From: Deroplatys truncata
Taxonomy: Eukaryota; Arthropoda; Insecta; Mantodea; Mantidae
DNA length: 64,000 nt
Direction of reading: 5' to 3'
NCBI GenBank assembly: GCA_030765065.1
Contig: CM060988.1
Coordinates: forward strand, 198,956,565-199,020,564
How positions within the stretch are numbered: position 1 is the first letter of the stretch; each line of letters starts with the position of its first letter. The notes beneath the pieces are model-generated. The model was not told where the DNA came from. It ran no database searches and worked only from the letters and a program-made list of their open reading frames with translations. Shown in pieces: positions 1 through 64,000 of this stretch. The translations under genes were made by a program, and so were the position numbers.

Positions 1-1145
1 TTTATGTGTTCCATTCCCTATCTGTTTTTCAACAAACTATTTTTACTAAAGCTTACTCTTCTGTCTGCTTCATGTTAATTGAGATAAACCTTTGCAGAAA
101 TGGGAACGAGTACTTCCTAATCATAACATTGGTAGCGCTACATATTTTAGACAATATCGCCAAAGGTGACAACAACAGAAACTATAGTTTAGATGGCTTC
201 GGTATAATCATGTTAATATATCAGGACCATGTTTTCGTCCCGTGCTAAATTTGAGAGCTTTCCAAGTGAGTACAGTATCTCCCAGTTTATAACATAACTA
301 GAAACCCTATTTTGTAATGAAATAAAATACTTCACAGTGGTCATTAATTCTCATGTCATAACACATTTGCTGCTTAGAATACGCAAAACATCCTATCCTA
401 ATTTTAATTGTAAGTGCTGTACCTTAATCCATGAATACGAAATCTATTTATTTAAATATTTTAACTCAGGATTATTTTATATTTATCATTTAAATTTATA
501 CAAATTGTTTAAAAATGGATCCTTATACATAAACTCCCCTAATATTTTTCTGGCTACACTGATTAGCTTAAGCAATAATCAAATCTTTTAAGAGCTGGTC
601 ACTGTGATGGCTTTGAAATTCCATTCTCTTTTCATGACCATGAGAAAAATATAAGTATTTCAAAATTCAAACCCGTAGCAAAGAATATCTCATAAATGGT
701 AAATGCCACAAAAAATGTTATTTGGCAAAAATTGCATTTAACAAGATCTACACTTTTGTGCAGTAAGATTTTGGCCATCTCTGATAGTTTACCAATTATA
801 CAAGTCATTCAGAATGGTACTTCACAGAAAATAGAAGATTTACATTTTGTTTGCCATGACAGTATCTTAAACATGTAATCAAAATTGCTAGAGCTATTTT
901 TTAGAAAATTCAAAATAATGAAAATTATTACATGTAAAGGATATTTTGGGTGAGGATTTTTTTAATATACTCTTCATGCCACATCTTTGGAAGATACAGC
1001 ATTTAAATACCAAGTTGAGTATTTATTAGACTCTTAATTTTGGAGTGGATCTTTTTCTAAAAAATTTTGGGAGGAATTCAGTGTGTCTCAAAACGTGTAT
1101 TTCCAATAAAATTTCGGTATCGCATTTTTGGATGGAATATACTTG
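1..1145 (-). repeat. ACTTT-family repeat, interrupted copy
   Basis: This is a diverged reverse-orientation copy of the dispersed ACTTT family. It begins with the 5' part (tail of the TGATGTGTTACATTC motif, then a stretch ending near TTTGCAGAAATG) and resumes at about 560 through to GGATGGAAT at 1140. Bases from about 110 to 560 do not match the family and look like an AT-rich insertion or replacement. No coding function is apparent. The family is described at 14085-14943. Confidence 0.7.
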
Positions 1146-2400
1146 TTGTATAGCAACTCAAATAACTGATTTAAATAAATCTTCAAGATATTTGCATGAC
1201 AAAATGTAATAGATTTGGATTTTCTGTGTATAGTCTATTAAGTGTTCTTACATTCAGAATTAATTTTGTATACTTTTGGTATTTATTTGTAAACCGTGAG
1301 AGGCAAAACAATAATTTGCACACAAATAAAGTAGTTTTCGTTATAACACACAGGTCATTTTTTTAATAGAAAATCCCCATCCTAATGATTCTGGTGGTAA
1401 CGCAAAGAATATGAAAATAAAGTCTTAAAGAATTCACTATTGTGAATTGACCTGCTACAACAAAACGTGTAATGAAATTATCTGTGCATTTATCTCGCTT
1501 AACATGAATTAGATACAAAATCGTTTTTCTGGAAGTTAATTATCAAAATAGAGCTAAATGAATGGCTTCTTTTGCTGTTTTTACTCTTGATCGAATCTTA
1601 GAAGTACTAGACTACCGACAGATATCGCTGACGATTACGGAATACAAACAGTTGATGTAGTTCCCGTTAGGTGGCAGGAGCAGCTATGATTAAACATTCT
1701 CTTGAAATTATAGGTTTCCCTGTAACAAAATATTCGCTAGAGCTTCTTTTATTCATTTCCGATTAGTCTTCGCATGCTGTTATTGAATGATGCACATTGA
1801 CGTAGCGCGACAGTTTGGAGAAATAATGCAATAACGGATTTAGTTCAACACATATCCCAAGTGATGGATATTCTTAAATGCCTGAACTTCCTATTTTACG
1901 ATAATGTATGTGCATGAATCCTTTTATTCTAATATTTTTATTTTCTGTTGTTTAGGTTAGTTTCAACTTAAATCTGTACCGTTAAATTGCATTTATATTT
2001 TTAGCATTACATTTGTTTTTATGTTTTTTCTCTGAACTTTTCGTTCGGTAATAGAATTATCGTAAATAATGGTGCTTTTATAATTAGATTTATTTCCTTA
2101 AAATAAAATAACGGACCCTATAAACATTAACCTTTTCAAGAACAGCACAATAAATCAATTTAAAATTTAGCAGTGAATCAATTTTAAAATCGGTAATAAT
2201 GGATTCTCATGAAAAGGATACTATAAGTAAAACGAAACAAATGACCCTTCTTTCCAAAAGAATCTAATTTGTATTTTCATCTGTATAATGAGAGCTTCAT
2301 TTTATTTGTTCGTAGCCTAAATATATGTATACAGGCATTGAAACAGTTTTAAGACACCATGGTAAGTAATTCTGCTATAATAAATAAGCAAACACACATG
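1146..2400. other. AT-rich DNA, nothing recognised
   Basis: No gene, transposase motif or internal repeat could be supported here. Open frames are short and AT-driven. Confidence 0.5.
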
Positions 2401-2404
2401 AAAA

Positions 2405-2910
2405 GTATCTCATTCGACCCAACAATTCTGTATGCATATTTCACCTGAATTCACGCGGACGTCCTCGGAACTCCATAAAAAGCGTTTTTGGCTTTTAAAA
2501 AAACCGTCATAATAGCGCCATACACAGTTTTTAAGGATGCCAGACGAAGGTTTTGAGAAATCACCCACCCCAGACAATCATTTTATATGGAGAAATCTTT
2601 CTGTTTTTGCAAATGGCTCCGACGATTTTGATTAAGATATCGCAAGTTTAAGATTTTGACATGACTTAAAATGTGTATCTTGAGTTTTCTGGGAACAGCC
2701 TGAGGAAGTTCTTTTTGTTCTTATTGTATAACTTGAAAATTGTAAGAGATAGCAAAACAAAAAACTAAGCTGAAAAATATAAAGCTCACCAAAATATATC
2801 TACAATTCGTTTAAAAATAACTCTCGTGGCATTAAGTGTTTCCGAAAACTCAATATTGCACATTTTAAAGTTTCCCCAAATTGGATGGCAATTTTTAAGC
2901 ATATTTGAAA
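2405..2910 (+). repeat. ACTTT-family repeat, old degenerate copy
   Basis: The order of family landmarks is kept (ATTTCACC, GATGCCAGACGAAGG, CGATTTTGATTAAGATAT, TATCTTGAGTTTTCTGGGAA, GTGGCATTAAG) but identity is low. It lacks recognisable terminal repeats and is one of the oldest copies in the window. A poly-T tract follows it. Confidence 0.55.
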
Positions 2911-2918
2911 ATCCTCTC

Positions 2919-2942
2919 TTTTTTTTTTTTTTTTTTTTTTTT
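2919..2942. repeat. Poly-T tract
   Basis: A run of about 24 T residues. It could be a retroposon tail in reverse orientation, but no body was recognised beside it. Confidence 0.8.
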
Positions 2943-3274
2943 AGAATGAACTAATTTCTAACGAAAACTGGCTTGCTATGTAAGCATTTGGGTATTGTTT
3001 GTACATGGCGCTTGCAACGAAATCAATATATAACTTCTAGGCAAACATTTATCGTCAATAACGTAGCATCAATGGAAGAATGACCTTTGACATGATACTA
3101 TATATCTGAATTTGCAGTGGGTAGAGAAAATCTATGAGTGTAACAACAAAAGTTTTATTTCACACCTAGCGAACTTTTAAAATAATCTGTTTTACATTGT
3201 TGCTGTATTAGGTAGGCCTTTAGCAAGGCAGATGCACAGCAAAAATTGTGTGTCGCATTCACAATACTTTCCCT

Positions 3275-3628
3275 ACTCACTCTTCTACAAACTATTGTTA
3301 CAAAAGCTTATTCTTCTATCTAGTTCTTGCTAATTGAGACAAACTTTCAATACACGTTTACACGCTTCTTGTAGGTATAAGAAAGATGCAGTAGCTAAAG
3401 CGATAGATCTTTAAAAAACGTGTCGTTATGTGGTTGCTTTGAAATTCCACGCTCTTTGCATAACCACGAGAAAATACGAATAGCGATTTACGACTTGAAA
3501 AAAGGTACAAGTATTTGAAAATTCAAACAATAACAAAGAACATTTCGGAAATTATTAACGCCACAAACATTTTTATTTCGCGTAAATTGTGTTCTTTAAC
3601 GAAATCTACGTTTTTTTTGTGTAGTAAG
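3275..3628 (-). repeat. ACTTT-family repeat, truncated arm of inverted pair
   Basis: A reverse-orientation copy that starts at the family's left end (CACTCTTCTACAAACTATTG) and stops abruptly after TGTAGTAAGATTTTTTT. There it abuts a forward copy directly, forming a head-to-head inverted pair. Confidence 0.75.
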
Positions 3629-4235
3629 ATTTTTTTTACGTTCTCTACTACGTTAGTAAGTAGGGGAAGTATTATACTACATCCAAATATTCGATGTCGA
3701 TATTTCACCGGAAATATATGTTTGGACCCAAAAAAATTTAGAAAAGGGTCCCTGTGTGTGCGCGTGTGTCTATGAACAGATAGCTCAAAAACGAAAAGTC
3801 GGTTAAAAACCAAACTTAGTAGATTTAAGTTTAGCATCTTCCAAGGATGCGACACGAAGTATTTCAGGAAAATCCTCCCCCACCAAATTACCCTTTACAT
3901 GGAAAGCTTTTCGAAAATTTTGATTTTCTCAAAAATGGCTCTAACAATTTTGATTAAAATATCATTTGCCTAAGATATTTTCATGGCAAATGAAATGTAC
4001 ATCTTGAATTTTCCGGGAATAGCCTGTGAAGCCCTCTTCATTCTGAGTTACTTTTGTTAACCGTAGAAGATAGACAAAATCTTACTGCAAAAAGAATGTG
4101 GATCTCGTTAAAGCACCCAATTTATGTCAAATAATTTTCGGGGGGGGGGGCTTTAACCATTTCCGAGATGTTCCTTGTTATTGGTTTGCATTTTAAAATA
4201 CTTATACTCTTCTCAAATAAGAAGTCGTTATTCGT

Positions 4236-4272
<37 letters not shown>

Positions 4273-4475
4273 ATGCAAAGAGAATGGAATTTCAAAGCCA
4301 TCACCAGCTCTTAAAAGATTTGAATCACTTAAAGCTTACTGTATTCCTCTAATGTAATAAGATAACTTCTGCAAATGTTTATTTCGATTAACAAGAAGTA
4401 AGTAGAAGAATAAGTTTTTATATGAATAGTTTCTATAAGAATAGAGAAAGTCGTGTGAGTGCAACACACAAGAAA
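3629..4475 (+). repeat. ACTTT-family repeat, near-complete
   Basis: A near full-length forward copy beginning TTCTCTACTACG and ending AATAGAGAAAGTCGTGTGAG. CpG dinucleotides are largely retained (for example GATGCGACACGAAG). A (CT)n tract lies at 4238-4269, where related copies read TTATTTCTCGTGG. Confidence 0.8.
4238..4269. repeat. (CT)n microsatellite
   Basis: About 16 CT dinucleotides inside the forward ACTTT copy, apparently expanded from a CTCGTG motif of the family. Confidence 0.9.
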
Positions 4476-4479
4476 TATT

Positions 4480-4580
4480 TTTGCGGGGGGATCCAGGTAA
4501 TCTCAAAACGTGTATTTCCTGTGAAATCTGGCATCAATACTTCCTCTATACTTACTACACTAGAGAAAGTAAAAATGAGC
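4480..4580 (-). repeat. ACTTT-family terminal fragment
   Basis: Only the last 100 bp of a reverse copy are present (CTCAAAACGTGTATTTCC through CACTAGAGAAAGTAAAAATG). It sits right after the end of the preceding forward copy, so this locus also held an inverted pair whose second arm lost its body. Confidence 0.7.
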
Positions 4581-4805
4581 AAAGGTATTGTTGAAAACTG
4601 GTAACTTATCTTTACTTTAATGTCTGTTCTTTCTGACGTTGATGAATACTGGCAAGAGTGTGTTGTTTATACATAAGTGTTACTGGATATTCTTCTCTGA
4701 GTGCGGGCGACGTGATGTTTCTAAACATTTTCATTTCTCCACCGAGGGGACAAAATGTTCGTTTCCTTTTCGTTTATACGAGTATGTTCAAGTATAACTT
4801 TCCAC

Positions 4806-5445
4806 GTTTACTTTCTCTACTATTTATCTTTAGTAGGTAAGTATAGAGGAATTATTCCATTCCACCCAAAAATTTCATCGGAAATACATTTTTTGAGGTT
4901 CACTGAATCCAAAAAAAGATAGGTAAAGGTCCGTGTGTTTGTGAACAGCATAACTCAAAAACGAAAACTCGGACAATTTGCGTATCTTCCAAGGATGCGA
5001 CACGAAGATCTTCAAGAAAATCTCCCCACCCCAAACTATCCTTAAATGAAGCTTTTTTTTCTATTTTCTCAAAAATAGTTCTAACGATTTTGATTAAAAT
5101 AAGTTTAAGATATTTACATGATAAATAAAATGCATATCTTCAATTTTCTGGAAATAGTCTCTCAAGTCCTCTTCATTAGAAAGGAATTTTGTATATATAC
5201 AAAAATTATCTCTCTTTAAAACACACAATTTATCTCAAGTAAAATGTGTTATGGCATTGGCCATTTTCGACATATTCTTTGTTATTGGTTTCAATTTTTA
5301 AAGTATGACTATCGCTTAAGCCTACCGTATTCTTCTTACACCTGCAATGAAACGTGTAATGAAGGTTTATCTCTATCAACAAGGGGTATATAGAAGAATA
5401 AGCTTTTGTGAGGATAGTTGAGAGTGAGTAGGGAGAGTCATGTGA
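4806..5445 (+). repeat. ACTTT-family repeat, internally deleted
   Basis: A forward copy from TTTACTTTCTCTACT to AGTAGGGAGAGTCATGTGAA. The segment that normally holds the TTATTTCTCGTGGTCATGC block is missing. CpGs are well kept in the middle. Confidence 0.75.
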
Positions 5446-5854
5446 ACACAGGCATTGAAAGAAACGACAAATAATTTTATTGTTGTTCGTGGGAACGAGG
5501 TCTGGCTGCATGAAAACTGAACATTATCTGAAGTACAGATCAATTGATCTCCAGCGAAATAACAATAGTAAGTATTGTCATGGCTATATTGGCTCCTAGA
5601 AAAGGATAGAGAAGTAAACATTGAGTGAAAAATTTATATACAAAACTCTGCCCATTACAAATTCACGTTACTTTATAAAAGGTTGCGCTTCTACTCACCT
5701 TAGGATATAAACTTAAATTGATGACATACAACATGCAGAAATAAGAATCAAATGTGCATTAGTTGTGGTAACGAGTGCTTCCGAAGGGAAATAAACAAAT
5801 CACAAATTCTCAAACTCCCGCATTTACTCTTGGAAATATGTAAACATACAACAT
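5446..5854. other. Intergenic DNA, nothing recognised
   Basis: No supported feature. The overlapping minus-strand open frames of 81-93 codons match nothing I recognise. Confidence 0.4.
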
Positions 5855-6036
5855 GTAATATTTCGAAAACTGCTAATGCTGCGAAAAGAAAAACTTGATC
5901 CAAATGTTGTAGGCATTTTAATGTATTCTTTATTTTTCCATCTCTTACGGTTTCCCAGTCCTAAAAAAAAATTAATGAGAATGAAGAGGACTTCTTAGGC
6001 TAATCACAGAAATTTCAAGGTATTTTATTCTTGTCG
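5855..6036 (-). repeat. ACTTT-family fragment
   Basis: An internal reverse fragment (AATATTTCGAAAACTGC, CATCTCTTACGG, GAATGAAGAGGACTTC) that stops at ATTTTATTCTTGTCGTAA, where a SINE-C element begins. The SINE has probably interrupted or replaced the rest. Confidence 0.65.
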
Positions 6037-6395
6037 TAACCGAGCGAGTTGACTCGGCGGTAACGTGTGAGGTTCGCATTCGGGAGGTCCCGGGTTCAAT
6101 TTCCGTCAACCGCCCATTCTGATCTTGGGTTTTTTTCTGGTCGATAGGCGAATGCTGGGGTGATTTGTCATCTGCCACGATTTTCTTTCCATTATTTCCC
6201 TTTCATTCCGTTTTCTTCTCATGTTTCAGATGTGCTTCTAGGTTTGGTGACATGTGGCGGTGCGGGCAGATGGCTTGAATGCTTGCTCCAAGGAAAGAGT
6301 ATTCCCCGCGGACTCTAGAGGGCTGCCTGATTGTACGGGTCGTTCGTTGCCCCCTCTGGACAGGTCTTGAGCCAGCAACTGTTAGGGACTAAACA
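6037..6395 (+). mobile_element. SINE-C (tRNA-derived), complete-looking
   Basis: The head resembles a tRNA gene with a box-B-like GGTCCCGGGTTCAATTTCC. It is followed by the family's conserved body (CCGCCCATTCTGA, GGCGAATGCTGGGGTG, CATCTGCCACGATTT) and a 3' region with GGAAAGAGTATTCCCCGCGG and AACTGTTAGGGACT. A tRNA head with an unrelated body is the usual Pol III SINE plan. There is no coding capacity; the open frame on the opposite strand is a shadow. Confidence 0.8.
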
Positions 6396-7180
6396 AAGAA
6401 AATATATTTAGTCTGTGGTCGAGGGTCAGCGTTCTGGCTGGGCGGGTTTCTTTAACTGGAATCATACCTTGCCCTTCGCAGCTGTGAATACAAGAGTAAA
6501 CGTGAGCACGTCTAATGGCAGTATCCATTAAACCTGCAGTAGGTATCCGAAAGAAAAAAAGAACAAATAACGTTAAAACATGCATTTCAACGAGCAAATG
6601 GCACCTCAATTGTTTCTCAAGAGAATTGGCATAAATGCATTTAATATACAACATATGTTTTAGCCTTCCGATTGAAGAAACTTCAATTTTTATACAAAGG
6701 AATAAATAGAAAGTTGTGAATGGAAAAGTAAATAAACAACGCTAGTCGTTTCAGCTGGTTTTCGTTGCACATGCAACGCGCTGCATTGGCGGAACTGTGT
6801 TCGATTTCCGATTGGGACAACTCGTTGGGTGCATGTCAGATAAATTTAGGTGCTGACAGACTTACTCAAGCCTATATTCACTTAATACTTTCCTCGCCCC
6901 AGAAGAAACATCTGGAGAATGACATGCTTCCTACAAGGACAGGGGCACAAGACTATTAAACATCTATCAAAAGAACAACTAGCAAGATTTTCATAATCAT
7001 CCAGCCATCGTTGTTGACGGGGGTTGTTTGGGTTTCTAGGGGTGGGGGAGGTCAGACAGCGGCGAGGCGATCGATTTCTCAGCCACAGCCTTTGATCTGG
7101 ACCACCTGTGTTCCCTACATTTTATAATTCTGCTTCAGGGAAATATCGTCACTTCACGCGTTAAGTACAACACGACTTCA
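6396..7180. other. Intergenic DNA, nothing recognised
   Basis: Mixed-composition DNA with a GC-richer stretch at 6410-6540. No family match or coding signal is supported. Confidence 0.4.
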
Positions 7181-7783
7181 ACCCACTTTTCCATAAACTA
7201 CTCGTATTAATGCAGATAAACTTTCATCACACATTTCGTTGTAGAGAAGCATGTCGCTATGTGATGGCTTTCAAATTGCATCTTCTTTGCTTGACCACGA
7301 GAAAAGAAAGAATCAGTGACTCATGCTTGAAAAAAGTATAAGTGCTTGAAAATTCAAACCAATAACAGAGAATACCACGCAAATGGTTAAAGCCATAAAA
7401 ATATTTGACATAAATTGTGTCCTCTAACGAGTAAGATTTTGTCTATCTCTTACGGTTACCAATTATGCAATCTTTTAGAAAGAAGAGGACTTCACACATT
7501 AATCCAAAAAAATTCAAGATATCATTTTACTTGTCACACAAATAATTTAAACATGTGGTATTTTAATCAAATCGTTTTAGATAAAATCATAAATAACTAA
7601 CATTTTTACGTGTAAAGGGTAGTTTGGCGTTAGGGTTCTATTTTTATTTATGTATTTATATAGTCTTCGTGTCGGATCCTTAGAAAATATCGAACTTAAA
7701 TACCAACTTTGATATTAATCGACTTTCGTTTTTGAGTTATGCTGATCACAGACACACATGCACACAGACCTTTTACTAACATG

Positions 7784-7850
<67 letters not shown>

Positions 7851-7957
7851 GTCTCAAAACGTGTATTTCTGGTGAAATCTCGATATCGAATTGTTTGTTG
7901 GAATGCAGTACGTACTTCCTGTAACTAGATATACAAGTAGTAGAGAAAGTAAAAATG
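7181..7957 (-). repeat. ACTTT-family repeat with microsatellite
   Basis: A reverse copy ending GTAGTAGAGAAAGTAAAAATG. The CACACA tract normally found before the terminal block is followed here by a long ATT array. CpG is partly retained (CTTCGTGTCGGATCC). Confidence 0.8.
7785..7844. repeat. (ATT)n microsatellite
   Basis: About 20 ATT trinucleotides inside the ACTTT-family copy. They create a spurious poly-tyrosine open frame. Confidence 0.95.
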
Positions 7958-9448
7958 ATTCTAGAATGTATCTGGCCATTAGCAGCACGATGTTTCGATA
8001 ATATGAAATAGTTTGTAAAGTTAATTGAAGAAAAGGGGGCACACCGACATTTAGCTGTTTCGTGGTTTCTCGTATAGACATTCGCACCTATAGTTGCTGG
8101 AGCCACTTATTTGTACCATGCTAGAGCGGAATGATTGCAACCAACAATGAAACTAAACATGACGCTAATGGAGAGCATGTTGTATTTACTCTTATTTATG
8201 AGGTCAATAGCTTTTGCACTTCTTCAAAATGTTTAATTATTATAACAATAATTTTGTAGAGAGTGAGATTAACGAAATATACAGTAAAACGTAGGCAATC
8301 TCTCGCTGTTAGGTAATAGAAAATAAACAAGCATTTCTAAGGAGTTTCTGTTATAACATTTAACATAGTAAACGGCAGGTGTGTTTTGTCATAAGTGTCT
8401 GAATTGTACAGCCCAAAACACGAAATCCCGCAGTGTACATAATTACTAGGTAGTTTTTATTTTATAAATTGATTGGAATGTTGGGAACATGTTACATCTA
8501 GTTTACTGTTACTCGTCACAGAGAATCTCGCGGTAAAATTCTCAAGGTCATAAAACAATCTGTGAATTAAAAGAGGTCATATTTAATTTGTTTTTCACAA
8601 AAGTCAGAAGGAAAGTATAAGTAAGTTGTCTGATGGTAAAAATGTTAAACAATTACAAAATGGCTGCTTCTAGGTCGGCTGATTAGAACTAAGAACCTTT
8701 GGGTGTTCTTTTGGATAGAGGACCTTTATGGGTAGCAAAATTACTGTTTTTCTAAAGAGCGTCCGCAGTATTTTTTGTTCCGCGCTATGACGATATTACT
8801 TAGATATTTCGAAAATACAGCTTAGCTCATTAGTAGTTACTTTCAATATCACCTACATGTTTACCAACTTACACAAAGAAAAGTAATATTGAAATATTTC
8901 ACATTATCACAATGTAATCCTTCACAATAACTTACAAAAAAACGCTAATTACAAAACAAGATTTGTGTCATATTGCGTCACACTGGACTATTTCACGTCT
9001 TTGCGGGTAGAAAATATGTTCGCTTAGTGTACCTAACCTAATTCTCTATCAGAAAACATTAGAGCGCGACATTCAGATGTCTAGGTAATATTATGGTGTA
9101 AATGAGAAGTGTGCTTGTGTGCTTCAATGTAGTGTTATAATTCAAATCTTAATACGATTAATGTAATTTCTACATACCATGGAATAAAATATATTATATA
9201 GTTGTTTAACAACGTCTCATGTCTTTATTTGAATGCAAATTTCGACCTCGCCTTCCTAAGGAACTGAATCGCTTTTCTTTAGCCGTTGTATAAGGCTATA
9301 TTGACTGGTCTCAAAAATGAAATAATAGTAATAAACAATAACAGCCTAGTATAGCAAAAGACTAGTTTTGTATGCTGAACCAGGTATGTTATAATAAATG
9401 CCCAATCTCGCGCCATGCTTTGCACAAGATTATAATGTTTATTTTCTT
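7958..9448. other. AT-rich intergenic DNA, nothing recognised
   Basis: About 1.5 kb without a supported gene, tandem repeat or transposon signature. Confidence 0.5.
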
Positions 9449-10465
9449 TACCACTTACCTCTTATGACAGAAAGTATTGTGTTCCACCCAAAAATTCTAT
9501 ATAAAAACTTCACCGAAAATACACGTTTCGACGCCCCTGAAGCAAAATAAAAGCATTTTTAGAAAAAGATCCGCATATGTGAGCGTCTGTGACTGTGAAG
9601 TGTAACTAAAAAAAGAAATATCGAATGAATACCAAACTTCGTATTTAACTACCCTTTACATGAAAAAAGCTGCGTTATTTTTTATTTTTTCAAAAATTAT
9701 ATTTTGAGTAAAATACCACGTTTAATATGTTTACATGGCAAATAAAATGTATATCTTGAATTTTCTGCGAATAGCCTGTGGAGTCTTCATTCTGAAGGAA
9801 TTGTGCAGCTATACTTTTGTAGAACTGTAAACCATAAGGGATAAACAAAAACTCACTATATCGTTAAAACACACAATATACGTCAGTTAAAATGTTTGTA
9901 TCATTAACCATTCCGAGATATTCATTGTTATAGTTTGAATGTTCAAATACTTCATACATTTTCAAAGTGCTAAGTCACCATTCGTTTATTTCTCGTGGTC
10001 ATGCAAAGAGAATGGAATTTCAAAGGCAGCATATGGCGACCTGCTTTTTAAAGATTTGACTAAAGCTCCAGCCTCCTGAATACCCCTTGTACCCATAACG
10101 AAATATGTCACTGAAATTAAAGTAAGTTTTATTTATGGGCGCTCTTTAACTACTGTGGTCCTTAACCTCCCATTCTATATTGGGCGTGAAAGACCGGTAA
10201 TTTTGCTCAGAGGGATCTTTATGAGGCTCGAGGTTTTTTTACGTGCCGTAAATCTACGACATGGGACCATCTTCCCATGGAAGTCATGCTAAGGATTTTT
10301 ACGCCCGAAAAAATCCATTGCCCTCCGCCAGGTTTGAACCCGCGACCTCGGGAACTAGAGGCTAACATGGTAAGCACTACCCCAAGGAGGACGGCCACGA
10401 AATATGCAATGAAACCATTTCTTAAGAAGTTTATCTCAATAAATATGCAGTGGAATTAGTTAAAA
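9449..10465 (+). repeat. ACTTT-family repeat carrying a SINE
   Basis: A forward copy starting TTTTCTTTACCACTTACC and running to about ATAAATATGCAGTGG, 3'-truncated. It is interrupted by a SINE-A element at 10108-10396. Joining the flanks at the duplicated target ACGAAATATG restores the family order. Confidence 0.75.
10108..10396 (-). mobile_element. SINE-A (tRNA-derived)
   Basis: A reverse-orientation SINE. Read on the minus strand it has a box-B-like GAGGTCGCGGGTTCAAACC, then the body CGGGCGTAAAAATCCTTAGC, CCGTAAATCTACG and a tail with GAGCGCCCATAAATAAAA. A 10-bp target duplication ACGAAATATG lies at 10098-10107 and 10397-10406. CpGs are abundant, so the copy is young or its locus is unmethylated. 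Confidence 0.85.
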
Positions 10466-11399
10466 TAAAATACCAATGTCTCAAAGTCTGAAAGATAAAT
10501 AGATAACAGAACAGTCGTTCCAACATCAAACGAGTTATCAACACAGTTAAAGCTTTGTTTTTGGTTACGGAGGAAAGGTTAAGTCGCATTCTCATACTTT
10601 CTGTCGAGGAAGTGGGATATTTTTGTCATCTGCACGATTTTTATGTCCTATGTTGAATTTTAAACACGACATGAGAAACAGCTAAAAATGTATATGTTTT
10701 CATATGTTACAGAACATGATGGAAACGCCGAAGAGCGATTTAGAAACCCACTCTTCTTGGGATCACCACAAATGATCAAAGGGCGTTTCCGATTCCAGCT
10801 AATTAAAAGAAGTGTCAATGACGCGAGTGCGTACGGAGTACGCTACGTATTGTGGCAGAAGCGTACAAGCGATGTTCCCTTCCAAATAATGCAGCATCCC
10901 AATGACGTCATACGCACATTGCCAGCCTGCGAATAAATAATAAGATTTTCTGGGAATTGGTTGGCGCTCATTGACAAGATATCGAACCGAAATCTTTTGC
11001 GCGATACTACACGGGGCAACACTGTCACGGTTCCGACCAAGTGAAAATATCCTAAAACTCGTCTCTTGGGTAGTCAGGGGGTATAGTGTAACAATATGGA
11101 ATTCTGTTAGCTTCACTTATAGCTTATGTTATTAACATAAATATACATAAACCCGCTTTGTTGCACAATCAGGGATCACCCATTCGTCACTTATTAATCC
11201 ACTAGCATTCATTTGTATCTTATTTGCTGTGATGGCGTATTCTACACGGCCATAATAATAGTGCTTTCAGTTTACATTCAGGTTTAAATACATCAAGCTA
11301 GCAACTAGGACCCTTAATGAACTTTATTTTAAGTAGCAAAACTTCTAGGTTTTATAGCGACCGCGTGTAAAATGTTTATTGAGACTTTCACATGGTATT
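10466..11399. other. Intergenic DNA with short CpG-rich stretch
   Basis: Bases 10690-11060 are richer in CpG than the surroundings and carry overlapping open frames of 82 (+) and 105 (-) codons. Neither has a recognisable motif or splice context, so neither is called. Confidence 0.35.
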
Positions 11400-11610
11400 C
11401 CATTATCCTAATATTATAAACGTCGACCGCCCACTCTGACCTTGACTTTTTCGTGGTTTCCCTGGTCGATAGGCCATGCTGGGGTGGTTTCCCATCTACC
11501 ACGATTTCCTTCTCAACTTTCAGGTGTGCTTCTAGGTTTCGTGGCGCATGTCGCAAATGCTTGCTCAAAGGAATGAGTACCTACTCCCCTTGTGGAACTG
11601 TTAGGGACTT
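11400..11610 (+). mobile_element. SINE-C, 5'-truncated
   Basis: Lacks the tRNA head and begins at CGACCGCCCACTCTGACC. It keeps GGCCATGCTGGGGTGG, CATCTACCACGATTTCC and the end AACTGTTAGGGACT. Confidence 0.75.
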
Positions 11611-11624
11611 CTGCGCGTCTCTGT

Positions 11625-12120
11625 AGCCTATAGCTTCCAGTGTTTCCTTCACTTCATCCCTTCCGTAGCCACAATACATCTATGTAGGTCGTAGTGCGCG
11701 AGCTGTCTCTCTCCGTTGTATAACCTATACTGTAGCCTCCTGTGGTTCCTTCACTTCATCCCTTCCTCCTGAGGCTGGTAGCCACAATACATCTATGTAG
11801 GTCGTAGTGCGCGAGCTGTCTCTCTCCGTTGTATAACCTATACTGTAGCCTCCTGTGGTTCCTTCACTTCATCCCTTCCTCCTGAGGCTGGTAGCCACAA
11901 TACATCTATGTAGGTCGTAATGTGCGAGGTGCCTCTCTCCGTTGTATAACCTATACTGTAGCCTCCTGTGGTTCCTTCACTTCATCCCTTCCTCCTGAGG
12001 CTGGTAGCCACAATGCATCTATGTAGGTCGTAGTGTGCGAGGTGCCTCTCTCCGTTGTATAACCTATACTGTAGCCTCCTGTGTTTCCTTCACTTCATCC
12101 CTTACTCCTGAGGCTGGTAG

Positions 12121-12188
<68 letters not shown>

Positions 12189-12240
12189 GGTCGTAGTGCG
12201 CGAGGTGTCTCTCTCCGTTGTATAACCTATGCCTACATAC
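11625..12240. repeat. 113-bp minisatellite, about five units
   Basis: The unit contains GTTGTATAACCTATACTG, CTTCACTTCATCCCTTCC and GAGGCTGGTAGCCACAAT. GTAGTG-type landmarks fall at 11691, 11804, 11917 and 12030, exactly 113 bp apart. The fifth unit is stretched by a (TA)n array. A single related copy lies inverted at 17205-17290. Confidence 0.9.
12124..12183. repeat. (TA)n microsatellite
   Basis: About 30 TA dinucleotides inside the last unit of the 113-bp minisatellite, replacing its CACAATACATC segment. Confidence 0.95.
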
Positions 12241-12241
12241 A

Positions 12242-12242
<1 letters not shown>

Positions 12243-12289
<47 letters not shown>
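12243..12289. repeat. (GT)n microsatellite
   Basis: About 23 GT dinucleotides just after the last minisatellite unit. The threonine/histidine and cysteine/valine open frames here are artefacts. Confidence 0.95.
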
Positions 12290-12290
<1 letters not shown>

Positions 12291-12440
12291 TAAAGCAAAA
12301 CACTCAATCGATTTTGATAATTGTTTCACCCCTGAAAAGCCAAATCTTGCCGACGAAAATAGGCTATAAAGCATCTAGTTTCTATTTAAAAATTATTTCT
12401 TTAACTGGTTACCCTCCTCTTTATAGGACTTACAAGCCTT

Positions 12441-13045
12441 GGATCAGTAGTCAGTCGAGGAGCAAGTAAACTCTGGATCATAGCATATCCAGAATTGATG
12501 ACCAGTCCAATGTCTTGGGTCAGTAGTCTGTTGAGAAGCAAGCAAACTCTGTGTCATAGCATATCCAGAACAGATGACCAGCCCAATGTCTTGGGTCAGT
12601 AGTCTGTTGAGAAGCAAGCAAACTCTGTGTCATAGCATGTCCAGGATGTGTGACCAGCCCAATGTCTTGGGTCAGTAATTGTCGAGGAGCAAGCAAACTC
12701 TGGATCATATCATGTCCAGGATGTGTGACCAGCCCAATGTCTTGGGTCAGTAGTTGTCGAGGAGCAAGCAAACTCTGGATCATATCATGTCCAGGATGTG
12801 TGACCAGCCCAATGTCTTGGGTCAGTAGTTGTCGAGGAGCAAGCAAACTCTGGATCATATCATGTCCAGGATGAGTGATCAGCCCTATGTCTTGGGTCAA
12901 TAGTTGTCGAGGAGCAAGCAAACTCTGGATCATAGCATATCCAGGATGTGTGACCATCCCAATGTCTTGTGTCAGTAGTCTGTCGAGGAGCAAGCAAACT
13001 CTGTGTCATAGCATGTCCAGGATGTGTGACCAGCCCAATGCCTGT
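12441..13045. repeat. 75/76-bp minisatellite, eight units
   Basis: The landmark AGCAAACTCT recurs at 12541, 12617, 12692, 12767, 12842, 12917 and 12993, with a variant at 12465. Because 75 bp equals 25 codons, the minus strand stays open for 157 codons with a 25-residue repeat (contains DIGLVTHPGHDMIQSLL). The unit shares GGGCTGRTCACMCATCCTGG with the body of SINE-D, so the array probably grew from a SINE-D fragment. Confidence 0.9.
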
Positions 13046-13104
13046 TACGGCGGTGAACAAGGAGAAAATGATATGTAGTGTTGAAAGGGATGATTGGAAA
13101 ACTG

Positions 13105-13230
13105 GCGGATCAAATTGTCTAATCTAGCATTCGCCTAGCGACCAAGAAAGCCGCGAAAAAACCCTCGGTCGGATTGGTCGGCACCGGGGTTTGAGCGCGG
13201 GCCACTCTAAGCCATCCGCTCGATATTGCC
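13105..13230 (-). mobile_element. SINE-C head fragment
   Basis: The minus strand reads a tRNA-like head (GAGCGGATGGCTTAGAG) through a body ending at GCGAATGCTAG. The 3' body is absent. Confidence 0.65.
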
Positions 13231-13955
13231 ACACTACATAGTCTGTTATCTGTCTCATTTTGGGTAATGTCTTATAATAAAGAGTATCGTGTATATAATT
13301 ACTTGATAACCTGCATTAACAAAACAATTGACTTCCAATACCGTAGTACAATGAGTCCTGACTGATAACACTAACATCTCGTTTCAAGGGTTTAGCCAGT
13401 GTCCTCCCTACTCTTTATGCATTTGTAAACAGTTAAAACAAATGCTTTTCTGAAATGTAAACATTTACCTACGTCACAAGGATTTAAAGTGAGGTTTTAC
13501 AGGTGAGTTGCGATGGCTGGAATTTCCAAACGAATCGTAAAACACTTTCGTTTCTTTTAATTCATATTATGTCGTATTTCACTAGTTTTAATGAGACAAA
13601 TTGTATAAATACAGTGCACTCATTGCGGGGCTGACTCTGCCGGACAATTGATAGATGGAAAAACGGAATAGCACCAGCTTTTTAAACGTGATAAAATAAT
13701 TTGCAATAAATAAGGAGGATGTCCGTAAAATCTCTATGGCTCCTTTCATTTGTAGAATGACTAATTAAATTAGTTATGGTTTATTCATATGTTGGTGAAA
13801 GTGGCATTCATTTTGTGAATATAGCAGGAGCTAGTTCATAGGACCGGAAGGTACCAAAATTAGACAACTGACAATAGCCTAGAGCATGCAATATGAGTAT
13901 TATTCAAGTCGAATCTAAGTACTGCTATGTAGTAATACTTTTTTCAATCCTGTTA

Positions 13956-14009
<54 letters not shown>

Positions 14010-14084
14010 CGTATTACAAATGTTACAGACCAATGCTGTTCTTTTTTGTGTACATACAATTTGATGAATGTGGATACTAGTAAA
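13231..14084. other. AT-rich intergenic DNA with (AAT)n tract
   Basis: The only recognisable feature is an (AAT)n microsatellite at 13956-14009. Confidence 0.6.
13956..14009. repeat. (AAT)n microsatellite
   Basis: About 18 AAT trinucleotides giving artefactual poly-Asn and poly-Leu open frames. Confidence 0.95.
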
Positions 14085-14943
14085 AAAATCTGATGTGTTA
14101 CACTCACATGACTTTCTCTACTCTTGTACAAACTATTTTTACAAACGCTTATTCTCCATATGCTTCATGTTAATCGAGATATCGAGATGTCAATCTTATT
14201 GGTAATTTTCTTGTAGATGCAAGGGGAATATGGTAGCTTTTAAGCGATAGTCAACTATTTTAACGCTGGTTGCTATGTGGAGTATTCCATTCTCTTTGCA
14301 TGTCCAGGACATAAAAAAATGAATAACGAATTTGAGAAAAAGTATAAGTATTGGAAAATTTAAGGAAATAACAAGCAATATCTCGAAAACGGTTCACTCA
14401 ACAAAAGAAATGTATATGACATAAGTTGTGTATTTTAACGCCATCTACATTTTTTGTGTAGTAACATTTTGTCTATCTCTTATGGTTTACCAGTTATGCA
14501 AAAGTCGTTCACAATGAAGAATACTTTTGGAGACATTCCCAGAAAATTCCAGATATACATTTCATTTCTCATGACATTATCTTAAACATATGATATTTTC
14601 ATCAAAATCGTTAGAGCCATTTTTGAGAAAATTAAAATTTTCGAAAAATGTTCCATGTAAAGGGTAGTCTGGGGTGGGGGGATTTTCTTGAAAACCTTCG
14701 TGTCGCATCTCTGGAAGATACTGAACCTAAATACCAAGTTTGGTGTTTATCCGACTATTCGTTTTTGAGTTATGCTGTTCACAGACACACAGACACACAC
14801 ACACACGGACATGTTTCCAAAAATGCTTTTTTTGGATTCAGGAGGTCTCAAAACATGTATTTCCGGTGAAATCTCGGTATCGAATTTTTGGGTGGAATTC
14901 AATACTATCCCCTACTTACTATACGTAGTAGAGAAAGTAAAAA
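14085..14943 (-). repeat. ACTTT-family repeat, best full-length copy
   Basis: This copy defines the family. It starts AAATCTGATGTGTTACAC, then has ACTTTCTCTACT at 14111 and ends AGTAGAGAAAGT at about 14939, giving short terminal inverted repeats about 829 bp apart. Internal landmarks are GTCTATCTCTTATGG, CATGTAAAGGGTAGTC, CTTCGTGTCGCATC, a CACACA tract and CTCGGTATCGAATTTTTGGG. It has no long reading frame. A non-autonomous DNA element fits; a Helentron-type element with short subterminal inverted repeats is the alternative. The next copy follows head to tail. Confidence 0.85.
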
Positions 14944-14949
14944 TTGTGA

Positions 14950-16320
14950 TGTGATGCATTCACATGATTTTCTCTACCCTCATCTTTATTGTGGTTTTAC
15001 AAACTATTTTACTAAAGCTTATTTTTCCTTCTACTATATTTTAATCCAAATAAACCTTTGCAGAAATACCTACATTAATATTTCGTTATAGATACAAAGA
15101 GAACAGCGATAGTCAAATGTTTAACAACTGGACGCTATATGCTGGCCTTAAAATTCCATACTCGTTCCATGCAATCACGAGAAACATTTGCTGCGAAGGT
15201 CCACCCACGCAAGAGCCGAAGCCCAAGCCCCCTCCTAATAATCCAGGGTGAGCGCCATTTGAGCGGCTCTCCAACCGTGGGGGTTTCCCATGAGGCCATT
15301 ACCTTGTTTCCTAAAAAGGCCCCCCACCGCTTTCGTGGGAAATGGAAGTGGATACGCCATTACGCGCGTCACCCTTAAAAAGGGTGACTACCGAAAACCT
15401 CGGTAGTGCTGACGCCAATCTAGCATGCCGTCTACCAACTCACACTCATGGTTGGTGCCGGAGAACATCGAGGGGTCTCACAACCCCGCCTGGGCGGACA
15501 GACGTACCCAATCACCCATGGGTGTCGGGAACCACTGCCCGCCGAGTCCAACCCAATCCGAACAACTCCCTGTCGGGAGGGGCTCGAATGTTCGGCCCAG
15601 CGTACTTCTAGTAGCGTTAGAAGTACCACGAGCGCTAGCACCACGGCAGCTCAAAGGGTCGGAACCCCTTCCCTACGAGAAACAACTGAATGCTGACAGG
15701 ACTTCAAAAGAATGACCAACCAATGGACAATTCGAACCATTAATAACGGATATCTCAGAAATGGCTTATACCACAAAAAATTATTTGAAATAAATTGTGT
15801 GTTTTAAAGAGATCTACATTTTTTGTATAGCACGTTTTCGTCTATTCCTTGACGTTTACCAGTTAGGCTGCTTATATAAAATTCCTTCCGAATGAAGATG
15901 ACTTCATAGGCTATTTCCAGAAAATTCAACATATACATTCTATTTGTCGTGTAAGTATCTTTAATGTGTGGTATTTTAACCAAAATCGTTACAACCATTT
16001 TTAGAAAATAAAACATTTCGAAAAGTGTTCGATGCAAGTGTAGTTTGGGGTAGGGATTTTCTTGAAAATCTTGTATCCCATATTTGGAAGATGCTGAATC
16101 TAAATACTAAGTTTGGTATTTATCCCACTTTTCGTTTCTGAGCTATGCTGTTCACAGACACACACACGCACGCGCGCGCGCGCGGACATTTTTCTAAAAA
16201 GGTTTTTGTTTTCATTCAGGGAACCTCAAATTTGTATTTCTGTTGAAATCTCGATATCGAAATTTTGGGTGGAATGCAATACCTTCTCTGCCTAATAGGT
16301 AGATGGTAGAGAAAGTAAAA
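14950..16320 (-). repeat. ACTTT-family repeat, tandem copy with insertion
   Basis: This follows the previous copy in the same orientation (GTGATGTGATGCATTCAC, TTTTCTCTACC) and ends GGTAGAGAAAGTAAAAGG. It is split by a GC-rich insertion at 15186-15674. The CACGCGCGCG microsatellite at 16160-16182 replaces the usual CACACA tract. Confidence 0.8.
15186..15674. mobile_element. GC-rich insertion of unknown class
   Basis: A 489-bp GC-rich block sits inside an AT-rich repeat and is flanked by an exact 9-bp duplication ACGAGAAAC (15177-15185 and 15675-15683), so it arrived as a discrete insertion. It contains many short perfect stems (CACCCTTAAAAAGGGTG, ACCGAAAACCTCGGT, CACCCATGGGTG) but no box A/B that I trust, no terminal inverted repeat and no poly-A. 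Open frames up to 96 codons exist on both strands and show no known domain. A structured SINE or a 5'-truncated non-LTR element are possible. Confidence 0.65.
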
Positions 16321-16324
16321 GGTA

Positions 16325-17050
16325 GAGGAGAGAAAACAAAGTTTATGTTATAGAGAGCTCGAACTACAACCGGAACGTTAAATGCAAGACACTCGAAATA
16401 AACGTTCTTCTTCTTTCTTTATGTTCAAACCGTGTTATGCCATTCCATTGCTACCAACTTTGGTTAATGTCGTCACTTGGCAAGTATTGAGATATGAATG
16501 CGCTTGGGGGAGGAGCCACTATTTTTGTCTAGGGATCAGAGGGGAGTAAGGGGCAAGGCGATAGGGGTATGCACAGTTGCACATTGAAAACAATACTACA
16601 TTTGCAGGCCTCAGCCTCGCTAGTAACCGCAACTCCCAAGTGCGGTGTGTTCTTTACTGACTGTCCTTCCAATGACCTACCCACTTGTTCCGTAAGTCTA
16701 GTTCCTCTTTCCACCGAACGCACTGATATCGTGGCCGATTAGTGCCTACTCTTTGTATTTACAAATATTTATTAAATCAACTCGGTTTAATTACAGGTTA
16801 AAATGCTGTAATTCAGTATGCCTTTTACATGACGCTCGCAATTTCCGTTCACACTGTTCTAATAGCCACACATGTTAAAATATGATTTTATTTTGTTGCT
16901 AGGATGGTCCTCTACTTCCATCATAAACACCTGCTATTATCATACTCCACAGGCTTTATTTATACTTGGAAACAAAGAAATCAATCATTACATATTCACA
17001 GGCAAAATAGCTGTTTCCAGGAGCTATTATTCCCGTATATGAATCACATA
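16325..17050. other. Intergenic DNA, possible unclassified repeat
   Basis: Bases 16500-16740 are richer in GC and carry a 64-codon minus-strand frame without a recognisable motif. No family assignment is possible. Confidence 0.35.
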
Positions 17051-17064
17051 CCTATAGTATAGGC

Positions 17065-17202
17065 CAAGGGTGGCGAAAACGATTTCCTTCCGCGAGTCAG
17101 CAAATATGCAACACGCACTGCATCACTCAGCAGCATATGAAAAACAAAGGGACGGTTGCAGAGAGGGAGCGGCGCCTGTAAACCACGTTTTCGCCACCTC
17201 TG
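17065..17202. mobile_element. hAT-type MITE
   Basis: A 138-bp element with terminal inverted repeats (CAAGGGTGGCGAAAACG on the left, CGTTTTCGCCACCTCTG on the right) and an exact 8-bp target duplication GTATAGGC at 17057-17064 and 17203-17210. An 8-bp duplication with CARRGGTGGC-like ends is typical of non-autonomous hAT elements. It lies inside a sequence related to the 113-bp minisatellite unit. Confidence 0.85.
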
Positions 17203-17204
17203 GT

Positions 17205-17290
17205 ATAGGCTATACAACGGAGCGGGACACCTCGCTACAACTCCCCAGGAGGAAAGGATAAGGTGAAGGAGCCACAGGAGGCTATAGTCC
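17205..17290 (-). repeat. Single unit related to 113-bp minisatellite
   Basis: The minus strand reads ACTATAGCCTCCTGTGGC, then CTTCACCTTATCCTTTCC and CTCCGTTGTATAGCC. This matches the order of blocks in the 11.7-12.2 kb array. Confidence 0.7.
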
Positions 17291-17300
17291 GCGCGGACGT

Positions 17301-17700
17301 TGACCGAGCGAGGTGGCGCCGCAGTAACGTAAACTCGCATTCGGCAGGGCTCGGGTTCGATTCTCGGCGACCGCCCACTCTGACCCATGGGTTTTTCGTG
17401 GTTTCCCCGGGTCGGCAAGCGAATGCTGGGGTGGTTCATCTTCTACTACGACTCTCGTATTCCTAATTTCCCGTATCATCATCTTCCTCGTCATCTGTTT
17501 CAGGGTTGTACGACCAGCCGACGGTGCCCGGCGGCTTGAGGCGGATGGTGGTTTTGTGCTCTGAGGAGGCTTTTTCCCTGCGGGGACTGCTCAATTAGGT
17601 CTCTCCTCCGAGGGGCTCTGTTGCTTCTGGGTGGGCCGTAAGAAATCGATGCATTCAATTTGGTAAAAAGCGACCCCGTCTGTACCTTCGCCCTCGGATC
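17301..17700 (+). mobile_element. SINE-C, long subtype
   Basis: A tRNA-like head ACCGAGCGAGGTGGC with box-B-like GGCTCGGGTTCGATTCTC, the conserved body GCGAATGCTGGGGTGG, and a long 3' region with CAGGGTTGTACGACCAGCC. Its downstream CGGATCTGGTCGCC block leads directly into the 88-bp array. Confidence 0.75.
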
Positions 17701-18840
17701 TGGTCGCCCTTCGGGTCTCTCCCCTCATTCTTCCCTCCCGCTGGTGACGGTAGAAGCACAACGAGCCGATAGGCCCGTATGCGGTGCTCTGTCCAGGTTT
17801 GGGTTCTCTCCCCTCGTCCCTCCCTCCTGGGGATCACGGTCGAGCACAAGGGGCCGACTGGCCTGCGTGCGGTGCTCTGTCCAGGTTTGGGGTCTCTCCC
17901 CTCATCCCTTCCACTCAGTGGCACAGTGGAAGCACAAGGGGCCGACTGGCCTGCGTGCGGTGCTCTGTCCAGGTTTGGGTTCTCTCCCCTCGTCCCTCCC
18001 TCCTGGGGGTCACGGTCGAAGCACAAGGGGCCGACTGGCCTGCGTGCGGTGCTCTGTCCAGGTTTGGGTTCTCTCCCCTCGTCCCTCCCTCCTGGGGATC
18101 ACGGTCGAGCACAAGGGGCCGACTGGCCTGCGTGCGGTGCTCTGTCCAGGTTTGGGTTCTCTCCCCTCGTCCCTCCCTCCTGGGGATCACGGTCGAGCAC
18201 AAGGGGCCGACTGGCCTGCGTGCGGTGCTCTGTCCAGGTTTGGGTTCTCTCCCCTCGTCCCTCCCTCCTGGGGGTCACGGTCGAACCACAAGGGGCCGAC
18301 TGGCCTGCGTGCGGTGCTCTGTCCAGGTTTGGGGTCTCTCCCCTCGTCCCTTCCACTCAGTGGCACAGTGGAAGCACAAGGGGCCGACTGGCCTGCGTGC
18401 GGTGCTTTGTCCAGGTTTGGGTTCTCTCCCCTCGTCCCTCCCTCCTGGAGGTCACGGTCGAAGCACAAGGGGCCGACTGGCCTGCGTGCGGTGCTCTGTC
18501 CAGGTTTGGGTTCTCCCCCCTCATCCCTCCCTCTTGGGGGCCACGGTCGAAGCACAAGGGGCCGACTGGCCTGCGTGCGGTGCTTTGTCCAGGTTTGGGT
18601 TCTCTCCCCTCATCCCTCCCTCTTGGGGGCCACGGTCGAAGCACAAGGGGCCGACTGGCCTGCGTGCGGTGCTCTGTCCAGGTTTGGGTTCTCCCCCCTC
18701 ATCCCTCCCTCCTGGGGATCACGGTCGAGCACAAGGGGCCGACTGGCCTGCGTGCGGTGCTCTGTCCAGGTTTGGGGTCTCTCCCCTCATCCTTGCCTCC
18801 CGAGGTCATTGTTAGAAGCAAAGGAGGCCCACTGGCCTGC
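17700..18840. repeat. 88/89-bp GC-rich minisatellite, about 13 units
   Basis: The landmark GGTTTGGG recurs at 17796, 17884, 17972, 18061, 18149, 18237, 18326, 18414, 18503, 18592, 18681 and 18769. Two unit types alternate (CCTCCTGGGGATCACGGTCG and CCACTCAGTGGCACAGTGG). The period is not a multiple of three and the unit lacks stops, so all three + frames stay open for 343-464 codons; these are not genes. The unit matches the 3' body of the long SINE-C copy at 23380-23885. Confidence 0.95.
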
Positions 18841-18900
18841 GTGCCATGCGCGGCCTGTGTTTCGGAGTGCTCCTCCGTTCGTCCCTATGTTTACCTCTTA

Positions 18901-19165
18901 TCATAACAGTTCCCGGCTGGAGGACCCGTCCCACTACTGGAGCTTCCCAGAGAGGACAATGAACGGCTCGTCCAAACAAGCAGCCCTCCAGGGTCCACGG
19001 GGAATACTCTTTCCTTTGAGCAAGTATCTGTCCGGCTCCACCTCACTCCACTAAACCTAGAAGCATACCTGAAACATGAGAAGGAAACGGAATGAAAGAG
19101 TAATCGTGGTAAATGAATATTCGCCTACCGGCCAAGGAAAATCACGAGAAACCGAAGGTGACAGT
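18901..19165 (-). mobile_element. SINE-C, inverted and headless
   Basis: The minus strand carries GGCCGGTAGGCGAATATTC, CAGGTATGCTTCTAGG, GGAAAGAGTATTCCCCGTGG and GGAGGGCTGC, matching the 3' two-thirds of the copy at 6037. It lies opposite in orientation to the SINE at 17301, on the other side of the array. Confidence 0.7.
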
Positions 19166-19460
19166 GTTAACCATTTCCGAGAAATTCTTTGTTATTGGTT
19201 GAAATTTTCAAATACTTAGGTATATCTTTTTCAAATTGTAAATCGCTGTTTATTTTTATTTGTTTTATTTTTTTAATTTTATTTATTTATTTGTTGTCGT
19301 GGTCATGGTTTCAGCTTCCTGTAGGTATTCTTATACTTGCAACGAAATTTGAATATAAAAGTTTACCTCCATTAACAAGAAGCAGATAGAAGAAGAAAAC
19401 ATTTGTGAGAATAGTTTGTAGAGTAAAATTTAGTTATGTGAATACAACAATTAGATTTAA
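19166..19460 (+). repeat. ACTTT-family repeat, 5'-truncated
   Basis: Starts at GTTAACCATTTCCGAGAAATTC and runs to GTTATGTGAATACAAC. Low-complexity T-rich DNA sits in the middle. Confidence 0.65.
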
Positions 19461-19985
19461 CTGTGTTGGCGTACATTCTAACGATAAATACGATCATTAA
19501 CAATAATAACCTTACACCCACCATGTAAAATAAAAATTTGATCAGTCTCACAGAATGGCTTCAACAAATATGAAACCGGAACAGGCAAATGCCCAAACCG
19601 TGAAGGAAGAAAAAGAAGAATGTTACACAGCTTTGTTAGAAAATGAGCAAGCAACACCTGCTCACAAATACCCTTAAACTTGTTTGCCCTTTTCCACTCG
19701 TTAAACAGTAAATATTGCTTGCCACTTACTGGATAACAAACCAGATGCTGTATTAACATCATCTGCAATTATTTCACTTGGAATTTCGAGTTCAATAATA
19801 TCGGAAGCTGCAAGCAGGCCAAACTTAAAGTTAAAATTTTCATTTACATCGAAATTATTTATCGTGCGATTCGATGTATTTGAAATTGCATTATTTTTAT
19901 TTTTTTTACTCTATTTTATTTGACGTCGCTTTAACTCCCTGGTCATATCGCGACGGATCTGTTGGTGGATAACTCTTAGAACGAT
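19461..19985. other. AT-rich intergenic DNA, nothing recognised
   Basis: Only a 96-codon minus-strand frame of no recognised content. Confidence 0.4.
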
Positions 19986-19989
19986 ATGT

Positions 19990-20870
19990 GATGGACAGTT
20001 AGCGTTCTAGGTCTCATCCCTGTAACCACCTGCTTCATGCCTTGCAGATGGCATTAGGGTGCCGTCCCGTTCAACCGCCGCCCTCACACACAAAGGCGGA
20101 CAGTTAGCCTTCTAGGTCTCATCCCTGTAACCACCTGCTTCATGCCGTGCAGATGGCATTAGGGTGCCGTCCAGTCCAACCGCCGCCCTCACACAGAAAG
20201 GTGGAGAGTTATCCTTCTAGGTCTCATCCCTGTAACCACCAACTTCATGCCGTGCAGATGGCATTAGGGTGCCGTCCAGTCCAAGTGCCGCCCTCACACA
20301 GAAAGGTGGACAGTTATCCTTCTAGGTCTCATCCCTGTAACCACCAACTTCATGCCGTGCAGATGGCATTAGGGTGCCGTCCAGTCCAACTGCCGCCCTC
20401 ACACAGAAAGGCGGACAGTTAGCCTTCTACGTCTCATCCCTGTAACCACCTGCTTCATGCCGTGCAGATGGCACTAGGTTGCCGTCCAGTCTAACTGCCG
20501 CCCTCACACAGAGAGGCGGACAGTTAGCCTTCTAGGTCTCATCCCTGTAACCACCTGCTTCATGCCGTGCAGATGGCATTAGGGTGCCGTTCAGTCTAAC
20601 CGCCGCCCTCTCACAGAGAGGCGGACAGTTAGCCTTCTAGGTCTCATCCCTGTAACCACCTGCTTCATGCCGTGCAGATGGCATTAGGGTGCCGTTCAGT
20701 CTAACCGCCGCCCTCTCACAGAGAGGCGGACAGTTAGCCTTCTAGGTCTCATCCCTGAAAAATGCCATCTTGCTTCATCACGTGCCAACAGAGATCGCCA
20801 GCGCATGGCAGCCGGATCTCCTGCTTCGTGCCGTGCAGATGGCGTTGGGGTGCCGTCCAGTCTAACTGCT
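19990..20870. repeat. 105-bp minisatellite, seven units plus degraded tail
   Basis: The landmark AGATGGCAT recurs at 20046, 20151, 20256, 20361, 20466, 20571 and 20676, exactly 105 bp apart, and weakly at about 20837. A short stretch also stays open in one + frame because 105 is divisible by three. CpG is common. Confidence 0.95.
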
Positions 20871-20989
20871 TACATTGTCTGCGGATGGATGGCATAGCAT
20901 TCGCTATTACCACTTATTTTTCATTTTAATATTGTTTTAGACTTAAGGTGGAACTTTGGGTCGTGGTGTTAAATATCCAATCCGGTATT

Positions 20990-21105
20990 TACCTTGACGA
21001 CTGAGGAAAACTACGGCAAAACCTCAGACAGATTGGTCGGCCCACGGGATTTGAACCCGGACCTCCCGAAGACTTTTCTGCCTGAGCCATCCCGCTCGGT
21101 AATTG
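20990..21105 (-). mobile_element. SINE-C head fragment
   Basis: The minus strand reads ACCGAGCGGGATGGCTCAGG and GGTCCGGGTTCAAATCCC, the tRNA-like head, then stops in the first body block. Confidence 0.7.
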
Positions 21106-21450
21106 CATTGTTGTTCTTCCACGCGTAAAAAGAAATGCTATCACTGATTTTCGGTTTCTCATAAAAACGGTTATAATAGTCTGCATTGCAATGTAAAGTG
21201 ATTTTTACAGTAGGATGGTGATAAAACGCTGTATATCGCATATGGCTTATTATTTGCTCCTGAGAAATTCGTCACGACTGACAATAATTACTATTTAATA
21301 ATAACCACAGGGCGGTTCTGTGGCTATGCTACCAACTTTTAGGGATGATAGAGCAAACAATTATGAACAACTTTCATATAGGAGTCCATGCTTCATAGTG
21401 ATAACAATTAACCTAAACCTTTAAAATGTTTAATACAAAACAATTAAAAT
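21106..21450. other. Intergenic DNA beside transposase remnant
   Basis: No recognised feature. It may include the end of the transposon at 21455-22080, but no terminal repeat was found. Confidence 0.35.
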
Positions 21451-21454
21451 ATAA

Positions 21455-22080
21455 ACACATTACAAGAACTGTTGAAAATGTCCTCCAGCAGCCTCATTGC
21501 AGCGCCGCACCATCGACTGTCGCACTCGCTCAAAGATTCTCGGCATATTCCTGTACCACAGGCAATTCGTATCCTTGCCATTAGGTCCTCTTCCAATTCG
21601 ATCAGTGTATTATAAACAAGGGCTTAAGGATGACCCCAGAAGAAAATATCTATTGTTGTTCAAATCAGGTAAACGGGCAGGCCAATGATCCGACCCACCT
21701 CGCCGGTAAACGTTCATGGAGAAGATTTTGGACACCCCCGGAGATGTGAGTAGGTGCACCATCATGCTGCCACATGCGCTGACGTAGATGATATAGAATA
21801 TTACAATCAGACCAAGAAAGTTGTGGTAAATTTAAACGCGCTTGCAGTAGATATGGCTCTAACAAGTGATCATGCAATATGCCAGCCCACACGTTCACTG
21901 AAAATTGCTGTTTGTGGGTTGTAGTGATGTAAAAGTGTGGATTTTCGCCAGCTCAGACATGGCTGTTCCTGCTGTTAAGTATGCCACTTCTGGCGAAGCA
22001 TGGCTCATCAAAAAATAGCACGATGCTTATAAAATGAGGTTCTTGAATACACTTCTGTAAAATCCACTAACAGAATTTCA
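21455..22080 (-). pseudogene. Tc1/mariner-superfamily transposase remnant (DDxD type)
   Basis: The minus strand encodes the C-terminal half of a DDE/D transposase. In order it shows an ISDEATF-like LFFDEPCF segment, SVNVWAGILHDHLL, the second catalytic motif QHDGAPTH, then PDL...FFLWG-like and ALVYNT.IELEEDL segments, and a C-terminus resembling MVRRC..C...GGHFEQFL. Matching pieces lie in different frames with in-frame stops, so several frameshifts separate them and the gene is dead. The N-terminal DNA-binding part is missing. The family is judged from motif order only. Confidence 0.75.
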
Positions 22081-22395
22081 ATCGAGGATGATAATCAGCT
22101 GGACTCAGTGTCTGGACCTTTTGACTATGAAATGGGTACGTTCGTGTAGAACTCTCCACACCAAAGATTGTGATGAAGTCATGATGTTTGCTATCTTTCT
22201 ATATATAACCAAAGCCATTTTTTGCTCTGAAGTCGAGTATTCTGTGATATATTTTTACACGTCATATATTTGCAGATGTAAAATACTGAAATATTAAAAC
22301 TAATTTGACTTATTGAGAACACCTAAGTGGTGATAACCATTAAGATGTATACGTAAATTGATATTATGGTGGATTCAAGTGAATCGAATCATTCC
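22081..22395. other. AT-rich intergenic DNA, nothing recognised
   Basis: No supported feature. Confidence 0.4.
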
Positions 22396-22399
22396 ATGG

Positions 22400-22618
22400 C
22401 AGTAATTTTTGGGCGTAAAAATCTTTAGCATGGCTTCTTTCGCAAGGGAAGTAAAGCCGGTGGTCCCGTGTCGTAGATTTACGGGACGTAAATGAACCTC
22501 AAGCCTGATAGAGGCCACTGAGCAAAATTTCCGGTCTTTCATACCCAATAAAGAATGGGGCGCTAAGAACCACCGCAGTTAATGAGCGTCCATAAATAGA
22601 ACTCAATTTAATTTAACG
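22400..22618 (+). mobile_element. SINE-A, 5'-truncated
   Basis: Lacks the tRNA head. It starts near GGGCGTAAAAATC and keeps GTAGATTTACGG, CGGTCTTTCATACCC and the tail CTCAATTTAATTTAA. Confidence 0.8.
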
Positions 22619-22619
22619 A

Positions 22620-22855
22620 AGGGTAACAGGCGCAAGGGGTTCCAGATTGAACATCCGCGGCCGCCCCATTGTCAGAAGGTTTCATGTTCTCTGCTCTAAG
22701 CACATCCACCGCCCCCTGCAAGAAGAAGGGGGAATGAGCGACAGAAAGATCGTGGTAGTATGTAATCATCCTCAGCATTAGTCTACAGATCTTGGAAAAG
22801 TAAAGTAAGGGAACTGAACCCAAGACCTCACACACTGCCGTTCGATTTTGAGCCT
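22620..22855 (-). mobile_element. tRNA-headed SINE, SINE-C relative
   Basis: The minus strand has a box-B-like GTCTTGGGTTCAGTTCCC, followed by TAATGCTGAGGATG and a body with ACCACGATCTTTCTGTCGC. The order resembles SINE-C but the body is diverged. Confidence 0.55.
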
Positions 22856-22859
22856 CGGT

Positions 22860-23375
22860 ATTCTCTTTAAAAAGTATAAATGTAATGACTTGTTCATTGA
22901 ATTATTGTGGTATTATTGACCAATTTTGTTCCCGTTTTGCATTCTCCAAGTGGCACAGTCTCCCCCCTCGTTTTAATAAAGCTAACAACAGTTATTTATT
23001 TAACTTATTATTCTGGGCTGTTGTCATGATTTGCCTCAAGCTACACAGGATGTAACAATAAGGTAGGGCCAAGTTTCAGGACACATTCCTCACACATAGA
23101 ATAAGTAAATATGGACATGAGTCCGGAAATGCTCTAGGTATTTCCATGTTAAAACTGATTTTCTACAACTGTTCACGTGGAAAATACACAGTAACAGGAC
23201 TTACCAGGATACCACATGAAATGTTGAAAATGCCCTCTTGTCACCGCAGCATTGTGTTGCACATACGACTCACTTCATTGTCTTCCTGCACGTACCGTTT
23301 TACGGACTTGGTTTCCGGTGCAATGTAATGGAAGTGTAAACAAATTCAGGTGCTCATCTGATGCACAAGATGTAG
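22860..23375. other. Intergenic DNA, nothing recognised
   Basis: No supported feature. Confidence 0.4.
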
Positions 23376-23379
23376 AAGG

Positions 23380-23885
23380 ACGAACGGCGGGGGCCGAGCC
23401 CATAAGTACGCCACAAGAGTCCTCTTTGCTTCTACCATGACCCCTGGGAGGGAAGGAAGAGGGGAGAAACCGTAGCGCGACCAGATCCGGATGACGAAGA
23501 GCGGGTCCCTAACATTTCCAGATCGAACGTATCCTCCGCCCCCTGGGCCCACATACAAGCCTCTAACCGCCGGGAGTCCCCCGAGAGCACCCGGAACGAC
23601 GCTAGGGAACAATTTTCTACAAAGCGCACATCCACCGGCCAACCGCAACCCGTCGTACGCCGTCGCCTGGTCCTTCAACCCTGAAATAGGCGACAAGGAA
23701 GATGATGGGTACAGGAAATGAGGGGCAGAAAAGTCGTGATATAAGATGAATCGTCTCAGCATTCGCCTGCTGACCCGGGGAAAACACGAAAAACCCTTTG
23801 ATCAGAGCGGGGTTGCAGGGGATGGAACCCGGGAACTCACACACGTTACCGCGGCGCCACCTCGCTCGTTAGATGCCGTATTGCG
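23380..23885 (-). mobile_element. SINE-C, long subtype with minisatellite progenitor block
   Basis: The minus strand runs from a tRNA-like head (ACGAGCGAGGTGGCGCC) through GCGAATGCTGAGACG and CAGGGTTGAAGGACC to a 3' block CGGATCTGGTCGCGC, CTCCCCTCTTCCTTCCC, CATGGTAGAAGCAAAG. That last block is the single-copy equivalent of the 88-bp unit amplified at 17.7-18.8 kb. Confidence 0.75.
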
Positions 23886-23889
23886 AAAC

Positions 23890-24453
23890 AATACGCAGTT
23901 CTTCAGGGATACATCAGCGCATCCTGGATTCAGTGCGACGCACAGTGGTTCAGAATTGAAATCTAGCACACAAAAAAAGTCTTCATATACAAAAGCTATA
24001 CGGTGTAAAGAATAAGGAACAGTTCAAAGTATCATCTCAACCTACTCAACCGCAAGTCAGAAGTATTTTCTCTTTTATTCGTCTTATCACTCGCTGCTGC
24101 TGTGGCTTGTGATTCTACAAGGTTTGTGTTGAGTGATTTTTATATTTTTCTTGTTTCTTGCATAATTAGAAGCAAATTTCACACCGCTTTTAACTTTACC
24201 ATCTACGTTTTGTGCTGAGTTTATAAAATGTTCAGGTATTTGCAACAGATTACGTTACACAAAAAATTAGGTGTCCTTATTTCCCCCCTAATTGTTTATA
24301 CATTTTGCTCAAGTACAGTTCATTCAGTAAAATATAGGATATTTACGGTGAATGGTTAAATATGAAAGAGTATTTAATCACCTAACAAATCACTTTACAT
24401 CAAAAATAGGCATAAATAATATCGTGGCAAAAGAGGAAGTAGTAAAGTTTGTT
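23890..24453. other. AT-rich intergenic DNA, nothing recognised
   Basis: No supported feature. Confidence 0.4.
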
Positions 24454-24466
24454 AAAAACTTAGAAC

Positions 24467-24805
24467 AGGCGGCGCCGTGGCCGAGTGGTTAGACCGCTCG
24501 CCTTAAATCCCAGGGACCTGCATGTGGGATTTGCGGTGGACGAAGCGGCGTCTGGGCGGGTTTTCTCCGGGTTCTCCGGTTTCCCCCGCCATTCATTCCA
24601 CCAACTGCTCCATCATCACCTTTCCTTTCATCCATTTCACCAACATTTCGTTTCATCTACTTCCTTCATCCCATACCAGGCATCGGGCTGATCACCCATC
24701 CTGGATGCTCTGTCCTCGACGGGCCTCTGACCCCAGGCACCCGCTTGTAAGTCCTGGGGGTGTAAGTCCTACATAAGAGGAGGGTAAACAGATAATGAAT
24801 GAATG
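24467..24805 (+). mobile_element. SINE-D (tRNA-derived), complete
   Basis: The head GGCGCCGTGGCCGAGTGGTT resembles a type II (Leu/Ser-like) tRNA. The body has CCTGCATGTGGGATTTGC, GGGCGGGTTTTCTCCGGG and GGGCTGATCACCCATCCTGG, and the tail is (ATGA)n. A 13-bp target duplication AAAAACTTAGAAC lies at 24454-24466 and 24806-24818. It is a retroposed copy, not a working tRNA gene. Confidence 0.9.
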
Positions 24806-24819
24806 AAAAACTTAGAACC

Positions 24820-25250
24820 TCGCTGGAAAATGTGTAACCGAATGGATGCTCGCTTTTAAAAGAAAAATAATATATTCTTAAAAAAAAATTCAGTTTTGGT
24901 GTAAATGAACCTGTAGTCAGCCCTAGCACTTTAAGAGAATTTGGTTGACCTCATAAACGATTTGCAGAATGTGGCGTTGGAGGAAAGCAAATGAAAGCAA
25001 AGACACTACTGCAGGAAAGAAGTAAACAAGTCAGACTGGGAAACACTGGAAAACGATCCGCATCTTCTGTATCTCATGAAGTTGCTCAGACGAAGCGCTT
25101 ATACTCAACATTCAAACAAACCTCGTCCATATTCCCCTGAAAAGCTCTTTCTTTAATAATAAATGCAAAGTTACGCAAGAATCAGGATTCATTGCTGAGA
25201 TCTGAAGCAAAGAACCATATTACAAATATTTACCCATCTTGGCATACAGT
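24820..25250. other. Intergenic DNA, nothing recognised
   Basis: No supported feature. It may contain a degraded element upstream of the LINE tail. Confidence 0.35.
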
Positions 25251-25299
25251 TATTGAAGCAAAGAAAACGTGTTAAAGTGGCTATAAAGATCATTTATCG

Positions 25300-26224
25300 T
25301 TTATATGTTACGGGGAGTTCTTCACGATCTATGGTAACAATATCAGGCATAAGAATTGAACATGAAGGCAATGAAATTACTGAAACTTGTAGCATAAAAT
25401 GTCTTGGTCTTATTATAGATCATAATATGAACTGGAAAGCCCATATTGACATTGTACCGAAACTAAGCTCTGCATGTTTTGCAATTAGATCATTAATTTA
25501 TTGTACAAATAAAAGCATCCTAAAAACAGTATATTATGCTTATTTTCATTCAATTATGACTTATGGAATAACATTTTGGGGAAATTCAGTAGATGCAAAA
25601 CAAAAAATATTTCTTTTGCAAAAAAAGGTAATAAGAATAATGGCAGGTGTAAAGAAATCAACTCATTGTAAACCACTATTCAAAACATTTGGAATTCTAC
25701 CATTAGCCTGTGAGTATATTTTAGCTGTACCTTAACCGTGGTTGACCACCCAGAAGTGTTTATAAAACATTCAGACATACACAGTAAGAAAACTAGAAAT
25801 GGGCAGGACTTGCACAGGCCAAGCAATAACCTACAAGTATTCCAAAAAAGGGGCTTACTATAATTGTATAGTATTATTTAATTCACTTCCATCATATATT
25901 AAGGAACTGAAAACTAATAAAAATAAATTCAAGTTAGCATTGAAAAGATATCTCATCACTTACACCTTCTATACAGAGGAGGATTTGTTTCATTCGAAAA
26001 AATAACAGACAATAAAATGTTACCAAATTTAATAAATACATTAAGTATAAATAATATTGTTTTAAAATTTTTTAGCTTTAACGTACTCTACAGAAGAACT
26101 ACAATTTATTTACATACAAGTACACAATGTAATTATGTATTTATGATGTAATCTACATCCTAGAGTAGACTAGCTTTCTTTAAGCTGGTCTAGCTCACTA
26201 TAGGGTCTACAGATTGAGATGTTA
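25300..26224 (+). mobile_element. LINE 3' end: non-LTR reverse transcriptase C-terminus
   Basis: The + strand encodes the last part of a non-LTR reverse transcriptase: KCLGLIIDHNMNWKAHID, LKTVYYAYFHSIMTYGI, FWGNSVDAKQKIFLLQKK, then QKGAYY-like and NSLPSYIKELK segments and a C-terminus FKLALKRYLITYTFYTEEDL. The catalytic palm domain is absent, so the copy is 5'-truncated. The middle part (VVDHPEVF...LHRPSNNLQVFQK) is in another frame, so two small frameshifts near 25730 and 25850 cancel. Stops elsewhere are few, which suggests a fairly young copy. A 3' UTR of about 200 bp follows. The clade (jockey-like or relative) is not certain. Confidence 0.85.
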
Positions 26225-26239
26225 TGTTATCAGACGAGC

Positions 26240-27560
26240 ACAATAGCTCCGCGCTGAAACATGTGGAACCGAATGAAAGTTCAGCAGTATGAGTGTATCA
26301 CCGTGTTTGCTCAGTTGTGTGCTGTTCTTCTTGCTGTGTCAAATGGCGTCAAAAATAGAACCATTCTGATAAGGGTACATTATTGCCCTTTCCGATGCAA
26401 AATACTTCTAAGATTATTAAGCAGTGCAAGGGGCGTGGTTTTACCATATCCAAGAAAGTGATCTCATGTGGACTCAACAAAAAAGGTAAGGCCATATCAG
26501 GACTTATTCCAAAGGGCAAGAAACAGGGAAATCCACGACCGGCCACAGTCGCATCCCGGAGATAATTTGGAAGGTGAAGGCCCATGCCTCTGGACCAAAT
26601 CCTGCAACTTAGAGGGCCATTGCACTGTAATTAGCGATCTCTGTTACTACTGTGAACACTATACTCAACCAGGATTTGAATCTATAAAAGTGCCATAAGA
26701 GCCGGGGATATAACTGTTGTCTAAACACATTGCAGAACGTGCCACTAACAGAGAAAACTGTATGAACGATACCTAGCTGGTGAAAAGTGGATGTTTGTTG
26801 TCATTTTAGATGAGGCATATGTTTATCTAAGTGACTGCAATAAATCCTGGGATATATATTACCGACCAAGGGGAGAAAAAAGTTTCAAAGTTGGTACAAG
26901 GAAACTAGCGAAAATTTCCCCATTTGTTTCATAGTAATAGCAAGCTACAGTTACAATGGCAAATTAACCATTCGTCGTGTACATAAAGATATGAAAACCA
27001 ACTCGGCATATTGTCAGACTAACGTCCTGATCCCAATTTTCCATACAGAAATCCCTGTTTTCTATGGTGCAGATGTAAATAAAGTGTGGTTGCATCAGCA
27101 TAAGGCATCAAGCCATACGTCTGTTTCAACCTACAAATTGTTGGAGAACATAGAGAGAGAAAGGGGAATACATTCAGCGACATCCGTGTTAAATCATCTG
27201 TTGCATTCACTGATGGGTTACTGAAAAGAGCCCTTAGAAGCAGACGGCCGCGAACTTTGGATGTTCTCTGGAAAGCTGCCAGGAGGAATGGAATAAACTG
27301 TACATCCCTGTATTTCGTAGCAGTTTGCTCCAGTGGAAGCTGCGCTGCGGATTGATAGCTCAAGCTAAGGCTGCCAGGTAGAACATCACTGCTGGTGGAG
27401 GCGTGGTTATTCATAAGGTAACGGGGTCTTAAGTTTGTTACTATAGATTGCGAACAACTCTCTATATGGCTTAGCAAGTTAGAGCTGAAAACAAGAAGAA
27501 AGTTGAGATGAGGAAAAGGAAAATGATAGAACGACTTGGAAAAGAACTTGATTATTGGTA
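26240..27560 (+). pseudogene. Tc1/mariner-superfamily transposase, decayed full-length
   Basis: Motifs appear in order across all three + frames. The helix-turn-helix region is NTSKIIKQCKGRGFTISKKV followed by GLIPKGKKQGNPRP (26395-26560). Next come VVILDEAYVYLSDCN with the first catalytic D (about 26800), YYRPRGEKS, NGKLTIRRVHKDMK and KVWLHQHKASSHTS (second catalytic block, where D reads H, about 27085). A degraded PRTLDVLW-like C-terminus lies at about 27250-27300. There are several frameshifts and stops. The second catalytic residue change is itself inactivating. No terminal repeats were identified. Long minus-strand frames here are shadows. Confidence 0.8.
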
Positions 27561-27627
27561 GATCAACCAAAGCCCGGTTTCACTAATATTTTTTGCGCTA
27601 GATTTCAAGGGCAACAAAAGTGCATTT

Positions 27628-28790
27628 CACCCCTATAAATGAATAGTTTCTATTAATCAATTGTATTCATGATTTGTATAACAACAACACTCTACCTGTA
27701 ACTCCTATACAAAGTTGTATGAAAACCTGTTAACCAAGAAAGAAGTTAGTTATTTTGTCTAAATTCACCCCTATAAAGGGATAGTTTCTATTATCCAAAT
27801 ATATTCATAATTCCTTTTTAATTACAGCATACTACCTGTAACTCCTAAGCAAAGTTTTATGAAAATACGTTATCTAAGAAAGAAGTTAATTTTGTCTAAA
27901 TTTACCGCCTATAAAGAGGTAGTTTCTGTATACAGAGTGAGACAAAAAACTACGAACCGGCTGCGCGATGTTTTTCCTGCCCGCGTCCTCGGCGCTCGTT
28001 GCGGTCTGCCGCTATCATAGAAAGGCGCGGATGAAACCTTAGAACATTTTTAAAACTGCTTTTAAATGCTTTACTTACCAACTTTACGAAAGGAGATGCT
28101 GAAACTGGCCACCATCGTTGTTTATACATTTTCAACACCTCTTTAGGAAACTATTCGTCACTCGCCGTAGTTCACGTTGAGAAATGCTGGCAGTTTCCTG
28201 GCGGATATTTTGTTTTAATTCTTGCAGGGTGTGTGGGTTTGTCTTGTGCACTTTGTTTTAAGTTGCCCCAGAGATAGAAATCGCAGGGGACTAGGTCTGG
28301 GGACCGAGGGTGCCACAAACCTCTACTAATAATTCTGTCCTCAAAACGCACTTTCAATTGCTCTCATCGAAATATTGGCCGTATAAGCTATTGAACAGTC
28401 TTGTTGAAAAAAGGCAAAATCACGCTCCCTGGCTGTTAATTCTCTAAAAAAAAGGGGGGAGCAAAATTGTATTCACGTATGTACGGGCGTCAACTGTTGA
28501 CTCGAAAAAAATTGGTCCTATAACCCTTAGTAAGTAAATTCTGGTAAGTACAGCATTTAAAAGTAGTTTTTAAAATGTTCTATGGTTTCATTCGCGCCCT
28601 TCAATGATAGCGGCAGACGGTAACGAGCGCCGTGGACGCGGACAGGAAAAACACCGCGCAGTCGGTTTATAGTTTTTTGGCTCTCCCTGTATTATCCAAA
28701 TATGTTCAAATTTAGTATATAATAACAACAACATGCTACTTGTAACGCCTATGCAAAGTTTCATATAAATCTATACAGTATGAGCAGGGC
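27628..28790. repeat. 138-bp tandem repeat, three units, interrupted
   Basis: Units start at 27628, 27766 and 27903 (CACCCCTATAAA..., GTAACTCCTA.GCAAAGTTTT) and are about 138 bp long. The third unit is split by a mariner-derived element; its right half resumes at TTATCCAAATATGTTCAA (28692) and ends about 28790. Confidence 0.85.
27933..28689 (-). mobile_element. Mariner-type fold-back derivative 1
   Basis: A 757-bp element between TA dinucleotides (27931-27932, 28690-28691). Left end CAGAGTGAGACAAAAAAC; right end GTTTTTTGGCTCTCCCTG. The minus strand encodes the transposase C-terminus: PRSPDLVPCDFYLWGNLK (third catalytic D), then a degraded ELKQNI-like region and MLKMYKQRWWPVSASPFV. The right end is not the normal 5' end. 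Its roughly 150 bp are an inverted copy of the left (3') end, so both ends come from the same terminus. CpG is dense: about 13 in the first 105 bp. Confidence 0.85.
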
Positions 28791-28794
28791 CGTA

Positions 28795-30200
28795 TTTAGA
28801 GGGGGGTTTAGGGTTCAACCCCCGAAACTCCTGACAGTTTTATTTATTTAAATTCATATCAAACCAATATGGGAAAATTTCGTTAGATAACAGTAAGTCT
28901 ATTGCTAGTAGCACATTTACAAGAAAAAGGGAAACTTAATATCATCGCCTTACATAGGTAAGGTGACCATACATCCTGGTTTTCAAAGCAGTCTCCATGT
29001 TTTGTGCTGTAAGGTGGAATATCCTCATTCTGGTGAGTTTTCTTGTCTATATAATGTCTCCAATTAATTTTCTTATCCATGTAACGTCTATATACTACGG
29101 AGTAGGTGTATGGTAACTCTGTGGGGTACTGTTAAGTTTAGACCTACTTGTGGAAAACCCTCCCCGAAATTTTTTTCTCGGTACGGGCATGAGTATGAGA
29201 GAAGTTTATATTTTTTTCCATCTAGATTTGCGATTCGACCCACTGTGCGACGGCGGCTTCACTGCTAACGGAGGACATTTTCATCATTTCATGTGGCATG
29301 CCGGCACCTTCTGTTCCTGTGTCTTCTTAATGTACTGAGTTCTAACATGAAATAAACATTCCAGGACCCATATCCATATAACAATATTCTACATGTGAGG
29401 AATGTATCCTGAACATTTCGCAGAACCTTATGGTTACATAGATGTCGCGGCGAGAAACTCGTACATTGCTTTTACCATGTAAAGACGTAACATGCTTCCT
29501 TACATTTTATGCATTCTGTGACTTAGCAGCGTGAAAATATTTTCATATTTTATACTCCGTTCTTTTGCGTTCACTTCAAAACATTTTCACAGTTTACTCA
29601 TATTTTATTAAACGTCACTCCTGGACATAGACTAGAATATTGAGTGAAACAAACTGATTGCACCAGGATTTATATTCGAGTGTGAATAATAACATACTGA
29701 AGGAATAACAAATATTTTTGAACTGTTTAATAATTCTGATTCATTTTTGACTGATTCGCCGAGTTTGGTAAGTAAATGCAAAGGCTGAGATCGAGTCACT
29801 TACCATGCCAGGCGACTGTAGAAACAATGCAGCGTCTTGCGTCAGCCCCAACTTAGTTAACTCCTTTTCCCCTTCCCCACTGTTTTGCAAATGTTCACTT
29901 AGATATGGGCCGATGGAATGTTTCACTGATTTATGTACAATACTTTGGTGACACGTACTAGGCAACCTGTGAAGCCTCCATCCGCGCTGTTCTACTTTCG
30001 ACACGGTCTAACGCAAAGCCAAACGAAACTCCCAGTAATCATGATTGGACAAGAAATGTAAAAATTAAAATTTTAGAAGTTTGTATTAAATATTTATTTC
30101 AAAGTATTACCATATTTTGATATCAAAGACCCATCTATAATTTCGCTCAAATTGCGTCTCTTGTCTTTTACGTGACTATTTCGTTTTAATAAAGCGCGCT
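28795..30200. other. AT-rich intergenic DNA, nothing firm
   Basis: A minus-strand frame of 87 codons at 29741-30004 contains ATGGTAAGTG, a possible splice donor, but no start or domain supports an exon. Confidence 0.4.
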
Positions 30201-30205
30201 TTTAA

Positions 30206-30690
30206 CCGAGCGGGATGGCTCAGGCCCGCTTTCGGGAGGTCCCGGGCTCGATCCCCAGCGACCGACCCCCCCGTACCAATGGGTTTTTTCGGGGATTTTC
30301 CCGAATCGTCAGGCGAATTCTGGAGTGGTTTCTTTCATCCCCCCGAATATCCTGTCCCTCCATTTCGTTCCATTAAACCTTCACCCCGTTTGGTCTGTTT
30401 TAGGGTTGAGTGTCAGCGATGGTGTTTCGGTGTAGCGTGGCATGGAAAAAGGATACATACTGTCAACTTTCTCCGTCACTCGGCCTTCGGCTGGTTGCCG
30501 GGGTATAAGGACTACTCCTTGGGGGCGTCTGACCCGTCCGGTTTCAATCTGGAAACTGTAGGGACCCTGTCATTGATGTCCCTCTGTCCTGGTTCTGGCC
30601 GCCCGATGTCACCATTCACCTCATCCCTCCCTACCGGTGCCGAATCCCCTCCGTTTCACAATCCAACCAACCACACTTCTTCTCTGTTAC
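30206..30690 (+). mobile_element. SINE-C, long subtype
   Basis: Head TAACCGAGCGGGATGGCTC with box-B-like GGTCCCGGGCTCGATCCCC, body GTCAGGCGAATTCTGGAGTG, and a long GC-rich 3' part to about CACAATCCAACC. The 160-codon open frame over it is an artefact of its composition. Confidence 0.75.
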
Positions 30691-30694
30691 GTGA

Positions 30695-31790
30695 AAATTT
30701 GGTTATTTCACTGAAACCAGTTGTTTATTTTACCCAAACCCGTGTCTTGTCGTTTGCATAAATATTTCCTTATTATACTTAAACCACATGTCTTGTATTT
30801 TATAAGAAATTTGTTAAAGGCATACAAACAACTTTTTTTATTCTCTACCCGAAAAGCTGGTTATGTCTATCAAGATTTTGTCTTTCATGTGAAATTTTTT
30901 TTAGTCACATTTTTGTCTTATATATGAAAAATTGGCATTACAAATATACGGAATTTATAATATTTTAATTGTGTGTGCCAGGTTTTTATAAAATGGGAAT
31001 CAAGACACGAGTCTTATGCTTTAGGTTTTGCTGTTTCGCCCAAAACAAATTTTCCTGTCTTTTACGTAAACATTTGCATACTTTTTTCCCTGTACTAATT
31101 TTTTTTTATGTGGCATAAAATATAGTTTAGAAGGTTTAGCGCGTTTTACGCGCATTATGAACCTTCGTAGTTTTAAATTTAAACCAATCGAGAACCCCAC
31201 AGTGCAACTTTTTATGGGGTATTACCTCAGCTTTCAGCGCTTAATCAACGCAATCTCCATTTCTTAGAAATCTGTAGAGAATTCGCCGATATTTATTAAC
31301 TCATAGATTCCGTTACCTACTACCTATAAACCGATTCTTAAATTGACTCAATGCATTATTTTTTATATAATTTTAACAGTAAGTACTTATTTCAGAAAAA
31401 AAAAGTTATACAAAAAGATGTAGTCAACTTAAATAAGTAAAATAAATGAATAAATAAAAACACTCAGCATATTTGAAAAACCATGTGTGTACTGCAGTTT
31501 TAACAAATAAGGTTGTGTATTGCATAAACTTATTTCAAAATTTGTAAATTTACTTCTAACCGTAATAATTATATTTGTGAAAACTTATTATAATATACAC
31601 CTATAGCAGAAATTCCCAATTAACTTATTTGTTTGTTTATTTCAGTAATAGAGGGCGAAAAAGGAAGCAGTAAAAAAATCATGTTTCTGCAATAGTGAAG
31701 CGATATTGCATTCAGTAGTTGGTAAAATATTGTAGTGTTAGATGCGTGCTATATAACCAGCGTTTCCATGCCGTGCACCACACTGGCTCA
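30695..31790. other. AT-rich DNA upstream of putative promoter
   Basis: No supported feature. Composition changes sharply at about 31.8 kb. Confidence 0.45.
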
Positions 31791-31865
31791 TCTTCTGCCA
31801 TAGTGCAATGCAGTTGCACTCGAAAGCTCGCTTTCTTTACACAATCTCGCCAGTCACCGAAGTAG

Positions 31866-31873
31866 TGACGTCA
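31866..31873. promoter_or_regulatory. CRE (TGACGTCA)
   Basis: A perfect 8-bp cAMP-response-type palindrome, the consensus for CREB/ATF bZIP dimers. A weaker half-site TGATGTCA lies at 32352-32359. Confidence 0.55.
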
Positions 31874-32176
31874 TAGCTGGCTGTCCATGGTCCCACGCGC
31901 AGCGCAGGGGAGGAGATGGATTTATTTCGAAAGGATTCTCCGCGCATGGAAATGAACGCGTGAATTCTCCAATGTCTGCACAGCTCATTTGCCGTTAAGA
32001 GTGGAGGAGTTGTTACCAACTTTGACCAGCAAGCCTGGCCATATGGTTTACTCGACTTGTTCTAATGCATTCAGATGAAACGTTAGCTCCGCGGCAGCCG
32101 ATTGTTCCTCTTTACTTATAATCGCGGCGGCTTCCATTTCCCTCAAGAAAGGAATTTAAACGGCGCCAACAATGCT

Positions 32177-32378
32177 ATTGGCTCAAAAGATGCGGATTTG
32201 ACCAATCGCTGCGAATGTTTCCACACATAGCGACGAGATGGATTCAGCGTTCATTCACCCAATAGAAGGACATGACGCATTTACCCTTGAGCGCTGCTTC
32301 GTAGCAATTCAAATGTTAACCGTAATTTCATTGGCAGTGTGCTGAGACTCATGATGTCACTAGGCGGAAGAAGCCAAT
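32177..32378. promoter_or_regulatory. Five-CCAAT-box cluster
   Basis: ATTGG at 32177-32181 and 32330-32334, CCAAT at 32202-32206, 32259-32263 and 32374-32378. Multiple boxes with variable spacing on both strands fit NF-Y binding. Confidence 0.55.
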
Positions 32379-32976
32379 GGAAAACGCGGAAGCAGACGAG
32401 TTCGGCAACTCTACAGACACATCAGACACATCAATCAACGCCAGTATTTTGCCAAAAGCCACGCCTCGCTTAGTCAATAAATTTTGAATATTGAGTAGTG
32501 GAAGTGTAACAGCAGTGTTCTAAAAATATTTTTGTGCATTAATGGTCTAATCATAAAGGTTTTTTACATGAATAACCAAATACAAACTGGTGTGTTGCTG
32601 CCGAGAAGCTGGCCGTACTCCTGTTCTGTGCGAGGGAGTCACGGGACTGGATCTACCGTCGTGCGCGACCACGCCAGTTCAGTGCAGTGTCTGCCATGTT
32701 TGAAGATATCAATGCGGTGGGGCGTGCTTCCTAATGACTCGTGTTTGGTATCAGTGAATGATGTGTTTAATGAAATTGCAACGTAGAAGATCGGCTGCCG
32801 CGAGCGTTTTATGATGTATACGCATCTCTATTGTAACCATTTTGTTGTGTCATAAATAGTGTTATACATGGTTCGGAAAATTTAGTATTTACATCGGAAG
32901 GCTGCAGTAGCATTTACGAAGTGAGGTGAATGTTTTGTTTTGCTTCGTTTTATATGTGTACACACGAGTAGTGAGG

Positions 32977-33198
32977 ATGCTGTTATATTGTAGGAGAATA
33001 AATAAGGAATTAAAAGAAGATATCGCGCATTCTAAAGGTGTTTTAAACGGCAGTTTTGTTGTTATTTTGTTTCTCGTGCTTTTGACCCGAGTGGGCGAGT
33101 CCATTTCTGCGTACATCGGGGGTGTGAGCACGACAGATGTGTTGAAAATACAGAGCGACGGAACCGTTAATCGTTTTACCTTGGATTTGGTATGCTGA
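32977..33198 (+). CDS. Short open frame in putative 5' leader (uncertain)
   Basis: A 73-codon frame starting ATGCTGTTATATTGTAGG. It has one hydrophobic stretch (GSFVVILFLVLLTRVG) that could span a membrane, and no domain I recognise. It lies between the promoter and the better exon candidate, so it may be an upstream ORF or chance. Confidence 0.2.
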   Translation: MLLYCRRINKELKEDIAHSKGVLNGSFVVILFLVLLTRVGESISAYIGGVSTTDVLKIQSDGTVNRFTLDLVC

Positions 33199-33796
33199 GG
33201 AATGTGCCTGAAGTTATGAAAATAAGATAGAATCGAGCCATGGCCATTGACAGCAGCAATCGCGATATTTGTGTGTTTTGGAAACAGCCAGCACCTTCCG
33301 AACACAATATTTGTTGTGAATGCCCGGGTGTTTTGATTACTCTATTAAATTGACGCCGTCCTTGCATAGGATAAAAGACCATTAACCACGTGCAGACTAT
33401 AACCTGAGGTTTTTACACAAACAGGAATGATCACATAGGCCTATATGAAACTGACTGTTGCTGGAACTGCACCCATGTTTGTTTACATTTTTTATGATGT
33501 TAGGAGTGGACAGCAGTTGGTTATTGCTTAGCAGGCCTTTTAAAGGTTAGAAACATGCCACCTGCAGTCAGTGTTACTTTTGTTTACATTGATGGAGCAT
33601 CTGCTGTGGAAGACATCCATGTGTAAGGCAGATACTTTCACTCGAGTGTGCTGTAGTAGGGGTGTGATTGACATATTAACAGAATATTTATGTGTTAAGG
33701 CCTTTGTGTCTGTAGTTTCGATTGTGAATTGAGAAAAAGTTGACAGTAATTCTGGAGCCAAACCTGCAGTTTGGTGGCAGCGTTCCTCATGGTTCG

Positions 33797-33932
33797 ATGG
33801 TGCTCTTGAATGCGGAGGTGTCACCGGTGGCCACACGGGCAATGGACAGCTCGGTGGTGGTGCAAGCCAAACGTCCGGATGCTTGGCACAAGCATGAACA
33901 ATTGATGCTGATGGAGAAGCAAAAACCAAAAT
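33797..33932 (+). CDS. Putative first coding exon of host gene, product unknown
   Basis: An open frame starts at ATG 33797 and runs 45 codons to a strong splice donor, T|GTAAGTCA at 33932/33933. An in-frame stop lies upstream at 33725, so the start is 33797 or the internal ATG that begins MDSSVVVQAKRPDAW. The peptide includes KRPDAWHKHEQLMLMEKQ, is charged and not low-complexity, and its codons are GC-richer than the surroundings. It lies 1.4 kb downstream of the CRE/CCAAT region. No homolog is recognised and no acceptor or second exon was found in the window, which would imply an intron of more than 30 kb. A non-coding leader exon is the alternative. Confidence 0.35.
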
Positions 33933-36250
33933 GTAAGTCAAGAAAATGGTTTACAATTTCTTTTTAGATGTATGAAAATGTGCAGGAGGAAAATAAGAGT
34001 TTGCGGTGCAATTGTTGCAGCTGAAACATGCTAGCAAATTTAGGCATTGAATATAATTCCAGTGCAAAAGAGATAACTGGGCAAGAAATGGAGGATCATT
34101 ATGGGTCATACAACTAAAATGCTTAGTACTTAAAGCTTATTTTGAAAATTGCTTGTGGCCTTTCTCTGAAAAAAATAACTGATTGTTGTGGGTGTCGTAG
34201 GCAACTGGCATTTTGTAGTAACATGAGTGTGGGTTGTTCTTGTTATGAAATGTCAACTAAATGAACAGAGTAATTAGGTAGGAGAGTGATGTGTTGTCTG
34301 CTAGTAATATGGCTACCACATAACAGCTGATGGTAGTATTACCAACCTAACAATTATCAGTGCATGGAATGTTAGCCATAATGGCCAGATACCTATAGCT
34401 ATACTAATAATGTATGTGTGTGTGGTGATTTCGAGAATCACTCAACTAATTTTAATTGTCGTTTGAGTAACGAAAAGCAATGTTCTTCTGGAGGACATAG
34501 ACTATAAAATATTTTCACAAATTTTGGAATTCCCATTCATTTAATATGAATATCAAAGGATTTTTTTGACATTTTATTGCGAATATGACAGATATTTAAT
34601 GACTTCCAGCTGAAGGGGTTAAATAGGGAGACTTAAAATTGATTTATTGGGTGGGGGAGCTGTATGTTGTGTTCATATGAGGAAATTTCCCTTTGATTTC
34701 ACTTCATTTTAAGGTGTATGTTTTGATATGAATTTCGTAAAAATTATTACTTTTGGCTTTTATAGTCTGGCAAAAAGAATATTTACTCTCTAACTTTCAA
34801 AAAACTTCTACCCTTATTTTCAACTCCTAACAAACAAATTGATCCTCTTTGGGCTATCTAGACAAAATTTTCTGCACTTACACCAAAGTATCCTATAAAA
34901 ATTGTAGGCTACCTTACATCTCTAAAAAAACAGACATTATTGTGTATGCAGGTAGGAGGTATGAAATTTTAAGAAACTTACGGGATCATGGATTTTTAAT
35001 ATACATTAATTGTGTAGTATCCTGGATTCTTAAATTGTATAGGAGTTGTTGCTTTATCGAAAATATTGGGGCCCTTCTGGCGACCGCTTAGCTTTTGCAT
35101 AAATCTTGTGAGAAGATATTGCGAACGTGATGAAAAAAAAAAAATGGCTCATGGAATGTCATAAAGCAAGGAAAATGTAGCTAAAGTGGATTATTCGAGT
35201 TTAGACGTGCAGATCCTACAGCTACGCCCTGCTGTCGCTCCACTCCTCTCCTAAAAAACCTCCCTCGGCTACGCTTTGAGGCTGAGGGTCCTCAATCCCT
35301 CGACTATGCCTTGCGGCTTAAGGCCCTCAATGTTACAATGTTGGCAGCAAAATGCTGACAGCAATGCTAACATGATGCAAGTGCATGTGTTACATGTTGA
35401 TAGCAAAAGTGCTCACTACCCACATACGAATAATGGCCAAAAAACTACCCCTGCCATATTTTCAACTGCTTGTGTAGAAACCTTCACTGTTTAACCCTGT
35501 AGTCAGAATATTGTATCTGGGAAAAATCATAGGTTGCACAACCATTTCCAAAAACTATCCAACCTTTATTTTTAGTCAATATAGTATCTGAAATTTTTTA
35601 AAAACCACCTGACTATTTTCAACCACTTATAGATAAGACTATTCTGCTTGTCAGAATATCATGGCACAAATTTGTGCACTTGAGCAATGAATAATGGTGA
35701 AAATTATGATACGTTACAACTTAACATTTAAAAAAAAACCAAATACCCCTACTAATATTTTCAAGCCCTATGTACGAGTTTGCTCATTTGATCAATCTGG
35801 AGATAACCTGCTTTAGGTATGAGTGAAAATTATAGCAGAACTTTCTAAAAGCATCTTTATCCTTACTTACATGGTGCATCTAAGACAGGTAGTGGAAGAT
35901 AAAGCAGTAAAATGTAATGGAGAAGGAACAGGCAATCCAGGGTTCATTAATAAGGAGAGTTTTTCTTTTAGCCTAATTTACTAATTCTTTTGTAATCCCA
36001 AAGTGAATATGTATTCTATACATGTACATATACACTATTAGAAGTAAATTTAATTATATACTTTATACATAAACAATAATTACCTTGCTCAGCTCAACTT
36101 TTCAACATGTGATGCAAGATTTTTTTCTTATAATTCCAATGGGATTGACATTTTTGTTTTTCAAAATCCAGCATTAAAATGTGTTCTAATCTATATTTAT
36201 GATTACTTTTTGACAAACTGCTTTACTTGTTGTTCCTTGTTAATTTACGC
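33933..36250 (+). other. Putative intron start, AT-rich
   Basis: Follows the donor at 33933. It contains ill-defined repetitive phrases (CCTTATTTTCAACTCCTAAC, TATTTTCAACTGCTTG, TATTTTCAAGCCCTATG) about 300-600 bp apart, suggesting an old tandem or dispersed repeat. Bases 35195-35350 resemble the interior of the MITE at 37012. Confidence 0.4.
35195..35350. repeat. GC-rich block shared with MITE at 37.0 kb
   Basis: Shares GTTTAGACG.GCAGATCC, CTCCTCTCCT..AAAAAAC and CTCGGCTACGCTTTGAGG with 37306-37470. It is probably an internal remnant of a related element. Confidence 0.65.
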
Positions 36251-36640
36251 TTCCACAAGTAGGGAGAACTTTGTGCCTCTTGTAGTTCATGCAATTCAGA
36301 ACTGAAGAGTTGCCAACATTTGAGTGAAAAACATGGCGAGATTGAAATTAGAAGCAAAATTGAGGTGAGCTGCAGTAAAATGACAGCTTCCTGTGGTTTC
36401 GAAATTTAGCCCAAGGTTAGGTTATGACACCTTGTCTATGTATGAACGGGATGCAAATAACCAGTTCTCATAGATTACACTTGTACGGTTGGGTTGGCAG
36501 TTTCTTCTATGCATGCACAATAGTAACAAGATGGAGTCCTTTGTTGACATTCTGCAATTAAAGAAACTCTTAAAAAGGGACGGAGGAGGGTTGCAGGGTG
36601 TCCGTGCTCACATCTTCTCTTAAAGTCTCTCTTATATGCA
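36245..36640. repeat. Dispersed repeat, pair with 50.95 kb
   Basis: Landmarks GCCAACATTTGAGTGAAAAAC, GTGGTTTCGAAATTTA.CCC, GGAGT.CTTTGTTGAC and CTTAAAAAGGGACGGA recur in the same order at 50950-51425. A shorter relative lies near 38340-38510. Confidence 0.7.
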
Positions 36641-37011
36641 TTTCATTTACTTACATCTCCAGTTTTTACATTTTGTTTTAGGTGACAAGTAAAGCAGCTT
36701 TATCTTACTTTATAGTGTGTACTTTGATGCTGGAGGTAATTCCTTAATGTAATTTTAAAAAGTGGGTAACCTTATCTATGTGCCGCTGAAACATGGGGCC
36801 TTACTTCTGCTACATATGTCACTCTCTACCTGCGTGCAGTTTCCAAATGTGCAAACAAAATGCTGCCAACATATGAATAGCTAACACTTGTGGGGCGAGC
36901 TTATGTTTCTTAACGATGTGAATGATTCATTATTTAAATACCTAAGTGTAGGTTTTTGGATTCACGGAAAGTTAGCCTTAGGTTAGGTTTTCTTTTTATA
37001 TAAGCTTATTT

Positions 37012-37570
37012 GGCTAGATTGTCATACTTTTGCCCGCATTAGGTCTTCGTTTTGCCCACCTAAATTTGGAATAAGGAAGTGAAAAGTAATGAAATTAATT
37101 ATCTTAGGAGTGAGTGTGGTCTCTCCAATATCTGGTGCCCACTTACCTACCCGTTTTAGGTGTTTCACTTATATAGGCAAATAGCGTGAGGAAGTCAACA
37201 AACGTAGCCATTTTTCCGTGCAAAGTGGGTACTGCCAACCTAAATAATCAGTGAAATGCACTGAATATGCGGTGTGCTGTTGTTTTGTGAATGTGAATCA
37301 TTGGAGTTTTAGACGCGCAGATCCCTGGGCTACGCTCTGTCGTCGCTTCGCAGTTGCGACCTCCAACATACCTATCGGCCGCAACTTGCTGCACTCCTCT
37401 CCTTCTAAAAAACATCCCTCGGCTACGCTTTGAGGCTGAGGACCCTCAATCTCTCGGCTACGCTTTGAGGCTGAGTATCTTACCGGCTTCGGTGGCATTA
37501 TTCATATGTTGGCAGCATTACGTTAGAGCAGCGTAAGACCTAATGGGGGCAAAAGTATGACAATTTACCC
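37012..37570. mobile_element. MITE with 24-bp TIRs and 8-bp TSD
   Basis: A 559-bp non-coding element. Left end GGCTAGATTGTCATACTTTT and the reverse complement of the right end GGGTAAATTGTCATACTTTT differ at two positions over 24 bp. An exact 8-bp duplication GCTTATTT flanks it (37004-37011, 37571-37578). The interior carries three copies of a CTCGGCTACGCTTTGAGGC-like motif. The 8-bp duplication with GG ends would fit a Merlin-like or unclassified cut-and-paste family. Confidence 0.85.
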
Positions 37571-37734
37571 GCTTATTTTAATTATCAACCAGTGGTTACA
37601 CCAAAGCACGCTAATGATGTTCCATGTTTATCATATAAGCTTAGGTTTGTAAATTCACGGGAGGTTAGCCTTAGGTTAGGTTTTCTTTTTATATAAGCTT
37701 ATGTTAATTACCAACCAGTGGTTACACCAAAGCA

Positions 37735-38032
37735 GCTTTCGTCCTCCATGAACTAGTGGTACCGTGCTAGTCTCTAGTTCCCAAGGTCGCGGGTTCAAAC
37801 CCGGCAGAGGGCGATGGATTTTTTTGGTCGTAAAAATCCTTGGCATGGCTTCCTTTGGAAGGGAAGTAAAGCCAATGGTTCTGTGTCGTAGATCTACGAC
37901 ACATAAAAGACCCTCAAGCCTGGTAAAGAGGCCTCTGAGCAAAATTGCCGGTCTTTCATGCCCAATATAGAATGGGATGCTAAGGACCATAGTAGTTAAA
38001 GAGCGTCCATAACAAAAAAAAAAAAAAAAAAC
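37735..38032 (+). mobile_element. SINE-A with poly-A tail
   Basis: Tail is AACA followed by a run of about 17 A. An 8-bp duplication CCAAAGCA lies at 37727-37734 and 38033-38040. The box-B-like GGTCGCGGGTTCAAACCC is intact. It sits in the middle unit of the 120-bp tandem repeat. Confidence 0.85.
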
Positions 38033-38125
38033 CCAAAGCAACTAACAATGCTCCATGTTTATGATATAAGCTTAGGTTTCTGAATTAACGGTAGGTTAAC
38101 CTTAGGTTAGGGTTTTTTTTAAATG

Positions 38126-39835
38126 CATTATTGAGAGTACAGTGTTGTTGCATTACTTTATATCAATGGGAAGCGAAAATAAAGAACAATAAGAAATATG
38201 GAAAATATCGCCAAATTAATTTTGCTGTGTGTTATGCACTATCAATAGTATAGTGTATTTGCATCACTTCCTATCTGTGGGAAGCAAAAATAAAGAAGAA
38301 TAAAAAGTAAGGAAAGTATCGCCTACCTGTGGATTTGAATTCTCATTTAGGTTGACAGTTTTCCTTGGTGCATGTGCAGTAGCAACAAGATGGCGATATT
38401 TGTTGTCATTACAGCCTAATTCTGCTATAAAAGTAAGGCATCTGAAAGGGAAGGGCAGGTGATCACCAGGTCTCAAGGAGACAACATCTACTCCTAAAGT
38501 ATTTATACTCTTTAGCAATGACTTTTTGATACATTTTAACCACTGTGGCACATAAGCAATTTAAGCCAAAAAAGTTTATACTTATTTATTTTCCTGCCGA
38601 ACAAGTAGTCGTATTGAAGAATACAGTGCAGCCATTTTATTCTAGCTTAATTAAAGCAATGCAGCCAGCAATCTTGTTTATCCCTAAATTACACTAACTA
38701 GCTAACTGCACAAGTACTAACTTGTTAACATAACTATTCCTAGCTTACTAAATTTGATCATTAAGGGTTGGAGGGCAAAACTGTGCTCAGAACACAGCAC
38801 CCATGTTCTCAGCTGATCCTTATCAAACAACAATTGAAGTCATGCCTCTGTAGTGAACTGCGAAATCAATTTTATGAATTGGATAAGTCATTTCTAGAAT
38901 TTTTATATACTGTAAGAAAAAATCAAACCTTTGCTTCTCATATTACAATAAATTTTCGACTGCAAGCTCGCATGTGTAAAGTTACAAAACCTGAGAGGGA
39001 ACGGGATTTTCCAAATATGATCAGCCACTAATTGCTTCCACATGTTTTTCCATAATTATTGTAGTGCAGAATGTAGTTGGGAAAAATTGTTCGGTAGTTG
39101 GCTGGGAGTGTTACAAATTATGTAATACGTTTGGCTGCAATGCTACAAGCAATATGGTTAGTTTTCTTCTGCTGCTTAAGTTTGCTTGTACATGTGCTGC
39201 ATAATTTAACCTTCAGGTTGTGCTTAGAAAAACATCTGATGCTTGAAAGTGTTTCCTTTTTGTCAAATGTTTCTTCACTATACCCGGTTTCCTCTTACAT
39301 TACTCTGCATGTTAACAAAAGCATATGCTTCTAGTCTTCTCTTATTGACTTTCAGGATGACTTCTTACAAATAAGCTCTCTATTTAATACAGTTAATTTG
39401 TTCTCATGTATTCAAAGAATCTAAGGAATCATAATTTTAGCAAGCGCACACAGAGCTAAGTGCATGGATGCATTGGCTATTTGTACACCTTAGTATTTGA
39501 AACAGGGGTGAGGTTACTTCTTATGTGTAAACTTTTAACCCACTGAGGGCAACTGACGTATCTTTGCATAGCATATGCTTTAAGTGGCATATGGCAGAAT
39601 CCTGCCTATTTGTCTGGAACTCAAACCTCACAGTTGTAATGTTGATATATACCATGTTTTGTAGCAGGAAAACACCTGCTCTACAAGGCAATGGTTTTGT
39701 TTAAAGAAAGCTGCTATGTTTGTGAATGAGGATAGGCTTTTATTTAAAAATGATTGTTTTCAGCACTTCCAAATGATCAGGCTTAAGGGGACCCTCAAGT
39801 GAAAATTGAATATATTTATTAGCTGTGGGTGCTGT
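38126..39835. other. Putative intronic DNA, mostly unrecognised
   Basis: Bases 38130-38330 contain a local duplication (GGGAAGC.AAAATAAAGAA.AATAA). Otherwise no gene or element is supported. Confidence 0.4.
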
Positions 39836-40069
39836 CAGGGTTGTCAACTCATACTATAATTATGGGGGCATACGATAATTTGAATGTTTGTATGATACCG
39901 GCTAAACATTCAATAATATCCCTGTCATGTTTGTCACAACAGGAAATGAAATGAATCTAACATACAGCCTTCATACTGATATTGCATGACTCCAATCTGT
40001 CTCCAGCCCTTTGAAGGATCCACCATGTACTCCACAAAACCTCTCATTGCCCATGTGCCTAGAATTGTT

Positions 40070-40330
40070 AACCTCAGTGACGATAATGCTGTCCAATAAG
40101 TTGATCAATGGAGAAAAGTTTGAATAGCTGACATTCCCTGGGAAGTAAAGAACATGTCTGAATGTGATAGATTTGAAGAACTAGTGAAATTTTCATTAAC
40201 AGTGATTTCATTGCCCCATGCTTCTTGTGAAGGATTTTTTTTGTAAAGTGTGTTTGATAAAAACTAAAATTCGGAAATGACCAACATTCGATGCAGTAAA
40301 TAGGCTCATCAGCCAGTTTGTGAAAGAATG
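40070..40330 (+). pseudogene. hAT-like transposase C-terminal remnant
   Basis: One + frame, with stops, reads IADIPWEVKNMSECDRFEEL then VKFSLTVISLPHASCEG, which resembles the hAT dimerisation domain core (usually SLPHSNADVERIFS). A shifted frame continues IKTK-like. It has stops and at least one frameshift and no N-terminal part. A CAGGGTTG-type end at 39849 could belong to it, but no matching right end was found. Confidence 0.5.
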
Positions 40331-40515
40331 TATTGGGTCTGAATACTTCTAAGTCACAGAGATGGTGTTAAACCTTATAACAACAACAAATTTGTTTACT
40401 GCTGCAGCAGTTGAGAGTAAAGATGAATAGATCAAGGAACACATGTTAAATTAATTAAATTGAGAATTATTTATGGACGCTGTTTAACTGCTATGGTTCT
40501 TAGTGCTCCATTCTA

Positions 40516-41552
40516 CAGAGTGAGCCAAAAGACTCCGAACCGCCTGCGCAGTGTTTTTCCTGTCTGCGTTCTTGGCGCTCGTTGCCATCTGCCGCTATCA
40601 TATAAAGGTGCGTATGAAACCATACAACATTTTTAAAACTAGTTTTAAAGGCTTTACTTACCAACTTTACGAAAGGAGATGCTGAAACTGGCCACCATCG
40701 TTGTCCATACATTTTTGGCACCTCTTTAGGAAACTATCCATCACTCGCCATAGTTCATGTTGAGAAATTTCCTGGCAGATATTTTGTTTTAAGTCTTCCA
40801 GGGTGTGTGGATTTGCCTTGTACACTTTATGTTTTAAGTTACCCCGGAGGGGTATTTTATGAACAATATTACCAGCTGTGATGTGTTTTTCCACTGGGCG
40901 TGTGGAAATATGATAAAAACATAATGCATGCTGCTATAAACAAAGTCACACTGTTGTGGTTTTGCTGTGCAGTATTGAGTTGACGGTGATGTGATGTAGT
41001 TCAGTTATTACGAGTTATTTATTATTTTGTACTGTACTTAGTCACAAAGTATATTATGGCTCAGTATATGTTTTCTACTGCACAGTGTGTATTTATTTAT
41101 AATTTGTATGTGTTAACTCAGTCAGTTCGCCAAGTGAAAGTACGATTTGCAGAAAGATTTCTAGGTGTAAACGTTCCAGGCCGTACAACAATCCATGAAC
41201 TTTACAGTAAATTTCAGGCCACAGGAAGTGTTCAGGCTAAGAAATTTAAAAGACGGCATTTGGTTCTTACCGAAGAAACATTAGACGACATCGGTCATTG
41301 TTTGGAAAATTCTGCCAAAAAATTCCATGATGGATAGTTTCCTAAAGAGGTGCCAAAAATGTATGGACGACGGTGGCCAGTTTCAGCATTTCCTTTCATA
41401 GAGTTGGTAAGTAAAGCTCTTAAAAGTAGTTTTAAAAATGTTGTATGGTTTCATCCACGCCTTTCTATAATAGCGGCAGACAGCAACGAGCACTGAGGAC
41501 ACGGACAGTAAAAACACTGTGCAGGCGGTTTGGAGTCTTTTGGCTCACCCTG
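40516..41552. mobile_element. Mariner-type fold-back derivative 2, nested in SINE
   Basis: A 1037-bp element flanked by TA (40514-40515, 41553-41554). Left end CAGAGTGAGCCAAAAGACTC; right end GAGTCTTTTGGCTCACCCTG. Both ends, for about 230 bp, are inverted copies of the transposase 3' end. The minus strand at 40667-40894 encodes LEDLKQNICQEISQHELWRV and FLKRCQKCMDNDGGQFQHLL. The + strand at 41056-41337 encodes the N-terminal DNA-binding region, then runs at a deletion into a second short C-terminus. The element is non-autonomous but its ends are well matched. Confidence 0.9.
41056..41337 (+). pseudogene. Mariner transposase N-terminal helix-turn-helix region (DUF4817-like)
   Basis: An intact 93-codon frame from MAQYMFSTAQCVFIYNLY through VRFAERFLGVNVPGRTTIHE, LYSKFQATGSVQ and HLVLTEETLDDIGHCLENS. 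This is the DUF4817-type DNA-binding domain seen at the N-terminus of such insect transposases. The catalytic domain is deleted. The downstream 41330-41400 encodes the last residues MDSFLKRCQKCM in another frame. It could still be made as a DNA-binding fragment if transcribed, but nothing shows that. Confidence 0.75.
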
Positions 41553-41859
41553 TATAATGGGCGTGAAAGATCGGTAATTTTGCTTAGATACCTCTTTATC
41601 AGGCTTGAGGTTCTTTTACGTGCTGTAAATCTATGACACAGGACCACCGGCTTTACTTCTGTTCCGAAGGATGCCATGTTAAGGGTTTTTTATGCCTGAA
41701 AAAATCCATCGCCCTCTGTTGGGTTTGAACCTGTGACCTCGGGGGCCAGAAGTTAGCAAGAAACACGTGTGCTAATCTTGGCTGTCATCAATATTGTAAG
41801 TACCATAAAAATGAACTTGGTTATCGTCAGCATTATTTTAATATTATTACATTTGTTCA

Positions 41860-42115
41860 GATGTACAACAGTTCTGAGTGCCTTGTACAATCTGTTGGCA
41901 TTTAAAAGCTGGCAACCCTGGGTGATGTCCATTGCCTCCAGTGGTAGGACAATGAGGATGGCGATGGAACGAGGGGACCTCTGCTTTTCCGTGGACTTTG
42001 AACCATGTTGAGCTAGCCAGAGGTGAAAGCCTGGATAAGGGGTGACTTAAATCACCGTACCATAACCAAGAATCGAACCTCAGACTCTCAGTATGAACTG
42101 CAAACAACCCTCCCT
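41860..42115 (-). mobile_element. Probable tRNA-derived SINE (other family)
   Basis: The minus strand has a box-B-like CTGAGGTTCGATTCTTGG near 42080 followed by GTGATTTAAGTCACC and a GC-richer body. No target duplication was found and the family is not otherwise present in clear form. Confidence 0.45.
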
Positions 42116-42119
42116 CCCC

Positions 42120-43145
42120 CCAGTACCTCTTAATGAAATACAAAATTTTGATCTCTAGTTTTGTAAAGTTATTATTACGTTGTGCACATATAGTTCATTG
42201 CACTTTGGATTTGTTTTCTTGAGTATTTATGCTTACAAAGTTAAAAAAAGAGCAAACCCAACATCTCAGAAGTACGCTTTGATAAGGAAGGGACTGCCAT
42301 TATCAAATATTGCATATTCTCTATTTGTATTACACAGTTGCACACTTCCGACCATATGTATGTGTGTTAAACATTAGTTGTGTCTATGCCATGTCACCCG
42401 TTCCACTCTACCTGCTACTGCACATTCAACCTGTCAAAACAGCATGGGCAAGGCGTACCTGCACTTGCCATAGGCATGGCTTTCAGACCATATGGAAACC
42501 TGCAGTAGACATAATATCACCAGGAATGTAAATAAAATCATAAAGGTGTGAAGGTATGCAAAAGTGAAAGTTTATAGTTAAACTATACTCGCACATTTAT
42601 GGAGAATCTAGTAATGGAATAATCCCCTCCATCTCGGAATCTGATTCTATAGGAGTCTTATGAGATGCTCCTATGGATCAAGCACTTCTATAATTTTAAA
42701 ATGGACCTCCTCAACTTTTCTCACTGGTAAAGACAGATTCTTCCTTTTCTTCTCTGTGAGAGACATAAAAGACATGTGACACAAATAATTTTTTTCCGTT
42801 TTGTAAAAGTTTATCATTTTGATGCTTTAGCAAAAACCAGTAGTAGCTTCTGCCATTATGAAGTAATTAGATGCACAACAAAAAAATCACAAATTAATTC
42901 ACGCACTCAGTGCAGTACATCTATGAGTGGTTATATATGACAAACAATCCCTGTGCAATGCGAGATGACAAAAGTGTTAAAAGCACCGTCTGCTTTCGTT
43001 ATTTCTGAGAGGCAGGTTTAAACCGAAGGATCCTCTTACTATTTTTTATAAGAATTTACATGTGTTCCAGATGCATTAGCGCTGTTATGTAATATTTTTT
43101 ATTAACATGGTAATGAAAATGTAAATTTGATAATTCTGTTTGAAT
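42120..43145. other. Putative intronic DNA, nothing recognised
   Basis: AT-rich, with short open frames only. Confidence 0.4.
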
Positions 43146-43162
43146 GCATTAAGATAAATAAT

Positions 43163-43477
43163 TAACTACAGGGCCAGAGCCTACCCTCTTTAACGCTCAC
43201 ATTCTCCAGGACAGGGGGTCTACGGATCAGAGTGGGTGATCAGCCAAATGTCTGGGATGACAGCGAGGAAGTGGATGATAGATATAGATGAGTGATAGGA
43301 AAGGCGATGATGGAGCACCGGTGGAATGAAACATGCTGGGGAAAACTGGAGAACCGTGAGAAAACCTGCCCAGATGTCGCTTTGATCACCGCAAATCCCA
43401 CACACAGGTCTCTGGGATTGAACCCAGGCTGACTTGGTGAGAGGCGAGCGGTCTAACTACTTGGCCATGGCGCTACC
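43163..43477 (-). mobile_element. SINE-D, nearly complete
   Basis: The minus strand has the head GGCGCCATGGCCAAGTAGTT, body CCTGTGTGTGGGATTTGC and GGGCAGGTTTTCTCACGG, and the shared GGCTGATCACCCACTCTG. A target duplication CATYAAGATAAATAAT lies at 43147-43162 and 43478-43493 with one mismatch. Several CpGs of the 24.5 kb copy are TpG/CpA here. Confidence 0.85.
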
Positions 43478-43494
43478 CATCAAGATAAATAATC

Positions 43495-45065
43495 GTGTTA
43501 AATAAGTAACTAGTTTTATTCCATGACAGTGACATTTAAGAGTTATCGGGCAAAGTTATATGGAACAGGGTTTAAGGCTCATCCAGAAGAAGGACAACAA
43601 AGTTGAAATAAATGTATTTTAATGGGAGTTGTCACAATGATGGGATGCTGTCCCGGGCTTTGGGAATGGGAAAGAAGATTTGTTCAAGTTTCAACTTTCT
43701 CGTTCTCATTCCCAGGCATGGCATATTAGATGCATATTGTGCATACTACACTCATCACTGTAGAGATTATTCTAGGCAGCCATGACAAACATCTGATAGT
43801 GCTCTCTCTAGTTGCAAGCTAGAAACGTGAAACTGGAAGAAATACTGCATATGTGCTTCCTAATTTCAGATCCTGACACATGCATATCCATTGAGTGTTG
43901 GTTCTTCTAGTGAAAGGGTCATCTATAGTGTTTATATGTAACTCAAAACTGGCTAAAAGCAAATGCAAGAGCTACAAAGAACAGCAAAAACTGGTACATT
44001 TTAACAAACAGGAATAAAAACTTTAATGAATGCCATTTAATACAGGAATGAAAGCTTGATACGACTAGAGGAATCAGAAATGTAATGAACCTGCATTTAG
44101 ATCATGTTTACTCTTTAATTTAGATGTTGGCTGACCTGGAAGCAGGTGAAAATTATCATTGGTCAATTAAAAGGACATGAAATCCCAATGCGCAAAATTG
44201 ACTTTCCACTTTCTGATCGATATGCTTTCCCATTCTAGTTGCCGTTCTTGGGCTATTGTGAACCAGCCTTTAGACATTCAAGTTCTAGGAAGGCATTGCA
44301 AGGTAGCACTATATGACATTTGTTTTGACTGTCATTTGCAATGATACAGAAAAGTCGTGCATTGTGATTCTGATAGGTCAAGTTCTTGAAATAAATAAAA
44401 AGAAAGCCTGTGGCAGAGTTGGATGATCATACAACCGATATGGAGAGATGATGTGGTCAGCACCGTGCATCCTCCAGCTGGAAAGTTGGCTCATGAGGCC
44501 AGGACAGCTGTCTATTGCAGCTCCGTGTGATGTTGATGGGCACCAGTCCTATACTTCGGACTTAAAATCTGCAACCCCATGGTTGGGAATGAATCCAGGC
44601 GCATTCCATACCTGAGAACAGCACTCCCAAATTTTTTTCCCTTCCCTGCAGAAGAATCCCACCATAAAATAATTTACAATGGTCTTTCCAATGAAACTAA
44701 CAATAGAATGGCTTAGTGCTTGAATGCATACATATGGCATCTTCTTATAATAAAATGAGGAACTTAACTGGAAACGTCTTGGTTATGATGTTTATCCATG
44801 CCAAAAAAAAAGTGCTGCAAAATGGACATTGGGGCGAGGCAAAAGCCTGAGTGGTATTTTGATAAGTTTTGGCAGGATGGAATATCTCCCAAACACAGTG
44901 AACTATTTCTACCATTCTTGAGATTCTTCAAATATACGAGAACACAGCTGTGTTAAATTTGTACCTCAATAAGCATGCATCTAGAAGCACACTTTTATTA
45001 AGATGTGGAATGAAGCAGTGGTGAACTGAATATATACAGAAGTTTTGACAACAATGCCATATGTT
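43495..45065. other. Putative intronic DNA, mostly unrecognised
   Basis: Bases 44400-44640 are GC-richer and may be another old SINE (box-B-like GCCTGGATTCATTCCC on the minus strand), but this is weak. Confidence 0.35.
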
Positions 45066-45655
45066 TATTTATGATAAAATCTGATGTGTTACATTCTATA
45101 CCCACTGTTGTTTAGCTTCTACAAACTATTTTTTACAAACGCTTGTTTTTCTATCTAACTTCATATTAATTGAAATAAACATTTGCAGAAATGGTTTCAT
45201 TACGCACTTTAATGTTTATCAGTTATTCAAATTTATCTTTCCAAATGAAGAGGAGTTTACATGCTGTTCCCAGTAGATTCAAGATGAAGTTTTTATTTGT
45301 TATGTAAATATCATGAATATATGGTATTTTCAAAATTGTTAAGAGCCTCTGAGAAAATTGAAAATGTTGAACATTTTTCCATGTAAAGTGTGATTTAGAG
45401 TGGGGGATTTTCTTGAAAGAAGATACTGAACTGAAATACAATGTTTGGTACTTATCCGACATTTTATTTTGGATGTGTGCTGTTCACGGAGGACACACAC
45501 ACACACACCTTTTTCAAAAATGTATTGTTTTTTTTTGGATTCAGGGTGTCTCAAAACATTTATTTCTGGTTAAACCTCAACATCAAATTTTTGGTTGGAA
45601 TACAATACTTCTGCTTACCTACCAGGTACATGCTAGGGAAAGTAAAATGTATACA
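45066..45655 (-). repeat. ACTTT-family repeat, internally deleted arm
   Basis: Starts AAAATCTGATGTGTTACATTC and ends GCTAGGGAAAGTAAAATG. The block between TTTGCAGAAATGG and ACGCACTTTAATG is deleted. CpG is almost gone (the CGTGTCGCATC block is missing). Confidence 0.75.
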
Positions 45656-45673
45656 ATGAGAAGCTACCTGTTT

Positions 45674-46700
45674 TTTTACTTTCTCTACTAATCTATTAAG
45701 AAGAGCAAGTATTGTGTTCCACCCAAAAATTTGACATTGATATTTCACAAGAAATATAGAGTATGTGTGTTTCTCTCTGAACAGCATAACTCAAAAATGG
45801 AAAATTGTTTAAATACCAAACTTGTTAATAAAATTCAACATATTTTAAGGATGCGAAAAATATTTTCAAGAAAATCCCCCCACTCTACACCGTCATGGAA
45901 ATTTTTAGTTTATTTTTTCAAGAATAGTTCTAACAATTGTGATTAAGTATCATGTGTTTAAGATAGTTTCATGACAAGTTAAACGTATGTATATCTTGAA
46001 TTTTCTGGGAATAGCCTGTTAAAACCTTCTGAATAATGTTGTATAATTGGTAAACCATAAGAGATAGACAAAATCTTACTTCATGAAATATGTAGATCTT
46101 GTTAAAGCACACTGTTTGTGAGCTGGCCCTGTCGCTCAGTCAGTAGAGCACCTGTCTGCTGTGCTAGGGGCCATGGGTTCGATTCCCGGTTGCGATAAGG
46201 ACATTTTTCTGTAACCAAAATTATTTCCTATCCTCCCCAGGGTCTGGAAGTTAGAATATGTATGTGTGTGTGATCTGATGTGTAAACCCCAAAGAAGAAC
46301 CAGAAATCCAATGACAGCTGTATACGAGTTAATGCCATTGCCGATAGTCAGTGTGTTCCGGAGATAAAAGGCCGCTGATATGACAATTGTAGTTAGACAT
46401 TCCAATAAATGGAAGAATAAAAAAAAAAGAGTTTGTAGCATTAACCATTTCTGAGATATTCTTTGTTATTTTGAATTTTCAAGTGGTTAGTTGCTATTTG
46501 TTTTTTCTCAGTCATGCAGAGAGCATGGAACTTCAAAGCGATCTACTTCTTAAAAATCGAGGCTATCAATTCAACTTACTGTATCCTTCTTATACTTGCA
46601 ACAAAACGTGTGGTGAAAGTTTATCTGGATTAACAAGAAATAGGTAGAAGAATAGGTTTTTGTAAGAAGAGTGAATAGAGAGAGTCATGTGAGGGTGTGT
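45674..46700 (+). repeat. ACTTT-family repeat, opposite arm, carrying a SINE
   Basis: Starts TTTTTACTTTCTCTACTAAT and ends GAATAGAGAGAGTCATGTGA. With the preceding copy it forms an inverted pair with a spacer of about 20 bp. SINE-B at 46121-46430 interrupts it. Confidence 0.8.
46121..46430 (+). mobile_element. SINE-B (tRNA-derived)
   Basis: Head CTGTCGCTCAGTCAGTAGAG (box-A-like) and CATGGGTTCGATTCCCGG (box B), body CCCCAGGGTCTGGAAGTTAG and an A-rich tail. A 7-bp duplication GTTTGTR lies at 46114-46120 and 46431-46437. The box B is good, but the head does not close into a full cloverleaf and continues into the SINE body, so it is not a tRNA gene. Confidence 0.85.
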
Positions 46701-47310
46701 TTTCACTTTGAGGCTGCCACATAATTATGTTCAATTACTACATTACCCTTAAATAAAAGAAATTATTCCCTTATTAATGAGTACTGGGGGGTGTTAATGT
46801 CTTTTCTTTTCACTTGAATTTTGCTATTTATCTCTCACCAATTGTCTTATTCAGCATTGTGTAAATAAAGGGTTGAATATAAGGATGGGGATGGTTTTTG
46901 AAAGTAGTGAGTAATCTACAACTTAAGTTCCAAAGTTTTGTTTAGATTGGTCAAAGGTGGAAATTCGTGCATAACGGGGTAAAAATATGAGATGGGGTAT
47001 TTTTTTTTATTTGCAATGTATCCTGTAATTTGTCAAGTGCACAAATATGTGCAAACACTGGACAAGCAGTACAGTTTTTTCTATAAAGGATTGAAAATAT
47101 AGGCTAAGGGTTGTTATTAAATATTTCAAGGTAGTTTATGACAGAAAATAGGCGTTGGATGATTATTGACAGTTGGAAGGTAGCCTATTACTTTTTGCCA
47201 GGTCCTACAATATAATTCATACTTGCCAACTTTTTTGGTTTGGCTGTAAAATGTACAGGAGTGGAGTCCTTTTTACTACTTTACAGCAAAAGAGGTGTAT
47301 TTTATGCGCA
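46701..47310. other. Putative intronic DNA, nothing recognised
   Basis: No supported feature. Confidence 0.4.
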
Positions 47311-47311
47311 T

Positions 47312-47690
47312 TCTATGGCTGGGAATAAAGTTTCCCATTTTTTTGTGAGTTGTTTTTATATAGTTGATGTTTGAAGAGTAAAATATGGACTAGAAATCTG
47401 TGTATATCCTAGGAAGTGGTGGTGTTTGTTGTAATACGTATTTATTGTGTTATCAGGAAGAATCTCAGCATGTGAAACAGAAAGAAGCAATACTACCAGG
47501 TCCTAACAGAATTTCCATTTATTTTACATGCATTTTTTTTTTTAAATTTTATTTTATATACTACACTGAGCATTTTATGCGTTCCAAATTTCATGTCATC
47601 ACAAAATATCACTCTTTGTCGGACATAGTTTATTTCAGGATGTTGGCAAGTATGAGTATAATTGTGCTATATTTTTCCAGATGGGTTAAA
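47312..47690. repeat. Dispersed repeat, pair with 60.8 kb
   Basis: Landmarks AAAATATGGACTAGAA, GAAAGAAGCA.TACTACCAGG, CCATTTATT and AAATTTCATGTCA recur in the same order at 60795-61130. Type unknown. Confidence 0.7.
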
Positions 47691-48790
47691 CAGCTTAGAT
47701 TTCTACATAAGCGATTCAAAATACTTTGGGGGTAGCTTTTGAGTATTGTATGGTAGGCTATCATTTTTGTTGGGCCGTATTGTTTAAGTACAAAGCTTTG
47801 TCTAGATTGTCCAAAGAGTGCTGATTTGTATGTTAGGAGTTGAAATAATGGTAGATGTAGTTTTTGAAAGTTCAGGGTGTTTACTGATGCTGGATATAGT
47901 GGGAATATACTTGAATTTGTTTTACATACTAGATATACTGTAATTAGTGATTACACACTGAAAAAAAATTGGATGAATTATCCATATAACATTGATTTAT
48001 TTCAGATTGAATTTTCAGATCATTGGTACTTGCAAATTTTTGTTAGTAAAAGAAGTATTATTTTTAATGTTGTTTTATATTTTTTTTATAATGTAAAAAT
48101 TACTCAAAACATTTGGATAATCTTTCACCCCCCAAATTTTTTACAGGTTACACAAATTTCCAAAATTATGATGATTGTTTGGGTAAGGGAAGGGGGGGGG
48201 CTAAGGTTAGAAATACAAATGCTGACATTTCATTCCTATTCCCACAAATTTCAGTGAATTTTATGAAATTATAGTTCTAAGAGGTAAAGGGGGGGGGAAT
48301 TCAGCATAAAAAATCTTATAGATCATTGCACAATAATTTCATAAAGACTACAGAGTAAACTTAATTACATTGTCATTAGATATTTAAAAAGCCACTGGTT
48401 CAACATTGGGTATGGCAGCTAGTAATAAACACAACTTCATATTATGGCTGCAGAAACAAAACCAGTAAAGATGTTAGGTTGGCCACAAGAAGCATTTGAA
48501 TACTGCTGCATTTTTACTGTAATATGACTTGATGCAGTCTGGAACGTTGTCAAAACTTGTACTGGAAGTACACTGGTATTTTAAACCTTCAAGACAGTAT
48601 ACACCCTGAAGTTGTAGGGCATGTATCAGGTGGCTCACACAAGCTGTCTTTAGTTGAAGATAGTTTATACCAAATAGTGTAGATGCCGAAAGGTTTGCCT
48701 AAGCAGAACTGCAAAGGGGACTCCATATCAACAGAGAGGGGACTGCTAAATGAAAGCCCAATGCTTGAAAATGAACACTTTAACTGTTAT
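47691..48790. other. Putative intronic AT-rich DNA
   Basis: A 126-codon + frame at 47877-48257 is AT-driven, with no recognised motif. Poly-G runs occur at 48196 and 48290. Confidence 0.4.
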
Positions 48791-48831
48791 TACTGGTCCC
48801 AGAGCTCCTTTGGTAGAGAAACTGCCTGCTA

Positions 48832-50070
48832 CACTATGTGATCAAAAGTATCCGGACACCCCCACAAACATACGTTTTTCATCTTAGGTGCATTGTGCTG
48901 CCACCTACTGCCTGGTACTCATTATCCGTGACCTTAGTAGTCATTAGACATCGTGAAACAGCAGAATGGGACGCTCCGTGGAATTCACGGATTTCAAATG
49001 TGGTCAGGTGATTGGGTGTCACTTGTGTCAGAAGTCTGTATGCGAGATTTCCACACTCCTAAACATCCTAGTTCCACTGTTTCTGATATGATAGTGAAGT
49101 GGAAACGTGAAGGGACATGTACAGCACAAAAGCGTACAGGCCGACCTCGTCTGTTGACTGACAGAGACTGCCGACATTTAAAGAGGGTCATAAATAGTAG
49201 TAGGCAGACATCTATCCAGACCATCACACAGGAATTCCAAACTGCATCAGGATCCACTCCAAGTACTATGACAGGCGTGAGGTGAGAAACCTTGGATTCC
49301 ATGGTCGAGTGGCTGCTCATAAGCCACACATCACGCAGGAAAATGCCAAACAGTGCCTTGCTTGGTGTAAGGAGCGTCAACATTACACGATTGAACAGTG
49401 GCAAAACGTTGTGTGGAGTGATAATCACGTTACACAATGTGGCGATCCGATGGCAGGGTGTGGGTATGGCGAATGCCCGGTGAACATCATCTGCCAGCGT
49501 GTGTAGTGCCAACAGTGAAATTCGGAGGTGGGTGTTATGGTGTGGTTGTGTTTTTCCTGGAGGGGGCTTTCACCCCTTGTTGTTTTGCATGGCACGATCA
49601 CAGCGCAGACCTACATTGATATTTTAAGCACCTTCTTGCTTCCCACTGTTGAAGAGCAATTTGGGGATGGCAATTGCATCTTTCAACACGATCGAGCACC
49701 TGTTCATACTGCGCAGGCTGTGGCAGAGTGGTTACATGACAATAACATCCCTGTAATGGACTGGCCTGCACAGAGTCCTGACTTGAATCATAGAACACCT
49801 TTGGGATGTTTTGGAACGCTGACTTCGTGCCAGGCCTCATTGATCTACACCGATACCTCTCCTCAGTTCCGCACTCCGTGAAGAATGGGCTGCCATTCCC
49901 CAAGAAACCTTCCAGCACCTGATTGAAAGTATGCCTGCGAGAGTGAATGCTGTCATCAAGGCTAAGGGTGGGCCAACACCATATTGACGTTTAGCATTAC
50001 CGATGGAGGGTGCCACGAACTTGTAACGTCATTTTCAGCCAGGTGTCCGGATACTTTTGATCACGTAGTG
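48832..50070 (+). mobile_element. Tc1-like transposon, full length but mutated
   Basis: A 1239-bp element with terminal inverted repeats CACTATGTGATCAAAAGTAT and ATACTTTTGATCACGTAGTG, flanked by TA at 48830-48831 and 50071-50072. It carries one transposase gene reading + and no introns. Ends and interior match the Tc1 plan closely, and stops are few, so the copy is relatively recent. It is inserted in a SINE-B-like element. Confidence 0.95.
48967..49986 (+). pseudogene. Tc1 transposase (DD34E), frameshifted
   Basis: The start is ATG 48967 (MGRSVEFTDFKCGQVIGC, paired-like helix-turn-helix). The gene continues in another frame from about 49075 with STVSDMIVKWKREGT and the AT-hook-like KRTGRPRLLTD. 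After about 49285 come LGFHGRVAAHKPHIT, VVWSDN with the first catalytic D (E after it lost), GRVWVWRMPGE, the second catalytic motif FQHDRAPVHTAQAVAEWL and MDWPAQSPDLN. The DD34E glutamate (usually PIEHLW) is shifted out of frame by a small deletion at about 49790. At least four frameshifts separate these blocks. Family length is about 345 residues. Confidence 0.9.
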
Positions 50071-50353
50071 TATATAAGGTTCTGGGTTCAATTCCCAGCT
50101 GGGCTCCAGAAAGTTGCCTTTAAGCATAAACATTTCATGGTATGTCCAGGGTATGGTGTTTGAATGTGAGAGTTATCGATTATTTAATAACCAATTTGCT
50201 CATTAACAAGAATTCAGGATTGTCACTTGATGCGTGTGTTAAGTCATTTAGTTCAGTGAGTTAATCTACACTCAGTACAACTATACAGCACCAATTGGTG
50301 CCACAAAGTTAACAAGATTAAACAAATTCTATTTTCATTATATTTATGCACCT

Positions 50354-50878
50354 TTAACCCACTGTTAGAATTAAATTATTTACTGTTAGTGCATTATTCT
50401 TAATAAGCATGTGCAAAACCATGCCCACCTTTTGGTGGACGAATAGATCTAAGAGCCTCTCCGGTCCACATTCTACCTGTAATGAGCCATCATTTCTTGA
50501 TATCTTTCCTGCACACATTTTAGCCATATCCGTATGTTCGTTATTGGTGAGTGTTACCTTTTTGTCTGAATGACCTGGCTCGAACTGCAAGCAGGCGACC
50601 GTGCGATGCTTATCAGTATGAAACTGCCAGGTAAACACATGCAGACAGCAGCAATACCTCGGTGACCTTTGTACATGCACTGGCTCTTTCAACATCAGTG
50701 ATGCAGCAACTACTTTTGCGCCTATGTATGCGAGAAATATAAAACTGTAAATGACGGCTTGTTTGTGACACCTCGTATAATTTTTGCCAGTTTTATCAGC
50801 TTTCATTAAAATTATAAAATTCAGCAAAGTTACTGAGAAATTCGGTAATCTGAAGACAATATGCAACTCCAACAACAC
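50354..50878 (-). CDS. Hypothetical open frame, unrecognised
   Basis: A 174-codon minus-strand frame (148 codons from the first ATG, MKADKTGKNYTRCHKQAV). It is the longest frame in the window outside tandem repeats and transposases. It contains a hydrophobic stretch YSFIFLAYIGAKVVAASLML and a cysteine-rich RYCCCLHVFTW, and no domain I recognise. It may be part of an unclassified transposon, a gene on the opposite strand of the putative intron, or chance. No promoter, polyadenylation or splice context supports expression. Confidence 0.2.
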   Translation of the reverse strand: MLLELHIVFRLPNFSVTLLNFIILMKADKTGKNYTRCHKQAVIYSFIFLAYIGAKVVAASLMLKEPVHVQRSPRYCCCLHVFTWQFHTDKHRTVACLQFEPGHSDKKVTLTNNEHTDMAKMCAGKISRNDGSLQVECGPERLLDLFVHQKVGMVLHMLIKNNALTVNNLILTVG

Positions 50879-50949
50879 AATTTTAAAAAAGTTTTAAGCC
50901 TCTGTATTTACCACAAATTTGGGACTTTGTTCCGTATCTACCTTGGCTA

Positions 50950-51425
50950 ATTAATTCACGCTTTGGCTGATAGCAGGCACTTTGTGGCTATAAAGTTCAT
51001 CAGGAAAAGCTGCCAACATCTGAGTGAAAAACAGTGAGAGATCAAAGTTGGTGCTCTCTCTGAACAAAGAGAGCGACATTAAACAAAAAAAGAAAGACAA
51101 ATAGAAAGGAAGAAGTGAGTAAGAGGTGAATGGAGGCTGGGGGCATAGCGAGCGCAGTAAATTTACACAGACCTTTGGTTTCGAGATTTACCCCAGGTTA
51201 TTGTATTTTAATTGGTTTCATATAATGTAAGAAGAATAAATACATCACTATTTTCACAAATTGTGCTGGTGCAATTGGATTAGTACTTCTGCGCATTTGC
51301 AGTATTAGCAAAGTGGAGTACTTTGTTGACGTTTTGCAATAAATTTACCACATAAGAAATGTCTTAAAAGGGGCGGATGGGTGGTTTACAGGTTGAGTGT
51401 TCATGTCTCCTCTTAAAGCCATGGA
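50950..51425. repeat. Dispersed repeat, pair with 36.25 kb
   Basis: Same landmarks as 36245-36640, with a GAGAG-rich insertion at about 51050-51130. Confidence 0.65.
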
Positions 51426-52059
51426 TATATAATTTTTTGTTAAAACATTTTAAGTACAAGGTAAATAACAAAATCTGCCGGTTCGCAATGAGTGCCAAAA
51501 ATATTCTTTGATAATCATATTCAATGAAATTGGGTGACATGAATATGAATCCTTCCCATTTTTAAATTTTGGAAACATATTATAGCCTATATGTGTCAGA
51601 AAGATCAGTGCTTTCAATGTGAAGGAATTACGAAAATTGGTTGAGTAAGTTGCGAGATTGTCTTTCATATTGTTAATATAGATAAAGCTTGCACCATTAC
51701 TTTGACCTACATAGAACTTGGCACATTTATTCCCATTTTAATAGAAATAATGAAGTATATAATGACTGCATTTTCATTAAGCCAGTCACTGACTGTTCTG
51801 TAGGCTATTATGCCAGATGTTGTCAATCCCATGCTAAATGGTGTTTTGTGCTCATGTATGGTTAGCAAGGCCACGCCTTCTGTAGTTCGGCTATGTGCTC
51901 TCCATTATTACCTCAAATTGTACTGAAATTATAGTTTGAATTATTGCTGTTAACCTGCTTCAAGAAAAAAAGGGGATTCCTGCTGTAGTGAAATAGAGAG
52001 CAAAGTCCAGGTGGTGTTGCTTGTGATTGATATTTTTTGAAAGTGAACTACTCATCAAC
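51426..52059. other. Putative intronic DNA, nothing recognised
   Basis: No supported feature. Confidence 0.4.
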
Positions 52060-52067
52060 TGCTGACA

Positions 52068-52693
52068 CAGGATTGCCAGATATCTGACATCAAAATAGGG
52101 GACAGATGTGCAGTTGAGCAACACTTACAGCAATCTTCGCAAAATGGTCTTGTACCAATCGTTATTGCATACTAACCAATTTTTCCGAATCCTTACGAAA
52201 AAATACACAGTCTTTTATCTTTTTTTTAACATGATCACCTTTACATTTCAAGTTTCTATCCATTTCCATTATTAATTTACTTCTTGTTTTCCAAAAGAAT
52301 AACCATGTGTTGGTGTTTGCTTCACAAGCTTATAACAAACACCCTTAATTGTTGACAGGTATCAATCCAAAGGGAAAACATAAGTGCCACAGCAGTTGTT
52401 AATTATTAGACATGACTTCCGCCGGGCTGGCTAATCCCCAAAAATTGCCAAATTTGTAAACAATGAACCAATTGTAAGTGGGTCATTACCAACATACCAA
52501 CCGCTATAACGGTAAAACTTACCAGAAAGTACTTTTTACAGTATAAAGAAATGTAGTAGCCAGTTTTGCCAACTCCAGAGGTGAGAACATTAATGTATTT
52601 TTCTTTATCAAGTTTAAAAATACACCAAAATGCGGGACATCACTTTCCAGGACGCCGGACATTTAGTGCAAATCTGGGACATTTGGCAACCCT
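52068..52693. mobile_element. hAT-type MITE (probable)
   Basis: A 626-bp non-coding element starting CAGGATTGCC and ending GGCAACCCT, flanked by an exact 8-bp duplication TGCTGACA (52060-52067, 52694-52701). The inverted repeats match for about 10 bp with one mismatch, and the right end lacks the final G. The 8-bp duplication with CAGGRTTGCC ends points to hAT. Confidence 0.7.
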
Positions 52694-52704
52694 TGCTGAC
52701 ATGT

Positions 52705-54210
52705 GCCATGCTTCGGCAAAATGAATCAAATTCTTAAAGACAGCGGGCGTTTGCTTATTTGTAATTTGTAGAGGTGCGACGCACTTTCAGTATAGTTTGG
52801 TACCATCGTTAGTTTCTCCACCAGCCACAGGAATGTGCTGCCAGTGGAATTCTGCAGTGTCATTGGATGGGAGATAGGAATCGAAAACTTAAACAGTTTG
52901 CCATGTGGACATGCCATATTGATGTATTGAGCACGAATTGCACTTTAATCTAAAATAGGATGTGAAGCGAGATTGATTTGGATTCCATACGTAGATAAAC
53001 AATGTAACCAAACATGTATTAACAGAGTTGATAAGCTTCAATATTCTGTTCATCCATAACCTCTTTATGAGGTTATGGAGGACAGAATCTGGACAACATG
53101 ATACCCATTATTGTAATGAAGAACTTTAAAGAAAAGTGCAGTTTTAAAAGCTGGTGAAAAAAAAAGAGATGTTTGATAGAGATGTAGAAGTAAGATTAGA
53201 AATTTAAAATGTATAAATACACCTATATCTGAATTCATAACCAAATCGTCAAGTATAGCGGTTATGTTACTAAAGCACTTTGGCTCACCTCTATAGAGCC
53301 ACTATAATTTAGCTCAGTTTTCCAGGAAGAGGATTTTACAAGTTAAATGGGCGCTGCACTGGAATTTAAGTGTGTTGTGTGTATTTATTTGTAATTGTAT
53401 ACTTATTGGTGAATCCGTAAAAGAACTGGTCATGCATGATAGAGCATGTGTACCTTAGTTGTTTCAGGTGGCTATGGCTCACATTCAGGAGGTCTCAGGT
53501 TCAAACATGGCCAATCTTCCTGGAATCCTTTTATGATTTCAAGTAAATATGGAACTGAATACATCTGTGCCATTACCCAGTTTCACCACAATGACACATA
53601 CCGGTTACATGGCCTTTGCCACTTTTCAGCAGATGGTTCAGGTTTATGCCAGAGTCATGCTGTGGAAAATAAATAATCACAGTGTTATTTATACAGACAT
53701 ACAAAAGAAGCTATTGTAATTATATGTTTACAGTATTAACATATTAATGACATCACATATATGATAAAGCCTCTTAGTACTAGCAGAAATCTGGTTTTCT
53801 CTGGTTACATATCTAGTGTCTCAAGATAAATGTTGGCTGCCCTGATATGCAGCATCAGCCATCTTGGTTTTTGGTAAATTGAATAAGGCTACATCATGCA
53901 TAGCATAACTTAGAGAAAGCAAGGGGGGCTTTTTGCCATTCACTGCAGTATTTCCAATTTAACATTTTACTTTTAAGTAAAAACATAGCATTGTAGAGTA
54001 GCTCTCAGCTAACATTGTTTACATTATGAACTTACAATTCTCAATAGTGACAAAACTGCTAGTATGTGTTTACATTTCCACAACAGGGAGCTGGAAGTGC
54101 TGTTATTGCAGCGTTTACTTTCTTTGTTTTTCATCATTGTGGGTAACATAATTAGTGGACAAACCCTGGTATTAACTATTTGAGATGAGTAACAGGAAGT
54201 GGATAGAAAA
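52705..54210. other. Putative intronic DNA with possible old SINE
   Basis: Bases 53440-53690 carry a box-B-like GTCTCAGGTTCAAACATG and an A-rich end GGAAAATAAATAATC, suggesting a decayed tRNA-derived SINE. The rest is unrecognised. Confidence 0.4.
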
Positions 54211-54212
54211 AA

Positions 54213-54305
54213 GCTGATGTGTTTTCTTCTACTCACTCTTCCACAAATATTCTTTAAAGAAGCTTACGCTTTTAGGTATTTCTTATTAATTGAGATAAAC
54301 TTCCA
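54213..54305 (-). repeat. ACTTT-family terminal fragment
   Basis: Only the first 95 bp of a reverse copy (CTGATGTGTTTTCTTCTACTC, TTAATTGAGATAAAC). It abuts a forward copy directly, as at 3628. Confidence 0.7.
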
Positions 54306-54307
54306 TT

Positions 54308-55075
54308 ATATATTTTTACTTTCTCTACTACGTACATAAGTAGGTATTGCATTTCACCCAAAAATTTGATACTGAGATTTCACCGGAAATATATGTTTTG
54401 AGGCCCCCTAAATCCAAAAAAAAGAGCATTTTTAGAAAAAATGTTCATTTGTCTGTGTACAGCATAACTCAAAAATGAAAAGTCTATAAATGCCAAACTT
54501 GCTATTTAGGTTCAGTATCTTCCAAAGATTTGAAGCGAAGATTTTCAAGAAAATCCTCCCCTGTCCCAAAATGCCCTTTGCAATTTTTGAAGCTTTTTAT
54601 TTTGACAAATAAAATGCACATTTTTAATTTTTTGGGAAAATAGCTTATGAAATTCGGAAGGAATTTTGTGTAACTGGTAAACGTTAAGAGATACACAAAA
54701 AATGTAGATCTATTTAAAACACACAATTCATTTTCAAATAACTTTGTGGCATCAGCCATTTCTGAGATATCTCTTAATATTGGCTTCAATTGTTCAATAG
54801 TTGTAATTTTTTTAAAGTCCTGTCGTTCAGTTGCCACTTGTGGTGTAATGGAAAAGCTGGAATTTTAAAGCCATGCCGAACCACTTTTAAATACCTGACT
54901 ATTGATTTCGTTTCCGCTATATGTCTTGTGCCTACAATGAAACTACATCTGCAGATGTTTATCTCGATCAACATGATGCAGAGAGGAAAATAAGCTTGCT
55001 TAAGCACATTTGTAGAAGCTGTATAAAAATAATAATGCATGTAGAAGGTCATGAGATATAAACACATCAGAAGTT
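54308..55075 (+). repeat. ACTTT-family repeat, CpG-depleted
   Basis: Starts TTTTTACTTTCTCTACTACG and ends ATAAACACATCAG. Many sites that are CpG in upstream copies are TpG here (AAAAATGAAAAG for AAAAACGAAAAG). Confidence 0.8.
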
Positions 55076-55540
55076 TTTCTTCTCTAGAATATCTGAATAG
55101 AGTTCCCGTATTTAAAATAGAGAATACAACTTATATTAGGGTTACATGATGTCACGTCTTTGAGAAACTAAATTGTTTTTCTAAGAATTTTCATGAGGAA
55201 AGAATATCCTCCAAACATTGTAGAGTTAGTGCCATTTCATTTTGTCTTTCTGGCCACTTAAAAGTCCAAACATAACATTTAAATGGACATGTTTCGGGTT
55301 TGCTTATAACACGTGAAATTTTAAAACTTGATTGTTCTTATTGTTTTCTGAGTTTAAATGCTCTTGATTTTGCAATCTTTGTTCACTTTCATATTTACGG
55401 TATTGTTTCTTTGTGGGTGGATGAAGAAGCTAAAGCGCCTTCTCCTGATATCATGTATAGTTTTGGATTTAGGATTTCAATAATTTATTACATGATTGAT
55501 TTTTAGAAAATTAAAAGTTTTATTATTATTAATATTACTT
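55076..55540. other. Putative intronic DNA, nothing recognised
   Basis: No supported feature. Confidence 0.4.
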
Positions 55541-55994
55541 TTACTTTCTCCACCACATACATGGGTAGAGAAGATTTTGCATTTCATCTAAAAACTTGAT
55601 ACTGAGATTTCACTGGAAATATATGTTTTAGCATTTTTGGAAAAAAGTCTGCTAGTGTGAATGGCATAACTTAAAAATGAAAAGCCGGATAAACACCGAA
55701 CGTGGTATTTAGGTTTGGTACCTTCTAAAGATGCGACACAATTTCCAAGAAACCCCCCACCCCCCCAACTACCCGTTATATGGAAGGTTTTTCAAAATAT
55801 GATTTTGATTAAAGTTCCATATATTTGTATATTTATAACAAATTAAATGTATATCTTGAAGTTTCTGGGAATAGCTTCTTAAGTCCTCTTCATTTGAAAG
55901 GAATTTTATATGCTCTTGTATAACTAGTAGACATTAAGCAATAAACGAAAACATACTGCACAGGAAATGTAGACCTCTTTAAAACTCAATCTTC

Positions 55995-56073
<79 letters not shown>

Positions 56074-56268
56074 TTGATAGCGTGTTGCATCTGGTTCTGA
56101 AACATTTGACTATCTATTCCCTTTATATCTGTAACAAACTGTGAAATGTAGCTATTTCTGGAAAGGTTTATCTCAATTAAAATAAACTTTCATAAGAATA
56201 ATTTGTATACCTACTAATAGGCGATAGAAGGTAGAGAAAGTTATGTTAATGTGACACATCAGATTTTT
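55541..56268 (+). repeat. ACTTT-family repeat, tandem copy 1
   Basis: Starts TTTTACTTTCTCCACCAC and ends GTAGAGAAAGTTATG...ACACATCAGATTTTT, where the next forward copy begins at once. It carries an (ATT)n array at 55995-56074. Confidence 0.8.
55995..56074. repeat. (ATT)n microsatellite
   Basis: About 26 ATT trinucleotides within the ACTTT copy. Confidence 0.95.
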
Positions 56269-56610
56269 ATTTTCTCTTGTCCCTGCTAATAGTATGTAGA
56301 GGAAGTGTTGTATTCTACCCAAAATTCAATATCAAGAGTCCACCAGAAATAAACGTTTTGAGATCTAATAAAATGTTTTTTAGAAATAATCTTATTGGTT
56401 CAGTAAGTGAGAGAGCGAGCGAGCAACATGACTTAAAAATGAAATATTGGATGAATACCAAACTTGGTATTTTTAAGTTCATCTTCCAAGGATGTGATAC
56501 TAGGATTTTCAGAAAAGCCTGACTATCCTTTATATGAAAAAAGTTTAATTATTTTTTATTTTCTCAAAAATGATTCTTATGGTTTTGATTAAAAACACGA
56601 TAAAGAGTTG
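56269..56610 (+). repeat. ACTTT-family repeat, tandem copy 2, 3'-truncated
   Basis: Starts ATTTTCTCTTGTCCCTGC, runs to about GGTTTTGATTAAAAACACG. Confidence 0.7.
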
Positions 56611-56699
56611 AACCTCATTTATATGTTTCTGGTTCCCATGTACAAAATCTATTAATTTAGTTACTCATTTATGCATTGTGTTTATGTTACGTTAAAATA

Positions 56700-58026
56700 T
56701 AGAGAGAGCCAAAAAGCTATGAACTGGCTGCACAGTGTTTTTCCTGTTTGCACCCTCGGCGCTCGTTGCCGTCTGCTGCTATCATAGAAAGGTGCAGATG
56801 AAACCATACATTTTTGAAACTACTTTTAAAGGCTTTACTTATCAACTTTATGAAAGGAGATGCTGAAGCTGGCCACCGTCGCCATCCATACATTTTTGGC
56901 ATCTCTTTAGGAAACTATCCATCACTCGCCATAGTTCACGTTGAGAAATGCTGGCAATTTTCTGGTAGATATTTAGTTTTAATTCTTCCAGGGTGTGTAG
57001 GTTTGTCTTGTACACTTTATGTTTTAAGTTATCCTCAAACACGCCCTCAATTGTTCTCATCGAAATATTGGCTGTATGAGCTGTTGCAGAGTCTTGTTGA
57101 AAAAGGGCAAAATCGCGCTCCCTGACTGTTAATTCTCTAAAAGGGGGGGGGGAATAGTATTCACATATGTATGGGCATCAACTGTTGACTCGAAAAAAAA
57201 TTGGTCCTATAACTCTTACTCCTCTCATGGTGCTCGATACACCAATTTTTTCGTTATGAAGGGGTACTTCATCAACTATATTAGATTTGTCAGAGCTCCA
57301 ATAACGATTATTTTGTGTACACACATATCCATGAAGGTGGAACCAAGCCTCGTCCGTGAGAAATATTAAATATGGGTCTATTTTGCCATTGTATACACTA
57401 TTGAGACTCCACTCACAAAATGTGCACCTAATTATAGGATCACATGGTTGAAAAGTTATTTTATATGGTTTTAACTTCAGCAATTTGGTAGCTCCTTGCG
57501 CAGAGCCATAAGAAATGCCTGCCTGTTGTAAAGACGCCTAAGTGATTTTGGGGGGGAATTCTCCAAACGATGACCGATGTCGTCTAATGTTTCTTCGGTA
57601 AGAACCGAACACCGTATTTTAGATTTCTTAGCCTGAAACTTCCTGTGGCCTGAAATTTATTTTAAAGTTTATGGATTGTTGTATGACCTGGAATTTTTAC
57701 GCCTGGAAATCTTTCTGCAAATCGTACTTTCACTTGGCGAGCTGACTGAGTTAGCACATATGAATCATAAATAAATACACGCTGTGCAGTAGAAAAGATA
57801 TACTGAGCCATAATATACTTTGTGACTAAGTACAGGACAAAATAATAAATAACTTGTAATAACTTAACTACTTCACATCACCGTCAACTCAATACTGCAC
57901 TTCACACTGCAGAGCAAAAGCACATCAACAGCGTGACCTTGTTTATAGCAACAGTGCATTGTCATGTTCCCACATGCCCAGCGGAAAAATACTGCGCAGA
58001 CAGTTTGTAGTTTCTTGGCTCTCCTG
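56700..58026 (-). mobile_element. Mariner-type transposon, near full length
   Basis: A 1327-bp element. Left end TAGAGAGAGCCAAAAAGC at a TA (56698-56699); right end GTTTCTTGGCTCTCCTG near a mutated TA. The ends are short inverted repeats, as in a normal element, unlike the two fold-back derivatives. Only about four CpGs remain in the first 105 bp, with most others changed to TpG or CpA (CTATGAACTGGCTGCACAG). Confidence 0.9.
56780..57811 (-). pseudogene. Mariner-type transposase, decayed full length
   Basis: Read on the minus strand: MAQYIFSTAQRVFIYDSY and VRFAERFPGVKIPGHTTIH (DUF4817-like helix-turn-helix), then the VRTEEHL-like linker, IFLTDEAWFHLHGYVCTQNN with a catalytic D (57178-57483), VPLHNEKIGV, the degraded QQDSATAHTAN region, and LEELKLNIYQKIASISQREL with FLKRCQKCMDGDGGQLQHLL at the C-terminus. 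Frames change several times and there are stops. The RSPDL...LWG block with the last catalytic residue is missing between SMRTIEGVF and DNLKHKVYK, a deletion shared with derivative 2. Expected length is about 350 residues. Confidence 0.85.
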
Positions 58027-58204
58027 TTATATTATAAATAGTATCTGTATACTGTATCCTTACTGTCACAGTACAAAACAGTAGGCATATTGGGCGAGGC
58101 ACCAGTATTTTAATATTTTTAATCTTTAATTATGAATAACAGCACTGACTTGCATTTAAGTACTCTAAAGTAGTGTATTAGGTTTATTATTTACGAGTAT
58201 CAAA

Positions 58205-58575
58205 AGGACTTTAAAAGAATGACAGGTTATTGAGTAATTCAAATCTATAATAAGAGATATCTCAGAAATGGCTTATGGCAAGAAAAAAAAAGCATTTGAA
58301 ATAAATTGTGTGTTGTAAAGAGACCTACATTTTTTCTGTAGTAAGTTTTCATCTATCGCTTAACATTTATCAGTTGTACACAATCTCTGGATATTCCCAG
58401 AAAATTCAAGATATACATTTTATTTGTCAGTAAATATCGTTAATATCTGGTATTTTAATACAAATTGTTAGCCATTTTTGAGAAAATTGAAAATTTTCAT
58501 GTAAGGGGTAATTTGGAATGTGGGATTTTCTTAAAAATTTTCATGTCACATGTTTGGAAGATAGAATATAAATAA
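58205..58575 (-). repeat. ACTTT-family repeat, both ends missing
   Basis: Starts near GGACTTTAAAAGAATGACAG and ends at TGTTTGGAAGAT. The block that reads CTTCGTGTCGCATC upstream reads TTTTCATGTCACATG here. Confidence 0.7.
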
Positions 58576-58579
58576 CAGA

Positions 58580-58920
58580 GATTATAAGGATAGGGGAACA
58601 GCTAAGGAAAATTTAATGTTAGATCTCCAGTAGGATCCCTAATTCTATGTACTGATGTTGATAACCACGATGTTGTATATATTCACACTAGAGGTATCTC
58701 AAGTGTAGCAGTAACAACAAAGTAACAAAGAATTTGTTTATGTACAGAGTGAGTCACCTAAAACTAGCAGTGCAAAAATAGAAATGAATGGCATGAAGGT
58801 GTTCATTTAAGTAGATGATATAGGTCATGCAACTATGATTTTCAACATAAACTTATGATTTCTTAAATGGAAACCATGTATTATTTTTGATGCAGTTAAT
58901 AACAAAACAAGATGATCAGG
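58580..58920. other. Putative intronic DNA, nothing recognised
   Basis: No supported feature. Confidence 0.4.
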
Positions 58921-58924
58921 GTTG

Positions 58925-59480
58925 GTATTTATTGTCTAAGTTCATCTTCCAAAGATGTGACATGATTTTCAAAAAACTCCTCCAATCTCAAACTATCCTT
59001 TGTATAGAAAATTTTTCAAAAATTTAGATTGTCTCAAAAATGGCTCTAATGATTTTGTAAAATATTTTCAAGAAAAACAAAATGTATGTCTTGAATTTTC
59101 TGGGAATAGCCTCTGAAGTTCTCTTCATTCTGAATGTGTTTTGCATAACTGGTAAACCTTAAGAGATAGACAAAATTTTACTGCATAAAAAAGTAGGTCT
59201 TGTTAAAGCACACAATTTATGCCAAATAAAGTTTTTTGTGTTAACAATTTCAGAGATATTGTTTGTTATTGGTTTGAATTCTCTCTTGGCCATGCAAAGT
59301 GAATGGAATTTCAAAGATTGTTGCCATTACATAGCGACAGGAGATATCCAATAAAACAATTTGTGCAGAAGTTTGTCTCGATTAATATGAAGTAGATAGA
59401 AGTATAAGCTTTTGTAAGAATAGTTTGTTAAAGAAAGGGGAAGGAAATTCACGTAAATGTAACACAGGATTTTTTTTTAT
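58925..59480 (+). repeat. ACTTT-family repeat, 5'-truncated
   Basis: Starts GGTATTTATTGTCTAAGTTC and ends ACGTAAATGTAACACAGG. The expected GATGCGACACG reads GATGTGACATG. Confidence 0.7.
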
Positions 59481-60040
59481 ATATCAATTAATTTTTTAGT
59501 GGCTGGAAATCATATGTTGTTTACAGTATAATTGATAACAGCGAAAGTAATTTTAAGAACAGATTTTGTCCATTGTAATATGTAAATCACAGCACAATTA
59601 ACCACAACGTGAAGTTAATGCTTGAGACTAAATGACGTGGTTGAACCTCAGAATGTGTGCTAATATGTGTTTCATTGTGTTTGAAGTGTCTATCTGGCAT
59701 TATAATTTCTTGTTATGTAATTAACCTACTGTGATACCACAAATGTACTCTTAAGGTTGTTTTCCATGTTGTCAATTACGTCAAAAATAGTAGCTGTTTT
59801 CCATTAAAAAAAACATATGTTTATGTTGAAAATCATATACGCTTATGGAAGTCGCTTTCCAATTCATGTTTTTATTTCAGAAACATTTGTAGTAATAGTT
59901 CTAGGTGATTCGTCCGGTATAAAATGTTTAGCTTTGGAAGCTAAAATAAATTCATTCATTGCTAACAATTAATTTTGGTGAAATAAAGCTAAGCTTATTG
60001 ACTGAGTCACACAGTTATCCCAATATACAGTTTGTTAAAT
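59481..60040. other. Putative intronic DNA, nothing recognised
   Basis: No supported feature. Confidence 0.4.
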
Positions 60041-60044
60041 CTAT

Positions 60045-60430
60045 CGTTTATCACAATCATGGTCCCCCTTCACTGGCTACAACAAAATATATAGCACCAC
60101 TAGTGACTTCCAGTAAATGGTATACAGTACAATAATAGACCAGAGCTTATCTGTGTGTCTACCCTTTATCGTGATCATGGTCCCCTTTCACCGGGCTGCA
60201 ACAAAATATATAGCACCACTAGTGACCTCTAGTAAATGGTATACAGTACAACAATAGACCAGAGCTTATCTGTGTGTCTACCCTTTATCGTGATCATGGT
60301 GCCCTTTCACTGGGCTGCAACAAAATGTATAGCACCCTAGTGACCTCTAGTAAATGGTATACAGTACAATAATAGACCAGAGCCTATCTGTGTGTTTATC
60401 CTTTATCGTCGTCATGGGCTGCAACAAAAG
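60045..60430. repeat. 117-119-bp tandem repeat, about three units
   Basis: The landmark ATCATGGTCCC recurs at 60057, 60174 and 60293 and weakly near 60412. The unit contains ATATATAGCACCACTAGTGA and AATAGACCAGAGC.TATCTG. Confidence 0.9.
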
Positions 60431-60537
60431 TATAGCATACATATTTCAAATTTGATTCCACCACTAGTAATGTTTAATAACCAGCATTTATGATATGAAC
60501 ATTCAGTAATGGACAATCTCTCTTTTTTTTTAACGGG

Positions 60538-60720
60538 CAGTCTTTATTTCTATGGTTCTTAGCATGCCATTCTATATTGAGCATGAAAGACCGGACAGAG
60601 ACATCTATCAGGCATCAGGTTCTTTTATGTGTCGTAAATCTAGGACATGGGATCACCTACTTTGCTTACCTTCTGAAGAAAGCCAAGCTAGCAGGTTACC
60701 CCTAGATTACAAGGTCAACA
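60538..60720 (-). mobile_element. SINE-A, old degraded copy
   Basis: Keeps CTATTGGTTCTTAGC-like, CATTCTATATTGAGC and GTGTCGTAAATCTAGG; the tRNA head is unrecognisable. Confidence 0.65.
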
Positions 60721-60794
60721 TGGACGATGTGATTTATAAATTCAACTTTCTCATATAAATTGTTTATCCTATTCAATTGCTGCACGATATGCTT

Positions 60795-61130
60795 CCCATT
60801 TTTGTGAGTTTTTCTTAATAGTTGATGTTATGAAGCATAAAATATGGACTAGAATTCTTATAGTCTGGATACTGGTTTTTTGCTTTAATACATGTTTATT
60901 GTGGTAGCAGGAGGAATTTAAGTAAGTATGATAGAAAGAAGCAGTACTACCAGGTCTTCAAGGATTCTTATAAAACAGAATTGCCATTTATTGTACAAGA
61001 AATTTTTGTACATTTACTGTGTTGAACATTTTTGACATTCTAAATTTCATGTCAGTGCAAAATTATTACGCTTTGCTGGATAGGGGAATGTTTTAATATC
61101 AGGTTGTTGACAAGTATGTGAATATATGCA
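60795..61130. repeat. Dispersed repeat, pair with 47.3 kb
   Basis: See 47312-47690; the same landmarks occur in the same order. Confidence 0.7.
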
Positions 61131-61201
61131 GATGATATTACACCAGACACATTTTTTGTCCCTCTATAGTTTGTCCAACATTCCCTGATAATTTGAGCAT
61201 G

Positions 61202-61495
61202 TCGTCCTCCGTGGTGTAGTAGTTACCATGCTAACCTCTAATTCCTGAGGTCGCAGGTTCAAACCCGGCAGAGTCAATGGTTTTTTTCGGGCGTAAAAAT
61301 CCTTAGCATGGCTTCCTTCGGAAGGGAAGTAAAGCTGGTGGTCCCGTGTCGTGGATTTACGGCAGTAAAAGAACCTCAAGCCTGATAAAGAGGCCTCTGA
61401 GCAAAATTACCGGTCTTTCATGCCCAATATAGAATGGGATGCTAAGGACCAACGTAGTTAAAGAGCGTCCATAAATAAAACTCAATTTAATTTAG
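61202..61495 (+). mobile_element. SINE-A, complete
   Basis: Head TCGTCCTCCGTGGTGTAG with box-B-like GGTCGCAGGTTCAAACCC, full body and tail CTCAATTTAATTTAG. An exact 10-bp duplication TTTGAGCATG lies at 61192-61201 and 61496-61505. Confidence 0.9.
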
Positions 61496-61505
61496 TTTGA
61501 GCATG

Positions 61506-61860
61506 CGTATTAAAGATATCTGACTATTGCTGTGTTCCAATAAACATCTGATCATGTCAGAATCAGTAGGGAAGAGCACATACCGACTGACTGCTAACTT
61601 GTTGTCAAACCAATGCATGAACCATTCTTAAATCCATACATGAGGTGATCAGAGACTGTGTGTCAGAACGAACCTTATATATTTAGTATACATTAGTAAT
61701 GAACTTGTTTACAACATTCATAGGTAATACTGCAAAGCTCACCTATATAAGAAGCTTAACTACATACTTATGTAGAATTAGACTAAAGATTGCTGTTTGA
61801 TTACATACATCTGCAGTAGTTGATTAAATGTCAATTAAAGATCTAAATGTGACCCACGTG
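61506..61860. other. Putative intronic DNA, nothing recognised
   Basis: No supported feature. Confidence 0.4.
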
Positions 61861-61864
61861 ATAG

Positions 61865-62157
61865 TTTTTTTTTTTTTTTTATTTATGGACGCCCTTTAAC
61901 TACTATGGTTCTTAGCGTCCCATTCTATATTGGGCGTGAAACACCTGTAATTTTGCTCAGAGGCCTCTTTATCAGGCTTGAGGTTCTTTTACGTGCCGTA
62001 AATCTACGGCACGGGACCACCGGCTTTACTTCCCTTCCGAAGGAAGCCGTGCTAACGATTTTTACGCCCGAAAGAATCCATCGCCCTCCGCCGGGTTTGA
62101 ACCCGCGACCTTGGGAACTAGAGGCTAGCACGGTACCACCAGTCCACGGAGGACGAC
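61865..62157 (-). mobile_element. SINE-A, complete and young
   Basis: Oriented minus, with a poly-A tail (poly-T at 61865). Body CpGs are nearly all intact (CCGTAAATCTACGGCACGGG read on +), so it looks like a recent insertion. A 6-8 bp duplication around TGATAG flanks it. Inverted relative to the copy at 61202. Confidence 0.85.
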
Positions 62158-62159
62158 AT

Positions 62160-62720
62160 GATAGAGTAGATTATCTGTCCATGACTTCGCTGTTACATCA
62201 TGGCAACTATGTATATTGCTTGGAATATCATGTAATTGGCATTTGTTTTTACAAGCATTCTCAGTGAAGTAAGAACTTAGAAAAGTCAGAGCCAACCTAT
62301 GACTCGAACATATTCGAATTCTTGTGTTAATCCATTTTAGACATTCAGGAGATGGTAGTAGGATTGCGATTGATGTAAAAGTTGTTGGTAAAGGACTGTT
62401 CCTCTCCCACTGCACCGCTTATAGTGCAATTCAGTATAGCCTACATCCGTTGGGAAGAGCAGTGAAGGAAATTATTTGTTTCTGACACCTATGCAGAAAC
62501 TTTGTTCCATTTTAATATTAGTATATGTTTGTCACTTCAGAACTGAAAACTGGGACACATGGAAAATTTTTATTTCTAACATAGCAACGCTTTGGAAATA
62601 ACATGTCTGTCTCATAATTTGTAGGGCCAAAGTTGAATCATGAATGTGTTATTGATTGGTTTTTGCTGTGCTTTAATGTTTTGATAGGTTTCAGTTGCCC
62701 AATTTCAAAACCAGTCAGAT
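62160..62720. other. Putative intronic DNA, nothing recognised
   Basis: No supported feature. Confidence 0.4.
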
Positions 62721-62724
62721 GTTT

Positions 62725-63260
62725 AAAGAATTTCACTATATGCTAGCCTTGAAATTCCAAAATTTTTCCACGACATTGCGAGAAACAACTGAATAGTGAT
62801 AGCACTTAGTAAGTATTGACAAATTCAAACAAATAATAATGGATATCTTGGAATTAGCTCATATCACAAAAAGGTGATTTGAAATAAATTGTTTTAAAGA
62901 GATCTACATTTTTAGTGTATGAAGTTTTTGTCTATCTCTTAAAGTTTACCGCTTATACAAAATTTCTTCCAAATCAAGAGGACTTCACAGGCCATTTTCA
63001 GAAAATTCAAGATATACATGATTGACATGTAAATTATATGGTATTTTACTCCAAATCGTTAAGAGCCATTTTGAGAAAATAAAAAATTTCGAAAAGTATT
63101 TCATGTTTAGTGTAGTTGGGGTGGGGGCCATTTTCTGGAATATCTTTGTGTCATACATCTAGAAGACGCTGAATTTAAAATGTCCAGCTTGGCATTTATC
63201 AGACATTTTGTTTTTGAGTTATATTGTTCACATACATGGACCTTTTATTATAAATCCTTT
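62725..63260 (-). repeat. ACTTT-family repeat, truncated arm
   Basis: Starts near ATATGCTAGCCTTGAAATTCC and stops after CACATACATGGACC and TTTATTATAAATCC, lacking its last 100 bp. The expected CGTGTCGCATC reads TGTGTCATACATC. Confidence 0.75.
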
Positions 63261-64000
63261 TTTTACTTTCTCTACCATGTACCTAGTAGGTAGTTATATT
63301 GCATTCCACCCAAAAATTTGATACCAAGATTTCACCGTTAATACATGTTTTAAGGCCCCCTGAATTCAAATAAATGTGTGTGTGTGTGCCTGTGAACAGC
63401 ATAACTCAAAAACGAAAAGTCAGATAATTACCAAACTTGAAATATAAGTTCAATATCTTCCAAAGATGTGACACAAAGATTTTCAAGAAAATCCCAGACC
63501 AGATTAGCCTTTACATGGAAAATTTTTCGAAATTTTGGATTTTCTGAAAAATGGCTAACGATTTTGATTAAAATACCATATATTGAAGATATTTACATAA
63601 CAAATAAAATGTATATCTTGAATTTTCTGGATATAGCCTATGAAGTCCTCTTCATTCAGAACAAATTTTGTATAAACTTGAATAATTGGTAAACATTATG
63701 TGATAGACAAAAATGTACTATACATTAAAAAAAATAGATATCTTTAAAACACACATTTTTATTTCAAATGACTTTCTTTGTGCCATCAACCATTTCCAAG
63801 ATATCTATTGTTAATGGTTTGAATTGTTCATTACTTGGTCGTTCTTTTAAAGTCTTGTCAACATTCAGTTGTTTTACACGATTGTATGGAAAGAGTGTGG
63901 ATTTTTAAGGCCAGTGTATAGCATCTAGTTCTTAAACATTTGACTATCGCTGTGCCGTTTATACGTATAACGAAATATGTAATATAACTGTTTCTGCAAA
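63261..64000 (+). repeat. ACTTT-family repeat, opposite arm, runs off window
   Basis: Starts TTTTACTTTCTCTACCATG and follows the family to TTTCTGCAAA at the window end. With the preceding copy it forms another head-to-head inverted pair. It has an open frame of 75 codons at 63468-63692 shared in part with other copies. Confidence 0.8.

Follow-up and report, generated by a model that had tools for sequence, protein, structure and literature searches.

The 64,000-nt window analysed here, a stretch of a Deroplatys truncata contig, is divided in two by a single CpG breakpoint at ~33.4 kb. A penalised multi-break fit across the 64-kb window places it at 33,416/33,418, and the best single break lies at 33,389/33,391 with a 2-LLR support interval of 33,182-33,470. 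The LLR of the single break is 55.1, compared with a maximum of 33.8 among 2000 block permutations (these were scanned on a coarser grid). The left flank (1,143-33,389) is CpG-normal and presumably unmethylated (CG/(CG+TG+CA), 1126/5285), whereas the right-hand domain (33,390-64,000) is CpG-depleted and predicted to be germline-methylated (476/4914; CpG observed/expected ratio, o/e, 0.41); this domain reaches the window end, and its right-hand end lies beyond position 64,000. No strand is assigned to the breakpoint or to either domain. CpG/(CpG+TpG+CpA) is 0.209 left of the break and 0.097 right of it.

The step is specific to CpG. In the sequence remaining after repeat masking, CpG o/e is 0.89 to the left and 0.41 to the right of 33.5 kb, and the o/e of TpG and CpA rises from 1.10 and 1.12 to 1.31 and 1.33, matching the CpG depletion, with little shift of GpC, CpC, ApC, and TpA across the break. 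Thus, unique sequence carries the step as transposable element (TE) copies do. Base composition and the GC-rich minisatellites on the left were considered as causes and discarded, given that the step persists after masking.

The break is immediately preceded by a CpG-intact, promoter-like stretch (31,501-33,389, plus strand), with CpG o/e of 1.01-1.13 in the four 500-bp bins covering 31,501-33,500, followed by 0.46 and then 0.32 in the bins just past 33.5 kb. It contains five CCAAT/ATTGG boxes (32,177-32,378, no strand assigned) that form, by raw count, the densest such 300-bp stretch in the window. A 136-nt candidate coding exon (33,797-33,932, plus strand; 45 codons and 1 nt, phase 1), located ~0.4 kb downstream of the break, retains CpGs amid CpG-poor DNA and is directly followed by a candidate splice donor, GTAAGT (33,933-33,938, plus strand). 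The original prediction had CpG loss beginning at the putative promoter; the break instead falls ~1 kb past the CCAAT cluster. A contig misjoin at ~33.4 kb that joined a methylated genomic region to an unmethylated one would fit a break that is single and very sharp, but the break occupies a functionally sensible spot, between promoter-like DNA and the candidate first coding exon, and we consider a misjoin extremely unlikely.

The short open reading frame of the candidate exon has no Pfam or PDB matches. Searches of all six frames of 33.8-63.8 kb against Pfam (E limits up to 1 in part of the scans and up to 0.1 in the others) gave nothing at or above the cut-off and no host domain, although short exons could escape such scans; nine rows below the cut-off were of transposase or helix-turn-helix types, along with unrelated weak rows. 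A PDB search of 33.8-48.8 kb in its three plus frames gave no matches at E 0.01, and Pfam gave none in five of the six frames of 18.8-33.8 kb. ARAGORN detected no tRNA, and Rfam yielded nothing at gathering scores.

Copies of the same TE families lie on both sides of the break and were used as age-controlled markers, each copy being scored unless it had <5 informative columns or <60 other columns. ACTTT is the largest family (29 matches, of which 22 were scored with kmin 2 and 20 with kmin 3), and its left and right copies differ little in non-CpG divergence (transitions, 0.079 left and 0.075 right; transversions, 0.073 left and 0.064 right). At this equal copy age, right-hand copies have lost CpG relative to divergence 3.5 times (kmin 2) to 5 times (kmin 3) as fast as left-hand ones, with ascertainment-corrected rates of 3.71 left and 13.02 right at kmin 2 and 2.44 left and 12.19 right at kmin 3; at both settings, none of 150 label shuffles reached the observed value. 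The CpG sites kept at kmin 3 number 89/181 on the left and 20/131 on the right. For pairs spanning the break, CpG is present in the left copy only at 529 sites and in the right copy only at 116 (sums over non-independent pairs); a Mann-Whitney test involved 13 left and 10 right copies. For example, among the 12 left and 10 right copies scored at kmin 2, 14/23 CpGs are kept in a left one at 14,087-14,945 (plus strand) and 3/18 in a right one at 54,312-55,071 (minus strand); another right copy, at 63,256-64,000 (minus strand), keeps 6/22. The two ACTTT strings quoted in the original prediction were located at 14,696 and 58,538.

The mariner 3' copies behave in the same manner. On the left, 16/16 scored CpGs are kept at 27,929-28,529 (plus strand) and 12/13 at 28,538-28,695 (minus strand); on the right, 11/17 are kept at 40,510-40,853 (plus), 6/15 at 41,328-41,558 (minus), and 7/17 at 56,695-57,221 (plus). 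The loss rates, 0.56 left and 16.0 right, differ 29-fold across these 5 copies; the rates leave out a mixed mariner profile and the pair of right-hand copies that belong to the other mariner half. Only the true labelling, 1 of 10, reaches the observed value, and because there are only 10 labellings, p cannot go below 0.1. The hand counts of CpGs originally reported for the first 105 bp (13 at 27.9 kb, 8 at 40.5 kb, and 4 at 56.7 kb) are exact; of the two further copies, the left one at 28.5 kb has 12 and the right one at 41.3 kb has 5. The changes had been described as mostly CpG to TpG or CpA, and of the 59 CpG sites in the three right-hand copies, 34 now read TG, CA or TA and 1 something else.

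The SINEs (7 of 8 matches scored) show a twofold difference in loss rate (3.4 left, 6.9 right) that is not significant alone, with 3 of 21 labellings reaching the observed value. The SINE at 41.6 kb is decayed as claimed (7/16 CpGs kept), yet it is also more diverged: the right copies at 41.5 and 60.5 kb have divergences of 0.137 and 0.160, compared with 0.074 and 0.078 for the left copies. Between the 43.2-kb element, originally described as decayed too, and its relative at 24.5 kb, CpG is present in the left one only at 7 sites, in the right one only at 2, and in both at 5. The excess divergence of the two right SINEs is what would be expected if right-hand copies were merely older and hence more decayed. 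However, ACTTT divergence is alike on both sides, the divergence of the right mariner copies (0.041, 0.049, and 0.060) does not exceed that of the left ones (0.057 and 0.113) even though they lost more CpG, and the step also appears in unique sequence. Copy age as the cause is thus rejected for ACTTT and mariner, and as a general account it has a nearly negligible probability.

Taken jointly and scaled by their own non-CpG divergence, TE copies alone (34 of 42 included) place the break between 28.6 and 37.9 kb (LRT 78.9), the runner-up being between 37.9 and 40.7 kb (73.6). Copies of each scored family, in either orientation, decayed faster inside the right-hand domain, and independence of CpG loss from age holds in two families, ACTTT and mariner. 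The step in CpG loss at ~33 kb across shared families, which was the core of the original prediction, is therefore confirmed by both the composition fit and the TE copies; its vanishing under age control had been set in advance as the refuting outcome, and the step survives in both.

The right side also shows strand asymmetry. Mean GC skew in unmasked 1-kb blocks is -0.013 on the left (24 blocks) and +0.064 on the right (23 blocks; p 0.003) and is positive in 4 of 4 right-hand sub-blocks; the right-hand TA skew is indistinguishable from zero (p 0.17). Orientation-balanced substitution asymmetry, calculated from the ACTTT family alone with 11 right copies, just 4 of them plus-oriented, is +0.53 on the right (CI 0.32 to 0.78) and -0.05 on the left (CI -0.25 to 0.12), and the right-left difference was reached in 10 of 2000 permutations. 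Removing columns that hold both TG and CA lowers the asymmetry to 0.45 (37 of 2000 permutations). An earlier, unbalanced reading was partly an artefact of element-intrinsic bias, which is visible because the left copies have opposite signs in their two orientations, and is superseded by the balanced test. If transcription is on the plus strand, composition and substitutions on the right are skewed as on the coding (non-template) strand of mammalian transcripts.

Vertebrate transcription asymmetry, as described in PMC2927911, likewise includes A>G over T>C, C>T over G>A, and an excess of G and T on the strand inferred to be non-template. The C>T component is limited to the first 1-2 kb in mammals, whereas here it is measured on copies ~12-30 kb past the break, as in fish; unlike here, the A>G/T>C component is reversed in fish, namely, stickleback and medaka (PMC2927911). 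As the comparison is vertebrate-based, the direction in insects may differ.

Motif counts did not confirm the plus-strand direction. On the right, poly(A) signals are not biased towards either strand: AATAAA occurs 39 times on the plus and 42 times on the minus strand, and ATTAAA 22 and 32 times (left similar, 19 and 31). Donor-like motifs show little bias (26 plus, 20 minus). Acceptor-like tracts, 6 plus and 15 minus on the right, favour a minus-strand transcription unit ending at ~33.4 kb, in which case the step would be a 3' border. However, the signs of GC skew and substitution asymmetry fit plus-strand transcription under the mammalian non-template pattern, and the CpG-intact CCAAT stretch resembles a 5' end. 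Furthermore, termite methylation is reported to continue beyond gene ends (PMC5111047), so that a sharp 3' border is less expected. We regard the minus-strand arrangement as very unlikely.

Judging from these sequence features, the right side probably represents the 5' portion of a transcription unit on the plus strand, presumably with a very long first intron, that is germline-methylated past ~33.4 kb. Methylated C is converted to T by deamination, so that methylated right-hand CpGs would turn faster into TpG or CpA. The right-hand DNA would have been CpG-methylated in the germ line for as long as its resident transposons have been present, the promoter-side 31.5-33.4 kb and the left flank would have remained unmethylated and retained their CpGs, and methylation would follow transcription-linked chromatin. 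The original proposal, in which a putative methylated unit starts near 32-33 kb, is supported: the CCAAT cluster, the candidate exon with its donor, and the asymmetries in GC skew and substitutions fit a plus-strand unit there.

The right side might instead belong to a broad methylated block, be it a group of genes lying on either strand or chromatin rich in repeats, with its edge at 33.4 kb. Termite methylated blocks reach hundreds of kilobases (PMC5111047), and downstream exons of the proposed gene were not recognised in the Pfam frame scans. Nevertheless, the candidate first coding exon and the CCAAT cluster lie within ~0.4 kb and ~1 kb of the edge, respectively, and GC skew is positive throughout the four right-hand sub-blocks; the same families keep their CpGs on the left, so repeats as such are not the methylation target. 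We therefore deem a broad block unlikely compared with the start of a methylated plus-strand unit.

The border is a clear example of a pattern already known from termites. In the methylome of Zootermopsis nevadensis (PMC5111047), CpG is depleted within methylated blocks except at promoters, introns are methylated, and intronic repeats are methylated above their surrounding intron. That methylation was measured by bisulfite sequencing, whereas here it is predicted from the decay of sequence around a single border, using TE copies controlled for age. The portion of a study of termite TE methylation that was consulted (PMC12909921) contains nothing on gene bodies. TE decay inside the proposed unit is akin to the methylation of gene-body TEs in Cnidaria (PMC8857917, PMC13345969), where TE location, intronic or intergenic, has an effect (PMC8857917). 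However, TEs themselves, the young ones most, are argued to be the targets in Cnidaria (PMC8857917), whereas here copies of the same families retain CpGs outside the unit, so that position would be the main determinant.

At stake is whether TE methylation in invertebrates targets the element itself, as argued for Cnidaria (PMC8857917), or merely accompanies that of the host gene as a by-product. The same families with matched ages on either side of one border provide a clean natural experiment, which favours position. The chances appear even that a single germline methylation border stayed fixed through the lifetime of these families, with TEs as dated recorders, and that the landing site rather than element identity sets methylation. 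If so, long-term methylation and the direction of germline transcription would be readable from one genome sequence, with no epigenomic assay, and the age-controlled test applied genome-wide could map both in species lacking a methylome.

Individual copies depart from the regional pattern. The left TE copy at 565-1142 is an exception in being decayed (3/16 CpGs kept). The window's initial 1.1 kb is CpG-poor, an exception on the left side. Within the depleted domain, the SINE at 61,868-62,156 (plus strand) is, as originally described, young and keeps 19/20 of its CpGs.

In 2-kb bins along the window, CpG observed/expected (o/e) values ranged from 0.59 to 1.11 as far as 34 kb (17 bins) and from 0.30 to 0.68 beyond it (15 bins). 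A one-break Poisson model placed the break at 33.5 kb with a log-likelihood ratio (LLR) of 55.1; the highest LLR among 2000 block permutations, run on a coarser grid, was 33.8. When every CpG, TpG and CpA was scored as CpG or not at base resolution, the best break fell at 33,389/33,391 (2-LLR support 33,182-33,470), the CpG fraction among the three dinucleotides being 0.209 to the left and 0.097 to the right. A penalised multi-break fit divided the window into exactly two segments. Its sole break, at 33,416/33,418, bears out the onset of CpG loss near 33 kb that had been claimed from inspection of the sequence. With self-similar repeats and tandem arrays masked, CpG o/e was 0.89 on the left vs 0.41 on the right, TpG rose from 1.10 to 1.31 and CpA from 1.12 to 1.33, and the remaining dinucleotides compared were nearly constant (left/right: GpC, 1.14/1.18; CpC, 1.07/1.13; ApC, 0.96/0.99; TpA, 0.86/0.81). 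Because masked DNA keeps the step and other dinucleotides hardly shift, the step is CpG-specific and as clear in unique DNA as in transposons. A misjoin of the contig at about 33.4 kb, between a methylated and an unmethylated region, is a remote possibility.

Self-BLAST and a profile search were used to collect transposon families with copies on both sides of the break. One of them, ACTTT (profile length 885), has 29 matches in the window, 18 left and 11 right, of which the best-scoring in the profile search lies at 14087-14945. Outside CpG columns, the two groups are similarly diverged (transitions, 0.079 left and 0.075 right; transversions, 0.073 left and 0.064 right), and 89 of 181 CpG sites were retained on the left against 20 of 131 on the right (scored at the kmin 3 setting). 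In a likelihood conditioned on column choice and scaled to each copy's own non-CpG divergence, the CpG loss rate at kmin 2 was 3.71 on the left and 13.02 on the right, and the corresponding rates at kmin 3 were 2.44 and 12.19; none of 150 label shuffles attained the observed value at either setting. In this family, the CpG decay originally noticed in copies to the right of about 33 kb holds with copy age controlled. Copies of the mariner 3' end retained 28 of 29 scored CpGs in two left copies and 24 of 49 in three right copies, the divergence of the latter (0.041, 0.049, 0.060) being no higher than that of the former (0.057, 0.113); only the true labelling, one of 10, attained the observed value. 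The SINEs change in the same direction; represented on the left by just two copies, they do not reach significance by themselves (3 of 21 labellings). With the break allowed to fall anywhere in the series of 34 copies from the three families, taken in their order along the window, its best position was the interval separating copies with centres at 28.6 and 37.9 kb (LRT 78.9), which includes 33.4 kb; second came the interval from 37.9 to 40.7 kb (LRT 73.6). This estimate rests on copy-versus-copy changes, and regional composition is not involved.

Deamination of methylated cytosine yields thymine, so that in a domain long methylated in the germ line, CpG would be converted to TpG or CpA at a raised rate, with other sites evolving as usual. 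The right side shows the pattern expected of such a domain. Position, not the element, looks to be the decisive factor, because, within the same families, copies to the left of the break are largely intact and those to its right have decayed, whichever their orientation. CpG-content footprints of gene-body methylation are well known, and a limited literature search found no insect study using same-family transposon copies that flank one border, with age control; the pattern is of an already known type, with an unusually clean internal control.

In Nematostella, an excerpt of PMC13345969 indicates, the germ line restores methylation guided by transcription-associated chromatin. In termites, according to passages of PMC5111047, CpG is depleted everywhere except promoters within methylated blocks, and introns are methylated along with many intronic repeats, the methylation of which exceeds that of their intron. 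The finding in the window fits this termite-like, intron-inclusive type of methylation.

The strands also differ across the break. Unmasked GC skew averaged -0.013 over 24 blocks left of the break and +0.064 over 23 blocks to its right (p 0.003), and TA skew was -0.019 left and +0.027 right (difference, p 0.03; right vs zero, p 0.17). Substitutions in the right ACTTT copies, given for the plus strand, include more A>G than T>C and more C>T than G>A. Part of the transition bias is intrinsic to the element, with signs flipping with orientation among left copies, and the asymmetry was therefore recomputed with orientations balanced, giving +0.53 on the right (CI 0.32 to 0.78) and -0.05 on the left (CI -0.25 to 0.12); the difference was attained in 10 of 2000 permutations and, with a stricter column filter, in 37 of 2000. 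Portions of PMC2927911 describe mammalian transcripts as having, on their non-template strand, more A>G than T>C and an excess of G and T, with C>T above G>A confined to the initial 1-2 kb; stickleback and medaka show the opposite A>G bias, and their C>T bias runs along the gene. Plus-strand transcription in the germ line is suggested by this asymmetry, which carries moderate weight because the right-hand sample comprises 11 ACTTT copies, only 4 of them plus-oriented. Counts of poly(A) and splice motifs support no direction; acceptor-like tracts favour the minus strand (6 plus vs 15 minus).

Around the break, the four 500-bp bins that span 31.5-33.5 kb gave CpG o/e values of 1.01-1.13, and the next two gave 0.46 and 0.32. 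The interval 32,917-33,389 holds 24 CpGs, and the next CpG lies only at 33,643. The densest 300-bp window of CCAAT/ATTGG boxes in the 64 kb contains five, at 32,177-32,374. At 33,797-33,932, a reading frame stays open for 45 codons and one further base; it ends at GTAAGT and contains CpGs within a CpG-poor stretch. This frame is a candidate first coding exon of the proposed plus-strand unit and had no match in Pfam or PDB. No Pfam row reached the cut-off in the six frames of 33.8-63.8 kb, where the rows below it were of transposase or helix-turn-helix types or unrelated weak ones, and we therefore only infer that the first intron of this unit is long. A decayed Tc1/mariner-type transposase at 48941-49881 has DDE_3 and HTH_Tnp_Tc3_2 matches under the Pfam cut-offs.

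As an exception to the pattern, the left end of the window, 1-1142, is CpG-poor, with 12 CpGs among 156 CG, TG and CA dinucleotides vs 1126 among 5285 in 1143-33,389, and the ACTTT copy there retained 3 of 16 CpGs. A second methylated unit may have its tail here; the penalised multi-break fit did not separate it as a segment of its own. Within the depleted domain, a CpG-richer patch at 37,001-37,500 (22 CpGs, o/e 0.85), part of which is similar to 35,237-35,318, is perhaps an internal promoter or an insertion of young age. Arrays of minisatellites whose units measure 113, 75, 89, 105 and 138 nt occupy parts of 11552-28000, all left of 28 kb, and the sole listed tandem unit longer than 50 nt on the right is that of a 119-nt array at 60.1 kb.
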